Assembly (NCBI GenBank): GCA_017507005.1
Contig: JAFWBT010000007.1
Span: 23,682 to 87,681, forward strand
Source of the DNA: Clostridia bacterium
GTDB lineage: Bacteria > Bacillota > Clostridia > Christensenellales > Borkfalkiaceae
Direction of reading: 5' to 3'
DNA length: 64,000 nt
In this document: positions 1 through 64,000 of the stretch, one piece after another
How positions within the stretch are numbered: position 1 is the first letter of the stretch
How the letters are laid out: each line of letters opens with the position of its first letter
The notes under the pieces: generated by a model
What the model was told of the DNA's origin: nothing
Databases searched by the model: none
The model's input: only the letters and a program-made list of their open reading frames with translations
Translations under genes and position numbers: made by a program

Positions 1-1235
1 TCTTGGAATATCTCCGCAAAATGCGTTTCACAGGGAACGTTTATGCCGTGAAAGAGGGTACGCCCGTATTCCCTGGCGAGCCTATTCTCACGGTGAAAGC
101 GCCTTTAATTCAGGCGCAGTTCGCGGAAACGGCGCTCTTAAATATCATCAATCACCAAACGTTGATAGCCACGAAATCGTCCAAAATTTGTCGCGCGACG
201 GGCGGCAAGGGCGTCGTGATGGAGTTTGGTCTGCGTCGAGCGCAAGGCCCTGACGCGGGTATTAACGGCGCAAGAGCGGCGATTATCGGCGGCTGTTCGT
301 CCACGTCTAACGTGATAGCGGGGCAAAAATTTAACGTGCCCGTGGCAGGTACGATGGCGCATAGCTGGGTAATGGACTACCCGACGGAATACGAGGCGTT
401 CCGCGCGTACGCGAACGCATATCCCGACAACTGTCTGCTACTCGTAGACACGTACGATACGTTGCGTAGCGGCGTGCCCAACGCGATTAAGGTGTTTAAG
501 GAATTGCGCGCGGAGGGGCATACGCCCAAAGGGATTCGTTTGGACAGCGGCGACCTTGCGTATCTTTCCAAAAAAGCGCGTAAAATGATGGACGAGGCAG
601 GTTTCCCTGAGGCGATTATTTGCGTATCGGGGGACTTGGACGAACGTTCTATCAATTCGCTGTTGCAGCAGGGCGCGAAGATTGATTCGTGGGGGGTTGG
701 TACGAAACTGATTACTTCCGAGGATTTGCCTGCGCTTGGCGGTGTTTATAAATTGGCGGCGGTGATTGAAAAGGACGGCACGATGACGCCGAAAATTAAG
801 CTGTCGGATAACACGGCGAAGATTACGAACCCTACGTTTAAGAACGTCTATCGTTTGTATGACAAGGATAACGGTATGGCGATTGCCGACCTTATCACGC
901 TGCACGACGAGAAAGTGCAAGAGGATGAGCCGTTGACGCTGTTCCATCCCGTAGAGACGTGGAAAGAACACGAAGTGGAAAATTTCCACGCCGAGCCGTT
1001 GTTGCATAAGATTGTGGAAAAGGGCGAGCTTGTCTATGAATTCCCTAAGCTGTTGGACGTGCAGGCGTATTCCAAAGAACAGCTGTCGAAATTCTGGGAA
1101 GAATATTTGCGTTTGGACGTGCCGCAGCTGTATAAGGTGGATTTGTCTACCAAATTGCACAAATTAAAGATTGATATGATCGGCGCGATCCGTAAAGACG
1201 CGCACGATAAATCGAAAGGAAAGAAACATGACTGA
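1..1235 (+). CDS. pncB: Nicotinate phosphoribosyltransferase (5' partial)
   Basis: Converts nicotinate and PRPP to nicotinate mononucleotide, the first step of the Preiss-Handler route to NAD, in the cytoplasm. The frame is open from the window edge, so the true start lies upstream; about 410 residues of a roughly 480-residue family are visible. Family landmarks are EFGLRRAQGPD, the histidine in GTMAHSW (about residue 120 of the visible part), which is the autophosphorylation site in studied homologues, and the RLDSGDL phosphate-binding loop at 179-185. The stop overlaps the start of lspA (ATGACTGA), so the two are translationally coupled. It pairs functionally with nadE and pnuC elsewhere in the window. 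Confidence 0.95.
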   Translation, partial: LEYLRKMRFTGNVYAVKEGTPVFPGEPILTVKAPLIQAQFAETALLNIINHQTLIATKSSKICRATGGKGVVMEFGLRRAQGPDAGINGARAAIIGGCSSTSNVIAGQKFNVPVAGTMAHSWVMDYPTEYEAFRAYANAYPDNCLLLVDTYDTLRSGVPNAIKVFKELRAEGHTPKGIRLDSGDLAYLSKKARKMMDEAGFPEAIICVSGDLDERSINSLLQQGAKIDSWGVGTKLITSEDLPALGGVYKLAAVIEKDGTMTPKIKLSDNTAKITNPTFKNVYRLYDKDNGMAIADLITLHDEKVQEDEPLTLFHPVETWKEHEVENFHAEPLLHKIVEKGELVYEFPKLLDVQAYSKEQLSKFWEEYLRLDVPQLYKVDLSTKLHKLKIDMIGAIRKDAHDKSKGKKHD

Positions 1236-1926
1236 AAAAACGTTAAAAACTAAAAACGACGGGGGCAGGTATTCGCTGAAAGGCTCTTGGCTGTGGGGGG
1301 TATTGCTGTTCGTCGTGCTCGTTTTAATCGACCAGCTGACGAAAGTGGCGGCGGACGTATATTTCAACCGCCCGTCTGCGCCGAAAATGATAGCGATTAT
1401 CCCCGGCTGGATAAATCTTTGTATCAGCTACAATCCCGGCATAGCGTACGGGATAGGCTCGGACGCGTCGGCAGGGGTAAAGATTGCCGTGATTATCGGT
1501 ACGGCGTTGATGATGGCGGCGTTTGCGGTGCTGTATTTCAAGTTGGATAAGCGTCGCACGCTTATTCGTATCGCCATCGTGTTTGTCGTGGCAGGCGGCG
1601 TGGGCAATCTCATCGACAGAGTGTATTATCAGGTGTGGGATCCCAACGTAACGCAAGGCGTACGCGATATGGTGGATTTGAGCCGTTTTGGCTTTGCCGT
1701 ATGTAATTTTGCCGATTTCTTTATCACGGGCGGCGCGGTGACGCTGGTGTTGGCACTGTTGTTTTTTGACACGGACGCTATATTCCCGCTGACGGAAAAA
1801 TATAAGGCACTCGCAAAAGAAGCTAAGGAAAAGGAAGAAGTGAAAGAGCAGGAAAAGGCGAAGAATAAAGAGGCGGCAAAGGCCGCGGCGAGCGCGGAAA
1901 ATAACGCCGATAACGACAATGGATAA
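1228..1926 (+). CDS. lspA: Lipoprotein signal peptidase (signal peptidase II)
   Basis: Aspartyl membrane protease that removes the signal peptide from diacylglyceryl-modified prolipoproteins. Four hydrophobic segments are visible, with NPGIAYG near residue 69 and the catalytic pair D130 (GNLIDR) and D163 (CNFADF). At 232 residues it is longer than usual because of a Lys/Glu/Ala-rich cytoplasmic tail from about 190. Residues 10-19 (KNDGGRYSLK) are encoded by a copy of the dispersed 28-bp motif, so the N-terminal extension before the first membrane segment is probably not ancestral. It overlaps pncB by 8 bp and the next gene by 8 bp. Substrates in this window include the lipoproteins at 27.1 and 35.7 kb. 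Confidence 0.95.
   Translation: MTEKTLKTKNDGGRYSLKGSWLWGVLLFVVLVLIDQLTKVAADVYFNRPSAPKMIAIIPGWINLCISYNPGIAYGIGSDASAGVKIAVIIGTALMMAAFAVLYFKLDKRRTLIRIAIVFVVAGGVGNLIDRVYYQVWDPNVTQGVRDMVDLSRFGFAVCNFADFFITGGAVTLVLALLFFDTDAIFPLTEKYKALAKEAKEKEEVKEQEKAKNKEAAKAAASAENNADNDNG
1253..1280 (+). repeat. Dispersed 28-bp motif, copy 1 (inside lspA)
   Basis: Left arm AAAACG, centre ACGGGGGCAGG, degenerate right arm TATTCGCTGAA. It lies in frame in lspA and reads N-D-G-G-R-Y-S-L-K, the same frame used by the copy at 3824. Confidence 0.75.
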
Positions 1927-2878
1927 ACGGCTGTGGATTGCGGAGGAAAACAGCAAACGGCTGGACGTTTTTTTGAGTGAACAGCTGGAAGATTTTACCC
2001 GTTCGCGCTTGAAAAAGCTGATTGAAGAGGGGAACGTTTGTATCAATGGCAAGCCGACGGCGAAAGCAGGCGCGGAAATACGCGTGGGCGACGAAGTGAC
2101 GATTGTTATTCCCGATGCGGTGGAATACGCCGCAAAGCCCGAAAATATCCCCATTGATATCGTGTATCAGGACGCGGATTTTGCCGTGGTGAACAAACCG
2201 CAAGGTATGACGGTGCATATCGGCAGCGGCGTGTGCGAGGGTACGCTTGTCAACGCTTTACTGTACGCGTTGGATTCGCTCAGCGGTATTGGCGGCGTGT
2301 TGCGGCCGGGGATTGTGCACCGTATCGACAAGGACACGACGGGGCTGCTCGTCGTGGCGAAAAACGACAAAGCGCACGTTTCTTTGGCGAGTCAAATCGC
2401 GCAAAAAACGTGTAAACGTACCTATTACGCTTTGCTCGAAGGCAGCGTAAAAACGGATAGCGGCCGTATCGTAACGGATATCGGCAGACACCCGACGGAG
2501 CGGCTGAAAATGGCGGTGTTGCCCGACGGTCGTGGCAAAATCGCCGTCACCGATTATGAAGTGGTGGCACGCTTTGGACAAGAATTTACCCTTTGCAAGT
2601 TCGATTTGCAAACGGGCAGAACGCACCAAATTCGCGTGCACGCAAAGCATTTAGGACACCCCGTTGTGGGCGATCCCGTGTACGGCTATAAAAAGCAAAA
2701 ATTCCGTTTGAACGGTCAGCTACTGCACGCGTGGCAGCTGCGTTTAACGCACCCGACGACAGGGGAGGAAATGACGTTCAACGCGCCCCTGCCTACTGCG
2801 TTTTGTGAAATATTAGAAAAATTATGCAAACAATACGGCGTGGATAGAGCGTCGTTTTCGACACTTTTTAACGAATAA
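1919..2878 (+). CDS. RluD-family 23S rRNA pseudouridine synthase
   Basis: Isomerises uridines to pseudouridine in rRNA. An N-terminal S4-like RNA-binding segment (about residues 12-60) is followed by the RluA/RluD catalytic domain with HRIDKDTTG at 134-142; D137 is the catalytic aspartate. RTHQIRVH near 240 and the GDPVYG turn after it complete the family signature. The length (319) is normal. The ATG overlaps the lspA stop (ATGGATAA). lspA followed by an rluD-like gene is a common Bacillota arrangement (ylyB in Bacillus). The target uridines cannot be told from sequence. Confidence 0.93.
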   Translation: MDKRLWIAEENSKRLDVFLSEQLEDFTRSRLKKLIEEGNVCINGKPTAKAGAEIRVGDEVTIVIPDAVEYAAKPENIPIDIVYQDADFAVVNKPQGMTVHIGSGVCEGTLVNALLYALDSLSGIGGVLRPGIVHRIDKDTTGLLVVAKNDKAHVSLASQIAQKTCKRTYYALLEGSVKTDSGRIVTDIGRHPTERLKMAVLPDGRGKIAVTDYEVVARFGQEFTLCKFDLQTGRTHQIRVHAKHLGHPVVGDPVYGYKKQKFRLNGQLLHAWQLRLTHPTTGEEMTFNAPLPTAFCEILEKLCKQYGVDRASFSTLFNE

Positions 2879-2901
2879 AAAGGACTTTAAAAAAGAGTGG
2901 T

Positions 2902-4230
2902 ATGTTAAAGATTACGAAGGTAAAACGGAATAGCATCGCCAAGGAACTGGGCTTGGAGGTCGGGGACGAGATTATCGCCTTTGACGGCTATCCTTGCGAG
3001 GACGAGCTGGATTATCTGTACTACGTGGAAACGGACGGTTTTTCCATGACGGTGCGGGATAAGCGCGGCGCAGGCGAGATGACGGTGGAGGTGGAAAAGG
3101 ACGAGGGAGAAGACCTCGGCGTGGAGTTTGAAAAAAACACCGCGATTCGCACCTGCCATAATCGTTGCGTGTTTTGCTTTGTCGATCAAATGCCCAAGGG
3201 TATGCGCGAGAGTTTGTACGTTAAGGACGACGACTACGGTATGAGCTTTTCCTGCGGCAATTTCGTAACGCTCACCAACCTTTCCGACGAGGGCTTGGAA
3301 CGGATTATCCGTTTAAAACTCTCGCCGCTGTACGTATCCGTGCATACTATGAACGAAGAACTGCGCTGTAAGCTGTTGCGAAACCGTTTTGCGGGAAAAA
3401 TCGTAAGACAGATTGCGAGGCTGGTGGAAGGCGGCGTACAATTACATTGCCAAGCGGTAATCGTGCCGGGCGAAAACGACGGCAAAGAGCTGGAATATAC
3501 CGCAAGGGAGTTGTTTAAATATTATCCTAGCGTAAAAGAGTTGGCGTTCGTGCCGACGGGGCTTACCAAATATCGCGAGGGATTGACGCCCATACCCGAC
3601 GTGGATAAGGCGTACAGCGAGGAAATACTCGACCTTGCCGCGCGGCTGAATAAGGAATTTGGCGTGCCGTTTTTACAGCCTGCCGACGAATATTACATCA
3701 AGGCAGACCGTGCCTTGCCGCCCGAAGATTTCTACGGCGATTACGAGCAGATTGAAAACGGCGTGGGCATGACGACGCGGTTTTTGGCGGAGGCAAACGC
3801 GGCACTTTCGACGCTTATTTCAGAAAACGACGGGGGCAGGTACGCGTTGAAAAGCAAAAAACGCTCTGTTATCGTGTGCGGCGTCAGCGCAAAAAAGGTG
3901 ATGCAATCCCTGATAAATAGCTGTAACGAGGCGATAGAGGGCTTGGAGGCGATAACGCTTGCCGTAGAGAACGAGTTTTTTGGGCATACCGTTACGTGTA
4001 CGGGCTTGTTGACGGGGCAGGATATCCTTGCCGCGCTCGAAAAATACCGCCGCGAAGAGGGCGGATTTGACGAAGTGGTGCTTGCAGGCAACGTTTTAAA
4101 AGAATTTGAGGACGTGTTCTTGTGCGGTATGACGCTGAACGAGCTGAAAACGAAGCTGGGTTTTGAGAACGTGCGCGTCAATCGCGACGGTGGCTATGGG
4201 TTCGTGGAGATACTTTCGACGAACGAATAA
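2902..4230 (+). CDS. DUF512 radical-SAM-like Fe-S protein with PDZ domain
   Basis: Function unknown. Residues 1-70 look like a PDZ fold (GLEVGDEIIAFDG). A radical-SAM-type cluster motif follows, C85-x3-C89-x2-C92 in RTCHNRCVFCFVDQ, then the DUF512 C-terminal half. The family is widespread in Bacillota and is typically encoded next to der, as here (98 bp before der), which hints at a ribosome-linked role but does not prove one. Residues about 308-317 (NDGGRYALK) come from an in-frame copy of the 28-bp dispersed motif, placed between the catalytic half and the C-terminal domain. Confidence 0.88.
   Translation: MLKITKVKRNSIAKELGLEVGDEIIAFDGYPCEDELDYLYYVETDGFSMTVRDKRGAGEMTVEVEKDEGEDLGVEFEKNTAIRTCHNRCVFCFVDQMPKGMRESLYVKDDDYGMSFSCGNFVTLTNLSDEGLERIIRLKLSPLYVSVHTMNEELRCKLLRNRFAGKIVRQIARLVEGGVQLHCQAVIVPGENDGKELEYTARELFKYYPSVKELAFVPTGLTKYREGLTPIPDVDKAYSEEILDLAARLNKEFGVPFLQPADEYYIKADRALPPEDFYGDYEQIENGVGMTTRFLAEANAALSTLISENDGGRYALKSKKRSVIVCGVSAKKVMQSLINSCNEAIEGLEAITLAVENEFFGHTVTCTGLLTGQDILAALEKYRREEGGFDEVVLAGNVLKEFEDVFLCGMTLNELKTKLGFENVRVNRDGGYGFVEILSTNE
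3824..3851 (+). repeat. Dispersed 28-bp motif, copy 2 (inside DUF512 gene)
   Basis: Exact AAAACG and GTACGCGTTGAA arms with centre ACGGGGGCAG. In frame it reads N-D-G-G-R-Y-A-L-K. Confidence 0.85.
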
Positions 4231-4327
4231 GCGTGCATAGCCGTATAAGAATAGGCGAAAGCTTGATGAATTGAGAAAAAATTAACGATAAATAAAGGAG
4301 AAAGGAAAAAAGAGGAGGCGATAAACT

Positions 4328-5641
4328 ATGGCGAATCCCCTTATTGCGTTGGTGGGCAGACCCAACGTGGGAAAAAGTACGTTTTTTAATAAAGTAGCGG
4401 GTAGAAAAATTTCTATCACAGAGGACAGACCGGGCGTCACGCGTGACCGTTTGTATACGGACGCGACTTGGCGCGGCAAGCATTTCACGATGGTCGATAC
4501 GGGCGGTATCGAGCTGAAATCGGAAGACGTGATGTGGAAAGAGATAGCAAAACAAGCCGACGTCGCGATTGAGACGGCGGACGTCATTTTATTCTTCACG
4601 GACGGTAAAGAGGGTTTGCACCCCTCCGATTACGACGTGGCGGATATCCTGCGCCGCAGTAAAAAACCCGTTATTCTCGTCGTGAATAAGATTGATAATT
4701 ATTCCCCCGAGCAGATTTTTGAATTCTATTCGTTGGGCTTGGGTGAGCCGTACGCGATTTCCGCGGAGCACTCGCAGGGTATCGGCGACGTTTTGGACGA
4801 GGCGATTTCCTATTTCCCCGACGTGACGATAGAGCCTGTACCCTCGCTTAAAATTGCGGTGGTGGGTAAGCCCAACGCAGGCAAATCTAGCCTTGTGAAC
4901 AAGATTTTGGGTAGCGAAAGAAGTATCGTTACGCCCATGGCAGGTACGACGCGCGACGCGATTGATACCTTGTTTTATCGTAGGGATAAGGCATACACCA
5001 TTATCGATACGGCAGGGATTAGAAAGAAGAAAAACGTAGACGACGACGTGGAATATTACAGCAATATGCGCGCGTTTGACGCGGTGCGCCGCAGTGACGT
5101 GTGCTTGCTCGTCGTTGATAGCGCAGAGGGGCTTACCGAACAGGACGTAAAGATTATCGGCTACGTGCACGAGCAGGGCAAACCCTCCGTTATCGTTATG
5201 AATAAATGGGACCTTATCGAAAAGGATACGCACACTGTAAACCGTTTTGAAGAACAGCTGAAAGAGGACCTCAAATTTATGGATTATTACAAATCCATTT
5301 ATATTTCGGCAAAGACGGGACAGCGCGTAGAAAAGCTGATTGCGGCGGCGGAAGAAGTGTACGCGCACGCGTCGTTTAGAGTGCCCACGGGCGAGCTGAA
5401 TGATTTGATTGGCGACGCAATTCGCTTGCAGGAACCGCCCTCCTATCAAGGCAGAAGAATGCGTGTGTTCTTCTCGTCGCAGGTGTCCACTTGTCCGCCC
5501 GTGTTCTTATTGCACGTCAACGACGAGGGACTGCTCCATTTCTCCTATCAGCGGTATTTGGAAAACACGATTCGTAAAGCCTACGATTTTTCGGGTACGC
5601 CTATCCGCGTCAACGTGCGCGAGAAAAAGGATGACGAATAA
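4328..5641 (+). CDS. der: Ribosome assembly GTPase Der (EngA)
   Basis: Essential double-GTPase needed for 50S subunit assembly. Two G domains are visible. G1 of the first is GRPNVGKST (10-18), with DTGG and NKID. G1 of the second is GKPNAGKSS (about 180-188), with DTAG and NKWD. A KH-like C-terminal domain ends the protein. The length (437) is typical. AGGAGG-like purines precede the ATG. A 12-bp tandem repeat follows the stop. Confidence 0.97.
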   Translation: MANPLIALVGRPNVGKSTFFNKVAGRKISITEDRPGVTRDRLYTDATWRGKHFTMVDTGGIELKSEDVMWKEIAKQADVAIETADVILFFTDGKEGLHPSDYDVADILRRSKKPVILVVNKIDNYSPEQIFEFYSLGLGEPYAISAEHSQGIGDVLDEAISYFPDVTIEPVPSLKIAVVGKPNAGKSSLVNKILGSERSIVTPMAGTTRDAIDTLFYRRDKAYTIIDTAGIRKKKNVDDDVEYYSNMRAFDAVRRSDVCLLVVDSAEGLTEQDVKIIGYVHEQGKPSVIVMNKWDLIEKDTHTVNRFEEQLKEDLKFMDYYKSIYISAKTGQRVEKLIAAAEEVYAHASFRVPTGELNDLIGDAIRLQEPPSYQGRRMRVFFSSQVSTCPPVFLLHVNDEGLLHFSYQRYLENTIRKAYDFSGTPIRVNVREKKDDE

Positions 5642-5670
5642 CGTTGCGGTTTAATTGGCGTTCGTGAAAT

Positions 5671-5725
5671 GCGTTCGCTGTGGCGTTCGCTGTGGCGTTC
5701 GCTGTGGCGTTCGCTGTGGCGTTCG
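5671..5725 (+). repeat. 12-bp tandem repeat, about 4.6 copies
   Basis: The unit GCGTTCGCTGTG is repeated four times without change (5671-5718) plus a 7-base partial copy, between der and plsY. It has no ORF of its own and no clear hairpin. It is a likely slippage-variable spacer. Confidence 0.9.
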
Positions 5726-5782
5726 TTTCTAAAATAACGTAACGAAAACGCGCTTTTTAGCGCCGTAAGAGTGTAAAAAGGT

Positions 5783-6505
5783 ATGGAAACGTTTTATATT
5801 TCACAAGATTGGTGGCAATTTTTACTGCTGGCTATCGTATGCTATTTTATCGGCTGTTTTAATTTTGCGCGGCTCATTTCCCGCAAGAAAAACCGCGATA
5901 TCACGCAGGTGGGCAGTGGTAATCCCGGCACGATGAATATGACGCGTGAATTTGGGCTGAAAATCGGCTTTATCACGTTTTTGTGCGACGCGCTCAAAGG
6001 CGGCTTGCCAGCGGTTGTCAGCTATTTTCTCTATCGGAACAGCGTGTTCGCAGGCACGAGCTTGCTTGTTTCCGATTTCACGAGATATTTCGTGGGGCTG
6101 TGCGTCGTAATCGGGCATATTTTTCCCGTCACGATGAAATTCAAAGGCGGCAAGGGGATTGCCTCGACACTGGGTTTGTTTTGGATGTGCTTGGCGTGTG
6201 AAAATCCTTGGTGGCTGCTGTTTGGGTTTGGCTGTCTTTGTATCGTCGTTTTGTATATCTACACAGCGGAATGGGGCTCGATAGGCTCTCTTTTAGGGGT
6301 GTCGGGATTTAGCATTATTCAGCTGACGATATTTATATTGCGTTACGGGAAATACCCCGTGGACGCGTACATGGTAGCCCTGTATCTGATTATTTTTACC
6401 ATCAACGTACTCACGTGGGTGGCGCATCATAAAAATCTCGCGCGCGTGTTTGCAGGCGAAGAACACCGTACGTCTATTAAAAAATTAGCAAAAAAAAGTA
6501 AATAA
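5783..6505 (+). CDS. plsY: Acyl-phosphate:glycerol-3-phosphate acyltransferase
   Basis: Integral membrane enzyme that makes lysophosphatidate from acyl-phosphate and glycerol-3-phosphate, the first step of phospholipid synthesis in most Bacillota. It shows the three PlsY loops: GSGNPGTMN (44-52), the aspartate/lysine loop FLCDALKGG, and KGGKGIAS near 120. Membrane segments cover most of its 240 residues, and the tail is basic (KKLAKKSK). Its usual partner plsX is not in the window. Confidence 0.95.
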   Translation: METFYISQDWWQFLLLAIVCYFIGCFNFARLISRKKNRDITQVGSGNPGTMNMTREFGLKIGFITFLCDALKGGLPAVVSYFLYRNSVFAGTSLLVSDFTRYFVGLCVVIGHIFPVTMKFKGGKGIASTLGLFWMCLACENPWWLLFGFGCLCIVVLYIYTAEWGSIGSLLGVSGFSIIQLTIFILRYGKYPVDAYMVALYLIIFTINVLTWVAHHKNLARVFAGEEHRTSIKKLAKKSK

Positions 6506-6527
6506 CCTAAAAAATTAGGAAGTAAAA

Positions 6528-7883
6528 ATGAACGTAATTATTATTGGATGCGGCAGAGTGGGACAAACGCTCGCTGAAAAATTGAACGCAGACGGCAACG
6601 ACGTTACGGTTATTGACGTTTCGGCGGAAAAAGTGAACGAAGTGGCAGGGCGTTACGACGTCATGGGCGTCGTGGGCAACGGCGCGACGTATACGATACA
6701 GCGTGAGGCTGGTATCGATACGGCGGATTTGCTTATTGCCGTCACGAATTCGGACGAACTGAACTTGCTGTGCTGTATGATTGCGAAAAAGGAAGGCGAC
6801 TGTCAAACGATTGCGCGTGTTAAAAATCCGCAGTACAGTAAGGAAGCAATGTATTTAAAGGAAGAGCTGGGTTTGGCTATGGTCATCAACCCCGAGTACG
6901 CGGCGGCGGAAGAAATCGCGCGCGTGCTTCGTTTTCCGTCGGCGATGAAGATAGAGCCGTTTGCAAAAGGTAGAGTCGAGCTTATCAAATTCAAGCTTCC
7001 TAAAGAAAGCTGTCTTATCGGCACGTCGATTAAGGACGCGGTGATGAAATATCATCTGGACGTGCTTGTTTGCGCTATCGAGCGCGGTGACGAGGCGTAT
7101 ATTGCCAACGGTAATTTCGTCTTTGAAGAAAAAGACGTTGTATCTATCGTCGCAACGCCGAAGAATGCGAACGAATTTTTTAGCAAGATTAATTATAAAG
7201 GCAACTCTATTAAGAACGCTCTTGTTGTTGGCGGTGGCGTGATTACGCATTATTTGTGTGAGATTCTCGAACGCTCGAATATAGCGTTGAAGGTCATTGA
7301 TAAAGATTTAGCAAGATGCGAGGCTTTGTGTTCCCGTTGGCCGAAGGTAGACGTAATCCACGGCAACCCGACCGAGCAGGAATTGTTGTTGGAAGAAGGG
7401 ATTGAAAAAGCGGGTGCGTTCGTTGCGCTGTCGGGCTTGGACGAAGAAAATATCCTGCTTTCCTTGTTTGCAAAGGAAGTGGGCAGTGGAAAACAGGTGA
7501 CGCGTATCAATCGTATCGATTACGATAACGTGTTAAATCGTTTGGAATTGGATACGACGATTTGTCCCAAGAACATCACTTCGGACACGATTTTAAGCTA
7601 CGTGCGCGCGATGAAAAACGCTATGGGTAGCAATGTAGAAACGCTGTATAATATCATACAGGGCAAGGTAGAGGCGTCGGAATTTATCGTCAAGGAAAAT
7701 TCGCCTATTTCGGGGATTCCTTTGAGTGAAATGCGCTTGAAGAAAGATATTCTTATTGCTTCCATTTCCCGAGGCGGCGAAGTAATTCTTCCTCGCGGTA
7801 GCGACGTGATTCAGGCAGGCGATACGGTGGTGGTCGTCACCAAACAAATCGGTTTGCAGGATATCACCGAGATTTTGAAATAA
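6528..7883 (+). CDS. trkA: Trk potassium uptake regulator TrkA
   Basis: Cytoplasmic NAD(H)-binding gating subunit of the Trk K+ transporter. It has two tandem RCK units, each an N-terminal Rossmann domain (IIGCGRVG near 5-12; VVGGGVITHYL near 232) followed by an RCK_C/TrkA-C domain. The length (451) matches full-length TrkA. trkH starts 3 bp after the stop, so the two are surely co-expressed. Confidence 0.95.
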   Translation: MNVIIIGCGRVGQTLAEKLNADGNDVTVIDVSAEKVNEVAGRYDVMGVVGNGATYTIQREAGIDTADLLIAVTNSDELNLLCCMIAKKEGDCQTIARVKNPQYSKEAMYLKEELGLAMVINPEYAAAEEIARVLRFPSAMKIEPFAKGRVELIKFKLPKESCLIGTSIKDAVMKYHLDVLVCAIERGDEAYIANGNFVFEEKDVVSIVATPKNANEFFSKINYKGNSIKNALVVGGGVITHYLCEILERSNIALKVIDKDLARCEALCSRWPKVDVIHGNPTEQELLLEEGIEKAGAFVALSGLDEENILLSLFAKEVGSGKQVTRINRIDYDNVLNRLELDTTICPKNITSDTILSYVRAMKNAMGSNVETLYNIIQGKVEASEFIVKENSPISGIPLSEMRLKKDILIASISRGGEVILPRGSDVIQAGDTVVVVTKQIGLQDITEILK

Positions 7884-7886
7884 CGG

Positions 7887-9392
7887 GTGAACGTAATGAA
7901 TTTTCGCGTAATAAAACGTACGATAGGCTGGATATTGCTCTTCGAAGCGCTGTTTTTTATCGTTCCTGCGATTACGGCGCTCGTTTATAACGAAGAGGAA
8001 ATATTCGATTTTCTTGCCGCAATGCTCTTGTGTGTTATGGTGGGTGCGCTGTGCTTAATCGGCAGACCGAAAAACACCTCCATTTACGCCAAAGAGGGCT
8101 TTGTTATCGTGGCGCTTAGCTGGATTGTTATGAGTATTTTCGGCGCGTTGCCGTTTTGGTTTTCAAGGTCGATACCCTCGTATATCGACGCGCTGTTTGA
8201 AACGGTGTCGGGCTTTACGACGACGGGTGCGACCATCGTGCCTACGGGAGAACAAGTGGCGGCGTTGCCTCGTTCTATTCTTATCTGGCGTAGCTTCACC
8301 CATTGGATTGGTGGCATGGGTGTATTGGTGTTCATTATGGCGTTCTTGCCTCTTAGCGGTGCGCGTAATATGCATATCATGAAAGCGGAAAGCCCTGGCC
8401 CGACAGTGAGTAAACTTGTGCCAAAAGTGCGGACGACAGCAATGATTTTATACGTCATTTACGCCGTATTGACTTTGTTGCAGGTTATTTTCTTGATTTG
8501 CGGCGGTATGCCGTTGTTCGATTCTATCAATACGGCGTTTGCAACGGCGGGGACGGGCGGTTTTTCAATTAAAGCGGACGGCTTTAACGGCTATTCGACC
8601 TATTTGCAAATCGTCGTCACCGTGTTTATGCTCGTTTTCTCTATCAATTTCAACTCCTATTATATGCTGACGAAAGGGCGTTGGAAAGAAGCGCTGACGG
8701 CGGAAGTAAAGGCATTTTTGATTATGGTCGCTACGGCGATAGCGATTATTACGCTGAATTTGGTGGTGGCGGGTACGGTAAACGCGCTCGGCAACGCAAT
8801 GTCCTTTGGCGAAGCGTTAAAACACGCGGCGTTCTCCGTTGCGTCTATCGTTTCGACGACGGGTTTTGTTACCGAAAACTTCGATTTTTGGCCGGTGACG
8901 GCGCAGATAATATTGGTACTGTTGATGTTCGTCGGCGCGTGCGCGGGCAGTACGGGCGGCGGTGTTAAAGTATCGCGTGTGTTAGTTTTGGGCAAGAGTG
9001 CGTCGAACGAAATCGGTAAAATGTTGCATCCCAAGCAGGTGAAACACGTCACTATGGATGGGCGTGTGGTCGAGCCGGAAGTGGTGCGCTCCATTTGTGG
9101 CTATATGGTCGCATATGCGGTGATATTTATTTTATCGCTGTTGATTATTTCTATCGATTTAGGCAATCTGGATTACACGATTACGCACAACGGACAATTC
9201 ACCACGGGCTTTACGTCCGTCGCGGCGACGTTGAATAACGTTGGCCCGGGGCTTGGTGTGGTCGGTCCGGCAGGCTCGTTTGCAGGGTATGCTTGGTGGT
9301 CGAAAATCGTGTTCGTTTTTGATATGTTGGTGGGAAGATTGGAAGTGTTCCCTATGCTTCTTTTGTTCGCGCCGACGACGTGGAAAAAATAA
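7887..9392 (+). CDS. trkH: Trk potassium uptake channel subunit TrkH
   Basis: K+-translocating membrane subunit. It has the four-fold membrane-pore-membrane repeat with selectivity-filter-like segments, for example SGFTTTGAT, ATAGTGGFS, VSTTGF and FTSVAATLNNVGPG, and HWIGGMGVLVF typical of TrkH/KtrB. The listed start is GTG at 7887; the ATG at 7896 is also possible. It follows trkA directly, which supports a working Trk system. Confidence 0.95.
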   Translation: MNVMNFRVIKRTIGWILLFEALFFIVPAITALVYNEEEIFDFLAAMLLCVMVGALCLIGRPKNTSIYAKEGFVIVALSWIVMSIFGALPFWFSRSIPSYIDALFETVSGFTTTGATIVPTGEQVAALPRSILIWRSFTHWIGGMGVLVFIMAFLPLSGARNMHIMKAESPGPTVSKLVPKVRTTAMILYVIYAVLTLLQVIFLICGGMPLFDSINTAFATAGTGGFSIKADGFNGYSTYLQIVVTVFMLVFSINFNSYYMLTKGRWKEALTAEVKAFLIMVATAIAIITLNLVVAGTVNALGNAMSFGEALKHAAFSVASIVSTTGFVTENFDFWPVTAQIILVLLMFVGACAGSTGGGVKVSRVLVLGKSASNEIGKMLHPKQVKHVTMDGRVVEPEVVRSICGYMVAYAVIFILSLLIISIDLGNLDYTITHNGQFTTGFTSVAATLNNVGPGLGVVGPAGSFAGYAWWSKIVFVFDMLVGRLEVFPMLLLFAPTTWKK

Positions 9393-9403
9393 GCAAAATT
9401 GCG

Positions 9404-9431
9404 TTCAACGCGTACACGGTATGCCCGTTTT
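9404..9431 (-). repeat. Dispersed 28-bp motif, copy 3
   Basis: Perfect arms on the minus strand with centre GGCATACCGT. It sits between the trkH stop and the GH95 gene, opposite in direction to both. Confidence 0.85.
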
Positions 9432-9477
9432 TAAGAAAATATAGTAACAATTAGCATAAAATGAGGTGCTAAACGAT

Positions 9478-12069
9478 ATGGAAACTATGCAAAAGAGATA
9501 CGTATTGAAATATTTCACACCTACGGAGAATAGCGACGAGGGCTGGGAGAAATATTCCCTGCCGCTTGGCAACGGCTATTTCGGCGCGAGCGTGTTCGGT
9601 AGAACGGACGTAGAGCGTATACAGTTCGCTACGAATACGTTTGCGAACGTTAAATTGAATGGCGGCGTTTCTAATTTTGCGGAAATCCATATTGGGCTTT
9701 CGCACGAGAACGTGCAAGGCTATGAAAGGGGCTTAGAGCTTAGCGGCGGTTACGCCTACACCCGTTACAAGACGAGCGATAACGCGTGGGAAAGCCGCGC
9801 CTTTTTATCCTATCCCGACAGAGTGTTTGCGTATCGTATTAAGTCTTTGAACAAGGCGGATTTCGACGTGCGGCTCGTGATACCGTTTTTGGGCAGTCGC
9901 CCGATAGAAGAAGGCGGACGCACGGGCGAAGTTACCGTTTTTGAGAACAGCCTAGTAATGCGCGGAACGTTGCCTGCGAGAGAGCTGATATACGAGGGCA
10001 AGCTTGTCGTGGTATCGAACGGCGAAACGCTGCAAAAGGGCGAGGGCTTGCGTGTAAACGGCGCAACGGAAACAACGCTGTATTTCGTGGCGGGCACTTC
10101 GTACGAATTGACGGAAGAGGTCTTTTTGGACGGCTATCATAAGGCGCTGGGCAAAGATCCGCACGAAACGATTGAAAAAGATATGCAAAAAGCTTTGGCT
10201 TTGGGCTACGAGCGTTTGTTTGCAAGGCATCAAGAGGATTATTTAAGGCTGATGTCGCGCGTGGAATTCGACCTTGGCGGCGCAGAGGACGAGCGGAGTA
10301 CGGAGGCGCTGTTAAAGAGCAATCAAGAGGGGAATTTCGAGCCGTATTTGGAAGAATTGTATTATCAATACGGCAGGTATTTGTTGGTGTCGTCCTCGCG
10401 AAAGGGTACGACGCCTGCGTCCTTGCAGGGCGTTTGGAACGTGCACGATAAATCCCCTTGGGGCAGCGGTTTTTGGCACAATATCAACGTGCAAATGAAC
10501 TATTGGCCGGCGTTTAATACGAACCTCGCGGAAACGTTTAGCGCGTACGCAGAGTATAACGCGGCGTTCCGTAAACAGGCAGAGCGGCTCGCGTCCCAGT
10601 GGATACAAGAAAACGTACCCGAAAACTACGTAGAGGGGCAGGGCGAGTGCGGTTGGACGATAGGCACGATAGCCTATTGTTATGAAATCAGCAGTCCCAG
10701 CCTCCACTCAGGTCCAGGCACGGGCGGCTTGACGAGCAAGCTGTTTTGGGATTATTACGATTATACGAGGGATAGAGAAATCTTGGAAAAAGTGACCTAT
10801 CCTGCCATCCACGGTATGGCGAAATTTTTAACCAAGTGCGTGCGGGAGTACGACGGGGAGTATTTATCGGTATTTTCCGCTTCGCCCGAACAGATTATCG
10901 GTGGCGCTGGGGTGACGGGCAGACCGCAACCCTATTATCACACGATAGGTTGCGCGTTCGATCAGCAAATGCTGTACGAGAACGCCAAGGACGATTTGCA
11001 ATGCGCGAAACTTCTCGGTGTAAACGACGACGTGACGGCGTTGGAAGAAAAACAGATTTCTGCGTATAGCCCCGTTTTGATGGGGTATAGCGGACAGATA
11101 AAGGAATTTCGCGAGGAGCATTTTTACGGTGAGATAGGGGAGGCGAAACACCGCCATATTTCGCAGCTCGTTGCGCTCTCGCCCGGGACGCAAATCGGTG
11201 TTAGAACACCCGCTTGGCTGGATTCGGCGAAGAAAACGCTGGAAATGCGAGGGGACGAATCGACGGGCTGGGCTTTGGCGCACCGCTTGTGCGCGTGGGC
11301 GCGCGTGGGCGATGGCGATCACGCGTATTTGTTGTTGCAAAATCTTTTAAAAATGCGTACGCATCCAAACCTTTGGGACGTGCATCCGCCGTTCCAAATC
11401 GACGGCAACTTCGGCGCGTTGAACGGTATGACGGAAATGCTTCTGCAAAGCCACGAAAATTGTATTCATCTCATACCTGCCCTGCCCGTTTCGTGGAAAA
11501 ACGTCCGTTTTAAGGGCTTGAAAGCGCGTGGGAATTTCACGATTGCAGGCGAGGTGAAAGAGGGCGGTTTGACGCGCGTTCAGGTGTTTTCAGCCGTGGG
11601 CGGCGAGGCGCGTATTTGCTATAAAGGCGTGAAAAACGTCGTCGTGACGGACGAAAACGGTAAAAAAATAGCGGCGATTATAGAGGGCGATTTCTGCACG
11701 TTCGATACGGTGGCAGGGCAAACGTATACGCTCGTCGGCTTTGGCTGTAAAGCGAGTACGAAAAAGCCCGACGATTTTACGGCGAAGTATGAAGAAAACA
11801 GCATTGCGCTTGTTTGGAAAGGCTGTGGCGAGCGTTACGCCGTGTATCGCGCGGTGGACGACGACAGTGGGTATACGCTGCTTGGCTATACGAAAGAAAG
11901 CCGCTTTGAGGATACGGCGTTTAGCGCGCAAAAGAAAGGTCGTTTGACGTATAAAGTGACGGCTTTGAAAGGCGACGAGGAGAGCGAGGGTGCGCTCGCG
12001 TGGTTGCATCCTGCGGGGAAATGGGAAACGGAGCGCTATCCCTATCTTTTGCGACAGAACAATTTATGA
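9478..12069 (+). CDS. GH95 family glycoside hydrolase (probable alpha-L-fucosidase)
   Basis: Family GH95 enzymes are inverting exo-glycosidases that mainly release alpha-1,2-linked L-fucose; some act on L-galactose. Landmarks are the N-terminal LPLGNGYFGASVFG beta-sandwich signature, the catalytic NIN motif (335-337) in HNINVQMNYWP, LSPGTQIG, and the catalytic Asp in DGNFG (about residue 642). It is about 863 residues long with a Fn3-like C-terminal tail. No signal peptide is seen, so it probably acts inside the cell on imported oligosaccharides. ATG 9478 is chosen because GAGGTG lies 9 nt upstream; the GTG at 9466 is part of that ribosome site. Fucose isomerase at 19.9 kb supports a fucose role. 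Confidence 0.9.
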   Translation: METMQKRYVLKYFTPTENSDEGWEKYSLPLGNGYFGASVFGRTDVERIQFATNTFANVKLNGGVSNFAEIHIGLSHENVQGYERGLELSGGYAYTRYKTSDNAWESRAFLSYPDRVFAYRIKSLNKADFDVRLVIPFLGSRPIEEGGRTGEVTVFENSLVMRGTLPARELIYEGKLVVVSNGETLQKGEGLRVNGATETTLYFVAGTSYELTEEVFLDGYHKALGKDPHETIEKDMQKALALGYERLFARHQEDYLRLMSRVEFDLGGAEDERSTEALLKSNQEGNFEPYLEELYYQYGRYLLVSSSRKGTTPASLQGVWNVHDKSPWGSGFWHNINVQMNYWPAFNTNLAETFSAYAEYNAAFRKQAERLASQWIQENVPENYVEGQGECGWTIGTIAYCYEISSPSLHSGPGTGGLTSKLFWDYYDYTRDREILEKVTYPAIHGMAKFLTKCVREYDGEYLSVFSASPEQIIGGAGVTGRPQPYYHTIGCAFDQQMLYENAKDDLQCAKLLGVNDDVTALEEKQISAYSPVLMGYSGQIKEFREEHFYGEIGEAKHRHISQLVALSPGTQIGVRTPAWLDSAKKTLEMRGDESTGWALAHRLCAWARVGDGDHAYLLLQNLLKMRTHPNLWDVHPPFQIDGNFGALNGMTEMLLQSHENCIHLIPALPVSWKNVRFKGLKARGNFTIAGEVKEGGLTRVQVFSAVGGEARICYKGVKNVVVTDENGKKIAAIIEGDFCTFDTVAGQTYTLVGFGCKASTKKPDDFTAKYEENSIALVWKGCGERYAVYRAVDDDSGYTLLGYTKESRFEDTAFSAQKKGRLTYKVTALKGDEESEGALAWLHPAGKWETERYPYLLRQNNL

Positions 12070-12092
12070 GATAAATAACGAACGTAAAGACA

Positions 12093-12122
12093 AAAAGGCG
12101 GTGCTGTAAAACCGCCTTTTAT
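12093..12122 (+). terminator. Terminator after the GH95 gene
   Basis: Hairpin AAAAGGCGGT / ACCGCCTTTT with an 8-nt loop, ending in a T run. Confidence 0.85.
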
Positions 12123-12176
12123 AGTGCGATTTTGCAAAAATTGCGAAAAATTTTTAAAAAAGATGAAGAAAAAGCG

Positions 12177-12205
12177 TTTACATTTTAGTGTAAGGCGTGT
12201 ATAAT
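12177..12205 (+). promoter_or_regulatory. Promoter of ssrA
   Basis: TTTACA (12177-12182), 17-bp spacer, TATAAT (12200-12205). The expected transcription start is near 12212, leaving an 18-nt 5' leader to be removed by RNase P. Confidence 0.85.
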
Positions 12206-12229
12206 GATATAGCAAAACACCTAAAAAAT

Positions 12230-12596
12230 GGGGGTGCACCGGATTCGATTGCCGGTGAGCGAAAGGATAAGCATACCGTAGACGGAGCGGCTACGATAAA
12301 ACGTTCCACCTAAATTTAAATGCAGATAGAAATGCAAATTACGCTCTTGCAGCGTAACTTCGTTTTATAACGAAACGTCGCGCCCGGTTTATCCGTCGGC
12401 TGGGGTCGTGGCGTCAATAAGACGGAACACTCTTGAAAAAATCGGAAGGTGTTTTTTTAAGAGTATTCAGCCTTCTGCGTTTTACACAGCGTGTTTACCC
12501 GCGGTGTAAGAGTAAGAAATAATAGATAAACTAAGTATGTAGAAAGTTTTTTGGCAGCCGCGTAAGACGTGAGTTCGACTCTCACCACCTCCACCA
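12230..12596 (+). ncRNA. ssrA: Transfer-messenger RNA (tmRNA)
   Basis: Rescues stalled ribosomes and tags the unfinished protein for proteolysis. The 5' GGGGGUG (12230-12236) pairs with CACCUCC before the terminal ACCA (12586-12596), closing the tRNA-like acceptor stem. The T-arm reads GTGAGTTCGACTCTCAC. The tag reading frame begins at the GCA resume codon 12322 and reads ADRNANYALAA, stop TAA at 12355-12357. The 367-nt length is normal. The 3' end is the left junction of a small integrated element. Confidence 0.97.
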
Positions 12597-12598
12597 AT
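12585..12598 (+). repeat. attL-like 14-bp direct repeat (tmRNA 3' end)
   Basis: CCACCTCCACCAAT. An identical copy is at 15169-15182. The pair encloses an AT-rich two-gene segment. Confidence 0.75.
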
Positions 12599-12602
12599 CC
12601 AG

Positions 12603-12655
12603 CACACGTCACTAACCTTGATTTTTAAGGCATAGCGGCGTGTGTTTTGCTTTTG
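12603..12655 (+). terminator. Terminator of tmRNA supplied by the inserted element
   Basis: CACACGTC pairs with GGCGTGTG (one G-U), with an inner CCTT/AAGG stem, followed by TTTTGCTTTT. It lies just inside the left att copy, so after insertion it replaces the displaced native terminator at 15190. Confidence 0.6.
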
Positions 12656-12672
12656 GAAAAACAAGAAAACAC

Positions 12673-12701
12673 TTGAATTTTTACGGGAATTGTAGTATAA
12701 T
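12673..12701 (+). promoter_or_regulatory. Promoter of the zinc-ribbon nuclease gene
   Basis: TTGAAT (12673-12678), 17-bp spacer, TATAAT (12696-12701). The Shine-Dalgarno AAAGGAGAG follows before ATG 12732. Confidence 0.8.
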
Positions 12702-12731
12702 AATTAAAACAAATTGTGAAAGGAGAGCATT

Positions 12732-14444
12732 ATGGCGGAAAAGAAAGAAAAGCAATATGTGAGCGATAATGCTCGCCTTATGGCGGAATGGGATTTTACC
12801 AAAAATAACGCATCAATAGACCTATGTAAATTAAGTGTTAATAGCAATATTTCAGCATGGTGGGTTTGTAATAAATGTGGGTATGAATTTTTTAGTAGCA
12901 TTCGTTCACGAAAAAACGCAAAAGAATGTAAGAAATGTAGTCTAGTTTCTCGATCAAAGATATGGTTGAAAAAAAGAGGCTCTTTTGCTGATAAGCACCC
13001 TGAATTAGTAAAAGAATGGCATCCGTTAAAGAATGGAGATTTAAAACCGAATCAAATTCTTGTTGATTCACCGCAAAAGTTTTGGTGGATTTGTAGTAAG
13101 GGGCATGAATGGGAGGCAACTCCCAACAATCGCAACTACGGGAAAGGTTGCCCGATTTGTGCTAATCAATCGGTTTGGGTTGGATATAACGATTTGGCAA
13201 GTCAAAACCCTAGTTTAGCGAAGCAATGGCACCCCTATCGAAATGGCAATATCCATCCATCAAATGTTATTGTAACATCAAACAAGAAAGCTTGGTGGAT
13301 ATGTAAAAATGCTCATGAATGGGAAGCGGCGATTAGTGATCGTAGTCGGATGGGATTAGGTTGTCCATATTGTTCAAACCAAAAACTTCTCGAAGGTCAC
13401 AACGATTTAGCATCAGTAAATCCAAATCTTGCAAAAGAATGGCATCCTATTAAAAATGGCGATTTAACCCCCGATATGGTACAAGCTGGTTCAAATAGTA
13501 AGGCTTGGTGGATTTGTGAGAAAGGTCACGAATGGTATGCTCAAATATCTCATAGAAATAAGGGTGTTGGTTGTCCACACTGTGCTAAAGAGCTAAATAC
13601 TAGTTTTCCAGAGCAAGCAATATTTTACTATTTCAGCAAAATCACAAACGCTGAAAATCGATATCTTTTTGATGGAAATTATGAGATTGATATCTATCTA
13701 CCTGAATATAAAATAGGCATAGAATACGATGGTGTATATTTTCACAGCAAAGAGAGCGCGAAAGCAATAGAACATAAGAAAGAAAAAGCATTGCAAGATG
13801 TTGGAATAACCTTAATACGAGTCAAAGAAACAGAAACCTTAAATAATTCCACGGACACGGAATATATTTTCTACTATTTGTATTCGTCTAATGCTAAACA
13901 TCTTGAACCGGTTATTCACCGTTTGCTTAACAAAGTTAGTGAAATTACAGGGCAGAAAATTCACATAGATGTTGATATTGAACGCGATAGATCGAATATA
14001 TATGAACTGTATGTGGAAAGAGAAAAACAAAGGAGTTTGCTTGCGCTAAAGCCTACACTTGCAGTCGAATGGCATCCCACTAAAAATGGACGATTAAAGC
14101 CGGATATGGTATCATTATATTCAAACAAAATTGTATGGTGGCAATGTAAACATGGCCATGAGTGGCAGGCTTCGGTGTGTAACCGTAGTAATGGTAATGG
14201 ATGTGCGATTTGTTCCAATAAGAAGGTGTTAAGAGGCTTCAATGATCTTCAAACAAGATATCCAGAGATTGCTGTACAATGGCATCCAACTAAAAATGAA
14301 GGTAAAATGCCAACAGATGTCTTTCCATTTTCCAATAAAAAAGCTTGGTGGATTTGCGAAAAAGGTCACGAATGGCAAGCAGCAATTAATAGTCGTTGCA
14401 ATGGAAATGGATGTCCTTATTGCTCAGGTCGCAAAAAATCTTAA
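12732..14444 (+). CDS. Zinc-ribbon repeat protein with embedded nuclease-like domain
   Basis: No established function. It has six repeats of about 60 residues of the DUF4379-type zinc ribbon, each with EWHP-x-KNG, a WW-I-C stretch, GHEW and a C-P-x-C pair: four before and two after a central domain (about residues 289-400). The first repeat is divergent. The central domain resembles Vsr/DUF559-type endonucleases: FPEQ near 292, an E-I-D-I-Y-L-P strand with D320, IEYDG with E331, then a Lys-rich helix and ITLIRVKE. A nucleic-acid-binding nuclease is the best reading, perhaps a defence or mobile-element function. It is clearly AT-richer than the flanking chromosome and sits inside the tmRNA att repeats with its own promoter. 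Confidence 0.75.
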   Translation: MAEKKEKQYVSDNARLMAEWDFTKNNASIDLCKLSVNSNISAWWVCNKCGYEFFSSIRSRKNAKECKKCSLVSRSKIWLKKRGSFADKHPELVKEWHPLKNGDLKPNQILVDSPQKFWWICSKGHEWEATPNNRNYGKGCPICANQSVWVGYNDLASQNPSLAKQWHPYRNGNIHPSNVIVTSNKKAWWICKNAHEWEAAISDRSRMGLGCPYCSNQKLLEGHNDLASVNPNLAKEWHPIKNGDLTPDMVQAGSNSKAWWICEKGHEWYAQISHRNKGVGCPHCAKELNTSFPEQAIFYYFSKITNAENRYLFDGNYEIDIYLPEYKIGIEYDGVYFHSKESAKAIEHKKEKALQDVGITLIRVKETETLNNSTDTEYIFYYLYSSNAKHLEPVIHRLLNKVSEITGQKIHIDVDIERDRSNIYELYVEREKQRSLLALKPTLAVEWHPTKNGRLKPDMVSLYSNKIVWWQCKHGHEWQASVCNRSNGNGCAICSNKKVLRGFNDLQTRYPEIAVQWHPTKNEGKMPTDVFPFSNKKAWWICEKGHEWQAAINSRCNGNGCPYCSGRKKS

Positions 14445-14513
14445 ACGCATTAAAAATTATTGCAAAATATATAAATAGAAACAATGGCTTGATGAAATTT
14501 AAAGGTGAACTAT

Positions 14514-14990
14514 ATGTGTAATTGTATTAAAAGTGTAGCGACGTCAGATGTTTTTTGCTCGGTTATTAGCGGAGTACTCGTATTTTGTATTTCTCAAATT
14601 ATTTTAGAAATTATTATAAAGCCAAAGATAGCTTATAGAAACTTAAAAAATAGAATATCAACCGCTTGTATTTATTATGCTGATGTTATAACGAATCCAT
14701 TTTTGGTTGAACAAGAAAAGACTAAAGAGCAATTTGACTGGTTTCAAAATTCAAAATATAATGAAGCATCTAATGAATTGCGACAATTAGCAAGCGAGAT
14801 AGGTGCTTACTCCCTTAAGAAAAAAGAAGCCAAAGAGATTGGTGATTTGCTTATGTTGCTTTCAAATACTATGTGGTATTACAGCAATAGTTCGCATGAT
14901 GGTAGTGATAATTGGGAGAATTTAGAGCGATTAAAGCAATTTTTACAGAGAAAACATCGGAAACAGCAAGACAAAAACAAGACACGCTAA
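14514..14990 (+). CDS. Small membrane-anchored protein of the tmRNA island
   Basis: Not recognised. It has about 158 residues: one strong N-terminal membrane segment (VFCSVISGVLVFCISQIIL), then a soluble, mostly helical part (NELRQLASEIGAYSLKKKEA) and a basic Gln/Lys tail. ATG 14514 is preferred over GTG 14505 because AAAGGTG lies 6 nt before it. It is AT-rich like the nuclease gene 70 bp upstream and has no promoter of its own that I can see, so the two probably form one cassette. Confidence 0.6.
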   Translation: MCNCIKSVATSDVFCSVISGVLVFCISQIILEIIIKPKIAYRNLKNRISTACIYYADVITNPFLVEQEKTKEQFDWFQNSKYNEASNELRQLASEIGAYSLKKKEAKEIGDLLMLLSNTMWYYSNSSHDGSDNWENLERLKQFLQRKHRKQQDKNKTR

Positions 14991-15168
14991 ATCTATTTTT
15001 ACTCCTATGAATTTTACTTGTGACTTTCGGTGACGTGGGTACGAAATTAAACACCCATAAGTCGTTCAAGAAAGGATAAAAAACCACGCAAAAACCCCGA
15101 AAATAGGCAAAAATCGGGTAAAATCATGGGTTTTGATAGTGGGTGAACTGTGCTGATTACGCGACCTT
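14991..15168. other. Non-coding right end of the tmRNA island
   Basis: No gene seen. It contains short direct and inverted repeats (GTGGGT/ACACCC around 15035-15055; CCCCGA/TCGGG near 15095-15115; repeated GGGT-containing words up to 15145), as found in the arms of integrase attachment sites. No integrase gene remains. The minus-strand open frame here is a non-coding shadow. Confidence 0.4.
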
Positions 15169-15182
15169 CCACCTCCACCAAT
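15169..15182 (+). repeat. attR-like 14-bp direct repeat of the tmRNA 3' end
   Basis: Identical to 12585-12598. It is followed within 8 bp by a strong terminator, as expected if this is the original end of the tmRNA locus. Confidence 0.75.
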
Positions 15183-15189
15183 AAAAATA

Positions 15190-15217
15190 AAACCGTCCCT
15201 TTGGACGGTTTTTTTAT
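15190..15217 (+). terminator. Displaced native tmRNA terminator
   Basis: AAACCGTCC, loop CTTT, GGACGGTTT, then a T run. It lies directly beyond the right att copy. Confidence 0.8.
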
Positions 15218-15364
15218 AGATATTACAAACTCGCAGAGTAAGGATAGCGTTACATTTTTTAGTGAGATGAATTGATACGTCTTCCCTTTTTCTTTTCATA
15301 AAATCCTACGTCTTTATTAAAGAATATTGATGGTTATTCGTGATATATTACTTTTTTCTGTGTT

Positions 15365-16681
15365 TTAGTCTTTGTCAATGCCGAGTTCTAAACCCTCGTA
15401 CATATAATCGTTCCATTTGAAATTCTTATAGAAATTCACGTGATAACGGTGCATTTCTTCCACCAACAAACAGAATTTACCCACCGTTTGATGTTTCGGG
15501 AAAATATCAAAATATTCGCCCTTGTAATAGAAATTGAAATAGCTGGAATCTACCTCGGTAATAAACGTATACAGCTGTTTATAGCCCATCGTAAATTCAA
15601 ACGGTTCGCCGTGGCGCGTGCCTTTATAATGCAAGCCCTGATGGTCAAGACGAATTTTCCCTTCGCCTACGATAAAGCTCGTTTTGTTCTTCCCGACCAG
15701 TTTATATTCGTCCAAATTCCCGATTTGGCAATCGTCCTCGAAATAATAATCGGGGTTTTCACGGATTTCTTTAATGATATCCATACGCTGCTGTTCCACC
15801 CACTCAAACGGTGACGCAGGAATCACCGCGCCCTCGTAGGGGTGGAATTGATAATAATCGTCCATCGTCGCGCCGTTGCCGCAATGTAAGCAGGTGATTT
15901 TATCGCCCTCGCCTTTCATTGTGAATTCTTTGCCGCACTTCGGGCATTTATAACAAAAATCTTCCAAGCGGTGGCAAATTCTGCCGTGCGTTTTCCATTT
16001 GATTTTCTTTTCAGCGTTCCACGCATATTCGTTGCGTCTAAATTTCTCGTTGATGATGTCGTCCATTTCTTCCACGGACAGTCTTTCGATATCTTCCTTG
16101 GAAAAGAGCAGGGACATCGTTGCGTACGTTTCCCCAAACCGTTCGTCTAAACAAACCTTCGTGTTTTGCAAATATTGTCCTTCCAAATAACACAAATACA
16201 CAGGCGCTTTGAAATGCTTGAACATCTTGCTCGTCCCGGGCACGATAGGTTTGTTTCCGCCGTAGTCGCTCGCCAGCCCCTCGGGCGCGAACGTAACGCA
16301 GCCGCCTTTTTTGATTACTTCGCCAACGGCGCGAATTGACAACTTGTCAGGGGCGTAGTTCTTTTTAGGAATAACCTTATTCAGTCCGAAAATGAACGAG
16401 AATTTTTTACGGTAAAACTCGCTGCAACCAGCCATCATATTGGTGACTCTGGGATAGCAAGCGCCGCTAACGTACATATGGTCGATACGGGACAAATGAT
16501 TAAAAATAACAAAACAAGGTCCGTCGCAATCGTTCACGTCGTCGATAATGTTAAACTTCGGTTTATATTTACGGCCGACAATGTCAAGCATAATCGTCTT
16601 ATAAATAAACGCGATAAATTTAGGTGCGGGGCGATACTTTCTCTTGGAAAGTTTTCTTGCAATCGTCAATTTTTCTTTCAT
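15365..16681 (-). CDS. PlsC-like acyltransferase with zinc ribbon
   Basis: Likely a membrane-associated glycerolipid acyltransferase. The acyltransferase block has NHLSRID (61-67, the H-x4-D catalytic pair H62/D67) and FAPEGLAS (131-138) in place of the EGTRS motif. A treble-Cys zinc ribbon follows, C243/C246/C249 with C264/C267, then a C-terminal domain I do not recognise. At 438 residues it is nearly twice a simple PlsC. The acyl substrate is unknown; the ribbon and tail set it apart from the housekeeping 1-acylglycerol-3-phosphate acyltransferase. Confidence 0.75.
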   Translation of the reverse strand: MKEKLTIARKLSKRKYRPAPKFIAFIYKTIMLDIVGRKYKPKFNIIDDVNDCDGPCFVIFNHLSRIDHMYVSGACYPRVTNMMAGCSEFYRKKFSFIFGLNKVIPKKNYAPDKLSIRAVGEVIKKGGCVTFAPEGLASDYGGNKPIVPGTSKMFKHFKAPVYLCYLEGQYLQNTKVCLDERFGETYATMSLLFSKEDIERLSVEEMDDIINEKFRRNEYAWNAEKKIKWKTHGRICHRLEDFCYKCPKCGKEFTMKGEGDKITCLHCGNGATMDDYYQFHPYEGAVIPASPFEWVEQQRMDIIKEIRENPDYYFEDDCQIGNLDEYKLVGKNKTSFIVGEGKIRLDHQGLHYKGTRHGEPFEFTMGYKQLYTFITEVDSSYFNFYYKGEYFDIFPKHQTVGKFCLLVEEMHRYHVNFYKNFKWNDYMYEGLELGIDKD

Positions 16682-16865
16682 AAGGTGTTTCCTTTGTGAG
16701 TGGATTGTATGTATAGTTTACCATATTCAGTAAAGAAAATCAACACTATCAGTGTAAAATGAGTAAAAATAAACATAAAAACCTTTTTTAGACAATCTAC
16801 GCGTTTTTTGATAGGGAGTTTTAAGAGAAATAGGTTTGCAAGGGGAGTATTTTGCAAAACGGGGG

Positions 16866-16894
16866 TTGACATTTTCATGAAAAACGAATATAAT
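16866..16894 (+). promoter_or_regulatory. Consensus promoter of the ZIP gene with spacer palindrome
   Basis: TTGACA (16866-16871), 17-bp spacer, TATAAT (16889-16894). The perfect palindrome TTTTCATGAAAA (16872-16883) occupies the spacer, a position where a repressor would block RNA polymerase. The regulator is unknown. Confidence 0.8.
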
Positions 16895-16939
16895 TAAAAA
16901 AAACGAAAATGATTAGCAACAAAAAAGGAACGTGTTTTT

Positions 16940-17692
16940 ATGGAAATGGTATTATTGACGGCGCTCGGCGTGGGCGGCGCAACGGTTATCGGCGCGGTAA
17001 TCGGTTTTCTTTTTAAAAATATTTCGCATAAATTTTCTGATATCGTGTTATCGTTTGCGGCAGGCGTTATGTTGGCGGCGGCGGTGCTGGGGCTTATCTT
17101 GCCCTCGCTCGATTACGGCGGAAAATGGGGCTTGCTGATTGCGATAGTGGGCATCTTCGTCGGCGCAATCTGCCTGAATTTCGTGGATAAATTAGTGCCG
17201 CATTTGCATAAGCTGATGGGCGCGGATACGGAAGAACATCACAATGCGAATTTGAGCAAAGTGCTGTTGTTCGTAATGGCGATTGCTATTCATAATCTGC
17301 CCGAGGGGATTGCGGCAGGCGTCGGGTTTGGCTCGGGCGATACGTCGCAAGCGTTGATGATAGCAGGGGGTATCGCCCTGCAAAACGTGCCTGAGGGTAT
17401 GGTGATTATCGGACCGATGCTCGCGGCAGGGATTTCCAAGAAAAAGACCTTTATCAGCGCGCTCATTACAGGGCTTGTCGAGGTGGTGGGGACGTTGATA
17501 GGCTATTTCGCGGTCAGCCTTGCCTCGGCGGTGTTGCCGTTCGCGCTGGCGTTTGCAGGCGGCACAATGCTGTACGTTATCAGCGACGAAATGATACCCG
17601 AAACGCACGCGCACGGCGGAGAACGCGGCGCGACGTATGCCTTGCTCGTAGGCTTTTGCTTTATGCTCGCAATGGACGTGTTTTTAGGCTAA
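16940..17692 (+). CDS. ZIP family divalent metal transporter
   Basis: Membrane importer of Zn2+ or related metals (ZupT/GufA-like). Eight hydrophobic segments are visible. The two metal-site helices are HNLPEGIAAG (118-127) and QNVPEGM (148-154), both diagnostic, and a His-containing loop lies between segments 3 and 4 (HLHKLMGADTEEHH, 88-101). The length (250) is typical. It has its own strong promoter and ends in a terminator shared with the convergent pgm gene. A second metal-linked locus lies at 36.7-40.2 kb. Confidence 0.92.
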   Translation: MEMVLLTALGVGGATVIGAVIGFLFKNISHKFSDIVLSFAAGVMLAAAVLGLILPSLDYGGKWGLLIAIVGIFVGAICLNFVDKLVPHLHKLMGADTEEHHNANLSKVLLFVMAIAIHNLPEGIAAGVGFGSGDTSQALMIAGGIALQNVPEGMVIIGPMLAAGISKKKTFISALITGLVEVVGTLIGYFAVSLASAVLPFALAFAGGTMLYVISDEMIPETHAHGGERGATYALLVGFCFMLAMDVFLG

Positions 17693-17712
17693 AAATTGTA
17701 AAACAATGCAAA

Positions 17713-17742
17713 AAAAGACGCTCGAAAGAGCGTCTTTTGTGT
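17713..17742. terminator. Terminator between the ZIP gene and phosphoglucomutase
   Basis: AAAAGACGCTC, loop GAAA, GAGCGTCTTTT: an 11-bp perfect stem with A and T runs on both sides, so it can serve both convergent genes. Confidence 0.9.
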
Positions 17743-17757
17743 TTTATCTAAAAATCG

Positions 17758-17828
17758 TTCAACTCGTACCTGCCTCTATCCAATGAATACGTCGTTATAA
17801 TTCAACGCGTACATGGGTGTGGGGTTTG
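17758..17828 (-). repeat. Dispersed 28-bp motif, copies 4 and 5 (tandem pair)
   Basis: Two minus-strand copies, 17758-17785 (right arm GTACGAGTTGAA, centre ATAGAGGCAG) and 17801-17828 (right arm GTACGCGTTGAA, left arm degenerate), 15 bp apart, in the gap after the pgm stop. Confidence 0.75.
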
Positions 17829-17839
17829 CGAATTGTGAT

Positions 17840-19468
17840 TTACTGTAAAAAACCTTGTACGTAGGCTTTCAACTCGCAAAGCTTTGCTTTCGCCGTTGTT
17901 TCATTTTCCGCGCGTACTTGGAGATAGATTTTCAGCTTAGGTTCGGTGCCGCTAGGGCGAATAAGCACGCGATAGTTTTCGTTCTTAAAACGCAAAACAT
18001 CGCTCTTGGGTAAGCCGTCCACACCGCAAGCAAAATCGGTGAATACGAGTTCTTGTCCGTCGAACGTCATCTTGGGATTGCTACGGATAGAGCGTATGAT
18101 TGCCTGCATATTTTCCATACCGTCTTTGCCGGGCATAGAGATAGAGAACAGGTCGGTGCCGTAATAGCCGTAGCGCGCGTAAATTTCGCACAGCACGTTC
18201 CAAAGGCTCTTGCCTTGCGATTTGTAATAGGCAGACGCTTCGGCAATCATCATAACGGCGGAAACGGCATCCTTATCCCGTGCGTGCGTACCCACGAGAT
18301 AGCCGTAGCTCTCTTCCAAACCAAACACGTAATTATCCGTTTGGTCGAGTGCCTCACCGATATATTTAAAGCCCGTCAGCACTTCTTTCACGTTCGCGCC
18401 GTACTCGTCCGCCATATTAAAGACGAGGTCGGTGGTGACGATGGTCTTTACGACGGTGGGGTTTGCGCCCAGCGTGCCGTTTTCCTTCTTTTTAGAAAGG
18501 ATATAATAGAGCAGAATACAGCCCGTTTCGTTGCCGTTGAGCAGGCGATATTCGCCTTGGTCGTCCTTGACGGCAATACCGATACGGTCAGCGTCGTGGT
18601 CGGTCGCCATAACGAGGTCGGCATTATGCGCTTTCGCGTCGCGCAGGGCAAGGTCGAGCGCCGCCTTTTCCTCGGGGTTGGGATAGGGGCAGGTGGTAAA
18701 CGTCGGGTCGGGTAATTCCTGCTCCTTTACGATATGCAAATCGCGAACGCCCAGCTCGGTGAGGATTGCCTGCACGTATTTCATACCCGTGCCGTGCAAG
18801 GGTGTGTATACCACCGAGGGAGTATTTTCAGCGGAAATTTTCGTGAGCGAGAATTTTTTAATCTCTTTCAAGAACTCCGTTTTCACTTCGTCGTTTAAGA
18901 TACGGATGTTGTTCTCGTTTGCCGTGTACGGCGTGAAATATCCGTACGCGTTGATGTTTTCCGTAATCTTCGCTGCCGCGCCGTCAGTGATTTGGCAGCC
19001 GTGCTCGTTATACACCTTATACCCGTTATATTCCTTGGGATTGTGGCTCGCCGTGATGACGATACCCGCCTGCGCTTTCAAATAGCGCACGGCAAAGGAA
19101 AGCACGGGGGTGGGGGTGAGCTCGGAGAATACGTACGCCGTAATCCCTTTGGCGGACAATACTTCCGCCGCCACGCGCGCAAAATATTCCGATTTGTTAC
19201 GGCTGTCGTAGGCGATAGCCACGCTGATAGCCCTGCCTTTGTACGTTTCCAAAAGATAATCGGCAAGCCCGAAGGTCGCTCTGCCAACGGTGTAGCGGTT
19301 CATACGGTTCGTGCCCGCGCCGATAACACCGCGCAAACCGCCTGTACCGAACGCGAGCGCGCGGTAAAATCTGTCCTCAATCGCCGCGTCGTCCTTTTCA
19401 ATTGCGAGCAGTTCTTCTCTTATATCCGCCTCTAAGGGCTGCGCCAACCATTGCTTGTATTCCGTCAT
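17840..19468 (-). CDS. Phosphoglucomutase/phosphomannomutase
   Basis: Interconverts hexose 1- and 6-phosphates through a phosphoserine. TASHNP (139-144) holds the active Ser141. A metal loop ATDHDADRIG lies near 290, sugar-binding EESYGY near 385 and phosphate-binding RPSGTEPK near 510. The length (542) fits the long PgcA-like bacterial type. It links glycogen or cell-wall sugar nucleotides with glycolysis. Its promoter is divergent from that of fucI. Confidence 0.93.
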   Translation of the reverse strand: MTEYKQWLAQPLEADIREELLAIEKDDAAIEDRFYRALAFGTGGLRGVIGAGTNRMNRYTVGRATFGLADYLLETYKGRAISVAIAYDSRNKSEYFARVAAEVLSAKGITAYVFSELTPTPVLSFAVRYLKAQAGIVITASHNPKEYNGYKVYNEHGCQITDGAAAKITENINAYGYFTPYTANENNIRILNDEVKTEFLKEIKKFSLTKISAENTPSVVYTPLHGTGMKYVQAILTELGVRDLHIVKEQELPDPTFTTCPYPNPEEKAALDLALRDAKAHNADLVMATDHDADRIGIAVKDDQGEYRLLNGNETGCILLYYILSKKKENGTLGANPTVVKTIVTTDLVFNMADEYGANVKEVLTGFKYIGEALDQTDNYVFGLEESYGYLVGTHARDKDAVSAVMMIAEASAYYKSQGKSLWNVLCEIYARYGYYGTDLFSISMPGKDGMENMQAIIRSIRSNPKMTFDGQELVFTDFACGVDGLPKSDVLRFKNENYRVLIRPSGTEPKLKIYLQVRAENETTAKAKLCELKAYVQGFLQ

Positions 19469-19500
19469 AATAACTCTCCGTTTGTTTTTTATTTTTTTCT

Positions 19501-19529
19501 ATTATAGCATAAAGTTTTTTCTTTTTCAA
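19501..19529 (-). promoter_or_regulatory. Promoter of phosphoglucomutase
   Basis: On the minus strand, TTGAAA (19524-19529), 17-bp spacer, TATAAT (19501-19506). Confidence 0.8.
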
Positions 19530-19627
19530 GCGTTGGGCGAAAAAGGATAAAAAAATATACGAAAAAAGTCTAAACAGAAATGCTATATAAAAATAAAAAC
19601 AAATACTAAAAAAACGTGCTTTTTTAT

Positions 19628-19655
19628 AAAAAGCAGGGAGCATGTACGCGTTGAA
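19628..19655 (+). repeat. Dispersed 28-bp motif, copy 6
   Basis: Left arm AAAAAG, perfect right arm GTACGCGTTGAA. It lies between the divergent pgm and fucI promoters. It creates the spurious M-Y-A-L-N start of a longer fucI frame, which I reject. Confidence 0.8.
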
Positions 19656-19785
19656 CGCTTTTTTTGAGGATCATAACAGAGCGAAAAACGTTAAAAAAAG
19701 AAAACGAAAAAACAGGTTTTTCATTTCCAAAAACCACGCAAAGAAAAAAGTGGAAAAAATGCAACGTTTTTTTTCGATAAGGTAC

Positions 19786-19814
19786 TTGATTTCTCGGGAA
19801 TTATATTGTATAAT
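19786..19814 (+). promoter_or_regulatory. Promoter of fucose isomerase
   Basis: TTGATT (19786-19791), 17-bp spacer, TATAAT (19809-19814), then GGAGG 12 nt before ATG 19858. Confidence 0.8.
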
Positions 19815-19857
19815 GAGGGTATCTAAATTGATAAAAATATCGGAGGAAAATATACTT

Positions 19858-21696
19858 ATGGCAAAATCCAGATATATCGGGGATTATCCCGTAATCGGTA
19901 TTCGTCCTATCGTGGACGGCAGACGTGGCCCTATGCAGCTTCGTGAGAGCTTGGAAGGGCAGGTAATGGCAATGGCGAACGCCGCGAAAAAGCTGTTTGA
20001 GGAAAACCTTTTCTATTCCAACGGCGAACCTGTAAAGGTCGTAATGGCGGATACGTCTATTGGTAGAGTGCCCGAAGCGGCGGCTTGCGCGAGCAAGTTC
20101 CAAAAAGAAGGCGTTAGCATTACGTTGTCCGTTACCCCTTGCTGGTGCTACGGCTCGGAAACGATGGATATGGATCCCACGACGATTAAGGCGGTGTGGG
20201 GCTTTAACGGTACGGAACGTCCCGGTGCAGTATATCTTGCGGCTGTTTTGGCAGGTCACGCACAGAAAGGTTTGCCCGCGTTCGGTATTTACGGCCACGA
20301 AGTACAAGACCGTGATATGGTGACGACGATTCCCGACGACGTAAAAGAAAAATTGTTGCGTTTCGGTCGCGCGGCGGTAGCGGTTGCGACGATGCGCGGT
20401 AAGTCGTATTTGCAAATCGGTTCGCAATGTATGGGTATTGCAGGCTCGATTATCGATCAGGATTTTATGGAATCCTACCTTGGTATGCGCGTAGAATCGG
20501 TGGACGAAGTAGAAATTCTCCGTCGTATGGAAGAAGGTATTTATAACGAAGAAGAATATCAAAAGGCGCTCGCTTGGACGAAAGAACATTGCAAGATGGG
20601 CAGAGACGACAACCCCGAGAGCGTAGAATTCCTCGGCAAAGAACGCCGTATCAAATTCACGGACGAAGAAAAGGAAAAGCAGTGGGAATTCACCGTTAAG
20701 ATGTATTGCATCATCAAAGACCTTATGGCAGGCAATAAAAATCTTCCCGACGGCTTTGAAGAAGAAAAGGTTGGTCATAACGCGATTGCAGGCGGTTTCC
20801 AAGGTCAAAGACAGTGGACGGACCACTGGCCCAACTGCGACTATCCCGAGGCATTGCTCAGCTCCACGTTCGATTACGAGGGCGCAAGAGAACCGTATAC
20901 GCTCGCTACGGAAAACGACGTTTTGAACGGTTTGGGTATGTTGTTTATGCGTTTGCTTACGCACAGAGCGCAGATTTTCGCCGACGTTCGTACCTATTGG
21001 AGCGGCGAAGCTACCGAACGTGTTACGGGCTATAAGTTGGAAGGCAAAGCGAAAGAATCCAACGGTATTATCCACCTGTTGAATTCGGGTGCGGCTTGCT
21101 TGGACGCTTGCGGCGAATGTAAAGACGAAAACGGCAACGCTACTATGAAGAGATGGTGGGAAGTTACCGATGAAGATATCAAGAAGATGACGGACGCTAC
21201 CGTTTGGTGCGAAGCGGGCTTTGACAACTTCCGTGGCGGCGGTTTCTCCAGCCATTACACGACGAAGGCGGAAATGCCTTGCACTATGATTCGTTTGAAC
21301 CTTGTAAAAGGTCTTGGTCCCGTTCTCCAAATCGCAGAAGGCTGGACGGTAAATCTGCCTGACGAAGTATCCGATACGTTGATGGAAAGAACGAACCCGA
21401 CGTGGCCTTGCACTTGGTTTGCACCTCGTTGCGACGGCAAGGAAGGCAGCCCGTTCAAGACGGCGTATGAAGTAATGCAGAACTGGGGCGCTAACCACGG
21501 CGCAATTTCCTATGGCCATATCGGTGCAGACCTTATCACGATGTGCTCGATGCTCCGTATCCCCGTATGTATGCACAATGTTCCCGAAGACGAAATTTAT
21601 CGTCCTGCGGCTTGGAACGCATTTGGTATGGATAAGGAAGGTCAGGACTATCGCGCTTGCCAGACGTACGGACCTCTGTATAAAAACTACAAATAA
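19858..21696 (+). CDS. fucI: L-fucose isomerase
   Basis: Converts L-fucose to L-fuculose in the cytoplasm (some homologues also accept D-arabinose). The protein from ATG 19858 has 612 residues, close to the usual 590-600. Family landmarks include [17 protein letters not shown] at the N terminus, [29 protein letters not shown], and the metal-site region [16 protein letters not shown]. The longer frame from 19642 is discarded because its extra residues precede the promoter and the Shine-Dalgarno. No fucK, fucA or permease is adjacent, so the rest of the pathway lies elsewhere. It fits with the GH95 gene at 9.5 kb. Confidence 0.95.
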
Positions 21697-21724
21697 TATC
21701 CTATAAAAAAGTGTCGCATAAAGA

Positions 21725-21762
21725 TTTACCCTCTGAATTGCAATTCGGAGGGTAAATTTTTT
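21725..21762 (+). terminator. Terminator of fucI
   Basis: TTTACCCTCTGAATT pairs with AATTCGGAGGGTAAA (one T-G), followed by TTTTTT. Confidence 0.85.
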
Positions 21763-21774
21763 AAAGACAGAATA

Positions 21775-21803
21775 TTGACATTTCTAGGCAGTTATGATAT
21801 AAT
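21775..21803 (+). promoter_or_regulatory. Consensus promoter of the GH78-like gene
   Basis: TTGACA (21775-21780), 17-bp spacer, TATAAT (21798-21803). Confidence 0.85.
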
Positions 21804-21833
21804 AACGCTACTATCAGTCATGAGGTGGACGTG

Positions 21834-23699
21834 ATGTTGAAAGAAAAATGGATTTGGCCGAAAAACGATACGTTTGAAAAGGATAGCTATGCGGAATTTA
21901 TCGGGAAATTTACCGCAAATCCGCAGGAGAAAGTGGAAATACATATCGCTTGCGACAGCGTGTATAACGTAGAAATCAACGGCGAACTGGCAGCGTTTGG
22001 CGCGTGCGCCGATTATCCACACCGCAAAGTGTACGACAGCGTGGATATCACGGCGTACTGCAAGACGGATAACGACGTAAAAATCACCGTTTGGTATATC
22101 GGTGAGGGTAGCTCCACTTATAAAATAGGGGATAGGGGCTTGGCGTTCAAAATTTGCCAAGGCGAAAACGTCCTGATTCGCAGTAGTGAGGAGATTCTTT
22201 CCCGTAAAAATATCAACTATAAAAACGGCTATGCAAAGATGATTACGTCGCAGCTAGGGATTTCTTATCTTTACGACAACACCGTGGAAAACAACCTTGC
22301 CTATGAAAAGAGCGAGGTGAGAAAAGAGGAGTTTGTTGCCTATCCGCGCGGCAGAAAGAACTGCGTTTTAAAAGGCAGAGTGCCCGTGAAAATCCGCAAG
22401 ATAGAGGATGGATACCAAATCGAGTGGGAGAAAGAAGCAGTTGGTTTTTTAGAACTCGATGTTGTCAGCCCCAAGGCACAAAAACTCACGATAGCCTACG
22501 GCGAGCATATTGAAATGGGCGGAAGAGTTATTCATCAGCTTGACAGTCGCGATTTCAGCGTGGAATTTATCGCCAAAGCGGGGGAGAATACTTTCCGCAA
22601 CGCGTTCCGCCGTTTGGCTGGGCGGTATCTTGAAATAAAGTGCGAAACGGAGCTGGAAATCCGCTACGTGGGTTTGAACGAGGTTATTTATCCGCAAAAA
22701 ATAAAAGACCGCAAATTCAGCGATCCTTTGTTGCAAAAAATATACGATACTTGCGTACATACGCTCGTGTGCTGTATGCACGATCATTACGAGGATTGTC
22801 CTTGGCGCGAGCAGGCTTTTTATACGATGGACAGCCGAAACCGAATGCTGTGCGGTTATTATGCCTTTGAGGGCACGGAATATCAAGAGAGCAACCTTGC
22901 GCTGATTGCCGACGGCTTGCGCGCGGAAAATCTTTTGGATATTTGCTATCCCTCGGAAAAGAAATACGCGATACCCTTCTTTTCGCTGATTTTCCCTATT
23001 CAGCTGTACGAATACAGTGTGTATGGGAACAATCGCGCGCTCGTGGAGAGCTTGATTCCCACCGCGCGCCGTATCTTGGACGGTTTTAGAGAAAGAATCG
23101 ACCAAACGGGGCTGATTCCTGCGCTCAAAGGGCATTGGAATTTTTACGAATGGACGGACGGCAGCTCCGCTCTTAACGAGTGTGGCGGCGTAGAACAGCC
23201 GTTGCATTACGATTTGATTTTGAACTGCGCGTACGTGTACGCTTGTGATATTTTTGAAAAACTCACGGGCGAAAAGACGGATACTTCCGCGATAAAACGT
23301 GCCATTTATGAGAATTTCTACGACGCGGAAAGGGGCTTGTATAAGCTGTGCCTTTCGGGCGAAGCGAAATTCAGCAAGCTGGGCAACGCGTACGCCGCGC
23401 TTATCGGGCTTGACACCGAGGGCTTTGTAGAACGAATGATGAGCGACGACGTAATCGACGTTTCGCTGTCTATGCGCGCGTTCTATTACGACGCGTTGTT
23501 AAAAGCCGACGAGAATTATAAAACGTATATCCTTGAAGACATCAAGACGCGCTATAAAAGGATGCTCGACGCAGGCGCGACGACGTTCTGGGAAACGGAA
23601 GACGGCTGGGATGATTTCGCGCATTCGGGCAGTCTTTGCCACGGTTGGAGCGCTTTGCCCGTCTACTATTTGTTATTGTTTGGAATAAACGAAGACTAA
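21834..23699 (+). CDS. GH78-like (alpha-L-rhamnosidase type) glycosidase
   Basis: About 621 residues. It has an N-terminal beta-sandwich region (to about 280) and a six-hairpin catalytic domain with HEDCPWREQAFYTMDSRNRM near 320, the conserved acid region of rhamnosidase-like proteins, and YEWTDGSSALNE further on. A C-terminal active-site-lid motif is ATTFWETEDGWDDFAHSGSLCHGW. No signal peptide is seen, so it acts in the cytoplasm. ATG 21834 is chosen since GAGGTG lies 6 nt before it. The substrate is uncertain: rhamnosides are likely but members of this clan vary. Confidence 0.8.
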   Translation: MLKEKWIWPKNDTFEKDSYAEFIGKFTANPQEKVEIHIACDSVYNVEINGELAAFGACADYPHRKVYDSVDITAYCKTDNDVKITVWYIGEGSSTYKIGDRGLAFKICQGENVLIRSSEEILSRKNINYKNGYAKMITSQLGISYLYDNTVENNLAYEKSEVRKEEFVAYPRGRKNCVLKGRVPVKIRKIEDGYQIEWEKEAVGFLELDVVSPKAQKLTIAYGEHIEMGGRVIHQLDSRDFSVEFIAKAGENTFRNAFRRLAGRYLEIKCETELEIRYVGLNEVIYPQKIKDRKFSDPLLQKIYDTCVHTLVCCMHDHYEDCPWREQAFYTMDSRNRMLCGYYAFEGTEYQESNLALIADGLRAENLLDICYPSEKKYAIPFFSLIFPIQLYEYSVYGNNRALVESLIPTARRILDGFRERIDQTGLIPALKGHWNFYEWTDGSSALNECGGVEQPLHYDLILNCAYVYACDIFEKLTGEKTDTSAIKRAIYENFYDAERGLYKLCLSGEAKFSKLGNAYAALIGLDTEGFVERMMSDDVIDVSLSMRAFYYDALLKADENYKTYILEDIKTRYKRMLDAGATTFWETEDGWDDFAHSGSLCHGWSALPVYYLLLFGINED

Positions 23700-23704
23700 A
23701 CGTC

Positions 23705-24445
23705 TTACTTTTCAGGAACGTAAGGGAAAGCAGGAATAGGCTTTAATTTAAACTCGTTCAGCGTATGCAAACGGTCGATTTTGGCTTTCTTTTCCGCGTC
23801 TTCACAAACGCCCGTGCGGATATATTCGTCCAGCATAGCGTAGGTAAAACCAAGATTATCTTCATCCGTCCGATCGGTCAATCCGTCGGACGGTACTTTT
23901 TCTACGAGGTCGATAGGCAGTTGGAGATGCTTGCCGATTTCTTTCACTTCGCGTACGGTCAACTGTCCAAGTGGCGCAAAATCGCCTGCCGCGTCGCCGT
24001 AACGGGTGGAATAGCCCACCCAGTCCTCGGAAAGATTGCAGGTGTTTGCCACGCGTCCGTTCATCGATTGCGAAAGGGCATAAAGCGTGGACATACGGAT
24101 ACGCGGAGGGAGATTTACCCGCGTTTGACGGCTGATATCCAGCCCCGCTTTTTCGAGGGAATCGAGTACGCCGTCCACCGCTTTTTTGATGTTGCAAACG
24201 TAATTCGGGATACCCAGGTACGCGACGAGCCGTTTTGCACAGTCGATATCGGGCTGTTCGCCGTTTGGCATTAAAACGCCGATAACGCGGTCTTTCCCCA
24301 ACGCTTTTACACACAGCGCGGCGACGATACTCGAATCCTTGCCGCCTGAAATCCCAACGACGGCGTTGCAGCCTTTGCCGTTGGCGTCAAACCAATCCCG
24401 TATCCATTGTACGACGTTTTCCGTCGTTTTTTCTACGTTGAACAT
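23705..24445 (-). CDS. nadE: NAD synthase (ammonia-dependent type)
   Basis: Amidates nicotinate adenine dinucleotide to NAD, the last step of the pathway started by pncB. It carries the ATP-pyrophosphatase P-loop SGGKDSS (33-39) and a conserved substrate stretch (VANTCNLSEDWVGYSTRYGD). It is about 246 residues with no glutaminase domain, so ammonia is the likely direct donor, which makes the glutamine synthetase next door a notable neighbour. The start at 24445 (MFNVEK) is supported by GGAGG 8 nt upstream; the longer frame to 24562 runs into the glnN end and is rejected. Confidence 0.93.
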   Translation of the reverse strand: MFNVEKTTENVVQWIRDWFDANGKGCNAVVGISGGKDSSIVAALCVKALGKDRVIGVLMPNGEQPDIDCAKRLVAYLGIPNYVCNIKKAVDGVLDSLEKAGLDISRQTRVNLPPRIRMSTLYALSQSMNGRVANTCNLSEDWVGYSTRYGDAAGDFAPLGQLTVREVKEIGKHLQLPIDLVEKVPSDGLTDRTDEDNLGFTYAMLDEYIRTGVCEDAEKKAKIDRLHTLNEFKLKPIPAFPYVPEK

Positions 24446-24478
24446 ATATTGCCTCCTTACGTTTTCGTCGTAGATATA

Positions 24479-24508
24479 GCAAGCCTTCGGTATCGTCCGA
24501 AGGCTTGT
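24479..24508 (-). terminator. Hairpin between glnN and nadE
   Basis: GCAAGCCTTCGG / CCGAAGGCTTGT, 12-bp stem, 6-nt loop. It lacks a good T run on either strand, so it may be a weak terminator or an mRNA-processing/stability hairpin. Confidence 0.5.
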
Positions 24509-24519
24509 TCGTTGTTGCG

Positions 24520-26610
24520 TTATACGCCAAAGAGCAGATCGCCGTACGTCGGGATCGGCCAATATTCAGCGGAAACGAGGTTTTCCAGCTCGTCTGCGCT
24601 CGCGCGTAATTTTTCCATAACGGGCAGAATTTTGTCCTTGTAATACACGGACAGCTTTGCCGCGCCCTTTACCTTTTTCGTGCCGTCGAGGGCTTTTTCC
24701 AAAGCCTGCACGCTCGCGTAGGCATTTGCCGTTAGCGTAGAAATCGCCGTCAGCGTTTCTTTTTCATACGAACAATCGAGCGAATCGCACACCGCTTTTT
24801 TCGCCAAAATCGTTTCGCTCAGCGCACGCGCGTATTTGCTCACCGCTGGTAAGATTTCCTTTTTCGCCATATCTGCCATAGCTTTCGCCTCGATATTGAC
24901 GAGATTGCAATAGCTCTCTAAGAGTATTTCCAAACGGGAATACATTTCACGCTCGGTGTATACCTTGTGCGAGGTAAACAGAGCGATATTCTTTTCCTTG
25001 ACGAAATAGGGCAGAGCGTCGGGGGTTGTTTTCAGATTGAGCAGACCTCGTTTTGCCGCCTCTTTCAGCCATGCGTCGTCGTAGCCGTTGCCGTTGAAAA
25101 TAATGCGTTTGTGTTCGGTGATGACGCGCTTGATAAGGTCGTGCAACGCCGTTTCAAAATTGTCGGCGGTTTCCAATTCGTCCGCGAACTGTTTAAGAAT
25201 TTCCGCAACGGCGGTGTTGATAATCGTGTTGGGACCGGAAACGGACGCCGAAGAGCCGAGCATACGGAATTCAAATTTATTACCCGTGAACGCGAAGGGG
25301 GAAGTACGGTTTCTGTCCGTCGTATCCTTCGGAAATTTGGGCAAAGTATGCACGCCGACACGCATCAGTTCTTTTTCCTTTGCGCCGTACGGCTCGTCTT
25401 TTTCAATGGATTCCAGCACTTCCGTCAGCTCCGTGCCCAAGAAAATGGACACGACGGCAGGGGGTGCTTCGTGCGCGCCAAGACGGTGGTCGTTGCCAGC
25501 CGTGGCTACGGATACGCGCAAAAGGTCTTGATAGTCGTCCACCGCTTTCAAAATCGCGCAGAGGAATAATAAGAACTGCGCGTTCTCGCTCGGCGTGTCG
25601 CCCGGTTCTAACAGGTTTACGCCCGTGTTGGTGGAAATGGACCAGTTGTTATGCTTACCGCTGCCGTTCACGCCCGCGAAGGGTTTTTCGTGGAGCAGAC
25701 ACACCATATCGTGCTTTTTGGCGATTTTTTGCATAATTTCCATCGTCAGCTGATTGTGGTCGGCTGCGATATTCGTCGTGGTGAATACGGGTGCGAGTTC
25801 GTGCTGTGCAGGCGCCGCTTCGTTGTGTTCGGTCTTTGCCAAAACGCCCAGCTTCCACAGCTCCTCGTTGAGGTCGTTCATAAACGCCTGCACGCGGGGC
25901 TTGATAACGCCGTAATAATGTCCCTCAAGCTCTTGTCCCTTGGGAGGCGGAGCGCCGAAAAGGGTACGCCCTGTATATACGAGGTCTTTTCTCTTTTTAA
26001 ATATTTCCTTATCCACGAGGAAATATTCCTGCTCGGGACCAACCGTCGTTTTAACGGAAGTAACGTCCTCGTTGCCAAACAGCTTTAATACGCGCATAGC
26101 TTGGCGGTTGATGGCTTCCATAGAACGAAGAAGGGGAGTTTTTTGGTCGAGCGCGTCGCCGCCGTACGAACAAAAAGCGGTAGGGATACACAGTACGCCG
26201 TCTTTAATAAACGCGTACGAGGTAGCGTCCCACGCCGTATAGCCGCGCGCTTCAAACGTCGCGCGAAGCCCGCCCGAGGGGAAAGAGGACGCGTCCGTTT
26301 CACCGCGGACGAGTTCTTTACCCGAAAATTCCATAATGACTCTGCCGCCCTCGTCGGGGGAGATAAAGCTGTCGTGCTTTTCGGCGGTGATGCCCGTCAT
26401 GGGTTGGAACCAATGCGTATAATGGGTAGCACCCAAAGAGATTGCCCAGTCTTTCATGGCGGCGGCAACAGCGTTCGCAACGGATAAATTCAGGCTTCTG
26501 CCGTCTTTAATCGTGCGTTTTAACGTGTTGTAAATCTCTTCGGAGAGCATCGATTTCATCACTTTGTCGTCAAAAACCATACAGCCAAAATAATCGGACA
26601 CGAGTTTCAT
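24520..26610 (-). CDS. glnN: Type III glutamine synthetase
   Basis: ATP-dependent ammonia assimilation into glutamine. The 696-residue length and the motifs VGPEQEYFLVD (metal site), SGKHNNWSIS, AGNDHRLGAHEAPPA and NRTSPFAFTGNKFEFR identify the GSIII class, which forms dodecamers unlike GSI. The ATG at 26610 has GGAG upstream. A roughly 190-nt leader separates the predicted promoter from the start, suggesting post-transcriptional control. Confidence 0.95.
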   Translation of the reverse strand: MKLVSDYFGCMVFDDKVMKSMLSEEIYNTLKRTIKDGRSLNLSVANAVAAAMKDWAISLGATHYTHWFQPMTGITAEKHDSFISPDEGGRVIMEFSGKELVRGETDASSFPSGGLRATFEARGYTAWDATSYAFIKDGVLCIPTAFCSYGGDALDQKTPLLRSMEAINRQAMRVLKLFGNEDVTSVKTTVGPEQEYFLVDKEIFKKRKDLVYTGRTLFGAPPPKGQELEGHYYGVIKPRVQAFMNDLNEELWKLGVLAKTEHNEAAPAQHELAPVFTTTNIAADHNQLTMEIMQKIAKKHDMVCLLHEKPFAGVNGSGKHNNWSISTNTGVNLLEPGDTPSENAQFLLFLCAILKAVDDYQDLLRVSVATAGNDHRLGAHEAPPAVVSIFLGTELTEVLESIEKDEPYGAKEKELMRVGVHTLPKFPKDTTDRNRTSPFAFTGNKFEFRMLGSSASVSGPNTIINTAVAEILKQFADELETADNFETALHDLIKRVITEHKRIIFNGNGYDDAWLKEAAKRGLLNLKTTPDALPYFVKEKNIALFTSHKVYTEREMYSRLEILLESYCNLVNIEAKAMADMAKKEILPAVSKYARALSETILAKKAVCDSLDCSYEKETLTAISTLTANAYASVQALEKALDGTKKVKGAAKLSVYYKDKILPVMEKLRASADELENLVSAEYWPIPTYGDLLFGV

Positions 26611-26803
26611 ATGCGGTTCTCCTTCGTAGATAATTAGCGTAATAATAACGTGCTTTTTTAGCGCGTTTTTTGCATAGCGACACGGCGCAAGCGTCCTTTG
26701 TGGATTTTATAAAAGAGTGGACGAATCTGTGCAAACGTCAATGCAAATAAGGAAAGGCAAAGGCAACAGGGTAGTATCACCTCGTGGCGCCTCTGCCATT
26801 ATG
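26611..26803 (-). promoter_or_regulatory. Structured leader of glnN
   Basis: The predicted mRNA leader begins near 26802. Its first 50 nt hold GGCA/TGCC closing pairs, a GGCGCC palindrome and a GGT-GATACT-ACC hairpin (26765-26797), then a largely unstructured stretch to the start codon. I cannot match it to a named riboswitch. The plus strand of the same stretch looks superficially like a T-box antiterminator. Confidence 0.4.
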
Positions 26804-26809
26804 CGTATA

Positions 26810-26837
26810 TTATACATTCTTTGGCGGAATTTGTCAA
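26810..26837 (-). promoter_or_regulatory. Promoter of glnN
   Basis: On the minus strand, TTGACA (26832-26837), 16-bp spacer, TATAAT (26810-26815). The rest of the gap up to 26971 is AT-rich and holds no gene. Confidence 0.8.
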
Positions 26838-26971
26838 CGATTTGAAAGGGTTTTCAGGGAAACGAACGCGCAGGAAAAAGAAAAAACGAATTTTTCTTGC
26901 ATTTTTTTATAATATTTATTTATTTTTACACAGTTTTTTATTTTTTATTAGTTTTACTATGAGAAAATTTA

Positions 26972-26999
26972 TTGACAAATATTGAAAAAGTAGTATAAT
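26972..26999 (+). promoter_or_regulatory. Promoter of the Ser/Glu-rich lipoprotein
   Basis: TTGACA (26972-26977), 16-bp spacer, TATAAT (26994-26999). The leader has a wide stem TATACGG (27005-27011) / CCGTATA (27050-27056) enclosing a 9-T run. Confidence 0.75.
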
Positions 27000-27098
27000 T
27001 ATATGTATACGGTGAGTGTTTTTTTTTGTTTACCTCATTAAGTATGCGCCGTATAAAAAATAGTTCAAAAAAATCTTTTTAAAAAAGGAGAAAGAAAG

Positions 27099-28838
27099 AT
27101 GAAAAAATTACTTATGTTTCTTGCATCGGTAATGCTCGTCGGTACGATGGCAGTTGCAACGGGTTGTGCAGACTTGTTTGCTCCCATCTCTAGCGGCGAC
27201 GTTTCGAGCGAAGAAAGTGTGTCCAGTGAAGGTGCTGCTTCTAGCGAAGAAGAAGCTTCCAGCGAAGGTGCTGCTTCCAGCGAAGAAGCTGCTTCTAGTG
27301 AAGGTGCTGTTTCCAGTGAAGAAGCTACGTCTAGCGAAGAAGCTACGTCTAGCGAAGAAGAAGCGGCTATGCCTACGTTTGTTGTAGGTATGCCTACGAC
27401 GGTGGAAATTCCCGCAGACGGTAGCGTAACGATTGAGAGCGCTCCCAATATGATGGGATTCCATTTGGAAGGCAAGTATCAGGTAACGTGGGATGAATCG
27501 ATTACTAACCTTCAGGTATATTGTGGTGTGCAGCCTGTAGCAAACGGTGACGTTATCGAAGCGACCAATCCCTATGCGGCTACGCAGCTTAACATTTCCA
27601 CGACGGATGGCGCGGCTCTTACCGTGAGAATTATGGTAGCTGAATACGTTGCGCCTGCTACGGTTGTAACGCTTGGCGAAAATGAAATCGACGTTGCTGC
27701 ATGGGAAACCGTAAAATGCTGCTTCACGGCAACGACGGCTGGTTCGTATTCGTTCACGACGGAAAGCGACAATGCTGACCTTGGTGTTGGTGACGAATTT
27801 ACCTTTGAATGGGTAGGTTTCCCTTACACCGTTGAATTAGCGGAAGGCGAAGCGTTCAATTTTGAACTTTCCACGCTTGATTTCTCGGCTGCAACTATCA
27901 CGTTCACGATTGCTGAGGCTGTTGCGGTTCCTGCAAACGTACCTTTCACGGTTGGTATGCCTACGTTGGTGGAAATCCCCGCTGACGGTAGCGTAACGCT
28001 TGAAAGCACCGCAAATATGGTGGGGCAGCATTTGGTAGGCGACTATCAGGTAACGTGGGACGAATCGGTTACCAACCTTCAGGTATATTACGGTATGCAG
28101 CCTGTAACCAACGGCACTGTTATTACCGTAGCTAACCCTATGATGCCTACGCAGCTCACCGTTTCCACGACGGACGGCGCGGCTCTTACCACGAGAATTA
28201 TGATTGCTGAATATATTGTTCCTCCCACGACGGTTGCTCTGGGTGCAAACTCTATTGAAGTAACGGACGGTTTCAAGGGCGTAAAAATTAGCTATACGGC
28301 AGCAACGGCTGGCGCGTATACGTTTACGGCAGCAGCAGACGAAGAAAACGCTCAGTTGATTATGGAAGACGAATATGGCGCTGAAATGCTTGATTTCCCG
28401 TACACGGTATCGTTGGGCGAAGGCGAAGAAATCGTTCTTATCATCACGACGGCTGATTTCAGTGCTGATACTGTTGATTTCGTGATTGCCGAAGCACAGA
28501 AAGTATCCGTTTGGTTTATGTATTTGCTTGGTGATACAATGGATTTCTTGCCCGAAGGAGTTAGCGTTGTGTTGGAAGACGGCACCACGGTAACCACGAC
28601 GCAGGAAATCGAAGAAGGCGTTGCTGTTCTCTCTGCTGAAGTTTATGCAGGTGTAGAATTCACCTTCAAATTTGCAGGCGTTGAAAACTATACGGTTACG
28701 TGCGAAAGCTTTGGTACGGCTGAACCTTGCGAGAATGTTAGCTGCTCTGAAGACGGCTGGTGGACGATTGTAGCTGAACCGATGAATGAAGAAGACAACA
28801 CTTTCTTGTGTCTTTGCGTTGTTACGGTTAGCGAATAA
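27099..28838 (+). CDS. Surface lipoprotein with Ser/Glu linker and duplicated domain
   Basis: Function unknown. A type II signal peptide ends in VATGC with lipidated C23. Residues about 31-90 are a low-complexity linker built from SSEGA/SSEEA units. Two similar domains of about 185 residues follow, beginning FVVGMPTTVEIPADGS and FTVGMPTLVEIPADGS, each with a Y-Q-V-T-W-D-E-S strand and an A-x-T-A-G-x-Y-x-F-T segment like beta-sandwich (PPC/Ig-like) folds. A third, unrelated C-terminal domain has several Cys. It is probably an abundant cell-surface protein: strong promoter, strong Shine-Dalgarno and a dedicated terminator. Confidence 0.8.
   Translation: MKKLLMFLASVMLVGTMAVATGCADLFAPISSGDVSSEESVSSEGAASSEEEASSEGAASSEEAASSEGAVSSEEATSSEEATSSEEEAAMPTFVVGMPTTVEIPADGSVTIESAPNMMGFHLEGKYQVTWDESITNLQVYCGVQPVANGDVIEATNPYAATQLNISTTDGAALTVRIMVAEYVAPATVVTLGENEIDVAAWETVKCCFTATTAGSYSFTTESDNADLGVGDEFTFEWVGFPYTVELAEGEAFNFELSTLDFSAATITFTIAEAVAVPANVPFTVGMPTLVEIPADGSVTLESTANMVGQHLVGDYQVTWDESVTNLQVYYGMQPVTNGTVITVANPMMPTQLTVSTTDGAALTTRIMIAEYIVPPTTVALGANSIEVTDGFKGVKISYTAATAGAYTFTAAADEENAQLIMEDEYGAEMLDFPYTVSLGEGEEIVLIITTADFSADTVDFVIAEAQKVSVWFMYLLGDTMDFLPEGVSVVLEDGTTVTTTQEIEEGVAVLSAEVYAGVEFTFKFAGVENYTVTCESFGTAEPCENVSCSEDGWWTIVAEPMNEEDNTFLCLCVVTVSE
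27207..27366 (+). repeat. Imperfect tandem repeats encoding the Ser/Glu linker
   Basis: Near-identical 15-18-bp words (AGCGAAGAAGCT, AGTGAAGGTGCTG and variants) repeat about ten times. In-frame slippage here would lengthen or shorten the stalk without breaking the protein. Confidence 0.75.
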
Positions 28839-28857
28839 TTAAAATAACGAAAAAAGG

Positions 28858-28894
28858 AACGGTAAGCGCAAACGCGCTTGCCGCTCTTTTTTTA
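28858..28894 (+). terminator. Terminator of the lipoprotein gene
   Basis: GGTAAGCGC, loop AAAC, GCGCTTGCC, then TTTTTTT. Confidence 0.85.
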
Positions 28895-28930
28895 TGGCCT
28901 GTTTTCCGATTAGTATTCTATCGTTTGTTT

Positions 28931-29668
28931 TTATTCGTCGGTTGGCGGGTCTTGCTTTTCGGGCAGGAATTTCCAATACCGCGCGGGCATATAGCCACGC
29001 ATTTGTCGCAGTCGTTCCCGAGAGGGGATATTGACGGCGGCGTAATACCTTTTCCACAACGCCTGCCACGCGTTCTCGTCGGCAGAGAGCATAATTTCCG
29101 CGTCGCAAAGCGGCGCGAGAAAAACGTTCTTTCCGTCGTACACGGCGGCTTTTTTTCGTTTGGTGTCGTGCAGTACGAAAGGAAACTGTGGCAGTCTTGC
29201 CCGAAAATGCGGTGCGAGTAGGTCGCAAATGTCATTGTCGGGCGCAAAGGGCGCGTACAAAGCGCCGCTCGCCGTTTCCATAAACCGTATAAAGCCGTGG
29301 AATCGATGCACTTCAAAGCCGACCTTACGCATACATTCCACAGCGGCGAATACGTCGGGATTAGACAGCATTTTGCCAATCGGGCGTTTTTCTTTTGTCA
29401 ACGTGTGGAAATAACGAAAAGCGATTTGTTCGTTGTTATCCATACCGCTACGAAGTAGGGTGTCAAAATCGCGCATACAATCACGATCGAAACAAAGCAA
29501 ACGATTTTTTGCCTTTTCAGCGCGTAAAGGCTCGGTGTCTATAAAAAGAGTCCGTTCTCCCAAAGGCAACTGCGTTTGCTTGGACGTAAGCAACGCATTT
29601 TCGTCCTTGTATGCCGCTAAAAACGCCGTTAAAAAACCGTTTTTCGTTCCGTCAAAGACATAGACCAT
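28931..29668 (-). CDS. DUF4130 putative DNA metabolism protein (TIGR03915 type)
   Basis: A 245-residue protein starting MVYVFDGTKNGFLTAFLAAY with LRFHGFIRFMET-like and YAPFAPDNDI segments typical of the DUF4130 family. In other bacteria this family is encoded beside, or fused with, a uracil-DNA-glycosylase-like domain and a radical SAM protein; the radical SAM partner is the next gene upstream here. A role in DNA repair or base modification is proposed for the family, not shown. GGAGG precedes the ATG, and a 28-bp motif copy lies 17 bp upstream in the same direction. Confidence 0.8.
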   Translation of the reverse strand: MVYVFDGTKNGFLTAFLAAYKDENALLTSKQTQLPLGERTLFIDTEPLRAEKAKNRLLCFDRDCMRDFDTLLRSGMDNNEQIAFRYFHTLTKEKRPIGKMLSNPDVFAAVECMRKVGFEVHRFHGFIRFMETASGALYAPFAPDNDICDLLAPHFRARLPQFPFVLHDTKRKKAAVYDGKNVFLAPLCDAEIMLSADENAWQALWKRYYAAVNIPSRERLRQMRGYMPARYWKFLPEKQDPPTDE

Positions 29669-29685
29669 GGTAGCCTCCTTTTTTA

Positions 29686-29713
29686 TTCGTCGCGTACACG
29701 GTATGCCCGTTTT
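29686..29713 (-). repeat. Dispersed 28-bp motif, copy 7
   Basis: Left arm and centre as copy 3; right arm GTACGCGACGAA. It lies between the radical SAM gene and the DUF4130 gene, in their direction. Confidence 0.8.
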
Positions 29714-29731
29714 TGCTTTTGTTTTTTGTGT

Positions 29732-31003
29732 TTATAATTGTCCCGTTAAGGAGATGAGCGCATTTTGCGGCGAGGAAATTTGCGCGAATAAATCGAGCTG
29801 TTGCGCGTTGTCGCTTTGCTCGGCGGCGGCTAAAAAACCTCGTATCTGTGTTTCGTTTTTCGCGCCGAAAAACTTTCCGTTGCAGGTGATAAAATGTTTC
29901 GCGCGTTTTAAAGCGACGCGCATTTTCGTCAAATCCTCAAAAGAAAGCGTCGCATATTTTCGCGCCTCTAAGATTTTATAAGCATTTTTTGCGCCAATCC
30001 CTGGTACGCGCAGTAGCGTTTCCAAGGGCGCGCGGTTGATTTCCACGGGAAAAAGATGCATATTTTTCAACGCCCAAGCGCATTTAGGGTCGTATTCCAT
30101 AGACAAATTTTCGCCCTCGGCTACCAATTCTTCCACGGAAAAACCGTAAAATCGCAACAGCCAATCCGCTTGATACAAGCGGTGTTCGCGCAGTTGTCCC
30201 GTCGGTTTGTCGGGCAACAACGAATCTTGCACGACGGGTACGTACGAGGAATAATAGACGCGTTTCATATCCATAGAACGGTATAACGCCTGCGTCAGCC
30301 GCAATATCTGCCCGTCTGCCTCAGGGGACGCCCCAACAATCATCTGCGTCGTCTGCCCCGCAGGCAAAAAATATCCCTTGTATTGTCCCTTTTTCCGCTC
30401 TTCCGCGTATTGCTGCTTTTTCACGGTAAGCTCTTTCATAGGCAATAAAAGGCTTTCTTTCGTCTTTTGCGGCGCGAGCAGTTTTAGGCTCTTTTCAGAG
30501 GGTAACTCGATATTATAGCTCATCCTATCGACGTATTTCGCCGCCTCCTCCATCAGTCGCTCGTCTGCGTAGGGGATACCTTTTAAGTGAATATAGCCGT
30601 GAAAATGGTACTCCGTGCGCAGTTTTTTCACGGTAAGCACTAGCCGCTCCATAGTATATTCAGGATTTTTACAAACGGCAGAGGACAAAAACAGCCCCTC
30701 TATGTAATTCCGCTTGTAAAAATCAATGACGAGCTGACAAATCTCGTCAGGCGTCGCGCTCGCCCGCGGTACGTCCGCGTCGGCGCGGTTTGGACAATAC
30801 TTGCAATGATAAATACAATCGTTGCTGAGCAGTATTTTCAATAGCGAAATACACCGCCCGTCGGGCGTAAAGGAGTGACAGCACCCCGCCACGTAACCGT
30901 TGCCCATGCCGCCTGCATTTTTTCGTCCGCTCCCCGAAGAAGAACACGATACGTCGTATTTCGCACTCTCCGTTAAAATTTTCAACCGTTCTTCCGTAAT
31001 CAT
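29732..31003 (-). CDS. Putative DNA modification/repair radical SAM protein (TIGR03916 type)
   Basis: Radical SAM protein of about 423 residues with the cluster motif C63-x3-C67-x2-C70 (CIYHCKYC), preceded by conserved Cys-containing SCSSSGSGRKNAGGMGNGYVAGCCHSF. A helix-hairpin-helix-like segment (LLRVPGIGAKNAYKIL) near the C terminus points to DNA binding. The family is found next to DUF4130/UDG-like genes, as here. I place the start at ATG 31003 (MITEERLK). There is no ribosome site, and the predicted promoter puts the transcription start at about this base, so the mRNA may be leaderless. Confidence 0.85.
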   Translation of the reverse strand: MITEERLKILTESAKYDVSCSSSGSGRKNAGGMGNGYVAGCCHSFTPDGRCISLLKILLSNDCIYHCKYCPNRADADVPRASATPDEICQLVIDFYKRNYIEGLFLSSAVCKNPEYTMERLVLTVKKLRTEYHFHGYIHLKGIPYADERLMEEAAKYVDRMSYNIELPSEKSLKLLAPQKTKESLLLPMKELTVKKQQYAEERKKGQYKGYFLPAGQTTQMIVGASPEADGQILRLTQALYRSMDMKRVYYSSYVPVVQDSLLPDKPTGQLREHRLYQADWLLRFYGFSVEELVAEGENLSMEYDPKCAWALKNMHLFPVEINRAPLETLLRVPGIGAKNAYKILEARKYATLSFEDLTKMRVALKRAKHFITCNGKFFGAKNETQIRGFLAAAEQSDNAQQLDLFAQISSPQNALISLTGQL

Positions 31004-31009
31004 ACGTAT

Positions 31010-31038
31010 AGTATAGCGCATACGCAAACAAAAGTCAA
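31010..31038 (-). promoter_or_regulatory. Promoter of the radical SAM gene
   Basis: On the minus strand, TTGACT (31033-31038), 17-bp spacer, TATACT (31010-31015), only 6 bp before ATG 31003. Confidence 0.7.
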
Positions 31039-31094
31039 ACATTTGTTCGCATATTTTTCAAAAAAGAAACGCCGTACGATGGACGTCGGCGTTG

Positions 31095-31153
31095 ATAACG
31101 ATAGGGGCAGGTATGCGTTGAATAAAAAACGGGCGTACCAGGTACGCGTTGAA
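31095..31153 (+). repeat. Dispersed 28-bp motif, copies 8 and 9 (tandem pair)
   Basis: 31095-31122 (centre ATAGGGGCAG, right arm GTATGCGTTGAA) and 31126-31153 (perfect arms, centre GGCGTACCAG), 3 bp apart, just after the pnuC stop and pointing against it. Confidence 0.85.
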
Positions 31154-31155
31154 AA

Positions 31156-31869
31156 TTATTCTTCTTGCTGCCGTTTTTTCATACGCATCCAGTTGTAAAA
31201 GCCGTACAAATCGTTACACAAAAAGGCAACGAAACACACGACCATAGGAAGATAGGACAAGGAAAGCAGGCTTGCCGCCACCCACAGCCCTATTAAAACG
31301 ACGTCGTTTGCGGCGTAGGCAAGGGCGTAGGCAGGATGACGGAAAAATACCAATCCCGCCGCGAAAAAGCTAGTGGAAACGGAAACGGTGCTCAAAAGGA
31401 GATTCGCGGTGTTAAAATACGCCAAAATAAAATAGAAAAGGACGGTAACGAGCAGGGTGCAAACGGTAAGCCCTATGCATTTTTTCTTGGTCATTGCCGC
31501 GATTTTTACCTCGTTTTTGCCCTTTTTCGAGGGGTTTTTTAGCCACGAAACGCAGGCGGCGATAGCGGCAGGTGCGCTCATAAAAACGTAAGTAATCATT
31601 TCCCCGTAATAGCGCGAGCGTATGGAAATAACGCCGTAAATCAGGCTGAAAACAATCAAAATCGCCTGTCCGATCACGTTGCCTTTCGCGATAAACACGA
31701 GCGCCGTAACGCCAAGGAGCGAAGCAATCAGCGTCAGCGGATAAAAATCGCCGCTCAGCAGGAAAGATATGAGAATAGAGCTTATCGACGCCAGCCATAA
31801 CACCCACTCGAATAGGGTGAAATAGCCGCAAAGTTTTTTCAGTTTTGCAATCGTTTTAGAACAATTCAT
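31156..31869 (-). CDS. pnuC: PnuC-family nicotinamide riboside transporter
   Basis: Membrane facilitator for vitamin-type pyridines, normally nicotinamide riboside trapped by phosphorylation after entry. It has seven or so hydrophobic segments in 237 residues; the C-terminal stretch AYAANDVVLIGLWV...CNDLYGFYNWMRMKK carries the conserved N-D and Y-x-N-W of the family. Relatives carry thiamine or riboflavin, so the substrate is inferred. NAD is supported by pncB and nadE in the same window and by the long attenuator-like leader. Confidence 0.85.
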   Translation of the reverse strand: MNCSKTIAKLKKLCGYFTLFEWVLWLASISSILISFLLSGDFYPLTLIASLLGVTALVFIAKGNVIGQAILIVFSLIYGVISIRSRYYGEMITYVFMSAPAAIAACVSWLKNPSKKGKNEVKIAAMTKKKCIGLTVCTLLVTVLFYFILAYFNTANLLLSTVSVSTSFFAAGLVFFRHPAYALAYAANDVVLIGLWVAASLLSLSYLPMVVCFVAFLCNDLYGFYNWMRMKKRQQEE

Positions 31870-32042
31870 AAATCACTATTCCGTTTTTCATATGCCGCGC
31901 CTAACGAGTATGCCTATACAATCGTAGTATTGCCGTAACGCAAAAAAATAAAACGCCCCATTGCGTATCTTCAAAGACCTAACGATACGCAACGCGAACG
32001 TCTACATTCGCGCCACCCGGTGGCGGCTGTTATCTATTTTGT
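31870..32042 (-). promoter_or_regulatory. Candidate riboswitch/attenuator leader of pnuC
   Basis: About 170 nt between the predicted transcription start and the gene. In transcript order: hairpin CGCCAC-CGG-GTGGCG (32011-32025), hairpin GCGAA/TTCGC (about 31993-32012), then a strong stem TTGCGTATC / GATACGCAA (31961-31992) followed by a T-rich run (31940-31956), i.e. a terminator inside the leader. An NAD+-II (pnuC motif) riboswitch would fit the location, but I cannot confirm its consensus. Confidence 0.55.
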
Positions 32043-32048
32043 AGATAC

Positions 32049-32077
32049 AGTATACTACGCCGCGCGTGCATTGTCAA
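32049..32077 (-). promoter_or_regulatory. Promoter of pnuC
   Basis: On the minus strand, TTGACA (32072-32077), 17-bp spacer, TATACT (32049-32054). Confidence 0.85.
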
Positions 32078-32121
32078 GCAGAAAAAAGCCAAAAGAATAA
32101 GAAAAAAGCGGCGAATAACGG

Positions 32122-32150
32122 TTGACGGAAAAAAAAGAATAGTCTATAAT
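32122..32150 (+). promoter_or_regulatory. Promoter of the Na/Pi transporter
   Basis: TTGACG (32122-32127), 17-bp spacer, TATAAT (32145-32150). A second TATAAT at 32250 has no good -35. Confidence 0.7.
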
Positions 32151-32344
32151 ATATAGGAATATGAGAGCTGTGCAAAAATTGCGCGTGCTTTCGACGAAAT
32201 TTTACAAAAACTTTACGTTGGCTTTACCGAGCGTTTACCCATACTATGCTATAATGGTTATAGTGGGAGAACGCGGACGAAAAGACGGCGAAAACGAACG
32301 TTGCGCATCTCCTAAAAACACGAAAAACATTTAGGAGAACAAAT

Positions 32345-34009
32345 ATGTTAAACGCAATTTTGTTTTTGTTGGCAGGCGTCGGCGTGTTCATCGCAGGTAT
32401 GAATATGCTCAGCGAAGGGCTGGAAAAGAGCGCGGGTAGCGGCTTGAAAAAGCTGCTCGGTAAAATCAGCAACAACCGTTTTGCAGGCGTCGGCGTCGGC
32501 GCAGGCGTCACGGCGATTATCCAAAGCTCGTCAGCCACCAGCGTTATGGTAATCGGCTTTGTAAACGCAGGCATTATGACGCTTACGCAAGCGGCGTCGA
32601 TTATTATGGGCGCGAATATCGGTACGACGGTGACGGGTATTTTGGTCGCGTTGAAATCGTTGCCGATTGCAGAGTTCGTGGCGGCGCTCGCGTTCGTGGG
32701 CGTGATGATGACCTTTTTCAAGCCCGAAAGAATTAAGCAAATCGGCGGTATTTTGTGCGGCTTTGGGTTGATTTTCGTCGGTATGGAGTTGATGGGCGAC
32801 GCGTTGGATACGGCGGTTGTAAAAGACTTCTTTATCGGCTTGTTCCAAAAAATCGATTTCCCGTTGTTGCTCGTTTTCTGCGGTGCGATATTCACAGCGG
32901 TTATTCAGAGTTCTTCTGCGGCGACGGGTATTTTTATCGCTATGGTCGGTACGGGCGCACTGACGATTGATAACGCGCTGTTCCTCGTGCTCGGCTCGAA
33001 TATCGGTACGTGTATCACCGCCGTTATTGCGTGTATGGGCGCAGTCGTGAACGCAAAGCGTACGGCACTTATTCACTTGACGTTTAATATTATCGGTACG
33101 ATTTTGTTCACGGCTGTTATCTGGCTTTTGAACGACGAAGCGGTGTGGGTATTGCAAAAAATTATGCCGGGCAATACGCAGATGCAGCTTGCGTGGTTCC
33201 ACGTTATCTTCAACGTTACGACGACGATTATTCTGTTGCCGTTTATAAAACAGTTGGTGGCGTTCGCAACCAAAGTAATTCGCGACAAAGCCCCGAAAGC
33301 AGACGAGGAAGGTCAGCTGAAATACGTGGACGAACGTCTGTTGAAGACGCCGCCCGTAGCCGTAATGCAGACGAAAAAAGAGGTCGATTATATGGCAACG
33401 CTCGCCAAAGAAAACTTTGGCAAGGCGTTTGAGGCTATCTTTGGCGATACGGAAAAATATGCCGCCGACATTTATGCGAACGAGAAAATTATCGACTTTA
33501 CGAATAATTCGGTAACCAAATACCTTATCAAACTCTCACCGCTTGTGGACGGCGCAGACGAAAGAAAAATCGGTGCGTATTTCCACGTATTGAACGACCT
33601 CGAGCGTATCGGCGACCACGCGGAAAACTTCCACGAAATCGGTACGCAGATGAAAAATGAGGGCTTGGCGTTCTCGGCAGGCGCGATAGAAGAATTGAAA
33701 GAAATGCAGGGCAAAGTGTGCCGTATGTTTGAAATCGCCGTCGAGGCGTTTGAATCGGGCGAAAGCGATGGCTTGGACGAACTCACCGCGCTCGAAAACG
33801 AAGTGGACGGACTCAAACGCACACTGTCGGCACGGCACTATGCGCGACTCGCAGAAGGTAGCTGTAAGATAGAGCTTAGTGCGTATTTCTCTTCGACGGT
33901 GGCAGGGCTGGAACGTGTAGCCGACCACCTCGTCAACGTAGGATATAGCGTACTCGATCCGACAGGCTCGCAAACGGCGGCTTGGCGCGCGTCGAAAGAG
34001 GCGCGTTAA
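32345..34009 (+). CDS. Na+/phosphate cotransporter with PhoU-like domain
   Basis: NptA/YjbB-type transporter of 554 residues. It carries the inverted-repeat signature QSSSAT (60-65) and QSSSAA (188-193) within two homologous membrane halves, then a cytoplasmic PhoU-like helical domain (about 345-545). It is expected to take up or export phosphate with sodium. It has its own promoter. The next gene is also a sodium-linked membrane protein, but it is separated by a 150-bp gap with repeats. Confidence 0.9.
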   Translation: MLNAILFLLAGVGVFIAGMNMLSEGLEKSAGSGLKKLLGKISNNRFAGVGVGAGVTAIIQSSSATSVMVIGFVNAGIMTLTQAASIIMGANIGTTVTGILVALKSLPIAEFVAALAFVGVMMTFFKPERIKQIGGILCGFGLIFVGMELMGDALDTAVVKDFFIGLFQKIDFPLLLVFCGAIFTAVIQSSSAATGIFIAMVGTGALTIDNALFLVLGSNIGTCITAVIACMGAVVNAKRTALIHLTFNIIGTILFTAVIWLLNDEAVWVLQKIMPGNTQMQLAWFHVIFNVTTTIILLPFIKQLVAFATKVIRDKAPKADEEGQLKYVDERLLKTPPVAVMQTKKEVDYMATLAKENFGKAFEAIFGDTEKYAADIYANEKIIDFTNNSVTKYLIKLSPLVDGADERKIGAYFHVLNDLERIGDHAENFHEIGTQMKNEGLAFSAGAIEELKEMQGKVCRMFEIAVEAFESGESDGLDELTALENEVDGLKRTLSARHYARLAEGSCKIELSAYFSSTVAGLERVADHLVNVGYSVLDPTGSQTAAWRASKEAR

Positions 34010-34060
34010 ACCGTAAAAGGGGCGCGTTAAACGATAAGATAAAAGGCTGCGCGTTAAACA
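34001..34060 (+). repeat. Three direct copies of GCGCGTTAAAC
   Basis: Copies at 34001, 34022 and 34049, the last two preceded by AAAAGG. The first overlaps the transporter stop codon. The word resembles the right arm of the 28-bp motif (ACGCGTTGAAC), so these may be decayed relatives. A hairpin CGCCCGT / ACGGGCG (34094-34113) follows. Confidence 0.6.
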
Positions 34061-34159
34061 ATAAAGGGTATAAAATAGAAAAAATCTGCCAATCGCCCGT
34101 TTTTTGACGGGCGAAAGGCGGTTTTTGATAAAAACAACATAAGGAGATAAAAACGAACA

Positions 34160-35296
34160 ATGGATTTTTTGATTCAATCGTTTTTGGAAACAAGCGCGAC
34201 CACGTGGCTGAAATATCTCGTCATGTGGGTTATCGGCGGGGCGTTGATATACCTTGCCATTAAGAAGGAAATGGAGCCGGCATTGTTGCTGCCCATGGGC
34301 TTTGGCTGTATCCTCGTCAACATACCGTTTACCAACGTTCTCAACGTCGTAAACGCAGACGGAACGACGACGCTGGGTATTATCGACTGGCTGTTCTCGA
34401 TGTTTATCGAGGCGTCCGAGGCAATGCCTATCTTGCTGTTTATCGGCATCGGCGCTATGATTGACTTCGGCCCGTTGCTCACCAATCCCAAATTATTTAT
34501 TTTGGGCGGCGCGGCGCAGTTTGGTATCTTTTTCACGATACTCTTGTCCGTACTTTGCGGATTCAGCATCAACGACGCGGCGTCTATCGGTATCATCGGC
34601 GCGGCAGACGGCCCGACGAGTATTCTCGTAGCGCAACAGCTCAAGAGTAACTTTTTAGGTCCTATTATGGTCGTGGCGTATTCGTATATGGCGCTCGTGC
34701 CTATTATTCAGCCCGTCGTTATCAAATGCACGACGACGAAAAAGGAACGCGCGATTAAAATGCATTATGCACCCCAGCAGGTATCCAAAGCAACGCGTAT
34801 TTTGTTCCCCATTATCGTAACGCTGATTGCTGGTATTATCGCACCCTCGTCGCTCGCCCTTATCGGGTTCTTGATGTTTGGTAACCTTATTCGCGAATGC
34901 GGCGTACTCGGCACAATGACGGACACGGCGTCGAACAACCTCGCAAACCTCATTACGCTACTTCTCGGTATCACGATTGCCTCGCAAATGCGCGCAGAAA
35001 ACTTCTTGAAATGGCAAACGGCAATGATTATCGGGCTTGGTTTGTTGGCGTTCATTTTCGATACGTTCGCAGGCATTATGGTAGCGAAAGCAATGAATAT
35101 TTTCTCCAAAGAAAAGATTAACCCCATGATCGGCGCGGCGGGTATTTCGGCGTTCCCCATGGCGGCGAGAACGGTGCAAAAAATGGCGATTAAGGAAAAC
35201 CCGTCCAATCACCTTTTGATGCACGCAATCGGTACGAACGTTTCGGGACAAATCGCCTCGGCTATTGTTGGCGGCTTGATTCTCGGTTTGTTATAA
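34160..35296 (+). CDS. oadB: Na+-translocating decarboxylase beta subunit
   Basis: Membrane subunit that couples decarboxylation of a biotin-bound carboxyl group to Na+ export (oxaloacetate, methylmalonyl-CoA or glutaconyl-CoA decarboxylases share it). GAADGPTSI with D150 is the conserved region IIIa carboxylate needed for Na+ and proton movement. NVSGQIASAIVGG near the C terminus is also typical. It is 378 residues long with about nine hydrophobic segments. The alpha (carboxyltransferase) and biotin carrier subunits are not in the window, so the substrate is unknown; oadB is used as a family name. Confidence 0.9.
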   Translation: MDFLIQSFLETSATTWLKYLVMWVIGGALIYLAIKKEMEPALLLPMGFGCILVNIPFTNVLNVVNADGTTTLGIIDWLFSMFIEASEAMPILLFIGIGAMIDFGPLLTNPKLFILGGAAQFGIFFTILLSVLCGFSINDAASIGIIGAADGPTSILVAQQLKSNFLGPIMVVAYSYMALVPIIQPVVIKCTTTKKERAIKMHYAPQQVSKATRILFPIIVTLIAGIIAPSSLALIGFLMFGNLIRECGVLGTMTDTASNNLANLITLLLGITIASQMRAENFLKWQTAMIIGLGLLAFIFDTFAGIMVAKAMNIFSKEKINPMIGAAGISAFPMAARTVQKMAIKENPSNHLLMHAIGTNVSGQIASAIVGGLILGLL

Positions 35297-35315
35297 GGTA
35301 AGGAGGGATAAGAAT

Positions 35316-35528
35316 ATGTTGAATACGATATCGTTGCTTATCAGTAAAACGGACGTAAACAAAGCGTTGGAGATTATGTGGAAAGGCTTGGTGGCGATTT
35401 TCGTCGTTATCGCGCTGGTTATTATCGTAACGGTGCTGGTGAATAAACTTTGCCTGTATTTTGAAAAGAAAGCGAAAGAACGCGCGGAGGCAAAAGCCGC
35501 CGAAGAAGCAGAAAATTCAGAGCAATAA
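35316..35528 (+). CDS. OadG-like small gamma subunit of the Na+ decarboxylase
   Basis: A 70-residue protein: a single membrane helix (GLVAIFVVIALVIIVTVLV, about 24-42) followed by a charged Lys/Glu/Ala tail, as in OadG/MmdD, which hold the alpha and beta subunits together. It starts 19 bp after oadB with AAGGAGGG upstream, clearly one operon. The beta-then-gamma order, without alpha, is unusual. Confidence 0.75.
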   Translation: MLNTISLLISKTDVNKALEIMWKGLVAIFVVIALVIIVTVLVNKLCLYFEKKAKERAEAKAAEEAENSEQ

Positions 35529-35549
35529 AATAGCGTAAATACAATGAAA

Positions 35550-35588
35550 AACCGACAAGGCAAACGATGCGCCTCGTCGGTTTTTTTG
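35550..35588 (+). terminator. Terminator of the oadB operon
   Basis: AACCGACAAGGC / GCCTCGTCGGTT with one mismatch, then a 7-T run. Confidence 0.85.
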
Positions 35589-35610
35589 TGTGAAATTTTC
35601 GTGATATGAG

Positions 35611-35639
35611 TTGACAGCGGTTTTTTATAATGCTATAAT
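35611..35639 (+). promoter_or_regulatory. Consensus promoter of the 35.7-kb lipoprotein
   Basis: TTGACA (35611-35616), 17-bp spacer, TATAAT (35634-35639). Confidence 0.85.
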
Positions 35640-35662
35640 AAAGACGAAGGGAGAGAAACCTT

Positions 35663-36622
35663 ATGAAAAAGTTAGCAAAAATAGCTACGACGCTCGCGGT
35701 TGCGTTAGGATTAAGCGCGTGCGGCGCCGCGCCTCAAAACGGCGAACAAAGCACGGAAAGCGCAGAACAGATTATGCAGATTACCACGGCGCAAGGGTTG
35801 GTGAATTATCTATTAGGGTATTTTGAGTCGGGTAGAGAGCAGTATATCCTCGATAGAAACGTCGAGTTCACGCAAACTACGCATTTCGACCGTACCTATA
35901 TGGATATTTACGGCGAACAAGTGCTGGTGGAGTTCGCGCCGACGACGGATACGTTTAAGAGCAAGGACGGCAGCTATTATTATGAATTTACCGGCTATCT
36001 GTTCGGCTCGCATAACGTGCCTGCGGAATATTATTTTATGGAGACGCAAAAAACAAAGCAGTACGGGCTGCAAGAGGAATTGAAGCGGTACGTTTCGTTT
36101 GTTTCCAACGAGGATAGATTTCAGCAGTACGGCGTGATAGACGAGACGGTGGAAAAATCAAAACGGGATTATTATTGGGAGTATGAAAACGCCGAGGAGT
36201 ATGCGGAGCTGCACAAACGGAATACGTTTGGGATTTTGCATATGTATTTCAATAATCAGATTTTCGCCTTTGCGCTCAATGGGGATTTTTCTGATTTGAC
36301 GGATGAGAATTACGACTATACACGGATTAAGGAAATAGAGATATCGCAGGTCGGCACGAGGGTAGATTTTTCGTTTACCACGGAAGATTTGGACGGCGCG
36401 GCGTACGGTGGCGATTCTGACAAGCAGGTGTTTACGGACGTAGTGGGATTCGTAGACGTGGCGAGCTACGAGCTGTATTTTAACACCCATTGGAAAGTGT
36501 ATAAAGGGGATTTGCTGTGGAACGAGCGAAAATCCGAATTTTCCGTTACGCCTAACGATGAGGATATTTCTTTTGTTTTGGATAGGGAGTACGAACTGAG
36601 CATAGACGCAAAAGAGTGGTAA
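35663..36622 (+). CDS. Lipoprotein of unknown function
   Basis: A 319-residue protein with a type II signal peptide (LGLSAC, Cys about 20). The mature part is rich in Asp, Glu and Tyr, with alternating hydrophobic strands and no motif I recognise. It is a single-gene unit with its own consensus promoter. It is probably anchored to the outer face of the membrane. Confidence 0.7.
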   Translation: MKKLAKIATTLAVALGLSACGAAPQNGEQSTESAEQIMQITTAQGLVNYLLGYFESGREQYILDRNVEFTQTTHFDRTYMDIYGEQVLVEFAPTTDTFKSKDGSYYYEFTGYLFGSHNVPAEYYFMETQKTKQYGLQEELKRYVSFVSNEDRFQQYGVIDETVEKSKRDYYWEYENAEEYAELHKRNTFGILHMYFNNQIFAFALNGDFSDLTDENYDYTRIKEIEISQVGTRVDFSFTTEDLDGAAYGGDSDKQVFTDVVGFVDVASYELYFNTHWKVYKGDLLWNERKSEFSVTPNDEDISFVLDREYELSIDAKEW

Positions 36623-36694
36623 GTGCATAATAAAAAATTGATTTATTTGATATATCAGAAAAAGTGCTATGAGAAATAAAAAGGAGGGAAGTGG

Positions 36695-37150
36695 ATGAAA
36701 AAATGTTCTAGAACATATTTACTAGTAATTGCTCTATTGTTGTTCGCTACATTTTTTTCTATGTCGCTAACTCCTGTGCATATGGACGACTGTCAACATA
36801 CAGTTTGTGAACATTGCCAAGAAATCGTTGCGGTCGAAAATGAAGTAAACGCTATGTTGGAGGGACACGGCGAATGTGGAGAGACCGCTTGTGAAACGTG
36901 TGTTTTTATAAGAAAACAAATAGAACAATTAGAGGAACTAAAAGTAACGGAACATTCCTGCCACGAGGCTATATGTGACACTTGTGCGCGCATAATATTG
37001 CGAATGCGTTTGCAATTATTTGTTTGTGCTTTGGCGATATTTGCGTTGGTGTGTGCAACGAAACAAACAACCAGTCTTATTATTAAAGAAAAAACGCCTA
37101 GGGATAGAGCGTTTACTTTGTTTGCTTTAAAAGTAAGGCTAAACGATTGA
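36695..37150 (+). CDS. Cys-rich two-membrane-segment protein of the ABC locus
   Basis: Not a family I recognise. It has 151 residues: an N-terminal membrane segment (7-27), an outside domain, a second segment (107-123) and a short basic tail. The outside domain has three C-x4-C-x2-C motifs at a 28-residue period: C33/C38/C41, C61/C66/C69 and C89/C94/C97, with His beside each. This suggests extracytoplasmic metal (Zn or Cu) binding, or less likely haem or disulphides. Strong AAGGAGGG site. It heads an AT-rich locus with an ABC transporter that also has His/Cys clusters. Confidence 0.65.
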   Translation: MKKCSRTYLLVIALLLFATFFSMSLTPVHMDDCQHTVCEHCQEIVAVENEVNAMLEGHGECGETACETCVFIRKQIEQLEELKVTEHSCHEAICDTCARIILRMRLQLFVCALAIFALVCATKQTTSLIIKEKTPRDRAFTLFALKVRLND

Positions 37151-37311
37151 TAAATTGAATATAGAGTAAAAACATGGTCTTTGAACACAGCCCTTATTCG
37201 GGGTATGTGCTTTTTGGCGTGTTTTTACACAATTGACGGGCATTCTAAGCGTAAAGGGCGAGAAGGCTCGTTTTGTTATTCTTTTTAGTATTAAAATAGG
37301 AGAAAAAATTT

Positions 37312-37971
37312 ATGATAGAAATAAAAAATCTTACAAAACAGTTTCAGAACGAAACAGAAATTGATTATAAGGACATTGTTTTTGAAACAGGGAAATCGTA
37401 TATGTTGCTTGGGGCTTCGGGGTGTGGCAAATCCACGCTTTTGAATATGATAGCTGGAATATTGTCCCCAACGCAAGGCGAAATTATCATTGATGGTAAA
37501 AACATGTCGCAGAGTAATCAAAAAGACAGAGATAAATTCCGCATTCAAAATATAGGTTATATTTTCCAGGATTTTAAATTGATTAACGATATGACGGTGT
37601 TAGATAATATCAATATTTTACGTTTGGAAGGAATAGATACTTCCAACGCAGTGATGTTGTTGAAGGATTTGGGAATAGAAGAAAAGAAAAATAGCAAAGT
37701 GAAACATCTTTCAGGTGGGCAAAAACAACGTGTAGCCATTGCGCGCGCATTAATCAAAAAACCGAAAATTATTCTTGCCGACGAGCCGACAGGCAATTTA
37801 AATTTTGCGATTGGGGAGCAGGTCATAAAGGAATTGGTGAAGATATCGCAAGGAAATACGCTGATAGCCGTTACGCATGATGAACGGTTGTCGAAATATT
37901 TTGATGAAGTCATTGATATGAATGAAATGACGGGCGGTATGCATGACGTCGTAGAAAAGGAGGTGTTCTAA
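37312..37971 (+). CDS. ABC transporter ATP-binding protein (LolD/MacB type)
   Basis: A 219-residue ATPase with Walker A GASGCGKST (about 34-42), signature LSGGQ, Walker B IILADEPTGN and an H-loop THD. The short form and the FtsX-type permease that starts at the base after its stop place it in the MacB/LolCDE class, which works as a mechanotransmitter and not as a classical importer. It resembles the ATPase of zinc-regulated Zrg-type loci by context only. Confidence 0.9.
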   Translation: MIEIKNLTKQFQNETEIDYKDIVFETGKSYMLLGASGCGKSTLLNMIAGILSPTQGEIIIDGKNMSQSNQKDRDKFRIQNIGYIFQDFKLINDMTVLDNINILRLEGIDTSNAVMLLKDLGIEEKKNSKVKHLSGGQKQRVAIARALIKKPKIILADEPTGNLNFAIGEQVIKELVKISQGNTLIAVTHDERLSKYFDEVIDMNEMTGGMHDVVEKEVF

Positions 37972-39180
37972 ATGTTACGGTTTGCTTTAAAGAATATGGC
38001 GATTAAGAAAATACAAAATATTTTAATCGTATTATCTATTGTTATTTCTGCGGGGATTGCGGTACTTGCCTATAACGTCGCAAATCAAGTTAGCGATGGA
38101 ATTACCAAAGGTGCTAGCTATTATTCTGTGATTATTGGTCCATCGGGAAGCCAAACACAACTCGCTATGAACACAATGTATTTCACGGATGAACCTTTAG
38201 GAACTATTCCTTATTCGGTGGTAACAGATTTAATGCAGGATGGAACGAAGGTAAAATCGGTGGTTCCGTTTGCGATGGCTGATAATTATAACGGCTATAA
38301 CGTAGTAGGAACAACGACGGATTTTTTGAAGGAAAAAACGGTGAAAGAAGGTACCATGTACGAGGATAATGAGATTTTGCAGGCGGTTGTTGGACATAAC
38401 GTAGCAAAATATAACCGTTTGAAAGTGGGGGATATTATCCATACTGGACATTCGATAAACAGCGCGGAATTACACGCGGAAGGGATTACGGTCGTGGGGA
38501 TATTGGAAGAAAGCCATTCTGCATACGATAATATCGTTTTTACACAACTGCGAACGTTATGGCATATGCACGAACATACCGAAGACGACGCCCATGAAAC
38601 TGAGGAGGGGCATGAACACGGTAGCGGCACTGTTTGCGCGGTTTTGGTGAATGCAAAAAATCCTGCCTATGCGATGCAACTTGTCAGTGAATATGATGGA
38701 AAAATCATTACGGCGGAAGATGGAGATGTGTTTACGTTGCAAGCAATCGAGCCAATGGATATCGTGCGTGACATTTTAAACGAAGCGGACGATACGCAAT
38801 ATATCGTATTTATTTTATGCGGTGTGATTTTGCTAATGAATATTATGATTATATCGATTATTACGCTGTTGAATATGTATCATTCCGCGAAGGAAATTTC
38901 CTTAATGCGTTTGATAGGTATTAGTATGAAGAAGATAAATCTATTATATATTATTCAAAACGGGATAATCGGTTTTATTTCCACGTTGTTGGCGTTTGGA
39001 TTATCAAAAATATGTTTATTGCTTATGAATAATTACGTTGCGAGTATGGGCGTGGTGTTGAATATGGGTATGGTCTATCCTATGGAATTCGTCATTTTAT
39101 TGGCGGTATTTCTAATTAGCGTTATTCCGACTGCCATTTGGACGTTCTGTATGTCGAGAAAAGACGGGGTTAGGGATTAA
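37972..39180 (+). CDS. FtsX-type ABC permease with His-rich extracellular loop
   Basis: A 402-residue permease with one N-terminal and three C-terminal membrane segments around a large outside domain, the MacB/FtsX layout. The outside domain holds a His/Asp/Glu cluster at about 197-218 (MHEHTEDDAHETEEGHEHG) followed by a Cys, a likely metal-binding loop as in zinc transporters. It begins immediately after the ATPase stop. Together with the lipoprotein-like partner downstream it looks like a metal-handling transporter. Confidence 0.85.
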   Translation: MLRFALKNMAIKKIQNILIVLSIVISAGIAVLAYNVANQVSDGITKGASYYSVIIGPSGSQTQLAMNTMYFTDEPLGTIPYSVVTDLMQDGTKVKSVVPFAMADNYNGYNVVGTTTDFLKEKTVKEGTMYEDNEILQAVVGHNVAKYNRLKVGDIIHTGHSINSAELHAEGITVVGILEESHSAYDNIVFTQLRTLWHMHEHTEDDAHETEEGHEHGSGTVCAVLVNAKNPAYAMQLVSEYDGKIITAEDGDVFTLQAIEPMDIVRDILNEADDTQYIVFILCGVILLMNIMIISIITLLNMYHSAKEISLMRLIGISMKKINLLYIIQNGIIGFISTLLAFGLSKICLLLMNNYVASMGVVLNMGMVYPMEFVILLAVFLISVIPTAIWTFCMSRKDGVRD

Positions 39181-39195
39181 AGGAGCGTAGGAAAA

Positions 39196-40203
39196 ATGAA
39201 AACTTTATGGACAAAAATAAAAGAATTTTTTAATAAATGCACATATATGAAATGGCTTACACCCGTCCTCTTGATTGTTATAATTGCAACGGCTTTCGTG
39301 TTACCGTCAGCCTGCAAAGAAAAGACGATTGACGAGAGAAATGCCACTAAATTAAGCTTTAAAGCGGCTGCCGAATACGATTATTTAAAAACGTTGGATG
39401 GGGAATTAGTGACCATCAACGGCTATATGGCGACAAGTTCACCCGTAGATGGTTCCTTTATGTTTTTGATGAATTTGCCTTATCAAAGTTGTCCGTTTTG
39501 CGTGCCGAATACTTCGCAGTTATCCAACACTATGGAAGTGTATCCTAAAAAAGGGGAAGCTTTCGATTATACAACGCAAGCAATTAAAGTTATTGGAACC
39601 TTGGACGTTGCCGATAATAAAGACGAACCATTTACAGATAAATACGGCTATGAATTTAATTACAAAATAATAGACGCTACGTATGTAATATTAAAATCGG
39701 AAGAAATGTCAGCCGACTTGGCTTTATGGCAGAAAATTGCCGAATCGGATATTATCAGTGAAATTTATCAAATGTATGATTTTGTTAATTTTACTTGTTC
39801 TTGGAATGAATATTTTGTAAATAGCTATATAGACGAAGAAGGGACGGTACATACAGGCTATTATTTGTATGCAAGTGATGCGGAATATTATCTGTTTACG
39901 GAAGACGCACAGTGGAATTTTGGAACAAAGGAAAATTATTTTACGGATATTATACATAAAATCCAAAAAATTGATGAAACGGCTTTTCAAGATCTAGTGG
40001 AAAATGTGCAACAGGCAGAAATGTTAGCGAATAAAGCGATGACGGAACTAAAAAATGGAAATTATACTTATGAAATAAGGTATGTTGAAAAATTCGGGAA
40101 GGAAGATCGTATTTATACGCTAGATATAGGAGAGGAATTATTAGAGGAAATGAATTTATTGTATAGAGGTTTTTCCAATTGGCTAGGGAGTTGGGAAATG
40201 TAA
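39196..40203 (+). CDS. Membrane-anchored partner protein with C-P-F-C motif (DUF3299-like)
   Basis: A 335-residue protein with a basic N terminus, one membrane segment (about 20-36) ending in PSACKE, possibly a non-standard lipobox. The domain at about 60-160 has VTINGYMATSS, then QSCPFCVPN (C99, C102), then beta strands, which resembles the DUF3299 proteins found with Zrg-type ABC genes in Proteobacteria. A second helical domain follows. It starts 15 bp after the permease, so it is the same operon. The family match is from memory of the pattern and needs a profile search. Confidence 0.6.
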   Translation: MKTLWTKIKEFFNKCTYMKWLTPVLLIVIIATAFVLPSACKEKTIDERNATKLSFKAAAEYDYLKTLDGELVTINGYMATSSPVDGSFMFLMNLPYQSCPFCVPNTSQLSNTMEVYPKKGEAFDYTTQAIKVIGTLDVADNKDEPFTDKYGYEFNYKIIDATYVILKSEEMSADLALWQKIAESDIISEIYQMYDFVNFTCSWNEYFVNSYIDEEGTVHTGYYLYASDAEYYLFTEDAQWNFGTKENYFTDIIHKIQKIDETAFQDLVENVQQAEMLANKAMTELKNGNYTYEIRYVEKFGKEDRIYTLDIGEELLEEMNLLYRGFSNWLGSWEM

Positions 40204-40250
40204 AGAAGTGATAAAAATATTTTCTTTCAGTTTTATTTTGGCTCTTTTGT

Positions 40251-40402
40251 TGGCGCAGAGAAGAGGATTCTCGCCTTTAGCGGCGCGCCCCGGTGGACGA
40301 TTATTAATCGTCCAGTTTGCCGTGGAGTTTGTTGTAATAGAGGCTTGCGTTGGCAAACCATTTTGCTCCCGCAAAACGCCTCCTACCCTCGAATCCTCTT
40401 CT
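40251..40402 (-). mobile_element. Small tRNA-Ser-derived repeat element
   Basis: One end (40251-40270) is a 20-bp exact copy of the 3' end of the tRNA-Ser at 40458. The other end (40389-40402) is a 14-bp inverted copy of its T-arm, so the element has 12-bp terminal inverted repeats. Just before the copied tRNA 3' end is a hairpin with loop GCTAAA (CGCCTTTAGCG on plus, 40272-40282), and inside is a perfect hairpin GGACGATTA/TAATCGTCC. The element beside tRNA-Leu (61987-62166) shares the GCTAAA hairpin. No protein is credible. Confidence 0.6.
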
Positions 40403-40419
40403 AATTTTCGTGTGACAAT

Positions 40420-40456
40420 AAAAAAGAGATATGTCCTTTTGACATATCTCTTTTTT
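40420..40456. terminator. Terminator after tRNA-Ser
   Basis: A 16-bp perfect stem AAAAAAGAGATATGTC / GACATATCTCTTTTTT with a 5-nt loop. It works on either strand. Confidence 0.9.
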
Positions 40457-40457
40457 A

Positions 40458-40548
40458 TGGCGCAGAGAAGAGGATTCGAACCTCCGGTAAGCTTCAGACC
40501 TACACACGATTTCCAATCGTGCTCCTTAAACCACTCAGACATCTCTGC
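40458..40548 (-). tRNA. tRNA-Ser (GGA)
   Basis: 91 nt including encoded CCA. Acceptor stem GCAGAGA/TCTCTGC with discriminator G, anticodon loop TTGGAAA (anticodon GGA), a long variable arm as expected for Ser, and T-arm GGAGGTTCGAATCCTC. Confidence 0.96.
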
Positions 40549-40655
40549 ATTGAATAGACGCTCTCTCAAAAGCGCCTATTTATATTACTGTATTTTTTGA
40601 AAAAATGCAAGCGTTTTTGCCTTGCTTTCATAAAATTCTTTAAAAATTATCAAAA

Positions 40656-42395
40656 TTATGCGTTCGGCTTGTAACAGTTGCACGCCGCGCCGCTCGGTAA
40701 AAAGCCCGTATCCGAGCATTTTCCGCATACGAATTGCGGCGTCAGCTCCGTTTCTTTTATCCCCATTTCCGACAAAATCGTTTTTCGTTCCGCCAAAAGG
40801 CTCTGCTTTTGTTGCGTCAGGGCAGGGAGCGTTGTCGGCTCGAACACTTCCGCTTTTGCCAAGGCGATTTCCATTTTGGAAAGCTCCGTCGTAATCTCCT
40901 TAAACCGCGTGTTTGCGTTCGCTTTTGCGATAAATTTTTCCGCGCGCGTTTGCGCCTTTTCGCGAAGTAGCGAATAGTAACGTTCTCTGTCCGATTTGGC
41001 GTTTACCGCCTCGATGGCGGGGTTGGTATACCCACGCGAATTTTGGCTTGAACTCGTACCTGCCCCCGTCGTTTTGTTTTCGGGGATATCGTTCAACGCG
41101 TACACGCCCCCTTGTTTCCAGTCGGAGAGGATTTTGTTCATATAGGGGATAGGGTTCGCGCTCGTCGCGCTGCGTTTTGCCGCTTCTAATATCATTTCGT
41201 CGGAGAATTTCCAGTCTCTCCACGTCTTGATTAAGCACAAATTCACCGCCGTCTTTTTCATCGTGCCGCAAATTTCTTGAATTTTCGTGAACAGCTTTAA
41301 TTCGTCGTTCTTTTCCTTTAAAAATTCCTTTACGCCCTCTTTCGTTACGACGCCGTCGGCAAACAGCTTTTCCAGCAGCGTGTTCATAGACGCAAAATCT
41401 CCACGCGACGTTTTCATACAAAAGAGCGCGACGTCCAAAAGGGAGCTTTCTTCAAAACCGCACGTATACCATTTTTCGGTGTATTCGTCGATATAGGGGG
41501 CAGGATTGGGGATTTTTACACCCAGTTTTCTGCCGATACGGAAGGTGAGGTTTGCCAGCATTTCGCGGTCTGCCAAATACGCGTCGATTTCGCTCGCTTC
41601 CATTTTACCCTTTTCCGCCAGTTCGTCCAACGTCAAATCCAACGCGTTCATCGAGCCGCGTTTTAAACGTTTCGCCGTAGCCAAAACTCCGTCCTTCGCA
41701 AAACCCATTTCCGCCCATTTTTTATACAGCGCGTAGTCGCTCTCGTCGGGCGAACGCTGGAAAATAGACAGCGCGGTGAATACCGCCGACAGGTCGTTTT
41801 CGTGCGCGTTATAGGACGAGAGTTCTTTTTCTACCTGCTCGTACGTTGTGATACCGCTACGCATCAGCTTTTTCGCTTTGTTGAAAATATACGAAGGGGA
41901 AATCGCCTCGCCCTGCTTGTTGATGCAATATTCCGCAATCAGCAAAAACGCCTGCGGCTGCATATTGTTCTCTTCCAAAAAGTGCATATATTTGACGTAA
42001 TCGCCCGAGGAAACGAATTTGCCCACCCGTTGCATTTTACGTTGCAGCTCTTTGTTGAAATCGGTATACTGCTCGTAATGCACGCGTTTGGGCTTGCCCA
42101 CAGCCGCCTTAACGGGCAGATATTGCACGGTAAACGGCTCACGCGAGAGGATTTCTACAAGGTCGTAATCCTGCCAAAACTCGAACGCGTCCGAGATTTT
42201 TTCCTCGGTCGTTTTTAATACTTCCGCCATGGACGAAATGCTGAATTCAAAGCTGTTGTTTTGGCACAAATACAAGCCGTAAAGATATACTTTTACGGCA
42301 AACCCGTCCGCTTCGGGCAGATATTTGGTGACGAATTTGTTTTCAATCAGCGTATAGGTGTTGTCAACGTCTTTGGAAAAAGTGCAAAACGCCAT
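40656..42395 (-). CDS. DnaD-domain replication protein with C-terminal zinc motif
   Basis: A 579-residue protein with an N-terminal DnaD/DnaB winged-helix region (to about 130), two or more DnaB_2-like helical repeats (about 200-400), and a C-terminal coiled coil ending in CGKCSDTGFLPSGAACNC, the Zn motif usually seen at the N terminus of DnaC/DnaI helicase loaders. Such proteins help load the replicative helicase (dnaB at 54.5 kb). The linker near residues 425-450 is built from two copies of the 28-bp motif. No DnaC ATPase is adjacent, so the Zn motif may be a fusion remnant or a real interaction module. Confidence 0.8.
   Translation of the reverse strand: MAFCTFSKDVDNTYTLIENKFVTKYLPEADGFAVKVYLYGLYLCQNNSFEFSISSMAEVLKTTEEKISDAFEFWQDYDLVEILSREPFTVQYLPVKAAVGKPKRVHYEQYTDFNKELQRKMQRVGKFVSSGDYVKYMHFLEENNMQPQAFLLIAEYCINKQGEAISPSYIFNKAKKLMRSGITTYEQVEKELSSYNAHENDLSAVFTALSIFQRSPDESDYALYKKWAEMGFAKDGVLATAKRLKRGSMNALDLTLDELAEKGKMEASEIDAYLADREMLANLTFRIGRKLGVKIPNPAPYIDEYTEKWYTCGFEESSLLDVALFCMKTSRGDFASMNTLLEKLFADGVVTKEGVKEFLKEKNDELKLFTKIQEICGTMKKTAVNLCLIKTWRDWKFSDEMILEAAKRSATSANPIPYMNKILSDWKQGGVYALNDIPENKTTGAGTSSSQNSRGYTNPAIEAVNAKSDRERYYSLLREKAQTRAEKFIAKANANTRFKEITTELSKMEIALAKAEVFEPTTLPALTQQKQSLLAERKTILSEMGIKETELTPQFVCGKCSDTGFLPSGAACNCYKPNA
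41048..41119 (-). repeat. Dispersed 28-bp motif, copies 10 and 11 (inside the DnaD-like gene)
   Basis: 41092-41119 reads G-G-V-Y-A-L-N in frame. 41048-41075 has exact AAAACG with centre ACGGGGGCAG but is read in another frame (T-T-G-A-G-T-S-S). They lie 16 bp apart in an inter-domain linker. Confidence 0.8.
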
Positions 42396-42468
42396 GGAAA
42401 TCCCTCGTATGTACGAATTTTTACTATGTGTAAATTAGGAAAAATTTTATTCTTTGATTGTACTTTTC

Positions 42469-42497
42469 TTGCTTTCTTTAAAGAAATAGTGTATAAT
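42469..42497 (+). promoter_or_regulatory. Possible promoter of sbcDC
   Basis: TTGCTT (42469-42474), 17-bp spacer, TATAAT (42492-42497). Confidence 0.5.
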
Positions 42498-42631
42498 AAA
42501 ATAGAATAGGTATCCTATCGCCCTTTTTATAGAGCGTACGACTATTATAACCTTTTTCTTATGCAAAAGCAAGGTGTTTTTACAAACTTTTGCAAAAAAG
42601 AAAAAAAGTATTTTCCAAAGGAGGAGCGCCC

Positions 42632-43795
42632 GTGAAGATATTGCATACGTCCGATTGGCATATCGGCAAACGCCTGATGGGGCGCGAACGCCTTGACGAG
42701 CAGGCGGAGGTGCTCGACGAGATTGCCGCCGTGTGCGAAAGAGAGAATATCGAGCTAGTGTTGCTCGCAGGCGACGTTTTCGATACGTATACGCCGAGCG
42801 CGGAAGCGGAGGATTTGTTTTTTACAAAAATCAAACGTATCGCAGGCGGTGAGCGCGCCGTTTTAATCATCAGCGGCAACCACGACGACGGGGTACGGCT
42901 TTCCGCCGTTGCGCCGCTGTCCGAAGAACAGGGGATTTATATCGTCGGGAACGCCCGTAATGCGTTAAAGGTTACCAAGGACGGGTATAGGAAAACCCAC
43001 CCGATTGCGTCGGGAAAAGGCTACGTCGTTTTTGAAAACGAACGTGGTGAAAAAGCGTTCATCTCAACCCTGCCCTATCCCAACGAGGCAAGATTTAAAG
43101 AAGAAAAGAGTGAATTGCCCTACGTCGAGCAGATGAAAAAATGGATAGACGAGGGGGAGAGCGGCAACGTAGAGGGTTTGCCGTCGGTGTTTATGGCACA
43201 CCTGTTCGTGGCAGGCGGCAGTGTATCGGAGGGCGAACGCGAAATCGATTTAGGCGGCGCGCGCGCAATCCCCGTAGACGCCCTGCCTCACAGCAATTAT
43301 ATCGCGCTTGGGCATTTGCATAAAAAACAACATATGGGCAAGGGGGATTGCTATTACAGCGGTTCGCCGTTGCAATATTCCTTTGACGAGAGCGCGGATA
43401 AGGGCGTGAAAGTGTTCGACCTTACGAGCGAGGGCGTGCGTGATTTAAAAGATGTACCGCTGACGAAAGGCAAGCGTTTGGTACGACTAGAAGCGGTGAC
43501 CGTCGAGGACGCGTTGACGCTGCTCGATAGATATGAAAACGAGCTAGTGGAATTGCGTATCGTGCTGTCTGCACCGCTGACGACGTCGGACGCGCAGGCA
43601 CTCGCCGCCAAACGAAATCTCGTATCGCTGATTCCTGAAATCCGTACGGAAGAGAGTGTTCACTTCCACTCCCGAAAAGGCTTGTCGGACGAAGCGTTGT
43701 TTACGGCGTACTACCGCACGGCGTACGATAGCGAGCCGAAACAAGAGCTGAAAGAGCTGTTTTTAAAAACGCTCGCAGAGATACAAGAAAAATAA
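42632..43795 (+). CDS. sbcD: Exonuclease subunit SbcD (Mre11 homologue)
   Basis: Metallophosphoesterase nuclease that with SbcC opens hairpins and trims DNA ends. It has HTSDWHIG (5-12), GDVFDTY, SGNHDDG and GHLH, the Mre11 metal-ligand motifs. The GTG at 42632 is chosen since GGAGGAG lies 7-8 nt before it and homologues start MKILHTSDWH; the longer frame lacks a ribosome site. It has 387 residues, normal for SbcD. sbcC follows after 64 bp. Confidence 0.93.
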   Translation: MKILHTSDWHIGKRLMGRERLDEQAEVLDEIAAVCERENIELVLLAGDVFDTYTPSAEAEDLFFTKIKRIAGGERAVLIISGNHDDGVRLSAVAPLSEEQGIYIVGNARNALKVTKDGYRKTHPIASGKGYVVFENERGEKAFISTLPYPNEARFKEEKSELPYVEQMKKWIDEGESGNVEGLPSVFMAHLFVAGGSVSEGEREIDLGGARAIPVDALPHSNYIALGHLHKKQHMGKGDCYYSGSPLQYSFDESADKGVKVFDLTSEGVRDLKDVPLTKGKRLVRLEAVTVEDALTLLDRYENELVELRIVLSAPLTTSDAQALAAKRNLVSLIPEIRTEESVHFHSRKGLSDEALFTAYYRTAYDSEPKQELKELFLKTLAEIQEK

Positions 43796-43859
43796 TTGAC
43801 GAAAATATACTTATAGACGGCTTATCCGTCGCGGATAGAACGCTGAAAAGGAGGAACGT

Positions 43860-46454
43860 ATGAAACCGATTTATCTTGAATTTTGCGGCATTAACAGTTT
43901 TTCAGAAAAGACGCAAATCGATTTCCGCGCGCTCCTTTCAGGCGGTGTATTTGGTATTTTTGGGAATACGGGCAGCGGCAAGAGCACGATTCTCGATTGT
44001 ATTCATCTTGCCTTGTACGGTGTGATTGAACGCGCAGGGCGTTCGGTGGATTATATCAACTATCGCGAGGAGGAAGCGTACGTCGTGTTCGATTTCGAGC
44101 TGACGACGGAGGGGGTGCGACGGGCATACCGTGTACGCCGCGAACGCAAACGCAAGAACGCGTCTAGCAAGGCAAGTTTGTGGGAATACACCGCCGAGAA
44201 CAAGCTGCTCGCCATAGCGGAAGGTGCGCGCGACGTGGACGCGGCTATCGAAAAAATCGTTGGGCTGGAATTTAACGATTTTAAGATGTGTATCGCCCTG
44301 CCGCAGGGAGATTTTGCGGCGCTTGTGAAAGCGCAAACGTCCGAACGGGTAAAGCTCGTTTCCAGATTGTTCGATTTGGAAAAATACGGCGAACGGCTTT
44401 CCAAAGCGGCAAATGAAAAATATTACGCCGCCGAGCACGCCGTAGAGCTGATTAAGGCGCAAATGGACCAAAACGCCGAGGCGAGCGACGAAATGATTGC
44501 GTCGAAAATTTCAGAATTACAGACGGCGCAAACGGAGCTTGAAGTTATAGAAAAAGAACTGAAAGCGGTTGAGTCGGAATACGAGCGTTTGAGCGCGTTG
44601 AAAAAAGAAAAAGAGGCGCACGAGAGCGATTTAAAGAAATTACAGCAATTACAAACGCGTTTGTTAGAAATGTCGCAAAAGCGTGACGAAATCAAGCGTT
44701 TGGCGTCAGCGCAGGCTTTGATAGAAAAGGCGGACGCGATTGAAAACAATCAGCGCGCCAAAAAGAACGCGCAAGGGGACGCGGTGCGCGCGCACGAGGC
44801 GTGGTTGACGGAGAAAGCTCGTGCAGAGGCGGCGCAAAAAAACTTTGACGAGCAAAAATTTGAGGAAAAGCTCGTAGAATACGCGACGAAGCTGGATAAG
44901 GTACGCGGCGCGACGGCAGATATCATGGCGGCAAACAACGCGCAAAAGGCGTTTGACGAGTGTGCGCAAAAATATAGAGAAATTTCAAAAAATTGTGTAG
45001 AAGAGGACTTTGCCGCGAAGCTAGAAAGCATAGACAAACAGCTTGACGCGCTTGGCGAGGACGATACGCTGCTCGATTATTTGAAGCGGAATTTCAAGGA
45101 CGTGTTGCTGGCGGAAACATACGGCGAAGTGCGGCAAGACCTGCGCGCAATCAAGGAAAAATATCCCGTGGCGGCGACGGATATCGACGCGCTTATAAAA
45201 AAATACACCTTTGCAACGGTGGGCGACGAAAGAAGCTTGGACGTGGCGCAGGTAAATTTGGCGTTCAAGCAACTGGAAGCGGAGAAAAAACGGCTGAGAA
45301 AGGAACGCACGGAGATAGAGAATCGCGAGCGCACGTATAAGGACAACGTATCCAAACGGGATTTGTTGAAAGAAGAAGGGAAAGTGCATCGCGCGGCGTT
45401 GGTAGCGGCGCAGGAAAAAATAGCTTTCCTTGCAGACGTGGGTAGCGAACAGGAACTGGAAGAAGGGCAAAAGCGTTGCAAAGACGCTCAAAAATCGGCG
45501 CAGGAGAAGATAGAGGCGGCGAAAGAAAGAGCGCAAAAATGCCTTGTAGACGAGGAGAAAAACAAAGCCATCGTTGCACAATGCGAGAGCGCGGAACAGA
45601 CGTTGAACGAGGCGTTTGAAAAGGCGCAGCAAAAGAGCGGTTTTGATAGGGTAGACGAGGCGCGCGCATTGATTGCGCGGCTGGGTGATGAAGAACGCGC
45701 GCAAAAGGAATGCGACGAATTTTTTAAGGAATACGAGCTGTATAAGAGCCGATGCGAGCAGGCGGATAAACGGCGTTTGGACGAATATCAAGACGAGCTG
45801 TTTGCGGCGACGCGCGTTATACGCGCGGATAAGAGCAAAGCAAAGGACGAGAAAACCGCCCACATTGCGACCTTGAAAAGCGAGCTGAGCTACTTGGAAA
45901 AAATGCGCGAGAAATATCGCGAGTACGAAGCGGCGTTAAAAGAAAAGCAGAAATGGAAAGACCTTTGCGACGAGTTCCGCTCGCTATTAAAGAGCAACAA
46001 ATTCCTCGAATTTATCGCGACGGAATATTTACAAGAAATCTGTGTTTCGGCGAGCGACACGCTGTTGTCGTTGACGGGTGGAAAGTATTTCTTGCGGTAC
46101 GATAAAGAATTCAAGGTGGGTGACAATCTCGACGGCGGCAACCTTCGCGCGGTGAAAACGCTTTCAGGTGGCGAAACGTTCCTCGTTTCGTTGTCCTTGG
46201 CGCTTTCGCTAAGCGGCGCGATTTGTCAAAAATCCTTACGCCCGATCGAGTTTTTCTTCCTGGACGAGGGCTTTGGCACGTTGGACGAACAGCTGTTGGA
46301 TACCGTTATGAACGTGCTGGGCAAGCTGAGCAAGAATTTTGCCGTGGGATTGATTTCGCACGTGGAAGAGCTGAAACACCGTATCGATAATAAAATTTTG
46401 GTGACGGGCGCGACGGAAACGCACGGCTCGACAATTCGTATCACTAATCTATAA
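43860..46454 (+). CDS. sbcC: Exonuclease subunit SbcC (Rad50 homologue), no zinc hook
   Basis: SMC-like ATPase. It has Walker A GNTGSGKST (35-43), Q-loop LPQGDFA, two long antiparallel coiled coils, an ABC signature LSGGE and Walker B FFLDEGFGTLDE (about 797-808). It works with SbcD on DNA ends and hairpins. At 864 residues it is shorter than most, and I find no C-x-x-C zinc-hook motif at the coil apex (the region about 400-470 is LDALGEDDTLL and on). Dimerisation must therefore use another contact. Confidence 0.92.
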   Translation: MKPIYLEFCGINSFSEKTQIDFRALLSGGVFGIFGNTGSGKSTILDCIHLALYGVIERAGRSVDYINYREEEAYVVFDFELTTEGVRRAYRVRRERKRKNASSKASLWEYTAENKLLAIAEGARDVDAAIEKIVGLEFNDFKMCIALPQGDFAALVKAQTSERVKLVSRLFDLEKYGERLSKAANEKYYAAEHAVELIKAQMDQNAEASDEMIASKISELQTAQTELEVIEKELKAVESEYERLSALKKEKEAHESDLKKLQQLQTRLLEMSQKRDEIKRLASAQALIEKADAIENNQRAKKNAQGDAVRAHEAWLTEKARAEAAQKNFDEQKFEEKLVEYATKLDKVRGATADIMAANNAQKAFDECAQKYREISKNCVEEDFAAKLESIDKQLDALGEDDTLLDYLKRNFKDVLLAETYGEVRQDLRAIKEKYPVAATDIDALIKKYTFATVGDERSLDVAQVNLAFKQLEAEKKRLRKERTEIENRERTYKDNVSKRDLLKEEGKVHRAALVAAQEKIAFLADVGSEQELEEGQKRCKDAQKSAQEKIEAAKERAQKCLVDEEKNKAIVAQCESAEQTLNEAFEKAQQKSGFDRVDEARALIARLGDEERAQKECDEFFKEYELYKSRCEQADKRRLDEYQDELFAATRVIRADKSKAKDEKTAHIATLKSELSYLEKMREKYREYEAALKEKQKWKDLCDEFRSLLKSNKFLEFIATEYLQEICVSASDTLLSLTGGKYFLRYDKEFKVGDNLDGGNLRAVKTLSGGETFLVSLSLALSLSGAICQKSLRPIEFFFLDEGFGTLDEQLLDTVMNVLGKLSKNFAVGLISHVEELKHRIDNKILVTGATETHGSTIRITNL

Positions 46455-46538
46455 AAAACGAACGATAAACGGACGATTAAACGAGCGTCAAAAGACACAA
46501 TAAGAGGAAAAATAGAAAAATAAGGAAAACACTATACT

Positions 46539-48242
46539 ATGATTGTTAGCGCAATAGCCTTATGGAAAAAATTTAATTTAAAAACGCCGCTTGGAGCGAG
46601 CGAGTGGGGGATAGACGAACGCCACGGTGCGCGGTTTAGCCACGTGTCCTATTCAGGGCATACGGTCAGCGACGGCAGCGTGCGTATTTATGCGCGGTTT
46701 GGTCGTCCTTTGGGAGAGGGGAAAAGACCGACGATTCTGCTCCTGCCTGACGCAGGCGAAGCGACGGATAAGGAATTGATGAGCTATTTCGTCGAAAAGG
46801 GCTACGCGGTGCTGATGCCCGATTATTCAGGAAAAATGGAAAACGACGGCGATCTTGTGATGCGTACCATTTATCCCGATTCTCTCGAACACGGCAATTA
46901 CGAAAAAGCGCGTGGGCTGTACGATATGGAAAATTTGGCGGCGGAGGATACGACGTGGTTCGAATGGACGCACGTTGCGCTTAGCTCGATTGAGTATTTG
47001 AAAACGCGCGCCGACGTTGGCAATATCGGTATCGTCGGGATTCGTAAAGGCGGCGATATCGCTTGGCAGGCTATGCTTTCGCCCGATATCAAATGCGGTA
47101 TTCCCGTGAACGCGGCTGGCTGGCGTTCGTTTATGACGGTGGCAAAATTCGGCGATAATATTATGCACAATCTCAGCGACGACACGCACCGTTATATCGC
47201 GGCGGTGGAGGCGCAGTCGTACGCGCCGTACGTTAAATGTCCCGTATTGATGCTGTGCGCGCTCCGTGACGACGGTTTCGATTGCGACAGAGCGTACGAT
47301 ACGTATTCGCGTATCGGCAACGACGACGGCAACGCGTTGGTGTATTCGGCGGACACGGGGGCTTGTATCGGCCCGAACGCCTTGACGGATATGGATTTGT
47401 TCTTGGAAAAGAACCTCAAAGGCAGAGAAATTTATATTCCTGATACGCTCAACGTCACGCTGACGGAGAGTGACGAGGGACTGAACGTGTTGGTGGAATG
47501 CGACAAGGAAGGTATTTTGGAAGAAGCGGGCGTGTTCTACGCCGAGGCGGACGTACGCACGAAATCCACCTATCGAGATTGGCGTTGTATGTATAAAACG
47601 GACGGCGTTTCCGTCAAAAACGGAAAGCTGGAATGTACGATAAAGCCTTTCGAGGGCGCGAGCGCGGCGTTCGTGTATGCGTACGCGAAATATATCAACG
47701 GTTTCCGCGTGATGTCCAAGATTACTTGTAAACGTTTTACCAAACCGAACGCGGCGGCGGTAAGAAGCCGCAGGCTCTTTTCAGGCAAAGCGGAAATGGA
47801 CAGCTTTGGCGTGGCGCAGCACGAGGACTATTCGTTGGGCGGTATCTTTTTGGAAAGAGAGGCTGTGCCCAAGATGACGCAGGGCTACGGCGATATTACG
47901 GGCGCGTATTCGGTGGGTGGTATTAAGACGTACAAAATCAGCTCGCCTAAATATATACCGCAGGAAAACGCATTGTTGGAATTCGACGTGTATTTCCCTA
48001 TGGACGACGAACTCATCGTCACCATTGAGGCGGCGGACGTGGAAAAGGGCGCAGAACGTTATTCGTGTACCGTTCCTGTGCGAGGCGGCGGGAAATGGAA
48101 ACGTATCATTTTAAAAGCGGCGGATTTTAAAGGCGAAAAATACGGTATGCCGTTGCAGAATTTTTACGAAGGCAAAGCGATTACGTTCGATAGCGCGAAC
48201 GACGATACGGAATATTCCATAACGAATATTCTTTGGCTGTGA
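46539..48242 (+). CDS. Alpha/beta-hydrolase-fold protein with altered nucleophile site
   Basis: A 567-residue protein. The N-terminal half reads like a dienelactone-hydrolase/X-Pro-dipeptidase type fold ([45 protein letters not shown]). At the nucleophile elbow, where G-x-S-x-G is expected, it has G167-I-R-K-G-G, so Arg169 replaces Ser. The C-terminal half is a beta-rich, carbohydrate-binding-like domain. No signal peptide is seen. It is either a non-catalytic binding protein or a divergent enzyme. Confidence 0.6.
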
Positions 48243-48254
48243 TTTGAAATATAA

Positions 48255-48282
48255 AAAAGGTGGGCACCATGTACGAGACGAA
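48255..48282 (+). repeat. Dispersed 28-bp motif, copy 12 (over the DUF951 start)
   Basis: Left arm AAAAGG, centre TGGGCACCAT, right arm GTACGAGACGAA. The motif itself carries the ribosome site (AAGGTGG) and the ATG of the gene. Confidence 0.7.
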
Positions 48283-48466
48283 TACGCTGTTGACGTTAAA
48301 AAAGCCACATCCCTGCGGTGGAGTGCAATGGAAAGTGGTGCGCGTTGGCGCGGATATCAAGGTGCAGTGCCTCACCTGTGGGAAATACGTCAATTTGACG
48401 CGCGACGAATTGAAAAAACGAGTGAAATCGTCGCAAAATCCGTCGGACGGCGGTGTGGGAGAATAA
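48269..48466 (+). CDS. DUF951 family small protein
   Basis: A 65-residue protein with [18 protein letters not shown] and [11 protein letters not shown], the DUF951 signature with Cys residues that likely bind zinc. The family is conserved in Bacillota and of unknown function, often near ychF or parB genes. Its first residues M-Y-E-T-N are specified by the 28-bp motif. lepB starts 4 bp after its stop. Confidence 0.88.
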
Positions 48467-48469
48467 GGC

Positions 48470-49105
48470 ATGGAAAGAGATTTGCGAGACGGTGAATTAT
48501 ACGAGGCGCGCTTTGGTTGGAAGGAAAGCCGCGCAACGTTTTGGTTTTACGCGGTAATCGTATTCTTGCTGTGCGCCGTCATTTTAGCGAGGGACTATTG
48601 GGTGCGCACGTTCAGCCGCGTAGAGGTGGACGGGCGGTCGATGGAACGAACGTTGCAATCGGGCGATAAGCTCTTGATGCGGTACGTGGAGGCGGAAGAG
48701 TTGCAACGCGGCGACGTTATCGTCGTGTACGTGGGCGATTATGCGGAGTTTGCAGGTACGAATACCAACTATCTTATCAAACGGCTGATTGCTATCGAAG
48801 GGGATAAGGTGAAATTTGACGAGGGGCAGCTGTATATCCAGTACAAAAACACGTTCGGTTGGCAGCTGGTAGACGAGCCGTACGCCTATTATACGGACGT
48901 ATCGGAATACCCCGAGTTTGAATATAAAGTGGGACAAGGCGAGATATTTTTTCTCGGCGACAACCGCAATCAAAGCTGTGACAGCCGTTACAACCAGCCG
49001 CAAGGCTCGCGGTTGGAACGGTTGTATAAGGCGGAGGACGTCATCGGCGTCGTGCCTGATTGGGCGGTGCAGTATCGGGATATTTTGGAAAAGATATTCT
49101 TTTAA
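48470..49105 (+). CDS. lepB: Signal peptidase I
   Basis: Removes signal peptides from secreted proteins. One N-terminal membrane anchor (24-41), catalytic Ser57 in DGRSMERTL, catalytic Lys104 in YLIKRLIAI, and the box [14 protein letters not shown]. The 211-residue, single-anchor form is typical of Gram-positive bacteria. Confidence 0.95.
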
Positions 49106-49155
49106 AGATACTTGCAAGCAAAAAATATGGTAAAAAAATTAAGGAGTAGAGATAT

Positions 49156-50001
49156 ATGGCAGTACGTATTACTTCGGATAGCACTTGCGATCTGGGGCGT
49201 TTAGTGAAAGAAAGAGAGATTGGCATTTTGCCTTTGGGCGTAAACTTGGCGGAAAAATCCTATTTGGACGGTGTGGATATCACGCCCGAGGATATTTTTA
49301 AATTCGTTGAAGAAACGAAAATTTTGCCCAAAACCAACGCGCCGAGCATCGCTGAATATGAAGAATTTTTTGCAGAGCAGTTAAAGCTGGGCGACGAGGT
49401 CATGCATTTTAATATTTCCGCAAAAAGCTCCGGCTCGCATAATATGGTGGTGCAGGCGGCGGCGAATTTTAACGGCAAAGTGCGCGTTATTGACAGTATG
49501 GCGCTTTCGTCGGGGCAGGGTTTGCTCGTAGTGAAGGCGGCGGATTTGCGCGACGAGGGCAAGACGGCGGAAGAGATAGAGGAGATTATTTTGTCGCTGA
49601 GAGAACGGGTGAATACGTCTTTCGTGCCTGACAGCCTCGACTATTTGTATAAAGGCGGCCGCGTGTCCAAGATGACGATGTACGGGGCGAATTTGTTAAA
49701 AATTCATCCCGAGATTATGATGGAAAGCGGTCAGCTTATCCCTGGTAAAAAATATCGCGGTAAAATGACGATGTGCGTTAAACAGTACATTGAAGATTTG
49801 TATCATAAATATCCCAGCTACGATAAGACGCGTTGCTTTATCACCCACTCGACGGCGGATGAGGAGATCGTGCAGGTGGCAAGGGATAAAGTGAAAGAGC
49901 TGTTTGAATTCGACGAAGTGGTAGAAACGGTGGCAGGCTCGATTATCACTAGCCATTGCGGTAAAAATACGTTGGGCGTATTGTTCATTTATAATAAATA
50001 A
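49156..50001 (+). CDS. DegV family fatty-acid-binding protein
   Basis: A 281-residue protein with the DegV N-terminal motif VRITSDSTCDL, an ISAKSSGSHNMV lipid-carboxylate loop and DSLDYLYKGGRVSKM. Studied members (FakB) bind fatty acids for phosphorylation by FakA; no fakA is near, so the fatty acid role is inferred. It stands in a co-directional run with lepB. Confidence 0.92.
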   Translation: MAVRITSDSTCDLGRLVKEREIGILPLGVNLAEKSYLDGVDITPEDIFKFVEETKILPKTNAPSIAEYEEFFAEQLKLGDEVMHFNISAKSSGSHNMVVQAAANFNGKVRVIDSMALSSGQGLLVVKAADLRDEGKTAEEIEEIILSLRERVNTSFVPDSLDYLYKGGRVSKMTMYGANLLKIHPEIMMESGQLIPGKKYRGKMTMCVKQYIEDLYHKYPSYDKTRCFITHSTADEEIVQVARDKVKELFEFDEVVETVAGSIITSHCGKNTLGVLFIYNK

Positions 50002-50034
50002 GACAAAAAAGGGTAAAACAGGAGAACGGTAAAA

Positions 50035-50697
50035 ATGATGACTTCCGTTTATAACGACGCCGATTTGTTGTCGGTGTATAAGCAGAGAAAGAAAACGTTG
50101 GGGGTGTTTTGGGCGGTGACGCTCGTATACGCCGCGTTTTGTATCGCTTGGCTGATATATCATATATCCTTGCCGTACGGCTCGTCTATGGATATCCTGC
50201 CGAAAATTATGGTGTACGTAGTGACGGCATTGTACGTAATATTTATTTTTCCGTTTATGGGTATACGATTCAGCCGTGTAAACCGTTATTATAAGGCACT
50301 GGTGAATTTTTCCGAGGGCTTGAAAAGCGAAGAAAAGAACTATTTTTATTGCTTTGAAAAACACAGCCTGCAAAAGGATAATATCGACGTCACCTATTGC
50401 GTTTTTGAATCGTGGAGCAAAAAACGTAAAGAGTGGATGGACCGCGAAGTGTATTTTGACGTAGAAAAACCCTTGCCTGATTTTGGCAGCGGCGACCACG
50501 TTTTGTACGTAACGCAGAGCAACTTTATTCTTCAATACGACGTATTAGAACGCGGCGTTTTCGAGTTTGAAGAGGTAGACGACGAAGAAGAATACGAAGA
50601 GCTTAGCGAAAAAGCGGCGGAAGAAACGGAACAACGCTTGTCGGAAACGGTGGATAGCGAAGAAACGAAAACCGCAGAAGAAACGGAAAACGAATAA
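50035..50697 (+). CDS. Two-segment membrane protein, acidic tail
   Basis: Not recognised. It has 220 residues, with two membrane segments (about 23-42 and 57-77), a soluble domain of alternating strands (SLQKDNIDVTYCVFESW), and a very acidic Glu-rich tail after 185. It follows degV by 33 bp and is probably co-transcribed. Confidence 0.65.
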   Translation: MMTSVYNDADLLSVYKQRKKTLGVFWAVTLVYAAFCIAWLIYHISLPYGSSMDILPKIMVYVVTALYVIFIFPFMGIRFSRVNRYYKALVNFSEGLKSEEKNYFYCFEKHSLQKDNIDVTYCVFESWSKKRKEWMDREVYFDVEKPLPDFGSGDHVLYVTQSNFILQYDVLERGVFEFEEVDDEEEYEELSEKAAEETEQRLSETVDSEETKTAEETENE

Positions 50698-50708
50698 GAT
50701 AAAAAATG

Positions 50709-50736
50709 AAAACGGGGCTACCGTGTACGCGTTGAA
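50709..50736 (+). repeat. Dispersed 28-bp motif, copy 13
   Basis: Perfect arms, centre GGGCTACCGT. It ends 69 bp before the ACT-domain gene start. Confidence 0.9.
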
Positions 50737-50805
50737 AGGTGCGCGGCGGCAATAAAATAATACAATAAAAGAGAATAGAATAAAGAACTTTTAAGGAGAA
50801 ATAGT

Positions 50806-51075
50806 ATGAGAGCAGTCGTCACCGTAACGGGTAAAGACAAAAAAGGTATCATTGCAAAGGTCAGCGCGTTTTTGGCGGAAAAGGGTGTAAATATCGAAGA
50901 CATTTCGCAGACGATTTTGGGCGAATATTTCGCTATGATTATGATTGTGGATATGAGCGAGGCGAAAAAAGAGCTTTCCACGTTGGCGCAAGAGGCGGCG
51001 GAGCTGGGCAAGCAGATTGGTATGTCCATTTATATCCAGCACGAAGACATTTTCAACGCAATGCACAACGTATAA
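50806..51075 (+). CDS. ACT domain protein (UPF0237)
   Basis: An 89-residue single ACT domain (MRAVVTVTGKDKKGIIAKVSAFLAE), a small-molecule, usually amino-acid, sensor. It is consistently paired with the DUF711 gene that follows after 42 bp; the two are thought to act together, but no reaction is known. AAGGAG site before the ATG. Confidence 0.92.
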   Translation: MRAVVTVTGKDKKGIIAKVSAFLAEKGVNIEDISQTILGEYFAMIMIVDMSEAKKELSTLAQEAAELGKQIGMSIYIQHEDIFNAMHNV

Positions 51076-51117
51076 GCTTTTGCGAGGAATTCAAGACGAG
51101 GAATAAGGAGAAAGGTT

Positions 51118-52473
51118 ATGTTCAGTAATAACGACGTTTTGGAAACCATCGCAATGGTGGAAAAGGAGCATTTGGATATTCGTACGATTACGATGGGGAT
51201 ATCCTTGCTTAGCTGTATCCGCGACAGCGCGGAAGAAACAGCGCAAAAGGTGTACGACCACGTTTGTAAAAAAGCGGAAAATATCGTAAAAACGGCGACG
51301 GAGCTTGCAGGGGAATACGGTATTCCTATCGTGAACAAGCGTGTTTCCGTCACGCCCGTCAGCTTGCTGTGCGCGGCGTTTCCTGAAAAAGCGCCACTGA
51401 TTGGTAAGGCGTTGGACGATGCGGCGTCGACGCTCGGGATTGATTTCTTGGGCGGCTATTCCGCGCTCGTGCAAAAGGCGACGGCGGATTATGAAAGAAA
51501 GTTTATCCAAACGATTCCCGAAGTGCTGGCTACGACGAACCGTCTGTGTTCGTCTGTCAACGTCGGCTCTACCAAGACGGGTATCAATATGGAAGCGGTA
51601 AAATTGATGGGCGAAGCGTTCAAAGAAGCGGCTTTTCTCACGAAAGACAAAGACGGTATCGGCGCGGCGAAGCTGGTGGCGTTTTGTAACGCCGTAGAGG
51701 ACAATCCCTTCATGGCAGGGGCGTTCCACGGCGTTGGCGAGGCGGACACGGTGATTAACGTCGGCGTTTCCGGGCCTGGCGTAGTAAAGCACGCTTTGGA
51801 ACAAATCCCGAACGCAGACCTCACGGAAGCGGCAGAAATGATAAAGCGCACGGCGTTCAAGATAACGCGCGCAGGTCAGCTTGTGGCAAAAGAAGCGGCA
51901 AGGCGTTTGAACGCGCAGTTTGGTATTGTCGATTTGTCCCTTGCGCCCACGCCGGCGATGGGGGATTCGGTGGCAATGATTTTGGAAGAGCTTGGCGTGG
52001 AAACGGTAGGCGGACACGGCACGACGGCGGCGTTGGCAATGCTGAACGACGCGGTGAAAAAGGGCGGCGTAATGGCGTCGTCGCGCGTAGGCGGTCTTTC
52101 GGGCGCGTTTATTCCCGTTTCCGAGGATATCGGTATGATTCGCGCGGCGGAAAAGGGTGTGATTACGCTGGACAAGCTGGAAGCAATGACGTGCGTTTGC
52201 AGCGTTGGCTTGGATATGATAGCAATTCCCGGCGATACGCCTGCAACGACGATTGCGGCAATGATAGCAGACGAAGCGGCGATTGGTATGATTAACAACA
52301 AAACGACGGCGGTGCGTATTATCCCTGCGCCCGGCAAAACGGTGGGCGAGCAGGTCAGCTTTGGCGGTCTGTTGGGCAGAGCGCCGATTATGCCCGTACA
52401 CGAATGCGATTCTTCGCGTTTAATTAACCGCGGCGGCAATATCCCTGCGCCTATCCACAGCTTTAAAAACTAA
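51118..52473 (+). CDS. DUF711 (UPF0210) family protein
   Basis: A 451-residue protein beginning with [23 protein letters not shown], with [24 protein letters not shown] and [16 protein letters not shown] typical of UPF0210. Structural work on the family shows a glycyl-radical-enzyme-like barrel, but the function is unknown. It follows its usual ACT-domain partner. Confidence 0.92.
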
Positions 52474-52530
52474 CGCGACGTGGAGAGAAACTCCACAAAA
52501 TAATTTTTGTAAAGAACGTATCTTTCCCTC

Positions 52531-52558
52531 TAAACGGGGGTACCATGTACGAGTTTAA
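52531..52558 (+). repeat. Dispersed 28-bp motif, copy 14
   Basis: Left arm TAAACG, centre GGGGTACCAT, right arm GTACGAGTTTAA. It ends 27 bp before the pepF start. Confidence 0.8.
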
Positions 52559-52585
52559 TAATAAAAAAGTCAAGGAGAAGATAAT

Positions 52586-54364
52586 ATGGAAAGAAATGAA
52601 ATACCTCAGAATTTGAAATGGAACGTAGCGGACATTTTTGCGAGCGACGAGGACTGGGAAAAGGAATATAAGGCAGTCGAGGCGGCGTATTCCGATTACG
52701 ATTTTACTCCCTATAAAGGCAAGCTGGGCGACAAAAAAGTATTGTTGCAGTGCTTTGAATTGAGCGACACCATTTCCCGTAAGATTGAAAAAGTGTATAT
52801 TTACGCGCATTTGCGTCACGACGAGGATTTGCGTATCGGCAAATATACTTCTGCGTATGCAATGGTAGGCGGCTTGATTTCCAAAATCTTCGCGCAGCTT
52901 TCTTTCGTGGAGCCGGAACTCACCGCGCTTTCGGACGAAACGTTGCAGGGCTTTATCAACGATCCTGATTTTGCACCCTATGAATATCGTTTGCGTAAAA
53001 TTATGGCAGGCAAGGCGCACGTGCTTAGCGAGGCGGAAGAAAAACTGCTGACGCTTGGCGGCGACGTAATGCGCGGTTTCCAAGGCGTGTTCACGATGCT
53101 CGCGAACGCAAATCTCAATCTTCCCAAGGCAATGCTCGGCGGCGAAGAAGTGCAGATGAGCCACGGCTTATACGGCGTAGCGTTGCATACGGGTAACGCA
53201 GAGGAAAGAAAGGAATGGTTTAAAAAATATTACAGCGCGTATATCAATTTGATTGATTCGATTACGCAAACCTATTACAACAACGTTAAAAAGGACGTTT
53301 TCTATAAGACGGTGAGAAAATACGACAGCTGTATGGCAAGAGCCATGGACGGCGAGGACGTAGATATCGCGGTGTATAACAACCTGATTGAAGCGGTGCA
53401 CGCGGCTTTGCCCATTATGCACGAATATATCTCTATACGTAAAGAAGTGACGGGGCTGGAAGAACAGCATATGTACGATATTTACGTGCCTCTTGTCGAG
53501 GACGCCGATATCAAAATGCCGTTCGATGAAGCGTACGAGCTGGTAATCGAAGGTCTTGCGCCGCTCGGCGAAGACTATCAAAACCTTTTGAGAAAGGGTA
53601 GAAACGAGGGCTGGATTGACGTTTGTGAAAACGAAGGCAAGCGTAGCGGCGCGTATTCGTCGGGCGTGTTCGATACTCACCCGTACGTATTGTTGAATTA
53701 TCAGCAGACGACCAACGATATTTTCACGGTGGCGCACGAAATGGGACACGCGTTGCACACCTACAAATCCAACGCAACACAGCCGTATGCAAAGGCGGAT
53801 TATACCATTTTCCTTGCGGAAATCGCCAGCACTGTTAACGAAGTACTCCTTTTAAAGCATCTCTATAAAAAGACGGACGATAAGAATTTGAAGAAATATC
53901 TTTTGAATTATTATATGGATATGATTCGCGCGACGATGTTCCGTCAAACGCAGTTTGCAGAGTTTGAACAAATCGCGCACGCAAAGGCGGAGGCAGGCGA
54001 GCCGTTGACGAAGGAAAACCTCAACGCCGTATACTATCAGCTGAACAAAGATTATTACGGCGACGGCATTATTCACGACGAGGAGATTGCGTATGAATGG
54101 GCGCGTATCCCGCATTTCTATACGTCTTTCTACGTTTACAAATATGCAACGGGTATCATTTCCGCGATTTCTATCGTGAAGCGTATCCTTGCCGAGGGCG
54201 AGAGTGCGGTGAACGAATACTTTGCATTCCTTTCCTCGGGCGGCTGTACCGATCCCGTCAGCATCCTGAAAAAGGCAGGCGTCGATTTGACGACGAAAGC
54301 GCCTTTCGAGGCTGCTATGCAGGAATTTAAGGATACCTTGGAAGAATTTAAGAGCCTGCTGTAA
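52586..54364 (+). CDS. pepF: Oligoendopeptidase F (M3 family)
   Basis: Cytoplasmic zinc metallopeptidase that cuts oligopeptides. HEMGH at 384-388 and the downstream Glu in FLAEIASTVNE supply the metal ligands. YSSGVFDTHPYVLLNY and IPHFYTSFYVYKYATG are family marks. The length (592) is typical. Confidence 0.95.
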   Translation: MERNEIPQNLKWNVADIFASDEDWEKEYKAVEAAYSDYDFTPYKGKLGDKKVLLQCFELSDTISRKIEKVYIYAHLRHDEDLRIGKYTSAYAMVGGLISKIFAQLSFVEPELTALSDETLQGFINDPDFAPYEYRLRKIMAGKAHVLSEAEEKLLTLGGDVMRGFQGVFTMLANANLNLPKAMLGGEEVQMSHGLYGVALHTGNAEERKEWFKKYYSAYINLIDSITQTYYNNVKKDVFYKTVRKYDSCMARAMDGEDVDIAVYNNLIEAVHAALPIMHEYISIRKEVTGLEEQHMYDIYVPLVEDADIKMPFDEAYELVIEGLAPLGEDYQNLLRKGRNEGWIDVCENEGKRSGAYSSGVFDTHPYVLLNYQQTTNDIFTVAHEMGHALHTYKSNATQPYAKADYTIFLAEIASTVNEVLLLKHLYKKTDDKNLKKYLLNYYMDMIRATMFRQTQFAEFEQIAHAKAEAGEPLTKENLNAVYYQLNKDYYGDGIIHDEEIAYEWARIPHFYTSFYVYKYATGIISAISIVKRILAEGESAVNEYFAFLSSGGCTDPVSILKKAGVDLTTKAPFEAAMQEFKDTLEEFKSLL

Positions 54365-54410
54365 GGTTTTAAAAAAGCGGATTCAAAAATTCTAATATTT
54401 AGAAAAACAT

Positions 54411-54438
54411 AAAACGAGATACCCATGTACGCGTTGAA
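54411..54438 (+). repeat. Dispersed 28-bp motif, copy 15
   Basis: Perfect arms, centre AGATACCCAT. It ends 33 bp before the dnaB start. Confidence 0.9.
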
Positions 54439-54471
54439 CGTTGTTTTTACGCGTAAAGGAGAGTAAAAATT

Positions 54472-55980
54472 ATGGCAACGGCAATCAATACAATGCCCTA
54501 CAATCGCGATGCGGAAATGGCGCTACTCGGCTGTCTTTTAATCGACAACGAGATTGCGTCGGAGCTAGTGGAAAAACTGTCGGAAGAGGATTTTTATCAA
54601 GAATCGCACAAATACGTGTTGCGCGCAATGCAACGCGTGTTTAACGATAGAAAACCCATCGACCTCGTCACCGTCGCGGACGAATTAGAGAGCGAGGGCA
54701 GTCTTGAAAAGGCAGGCGGTATCGCCTATCTTACCGAGCTGACGCAAATCACTCCCTCGGCGGCGAATTACAAATCCTATCACGAGATTATCGCAAGAGA
54801 CAGTATCAACCGTCGCTTGATTCGCGCTTCGCGTCAAATTATCGAAACGTCGATGTCGGGTACGGACGAAAAGACGTCCATTGCCTTTGCGGAAAAGACT
54901 ATTTACGACATTTCCAAACAGTCCGAACGCTCGGCGTTGCTTGCTATGAGCGACGGCGACGTTATCGGGGAAGTATTGCACAAATTCGAGATGTTGCAGT
55001 CCGATCCCAATTCGTTCAAGGGCTTGCCGACGGGCTTTAAGCGTTTGGATAAGATGACGCACGGTTTACAGCCCGGCGCGCTTATCGTCTTGGCGGCTCG
55101 TCCCGGTATGGGTAAAACGTCGCTTGCAATGAACCTTGTCGAGCACGCTTCTTTGCGCGCCGGCAAGATCAGCGCCGTGTTCTCTCTCGAAATGCCGCGT
55201 AGCGAAATCGTACAGCGTCTTATTTGTTCGTATGCGAACGTGAGCATGCAACGCGCGCTGGACGGCGAACTGTCGGCGAAAGAATGGAAAAAGCTGATGC
55301 TTGCAGGCGATCAGCTGAAAAAGAGTAAGATATACATTGACGATTCTTCGCGCGTAACGCCTGCGGAAATATTGTCCAAATGTCGCCGTTTAAAGACGAC
55401 GGCTGGCGGCGTCGACCTTATTATGATCGACTATATCCAGCTGATGTCTAGCGGTGATTCTAAAATGGCGGGCGCGGAAAACAGACAACAGGAAATCGCG
55501 TCCATCACTCGTGATTTGAAGATTATGGCGAAAGAGCTGGGTGTGCCCGTTATCGCATTGTCGCAGCTGCGCCGTATCCAATCGAAAGAACCGCAGCTTT
55601 CCGACCTTCGTGAATCGGGCGCAATCGAGCAAGACGCCGATATCGTTATGTTCATCAGCCGTCCCGAAGCGATTGCTACGGCGGAAGAACTCGCCTCGGG
55701 CAGTATCGTCAAGGGCGCGGCAGAGCTGATTTTGGCAAAGCACAGAGGCGGTGAACAAGGGCGTGTTTCGCTAAAATTTATCGGCGAATGTACAAAATTC
55801 GTGGACGTGGACGAACAAAACCGCGACGACGAACCGCCTGAATATTCGCGTGCAACGCCGAATTTTGACGACGACGAGGAATTTGTGCCGCCCGAGGACG
55901 ACTATATGCCGCCCGAGCCGCCTGCAAGAAAAGGGGATTTGAAACCGACGGACGACGAAGATATCCCGTTTGATATTTAA
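54472..55980 (+). CDS. dnaB: Replicative DNA helicase
   Basis: Hexameric fork helicase (dnaC in Bacillus nomenclature). N-terminal DnaB domain (NRDAEMALLGCLLIDNE), then the RecA-like domain with Walker A ARPGMGKTS (about 210-218), Walker B LIMIDYIQLM and the arginine-finger region. The C-terminal tail is unusually long and acidic (DDDEEFVPPEDDYMPPEPP), likely disordered and possibly a protein-docking tail. It is 502 residues against the usual 440-455. No intein is seen. Confidence 0.96.
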   Translation: MATAINTMPYNRDAEMALLGCLLIDNEIASELVEKLSEEDFYQESHKYVLRAMQRVFNDRKPIDLVTVADELESEGSLEKAGGIAYLTELTQITPSAANYKSYHEIIARDSINRRLIRASRQIIETSMSGTDEKTSIAFAEKTIYDISKQSERSALLAMSDGDVIGEVLHKFEMLQSDPNSFKGLPTGFKRLDKMTHGLQPGALIVLAARPGMGKTSLAMNLVEHASLRAGKISAVFSLEMPRSEIVQRLICSYANVSMQRALDGELSAKEWKKLMLAGDQLKKSKIYIDDSSRVTPAEILSKCRRLKTTAGGVDLIMIDYIQLMSSGDSKMAGAENRQQEIASITRDLKIMAKELGVPVIALSQLRRIQSKEPQLSDLRESGAIEQDADIVMFISRPEAIATAEELASGSIVKGAAELILAKHRGGEQGRVSLKFIGECTKFVDVDEQNRDDEPPEYSRATPNFDDDEEFVPPEDDYMPPEPPARKGDLKPTDDEDIPFDI

Positions 55981-55991
55981 AGGCGAATACT

Positions 55992-57002
55992 ATGGAAACG
56001 AAGATCGAAAAAATCACCGCCGATAGCTTGGCGGTGGCAAAGAAGATCATTTTTGAGGGCGGCGTTGTGGCAATGCCGACGGAGACGGTGTACGGTCTTG
56101 GCGGCAACGCGTTTGACGATGCGGCGGTACAGCGTATCTTCGCCGTAAAGGGTAGACCGAGCGACAATCCTTTGATTGCACACGTGCATACCGATTACGA
56201 TTTATTAAAGATTATCGATTACGATCCGCCGTACGCGAAAAAACTGCGCGAGGCGTTTCTGCCCGGGCCGTTGACGCTCGTCTATCCCTCAACGGGGAAG
56301 GTGAGCCCGTACGTGTCCTGCGGTTTGAATACGTTGGCGGTGCGTATTCCCTCGCACGAGGGCGCGCAGGCGTTTTTAAAGGCGGTGGATATCCCTATCG
56401 TCGCGCCTAGCGCAAACGTATCCAAGCACGTCAGCCCGACGTCTGCACAGCACGTTTTTGAGGATTTTAATGAAAAAATCCCGCTCATTTTAGACGGCGG
56501 TGCTTGTGAGGGCGGTATTGAGAGTACCGTTTGCGACGTGACGGGCGAAATTCCCGTAATTCTTCGTCCGGGTTTGGTGACGAGAGAGCAAATCGCGGCA
56601 GTCGTTGGCGATTGCGGCGAGTATACGCCCGATTTAAGTGCAAAAGAAAAGGTAAAAAGCCCGGGGGTATTGTATAAACATTACTCGCCGCGGTGCAAAA
56701 CGGTATTGTTTTCCGCGGAGGAAACGCAAAAAGCCATCGCCGCTTGTCGGGCAGAAACGGGGCGCGTAGCGGTGCTCGGTGAACACGCTATTTTAGCGTT
56801 CGTCGCAGACATGGGTATCCCGTTTCTCGATTTAGGCGAAACGGAAACGGAAATGGCGAGCCGCTTGTACGACCTTTTGCGCGAGGCGGAAAAGGTGTGC
56901 GACGTGCTGATTGCAGTCGAGCCGAAAAAACAGGACGGCGTAATGGTAGGCGTACTAAATCGTTTACGCAAGGCGTGTGTTTCGACGGACATACCGCATT
57001 AA
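55992..57002 (+). CDS. ywlC: L-threonylcarbamoyladenylate synthase (Sua5/YwlC)
   Basis: Makes threonylcarbamoyl-AMP for the t6A37 modification of ANN-decoding tRNAs. The YrdC domain (GGVVAMPTETVYGLGG; KGRPSDNPLIAHV; SANVSKHVSPT) spans about 1-200 and the Sua5 C-terminal domain follows (SPGVLYKHYSP linker), together 336 residues. Followed by ywlE- and rpiB-like genes, the same order as in Bacillus. Confidence 0.94.
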   Translation: METKIEKITADSLAVAKKIIFEGGVVAMPTETVYGLGGNAFDDAAVQRIFAVKGRPSDNPLIAHVHTDYDLLKIIDYDPPYAKKLREAFLPGPLTLVYPSTGKVSPYVSCGLNTLAVRIPSHEGAQAFLKAVDIPIVAPSANVSKHVSPTSAQHVFEDFNEKIPLILDGGACEGGIESTVCDVTGEIPVILRPGLVTREQIAAVVGDCGEYTPDLSAKEKVKSPGVLYKHYSPRCKTVLFSAEETQKAIAACRAETGRVAVLGEHAILAFVADMGIPFLDLGETETEMASRLYDLLREAEKVCDVLIAVEPKKQDGVMVGVLNRLRKACVSTDIPH

Positions 57003-57063
57003 AGGGTATCAAAGACAAACGTAGCGTAGCGAAATAGGGCAAAAAGAAAAAGATGGGTATGAT

Positions 57064-57606
57064 ATGAAAAAACCAAAGACACCGAAAATCGTATTCGTTT
57101 GCACGGGCAACACTTGCCGTTCGCCGATGGCGGAACAGCTGTTAAAACGCGCTTTGCAACAGCGCGGCTGGAAAGGCGTCAACGTCGGCTCGGCAGGCAT
57201 CTCGGCGAAGCGCGGCAATCCAATCAATCCCAAATCCTTGCAGGTTTTGGCGGAAAACGGAATTGTCGTGGAGAAATTTTCGTCCACAAAACTAAACGAA
57301 AGGATTTTGCGCGATTCGTATGCGATTGTCTGTATGACGGAAACCCAGCGCGAATATCTTCTCGACGCGCGTTGGCACGCTCTAAGAAAGGCAGGCGTTG
57401 AGGGCGATATCGTTAACAACGTGTATTCCTTTTCCGAATTAACTGGCTACGAAGTGCTCGATCCGTACGGTAGAGATATCGATTGTTATCGGTACGTTTT
57501 CGGGCTGTTGGAGGGGGGCATGTCCGCGTTGATTGAAAAATTGCGCCTTTCCTCTATCGTAAAAATGCCAAAAAAACGCGGCAGACCTAAAAAAACGCAA
57601 AATTAA
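57064..57606 (+). CDS. ywlE: Low-molecular-weight phosphatase, probable protein-arginine phosphatase
   Basis: The active-site loop C13-T-G-N-T-C-R19-S carries Thr at the fifth position (T17), the residue that sets YwlE arginine phosphatases apart from tyrosine phosphatases; the general acid lies in LDPYGRD. It has 180 residues with a short basic C-terminal extension (KKRGRPKKTQN). The ywlC-ywlE-rpiB neighbourhood supports the arginine assignment. No McsB kinase or ClpC is in the window. Confidence 0.88.
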   Translation: MKKPKTPKIVFVCTGNTCRSPMAEQLLKRALQQRGWKGVNVGSAGISAKRGNPINPKSLQVLAENGIVVEKFSSTKLNERILRDSYAIVCMTETQREYLLDARWHALRKAGVEGDIVNNVYSFSELTGYEVLDPYGRDIDCYRYVFGLLEGGMSALIEKLRLSSIVKMPKKRGRPKKTQN

Positions 57607-57649
57607 AAAAATAAAGATATATAAAAGATATATAAAGGAGAATTTTACT

Positions 57650-58102
57650 ATGAAAATTGCAGTTGCATGCGACCATGGTGGCCTCAATTTAAAAAAAGCA
57701 ATGATTGCTTACGTGGAAAAGCTCGGCCATACGGCAGTGGATTTTGGTACGCATACCACCGATTCTTGCGATTATCCCGATTTTGCCTTGCAGGCAGCGG
57801 AAGCGGTAGCGAGCGGCGAATGTGAAAGAGGTATCGTCGTTTGCTCGTCGGGTATCGGCGTGTCCATTGTTGCGAATAAAGTGCCTGGGGTACGCTGTGC
57901 GCATTGTCACGATTGGTATTGCGCTAAATTCACCCGTTTGCACAATGACGCGAATATGCTCGCGTTCGGTGAAAAGGTGCTGGGCGAGGGTATGATGCAG
58001 GAAATCGTCAACGTGTTCCTCACGACGGAATACGAGGGCGGCGAACGTCACGACCGCCGTTTGGCAAAAATCACCGCAATCGAGAAAAAATATTGCAAAT
58101 AA
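57650..58102 (+). CDS. rpiB: Ribose-5-phosphate isomerase B
   Basis: Interconverts ribose 5-phosphate and ribulose 5-phosphate in the pentose phosphate pathway. ACDHGG at 6-11, CSSGIGVSIVANK with the catalytic Cys, and CHDWYCAKFTRLHNDANMLAFG are diagnostic of the RpiB/LacAB fold. 150 residues, strong AAAGGAG site. Confidence 0.95.
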   Translation: MKIAVACDHGGLNLKKAMIAYVEKLGHTAVDFGTHTTDSCDYPDFALQAAEAVASGECERGIVVCSSGIGVSIVANKVPGVRCAHCHDWYCAKFTRLHNDANMLAFGEKVLGEGMMQEIVNVFLTTEYEGGERHDRRLAKITAIEKKYCK

Positions 58103-58118
58103 CCCCGCAAACTTCTTC

Positions 58119-58148
58119 GCTATGGACGGAATATATCCGTCCGTAGCG
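58119..58148 (+). terminator. Hairpin after rpiB
   Basis: CGCTATGGACGGA / TCCGTCCGTAGCG, strong stem with a short loop, followed only by a weak T stretch (TCTTT). A possible terminator. Confidence 0.55.
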
Positions 58149-58230
58149 TCTTTAAAGGGCGCGTTTTAACGTTTAGACGCACGTTTCAACGCCTAAATAG
58201 CCTAAATTTAAACGAAATTAGGAGAAAATA

Positions 58231-59067
58231 ATGGAGCTGTTAAAAGAGTTAAAACAAGTCGCTTGGGAGTTCGTGCACGGCTACGGTCTCACGATATTCA
58301 AGGCGCTAGCGATTTTCGTTTTAGGGATATTGATTATCACCGCCGTAAAGAAAACGGTGAAAAAGAACGCGCTCAAGAGCCGTAACATAGACAACGCCGC
58401 GGCGGCGTTCATCACGTCGTTGGTGGCGCTTGTTGCATACGTGTGCTTGGTGTTGCTGCTCGTGGGTACGCTCGGCTTTTCAACGACGGGCATTATCGCG
58501 GCGTTCTCGTCCGTAATGCTCGCCATTTCCTTAGGCTTGCAAAACACCCTTTCCAGCCTCACCAACGGTATTGTGCTTATTTTTACGAAACCGTTCAGCG
58601 CAGGCGATTACGTGGATATCGGCGGTACGGCAGGCACGGTGAAAGAGGTGAAACTGTTTTCCGTCAAGCTCGTCACGGGCGATAACGTTACGGTGATTTT
58701 GCCGAATAACACGGTGCTTAGCTCAGTGATTACCAATTATAGCCGTATGCCGATGCGTCGTGTGGATATGGTGTTGCCTATGCCCTACGAGGTGGATATT
58801 GAAAAGCTGAAAGAGCTGATTCACGGCTTGATAGAGGCGGACGAACGTATTAAAAAAGACCCCGCGCCTTTCTTCCGTTTGACGGAATATGGAGCAAGCT
58901 CGTTAGATTTCACCTTGCGCGTTTGGACGGACGCAGGGGAATATTGGAACGTGCGTTTGGATTTGATGGAAAAAATCTTATATACGCTGCGTGAAAACGG
59001 CATTGAAATGCCTTACGACCAGTTGCAGGTGCACGTGGTAAACGCGGATAAGGAGGTGCAATCGTGA
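58231..59067 (+). CDS. MscS-type mechanosensitive channel
   Basis: A 278-residue small-conductance channel. Three N-terminal membrane segments include a pore helix rich in Gly/Ala (ISLGLQNTLSSLTNGIVLIF), then the beta domain GDYVDIGGTAGTVKE and PNNTVLSSVITNYSR and the C-terminal alpha/beta domain. It relieves turgor on osmotic downshock. The stop overlaps the next gene's start (TGATG). Confidence 0.93.
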   Translation: MELLKELKQVAWEFVHGYGLTIFKALAIFVLGILIITAVKKTVKKNALKSRNIDNAAAAFITSLVALVAYVCLVLLLVGTLGFSTTGIIAAFSSVMLAISLGLQNTLSSLTNGIVLIFTKPFSAGDYVDIGGTAGTVKEVKLFSVKLVTGDNVTVILPNNTVLSSVITNYSRMPMRRVDMVLPMPYEVDIEKLKELIHGLIEADERIKKDPAPFFRLTEYGASSLDFTLRVWTDAGEYWNVRLDLMEKILYTLRENGIEMPYDQLQVHVVNADKEVQS

Positions 59068-59546
59068 TGAACGTTATTCTTCTTAGTATGCGCTCTAATA
59101 CAAGACTGTTGCTGGAATACGGCGCATATCTCGCCGTTATTGTGGTCAGCACTATTTTGATTGCGGCTATCAAACGCAAAACCAAAAGCGAGCTCCGCCC
59201 CGAATGGGTGAAAAGCCGTTGCGAAAAGGCAAAAAAATACGCGCAGGGGCTGTTGCCGCGTACGGAAAATATGGGCGCGCATTTGTTTTTGGGTACGACG
59301 CAGCTGTTAAAGCTGAAAAATCATTTAGAAAACGCGGCTTGGTCGGCGTATCAAATCGTGGAAATGAAAAAGGATATCGTGTTCGAGGGCGTGGCGTCGG
59401 CGTTGGATAGTCAGGCGAACGCGCTGTATAAAAAGGCGGAAAACGGCTACGTGCCCGTAAAAGAGTATGAAGAGCTGGTGACGTCGGTGATAGCGGCGAT
59501 TGACGAAGTGATGAAAAAAATCGACGCGATTGCGGCGACAAGATAA
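59067..59546 (+). CDS. Small membrane-anchored helical protein
   Basis: Not recognised. About 159 residues with one N-terminal membrane segment (GAYLAVIVVSTILIAAI), then a long amphipathic helical region ending in IDEVMKKIDAIAATR. It is translationally coupled to the mscS gene (TGATG); a GTG at 59064 is an alternative start. It may be an accessory of the channel, by context only. Confidence 0.65.
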   Translation: MNVILLSMRSNTRLLLEYGAYLAVIVVSTILIAAIKRKTKSELRPEWVKSRCEKAKKYAQGLLPRTENMGAHLFLGTTQLLKLKNHLENAAWSAYQIVEMKKDIVFEGVASALDSQANALYKKAENGYVPVKEYEELVTSVIAAIDEVMKKIDAIAATR

Positions 59547-59561
59547 ACAAGGATGTAAAAA

Positions 59562-60272
59562 ATGAAAAAAATCATCTCCATCGGCGGTGGCGATTTACGC
59601 GCGCGCACGACGCTGAAAATAGACGAATATATCGCAAACCTCGCCAAAGCCCGCGCAGGGGCGAATAGAGCCAACGCGCTGTTTATCCCGACGGCGAGCC
59701 ACGATTTTATGCCCTATTATAATACTTTTCATAAGGTATATACGGGCGTTTTCGATATCAAGACGGACGTCGCGCTGACGGTGTTCAAAGAACCGGATAT
59801 GGAAAAAATGCGCGCAAAGTTTGAAAAAGCGGACGTTATTTACGTAGGCGGCGGCGATACGGTGTTTATGATAGAGCACTGGAAAAAATCGGGTTTATTG
59901 CCGCTGATTGAGGACGCGTATGAGCGCGGCGTGATTTTGGCAGGGCTGTCGGCAGGTGCGATATGCTGGTTTTCGGATATCTATACGGATTCGGAGCTAG
60001 TGAACGGCGCAGGCGAGGAAAAATATTCTATGTTCAAGGGATTAAATTGGATAAACGGAAAAATTTCTCCGCATTATGGCGCAAGAATGCTTGACTTTGA
60101 CAAAATCGTGTGTTATAATTTCGATTGTGCTTACGGGATCGAAGACGACTCGGCGCTTGTTATAGAGGACGGGGAAATCGTCGGTAGCCTGTCGAGTGGC
60201 GGAAAAGCCTGGAAGATAGAGCAAGAGAACGGAGCATTAAAAAAGACGGAAATTCCGTCTTGTAAATTTTGA
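59562..60272 (+). CDS. Peptidase E-like (S51 family) protein
   Basis: A 236-residue protein with VIYVGGGDTVFMIEHW and the nucleophile elbow GLSAGAICWF, where Ser130 is the predicted catalytic residue of S51 dipeptidases (peptidase E cleaves Asp-X dipeptides; relatives include cyanophycinase). The C-terminal end of the frame forms an inverted repeat (AAGACGGAA / TTCCGTCTT, 60243-60261) over the last codons. Confidence 0.85.
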   Translation: MKKIISIGGGDLRARTTLKIDEYIANLAKARAGANRANALFIPTASHDFMPYYNTFHKVYTGVFDIKTDVALTVFKEPDMEKMRAKFEKADVIYVGGGDTVFMIEHWKKSGLLPLIEDAYERGVILAGLSAGAICWFSDIYTDSELVNGAGEEKYSMFKGLNWINGKISPHYGARMLDFDKIVCYNFDCAYGIEDDSALVIEDGEIVGSLSSGGKAWKIEQENGALKKTEIPSCKF

Positions 60273-60372
60273 TAAAAGCGGGCTTGCCTGTTTTTATATA
60301 CGTGGAATAGCTTGAAGTAGCCCACCTTAGGAGTTGCAGTTCTCTCCGAGTAAAAATAAAAAGAACGCATAT

Positions 60373-60455
60373 GCGGATGTGGCGAAACTGGCAGACGCGC
60401 AGGTTTCAGGTTCCTGTGGGAGACCATATGGGTTCGAGTCCCTTCATCCGCACCA
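60373..60455 (+). tRNA. tRNA-Leu (CAG)
   Basis: 83 nt including encoded CCA. Acceptor stem GCGGATG/CATCCGC with discriminator A, anticodon loop TTCAGGT (anticodon CAG), variable arm GTGGGAGACCATAT, T-arm GGGTTCGAGTCCC. The base pair next to the anticodon loop (31-39) is T-T, a mismatch. Its 3' part is copied several times downstream. Confidence 0.95.
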
Positions 60456-60464
60456 TGGTAGGTA

Positions 60465-60510
60465 TACAGACCTGTGCTTAATAAAAAGCACAGGTCTGTA
60501 AGATTTTTTA
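60465..60510 (+). terminator. Terminator after tRNA-Leu
   Basis: Perfect 15-bp stem TACAGACCTGTGCTT / AAGCACAGGTCTGTA, then ATTTTTT. It lies inside the inserted segment. Confidence 0.9.
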
Positions 60511-60609
60511 GACAAAATTAAATAAATATGTTAGAATCATAGCCGTGATTGTGTTTACAATGATTGCTAGATGTAAAGAAAGGAAATGAAGAAGAAGCAA
60601 TAAAAGAAA

Positions 60610-61800
60610 TTGTTAGATTATGGTATAGGATTTTTAGCTTGTTTTTTATTGTCGGATAATGTTATAGTAAAAACAAAGCATTATAAAAGCAACCAAATAT
60701 ATCAAATTGAGTTAGAGAAAAATAGTGAGTATGTTGTTACTAACACCGAAGAATCGTCATTGTTTTATGGTACGGAGATCCAATTGGAATACAATTCATT
60801 TTTTAAATCGTTTAAGACAAAAGAAGATTTAAAAAGTTTTATTGGTAATTTCTTTGATACAACTATTCCTATTTATTTTTGTGATAAAGATTTCTCTAAT
60901 GAAGAAGAATTAGTATCCAACAAGAATCTTGAAATACTGAAGCAAATTGTCGATAAATCAAAAAAAACAAAACAAGAATTGGTTGATTGCTCCAAATACT
61001 CAACAACACTTAGCGGGAGTATTATTTTAAAGCCTGAAAGAGAAAGGAGTAAACAAAAAATTGAAAGTCTATTAGGAAGAAAGAAATATGTTTTCAATAG
61101 CGAAAAAAATGTATTTGAGCAGGTAGAAAGTGTTCCAGAAGGACGTTATAACTTAATACCTTATATTAGGATTGAACAAGATGAATATGAAACAATACGA
61201 AAATCATCAAGGGAGATTTCAGGGAAATCAAAAACTCTATTTGCCTTAGCCAAAGAAAAAGGTTTAATGCTCCTTCTTTTAACAAAAGTAGAAGATGATT
61301 TTCCTTTTCCGGATTATTTTTATGATACTGAAAGCCCTGCGGACAAAGCGTTGCAAACTATTTTTAATAATAGCGATATTCCTTTTTATCCTGAACTTTT
61401 TTATTATGAAAATATTATGTCGATATATGTGATGGATAATGAATTCATTCACCTTTATGGTTGTGGGCTGTATAATCGAATGAGATTTGGAAGGGCCTAT
61501 TCTCCAGAAAAAGAATTTGCACCGACGTATTTATACTATAAAGATATCTTAGTTAGAGATTTTAGATTTGTTAGAGCTTTTATTCCTTATGCATATGAGG
61601 TTTTTGGGTACATCAACTACAAGGGGAGGGACTTAAAACTTGATGTATCTAGGAATGAGATTATTGAAGGGAATCATAATATCAATATGGAATTTACAAA
61701 AACTTTACTAAAATATAAAAAAGAAAGGGAGAAAAATTTACAGGTTCTTAAATTTATTGATAAAATTTTGGAGTATTACGAAAATAGAAATAATCAATAA
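60610..61800 (+). pseudogene. 5'-truncated GHKL/Hsp90-like ATPase
   Basis: About 396 residues remain. The visible start LDYGIGFLACFLLSDNVIVKTK matches the middle of an Hsp90/HATPase_c domain (the GxxGxGFxxxF lid region), and GTEIQLEY is its later G-T strand. The N-box (E-x-x-x-N) and the D-x-G-x-G ATP loop that should precede it are missing, and there is an in-frame TAA just upstream, so it cannot hydrolyse ATP as it stands. The rest (to KILEYYENRNNQ) looks intact and AT-rich. Island-borne proteins of this type occur in defence loci; that role is a guess here. Confidence 0.55.
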
Positions 61801-61955
61801 GAACTATAAGATTTGCGCATTATTTTCTAATAACCAATGAAAGCTGGTTTTTATTAATTGTATATCCCAATGTTTTTTTCCTGAATAAAAACCGCTGGGT
61901 TCGAGTCAGTATTGAAAACCATAAAGGTTTAGAATAGGTCATACAACACACGCAA

Positions 61956-61982
61956 ACGCACCCTTCAGGGGTGCGTTTTTTG
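61956..61982 (+). terminator. Terminator near the right end of the tRNA-Leu island
   Basis: ACGCACCC, TTCA, GGGGTGCGT, then TTTTTT. Confidence 0.85.
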
Positions 61983-61986
61983 TGTG

Positions 61987-62166
61987 GTACGGATGAAGGC
62001 TTGACTTGGTTTCATCGGTTCGCGCGAGGAGGGTGGAAGCCCGACGACGCTCTCCGAGAGGACTCCGCTTGCGGAGTATCGGAGATACCCTTCATCCGCA
62101 CTGTAAAATCTCGCCGAATAAAAAGCGTGGCGCCCGCTAAAGGCGCAAATCCTGTCATCCGCACCA
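61987..62166 (+). mobile_element. Small tRNA-Leu-derived repeat element
   Basis: 61987-61999 (GTACGGATGAAGG) and 62089-62101 (CCTTCATCCGCAC) form an inverted repeat, the second being a copy of the tRNA-Leu 3' end. The right end is hairpin GCGCC-CGCTAAA-GGCGC (62130-62146), then AAATCC and TCATCCGCACCA (62155-62166), a second copy of the tRNA 3' end. The hairpin plus copied 3' end has the same design as the element next to tRNA-Ser. The 97-codon frame across it is not credible as protein. Confidence 0.6.
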
Positions 62167-62168
62167 GT

Positions 62169-62207
62169 AAATCGACAAATTTCGACAAGAGATTTGTCGA
62201 TTTTTCC
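62169..62207 (+). terminator. Probable original tRNA-Leu terminator, displaced
   Basis: AAATCGACAAAT / ATTTGTCGATTT then TTTCC. It directly follows the last copied tRNA 3' end, as at the tmRNA locus. Confidence 0.7.
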
Positions 62208-62320
62208 TATCTATACAAATTGCTTATACTAAGCAAAAAAGGTGGCAGTGGTCTAGCTGTCTAAAAAAATTGACACCTTTCAAGTGTGGCTGAAATTTAT
62301 AAAAAAGTAAAAAAAACATA

Positions 62321-62348
62321 TTGAAAATGTTTAAATGTATGGTATAAT
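62321..62348 (+). promoter_or_regulatory. Promoter of the ygjV-like gene
   Basis: TTGAAA (62321-62326), 16-bp spacer, TATAAT (62343-62348), then AGGAGG at 62373. Confidence 0.75.
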
Positions 62349-62388
62349 ATTTAAAAATATATTTATCTTGGTAGGAGGCAAGCAATTT

Positions 62389-62943
62389 GTGAAGGTTGTT
62401 GCACAGATAATTGGCATTGTTGCCATGGTGTTTAATATTTGTTCGTATCAACAAAAACAGCAAAGAGGAATTATTGCTTTGCAGTTGTTTGGCTCGGTTC
62501 TATTTACTGTGCATTTTTTTATGTTAAACGCGTATATGGGTGGCTTGTTAAACGCGATTGGCGTTATCCGGGCGATTGTTTTTTTGTATAAAGACAAGCT
62601 GAAAACAGAGCACGTTTTGTGGCTTATCGGGTTTATTGCCATCTATGTAGCGTCGTATATTTTGACTTTTACCGTCTTTAATAAACAATTTGACATTTGG
62701 AACGCAATGATTGAAATTTTGCCTTTGATTGGTATGACAGCGACAACCTTTGCTTTTCGCAGCCGAACCCCAAAAGTTACTCGGTTATTGGGGTTGGTAA
62801 GCTCTCCGTCATGGCTTGTGTATAATTTAATTTCCCTGTCAATAGGGGCGATTTTTTGCGAGGTTATTAGCTTGGGTTCTATTTTAGTTGGTTATTTGCG
62901 ATTGGATAGAGAAAAGATGAAAAAAGGGGATCAAAATGCGTAA
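62389..62943 (+). CDS. YgjV family inner membrane protein
   Basis: About 184 residues with six hydrophobic segments and FNICSYQQKQQRGIIALQLFGSVLFTVHFF, typical of the YgjV (Imp-YgjV) family of unknown function. The GTG at 62389 is chosen as start because AGGAGG lies 10 nt upstream; the longer frame from 62335 begins inside the promoter. It overlaps the next gene by 8 bp (ATGCGTAA), so they are coupled. Confidence 0.8.
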   Translation: MKVVAQIIGIVAMVFNICSYQQKQQRGIIALQLFGSVLFTVHFFMLNAYMGGLLNAIGVIRAIVFLYKDKLKTEHVLWLIGFIAIYVASYILTFTVFNKQFDIWNAMIEILPLIGMTATTFAFRSRTPKVTRLLGLVSSPSWLVYNLISLSIGAIFCEVISLGSILVGYLRLDREKMKKGDQNA

Positions 62944-64000
62944 AAAATTTTTGCATTGTTTGAGGATACAATTTCCGCCGAAGCATTATGAAGATGAACG
63001 TATTGCCGAGGTTGTGGATTATTGCGTGAAATATGGCTTCAAAAATGTGATGCTTTTCATAAATGCGGAAGAGTACAACGTTGGACATATGACGATTGAG
63101 GAAGCAAAGCCGTGGCTCGAAACGATGAAAAAAGCAAAAGAAGCTTTGGTGGAAAAGGGAATTACAGTTAGCTTAAATCCTTGGATTGAGATTGGACACC
63201 TTGACCGTTGCAGATCTTTGAAAAAGGGACAAAATTTTACCACGCAGGTGGATTACGATGGGGGCAGGTGCGAGATGGTCGCTTGTCCGCTGTGTGAAAA
63301 CTGGAAAAAATATTTCTTTGAATTTTATCAATATATTATTAAAGAGCTTGATCCCGATACCGTTTGGGTCGAAGACGATTTCCGTTTGCATAATCACGGC
63401 GATTTAAAATTTGGCGGATGTTTTTGCCATTTGCATATGCAAAAATATAACGAGCGTTTGGGAACAAAATATACTCGTGAAGAATTTACGGACAGGTTGT
63501 TCCGCAAACAACCTGAAAAACGGGTGAAGAAGGCTTGGCTCGACGTAAATAGAGAATGTATGGCAAATCTTGCCGAGGATATTGGTCAAGCGGTTGCAGA
63601 ACTTGGTCTTGGAACGAAAGTAGGGTTGATGTCCTCTATGCACGAAAAACACGCCTTAGAGGGTAGAGATTGGCATAGGTTGCATAAAGGGCTTGCCGCA
63701 GGCGGGCCTATGATTAACAGATTGCATTTGCCGTGCTACGATGAATATTCCGCAAAGAGATATTACGTGGAATTTAACCGCGGGTCTTTCCATTGTCGCG
63801 CGCTGTTGCCTAAAAACACAGTCGTTTATCCCGAGCTTGAAAACGGCTCGTTTAGTACATTTACGAAAGACGCAAGATTTTTACAATTTCAGCTTGAATC
63901 GGCAATTCCGCTTTGTATCGAAGGTATGACTTACGATATTTACGATTTCGTGGGGAACGGGATTGTGCCGAGTTTTCGTTACGGCGAAGCGGTAAAAGAA
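62936..64000 (+). CDS. TIM-barrel glycosidase-like protein (3' partial)
   Basis: 355 codons are visible before the window ends. It begins MRKKFLHCLRIQFPPKHYEDERI; strand-helix alternation (YCVKYGFKNVMLFINAEEY; KGITVSLNPWIEIG; DTVWVEDDFRLHNHG; GLMSSMHEKH) suggests a beta/alpha barrel like those of glycoside hydrolases, with the acidic VEDD after strand 4 as possible catalytic acid. I cannot name a family. Residues about 106-112 (YDGGRCE) coincide with a degenerate copy of the 28-bp motif (63251-63278). It is coupled to the ygjV-like gene by overlap. Confidence 0.5.
   Translation, partial: MRKKFLHCLRIQFPPKHYEDERIAEVVDYCVKYGFKNVMLFINAEEYNVGHMTIEEAKPWLETMKKAKEALVEKGITVSLNPWIEIGHLDRCRSLKKGQNFTTQVDYDGGRCEMVACPLCENWKKYFFEFYQYIIKELDPDTVWVEDDFRLHNHGDLKFGGCFCHLHMQKYNERLGTKYTREEFTDRLFRKQPEKRVKKAWLDVNRECMANLAEDIGQAVAELGLGTKVGLMSSMHEKHALEGRDWHRLHKGLAAGGPMINRLHLPCYDEYSAKRYYVEFNRGSFHCRALLPKNTVVYPELENGSFSTFTKDARFLQFQLESAIPLCIEGMTYDIYDFVGNGIVPSFRYGEAVKE
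63251..63278 (+). repeat. Degenerate 28-bp motif candidate (copy 16)
   Basis: Contains ACGATGGGGGCAGGTGCGAG and the D-G-G-R reading seen in copies 1 and 2, but the right arm is poorly kept. Confidence 0.35.

Follow-up and report, generated by a model that had tools for sequence, protein, structure and literature searches.

A short motif of about 28 bp is concentrated in one genus of uncultured gut Clostridia, where its copies, numbering in the hundreds, are unevenly distributed along the chromosome and, in the four species compared, are embedded in phased A/T flanks. We tentatively propose, as a reading with nearly as much for it as against it, that the motif may be a DNA-level site for a protein that bends DNA and organises the chromosome, and that its layout, depleted in one domain, resembles that of the Noc and SlmA sites.

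Definition of the motif and its copies in the window

The window, i.e. the whole stretch of 64,000 nucleotides analysed here, had been predicted to contain at least 15 dispersed copies of a 28-mer, and each of these is present at the predicted position and on the predicted strand. Their number holds as a minimum but is too low: a profile search returned 26 places with at least 14 bits and 24 with at least 16 bits, all 15 original copies among them. The pattern AAAACGN7CNKGTACGCGTTGAA, with up to three mismatches allowed, matches the window 13 times (12 of the 15 predicted copies and a new one at 2777); in the shuffled control suggested by the original prediction, 100 shuffles gave a mean of 0.05 matches and a maximum of 1. 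The three copies that fail this pattern (17758, 41092 and 48255) have profile scores of 27.7 to 29.2 bits.

When the profile was scanned over 437 kb of DNA from the same genome, hereafter the source genome, it gave 180 matches of at least 16 bits, with none in reversed sequence and about two in shuffled DNA; the 20 stretches picked around exact 12-mers bias this density upwards, and ten further stretches from contigs or gaps devoid of exact 12-mers gave 13 matches in 108 kb, a density biased downwards. Throughout the whole assembly the exact 12-mer GTACGCGTTGAA has 78 matches and its reversed pattern none, and a 15-mer with up to two mismatches has 296 matches and 5 reversed ones. Chance origin of the motif is ruled out by these shuffled and reversed controls. 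A search of open-licence PMC text brought up the 12-mer in one unrelated mouse paper. The predicted division into two centre types is real, as 399 copies pooled from five genomes comprise 226 of GGGGC type, 154 of xACC type and 19 unassigned. The extent of 28 bp describes the core well, but the element often continues with CG and possesses a far longer phased A/T flank.

Copies of GGGGC type in the window are located near the 5' end of the lipoprotein signal peptidase gene (Pfam Peptidase_A8; 1253..1280, plus strand, 29.0 bits), within the DUF512 radical-SAM gene (3824..3851, plus, 37.8 bits) and at 31095..31122 (plus, 28.4 bits), the last lying 31 bp from an intergenic copy of xACC type (31126..31153, plus, 36.6 bits). 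Further xACC copies are intergenic at 9404..9431 (minus, 36.5 bits) and 29686..29713 (minus, 30.5 bits), or lie 11 bp past a stop codon (50709..50736, plus, 36.5 bits). The xACC copy at 48255..48282 (plus, 27.7 bits) overlaps a called ORF (48260-48466) and is perhaps intergenic, because this ORF is short and low-scoring. A convergent intergenic region carries one more xACC copy (17801..17828, minus, 28.5 bits) with a neighbour 43 bp away (17758..17785, minus, 27.9 bits), and the DnaB_2-domain gene (Pfam DnaB_2) holds two copies 44 bp apart (41048..41075, minus, 31.7 bits; 41092..41119, minus, 29.2 bits). The remaining predicted copies lie in the intergenic region ahead of the L-fucose isomerase gene (19628..19655, plus, 36.3 bits), upstream of the peptidase M3 gene (52531..52558, plus, 31.8 bits) and between this gene and the dnaB helicase gene (54411..54438, plus, 34.6 bits).

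Extra coding copies were found at 2777..2804 (minus, 26.7 bits, the pattern match mentioned above), 56799..56826 (minus, 24.2 bits), 57506..57533 (plus, 25.7 bits) and within the glycoside hydrolase family 95 gene (11465..11492, minus, 29.1 bits). A weaker one lies at 6359..6386 (minus, 24.8 bits), and weak coding copies lie at 24202..24229 (plus, 20.4 bits), 38342..38369 (plus, 17.5 bits) and 43058..43085 (minus, 16.4 bits). Another weak copy (62524..62551, minus, 18.6 bits) belongs to a stretch 99.4% identical with genome G005.

Same-strand pairs 28-65 bp apart are found mainly in the source genome; at distances below 150 bp there are none in G015 and G009 and two in G011.

Phased A/T flanks and comparison with gyrase sites

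On both sides of the core, A/T peaks recur about every 11.7 bp over approximately 180 bp; when 117 isolated copies of the source genome are averaged, the outermost peaks lie at -75 and +104. The amplitude in these copies is 0.146/0.156, compared with null maxima of 0.052/0.047, and 299 AAAACG control sites have flank amplitudes of 0.011/0.010. The phase is identical in the source genome, G015, G011 and G009, and the periodicity, with a period of 11.5-11.7 bp, is present both in 124 coding copies and in 73 intergenic ones, taken together from four relatives. Background DNA is periodic in A/T as well, though more weakly and at 10.5-11.5 bp. The symmetry axis of the flanks is determined only modulo half a period. 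Around the copy at 50709, taken as an example, the flanks would cover 50634..50813 (no strand assigned), the pattern being an average over copies. The test of helical spacing is no proof of periodicity by itself, because one cluster, at 31-32 bp, supplies most of its signal.

Long phased flanks raise the possibility, which we regard as unlikely, that the motif is a strong DNA gyrase site: gyrase would bind or cleave the core and wrap the flanks, and the sites would place gyrase where positive supercoils arise. According to PMC6379681, the E. coli gyrase motif is symmetric, measures about 130 bp and has flanks that are periodic in GC, and the sites of cleavage follow an ori-ter gradient. What the two have in common is the long footprint and the A/T-G/C periodicity to either side of a core. 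Gene gaps point in the same direction, since convergent ones are favoured over divergent ones (41 copies in 23.6 kb and 12 in 26.4 kb, respectively; p 1e-5, clustered copies being counted singly), and members of the GyrA/ParC family are present in 56 of 57 genomes. However, the family also occurs in G003, G024 and G054, genomes with 0-2 copies of the motif each, and the flank period of 11.5-11.9 bp falls outside the 10-11 bp that PMC12324340 gives for other gyrases. Gyrase cores are degenerate and palindromic, whereas the core here is strict and asymmetric, with 26-30 bits, and the published pattern -4G/-2A/+1G/+4C/+6T/+8C matches, by eye, only half of it with either centre tried. Pairs 31-44 bp apart would be too close for separate wrapped gyrases. 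Moreover, the motif is limited to one genus and its near-zero density in one chromosomal domain is sharper than a gradient. Inspection of the 57 genomes by eye revealed no extra topoisomerase that tracks copy number.

Origin of the copies and conservation at the DNA level

Copies within genes originate mostly by substitution, as the testable ones are mostly free of gaps: 39 of the 44 assessable coding copies of the source genome lie in gap-free protein alignments. The test covers coding copies, 40 of the 84 being without usable alignment. The conserved protein stretch at copy 11465, for instance, is gap-free, and the relative L031 has a weaker form of the motif there; for copy 2777, 18 of the 21 aligned relatives have, at some point within the alignment, a match of at least 16 bits. 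The gap-free alignments of the 39 copies rule out that coding copies arose chiefly by transposition.

REP and BIME elements are dispersed short repeats. The motif resembles them in this respect and differs in having no palindromic core and mostly no insertion signature in genes. A tiny mobile repeat had been suggested for the motif; such a repeat, of REP/MITE type and spreading by transposition, appears highly improbable. Comparison of orthologous loci, proposed as its test, did reveal presence and absence in intergenic slots, the occupied ones being often about 30 bp longer by eye, but coding copies are mostly devoid of an insertion signature. Within the window, the slot at 52531 is occupied in some relatives too, and that at 54411 is occupied, weakened or empty. 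The DUF512 copy sits at a loop of variable length, and 18 of the 23 gapped alignments come from this single copy. Neighbouring copies are unlike in centre type, which is also difficult to reconcile with a mobile repeat. Two 18-19-mers have no exact match among the viral contigs of IMG/VR, and a phage-borne element is ruled out on this ground.

The original prediction held that ordinary protein conservation would speak against a special role of the motif. In the DUF512 gene it is the codons themselves that are kept: codon identity is 0.881 at the motif and 0.525 elsewhere in the gene among 11 species chosen for bearing the motif (L209, with 16.8 bits, was left out). AGG accounts for 4% of the Arg codons of the source genome. 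The motif scores at least 16 bits in 12 of the 26 valid rows of this comparison, the source genome included; four of 30 rows (L191, L200, L201 and L208, wrong ORF) were left out. In this one gene the motif is therefore conserved at the DNA level.

Orientation and gene context

Called genes contain 84 of the 180 copies of the source genome, and intergenic DNA is enriched. Over five genomes, 146 coding copies are oriented with the gene and 65 against it; between co-directional genes the corresponding numbers are 86 and 40. An RNA element, another of the roles first suggested, is not supported, because copies occur both with and against genes. An Rfam search of the window at gathering thresholds detected one tmRNA and two tRNAs and no described family at the motif, which rules out a described RNA family. 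A regulatory site, or part of a terminator, shared by a large regulon is very unlikely as well. The intergenic enrichment and the hairpins that some copies form, by eye, with downstream sequence would fit it; nearly half of the copies in the source genome are nevertheless located in called genes, in both orientations, and clusters of the motif adjoin unrelated genes (names judged by eye).

Distribution among species and along the chromosome

Copy density ranges from 0 to 107 per Mb across species, a series along which such a system could be followed as it arises and decays. Genomes G033, G022 and G004 have few copies though they are members of the dense clade, and the motif system is therefore dispensable. 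A GyrA tree covers 30 of the 57 genomes, and seven other genomes with at least 40 copies per Mb lie outside it; a clustering test on this tree, limited to high versus intermediate densities, gave no signal (266 of 500 shuffles as low).

Uneven distribution along the chromosome is most evident in G009, where 40 matches fall in 115 kb around dnaN, the origin region. The largest contig of this genome, C1, has 44 matches in 220 kb and 2 in its outer 140 kb (p 1e-10, with zones drawn post hoc and the segment at 140-160 kb, with 3 matches, left out). Motif-rich stretches of the source genome have 24 orthologs on this contig, none of them in the outer 140 kb. The stretch of source contig C17 that matches the empty part of G009 has no match in 12 kb; this emptiness is not independent, because the choice of the stretch was confined to contigs lacking the exact 12-mer. 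Emptiness was then predicted and checked on new DNA: the 12 kb around a second gyrA-like gene contain no match in each of G015, G011, G036 and G014, whereas other stretches (copy-rich contigs in the case of G011) lead one to expect 3.2-3.3 per 12 kb in the first three of these genomes. No match was found in 60 kb of G052. G009 has an empty domain, and in four or five other species the surroundings of the second gyrA-like gene are empty too. That this domain is terminus-proximal is suggested, for G009, by gene direction and by a fall in GC skew, as far as the incomplete assemblies allow.

G015 shows no clear fall of density over about 330 kb from the skew flip. Its GC-poor stretches are also poor in copies, so that in this genome base composition or recent acquisition may account for some of the unevenness. 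GC content of the predicted empty stretches is 0.40-0.43 in three of four and 0.44 in the fourth; the empty parts of G009 and G052 are ordinary in this respect, with 0.45-0.51.

The density of the motif, its restriction to one genus, its mostly substitutional origin within genes and its intergenic enrichment are also what a DNA uptake signal spread by biased uptake and recombination would produce, like USS of Pasteurellaceae or DUS of Neisseriaceae, which are likewise abundant, clade-specific and present in genes and gaps. Flanks of the H. influenzae USS are AT-rich according to PMC7811141, nine opposite-strand pairs of the motif overlap at 21-22 bp, and ComEC (PF03772) is present in all 57 genomes. 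We nonetheless judge an uptake signal improbable. The search for uptake machinery covered T2SSE and ComEC in 57 incomplete assemblies, and the pilus/secretion ATPase T2SSE, representing the type IV pilus-type machinery of USS/DUS systems, exceeds 400 bits in three genomes and the cut-off in four; weak matches (E <=0.001) occur in 30 genomes and none in the source genome, although the dense genome G011 does carry T2SSE. Copy-free stretches hold genes common to several species, whereas PMC7811141 presents USS as relatively even in spread, and the motif differs further in its phased flanks on both sides over some 180 bp.

A possible site of a chromosome-organising protein

Binding of the motif by a nucleoid or regulatory protein, which the original prediction also offered as a role, gains indirect support from the phased flanks, the DUF512 codons, the occurrence in both orientations and the zoning, but a search for the binding protein produced no candidate. 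In the chromosome-organising reading that we prefer, a single protein would bind the motif and bend or wrap DNA. It would read the asymmetric core, with two centres allowed, and the DNA would bend or wrap along helically phased A/T tracts on either side, about 180 bp altogether. Sites would be spread over much of the chromosome and scarce in one domain away from the origin; they would mark the arms and the DNA on the side of the origin, in the manner of the Noc and SlmA sites. A role in chromosome organisation or nucleoid occlusion is suggested by this layout, and may concern nucleoid organisation or the timing of division.

PMC4726725 describes the Noc sites (NBS, Bacillus) and SlmA sites (SBS, E. 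coli) as dispersed, sequence-specific and underrepresented in Ter; the motif resembles them in being depleted from one domain, putatively the terminus-proximal one. Sites of this class are bound by ParB- or TetR-family proteins, and the bound factor delays division. They are palindromic and number about 70 and 24-52, respectively; the motif is asymmetric, two-typed, A/T-phased and far commoner. No site family compared here combines a strict core with a long bend-phased flank. A search for NBS-like sites gave a single match, with two mismatches, in four genomes totalling 1.9 Mb. Sites similar to parS (up to two mismatches) number 0 in 545 kb of the source genome, 3 in 570 kb of G015, 1 in 615 kb of G009 and 1 in 176 kb of G011.

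A bolder version, which we consider rather doubtful, is a lineage-specific chromosome-address system of several hundred nucleosome-sized wrapping sites standing in for nucleoid occlusion. Its protein-bound sites would have arisen by point mutation, both inside genes and in the gaps between them, would mark all but the far domain, and would have expanded within one genus having a single unusual ParB-family protein. If true, Bacillota would possess a dense code for chromosome marking that expanded recently. The ParB family has one strong match per genome in 54 of the 57 genomes and none in three. The G009 member scores 90 bits with the Noc model, below its cut-off of 315, and 59.6 bits with parB_part, just above the cut-off of 58.45.

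Occurrence and spread of the motif

The 28-bp motif with conserved arms and variable centre is a real, genus-specific chromosomal DNA motif. The 15 copies listed in the original prediction are correctly placed in the window (own genome, contig C28, 23682-87681; assembly of 1.56 Mb, 71% complete), and a genome-built profile recovers all of them. The two centre types it described are likewise real, GGGGC being found in 226 and xACC in 154 of 399 pooled copies. Scanning beyond the window, over 437 kb composed of the window and 20 own stretches picked around exact 12-mers of the motif, gave 180 places of at least 16 bits, against 0 in the reversed control and about 2 in Markov shuffles. Ten more own stretches, drawn from contigs or gaps in which the exact 12-mer is absent, contained 13 matches in 108 kb. 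The consensus is approximately AAAA[C/T]G-xx-centre-C[A/G][T/G]-GTACGCG[T/A][T/C]GAA-CG. No earlier report of the motif was found in the literature searched, namely open-licence PMC text. Judged by a single gene of the window, the closest named records are Clostridia assemblies from the ruminant gut.

A degenerate 15-mer of the motif has 167 matches in the own genome and 0-2 per genome in 295 genomes of the order's other genera, 21 of them belonging to the same family. Within the genus it is present in 56 of 57 genomes, ranging from 0 to 167 matches. In a GyrA tree covering 30 of these 57, all 10 genomes with at least 40 matches per Mb fall into one well-supported clade of 16, and a separate clade of 7 genomes has 0 to 9 per Mb. 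A shuffle test on this tree, with the dense group set only against the middling group, revealed no clustering. Three species (G033, G022 and G004) placed inside or adjoining the dense group have few copies; in G022, two orthologous motif places look decayed by eye.

Origin of individual copies

Comparison with relatives was possible for 44 of the 84 coding copies, and in 39 of these 44 the motif window is gap-free in every alignment. Gaps at the motif window occur in 23 of 190 alignments (mean of flank windows, 16), and a single copy, in the DUF512 gene, accounts for 18 of the 23. For one copy, in a GH95 gene, a relative's locus, L031, shows a weaker version within the same stretch, which aligns without gaps. 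Coding copies have thus arisen mainly by substitution.

The DUF512 gene bears the motif in 12 of 26 valid rows. Among 11 motif-bearing rows, codon identity where the amino acids agree is 0.881 for the six motif codons against 0.525 for 329 other columns; since the rows were selected for bearing the motif, this test shows that the match is made by codons and not by residues alone. Per-codon identity is lowest for Tyr, at 0.47, and reaches 1.0 at four codons; all 11 rows use AGG, a codon that makes up 4% of those for Arg in the own genome. In the region of the peptidase M3 gene before dnaB, 16 of 30 loci contain a match of at least 15 bits; in 15 of these it lies just beyond the gene, and the centre type varies between loci.

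Among gaps between genes in five species, copies are commonest in convergent ones: they number 41 in 23.6 kb of convergent, 126 in 125 kb of co-directional and 12 in 26.4 kb of divergent gaps. By eye, some copies (L112, L118 and L158 at 10385) are followed by complementary sequence that could form hairpins, one of them with a terminator-like T-run.

A separate observation concerns window positions 62151-64000, which match 1269-3117 of L177 (contig C1 of relative G005) over 1850 bp with 99.4% identity; two compared proteins of these genomes are 75-77% identical. This is a recent transfer or a shared mobile stretch. Two features fall within it: the gene of an Imp-YgjV-like membrane protein, at 62335-62943, and a portion of an ORF that has no Pfam match.

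Phased flanks

The A/T fraction oscillates with a period of 11.8-11.9 bp on both sides of the motif, as measured around 117 isolated copies of the own genome. Peaks lie at -6, -17, -29, -40, -53, -64 and -75 to the left of the 30-mer start and, counted from the same start, at 34, 44, 57, 70, 82, 92 and 104 to the right. The amplitude, near 0.15 over the first 60 bp, falls to about 0.056 at up to 120-150 bp (null maximum 0.040), with no oscillation beyond that distance around these copies; control AAAACG sites elsewhere reach only 0.01. The own genome and three relatives (G015, G011 and G009) share the phase to within roughly a quarter of a base, and the pattern is seen in both coding and intergenic copies when four relatives are pooled. 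Away from the motif (384 kb), the own genome has a weaker A/T autocorrelation with a period of 11.5 bp when all of this DNA is taken together, 11.3 within genes and 10.5 between them. In the own genome, 24 same-strand neighbours lie 28 to 65 bp apart, chiefly 31-32 and 42-44. A spacing test yields a period of 10.85 that none of 2000 uniform draws equalled in strength, the 31-32 cluster supplying much of the signal. This close spacing has no counterpart in G015 or G009.

Such phased flanks suggest DNA bending or wrapping. The strongest rival reading is a gyrase site, because the gyrase motif has periodic flanks too (PMC6379681, PMC12324340 and PMC12393610); the present motif does not match it in flank period, core strictness or symmetry. 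We consider the motif probably related to nucleoid-organising sites with a putative reader protein, which would read the core and bend the flanks, and whose sites would label a portion of the chromosome. In layout the copies are similar to Noc and SlmA sites, which PMC4726725 describes as underrepresented in Ter.

ParB-family protein

Exactly one strong ParB-family match is present in 54 of the 57 genus genomes and none in the other 3. In G009 the gene (L300, 7052-7888; further loci L333-L344) follows an FtsH-like gene. Its product scores best with the Noc model, far below that cut-off, and barely exceeds the cut-off of the general parB_part domain model. In sequence, the usual GxRR-type arginine patch of the CTP-binding motif looks altered or missing. 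ParB-family proteins bind palindromes; parS-like sites are rare. Own contig C13 carries the own ParB-family gene and 41 profile matches in 71 kb.

Zoning along the chromosome

The exact 12-mer is unevenly spread over those contigs of the own genome whose length is known; with 66 of its 78 matches entered, a Monte Carlo test gives p 0.0035. In G009, contig C11 carries dnaN, jag and a GC-skew flip and is therefore the likely site of the origin; it has 40 matches in 115 kb read. Contig C1 has 44 matches on its high side (220 kb read), 3 at 140-160 kb and 2 in the low 140 kb, where genes are mostly on the minus strand and skew drops toward zero at the contig end, as expected for the terminus side.

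A second gyrA-like gene sits on this low side, and the prediction that its surroundings are motif-free was borne out with 0 matches in 12 kb each in G015, G011, G036 and G014 (expected 3.2-3.3 per 12 kb in the first three). There are 0 matches in 20 kb in G052, examined before the prediction, and a single 15-bit match in 20 kb in G009. Surroundings of the first gyrA contain 1 to 7 matches in 12 to 20 kb in six species. All 24 orthologs of own motif-rich stretches found on G009 C1 fall outside its low 140 kb, and own contig C17, without 12-mers, matches the low part, with 0 in 12 kb; as motif content guided the choice of both sets, they agree with zoning without testing it on their own.

In G015, copies show no clear drop over a distance of roughly 330 kb starting at the skew flip. 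A stretch of its contig C2 (230001-310000, L306-L309) has a GC content of 0.38-0.47, in a contig mostly near 0.47, and 6 motif copies in 80 kb; it is perhaps an acquired region. The second gyrA/gyrB-like pair of G015 (L327, 4324-9130) lies in a motif-free stretch and scores below the equivalog cut-offs for gyrase and topoisomerase IV but above the subfamily ones.
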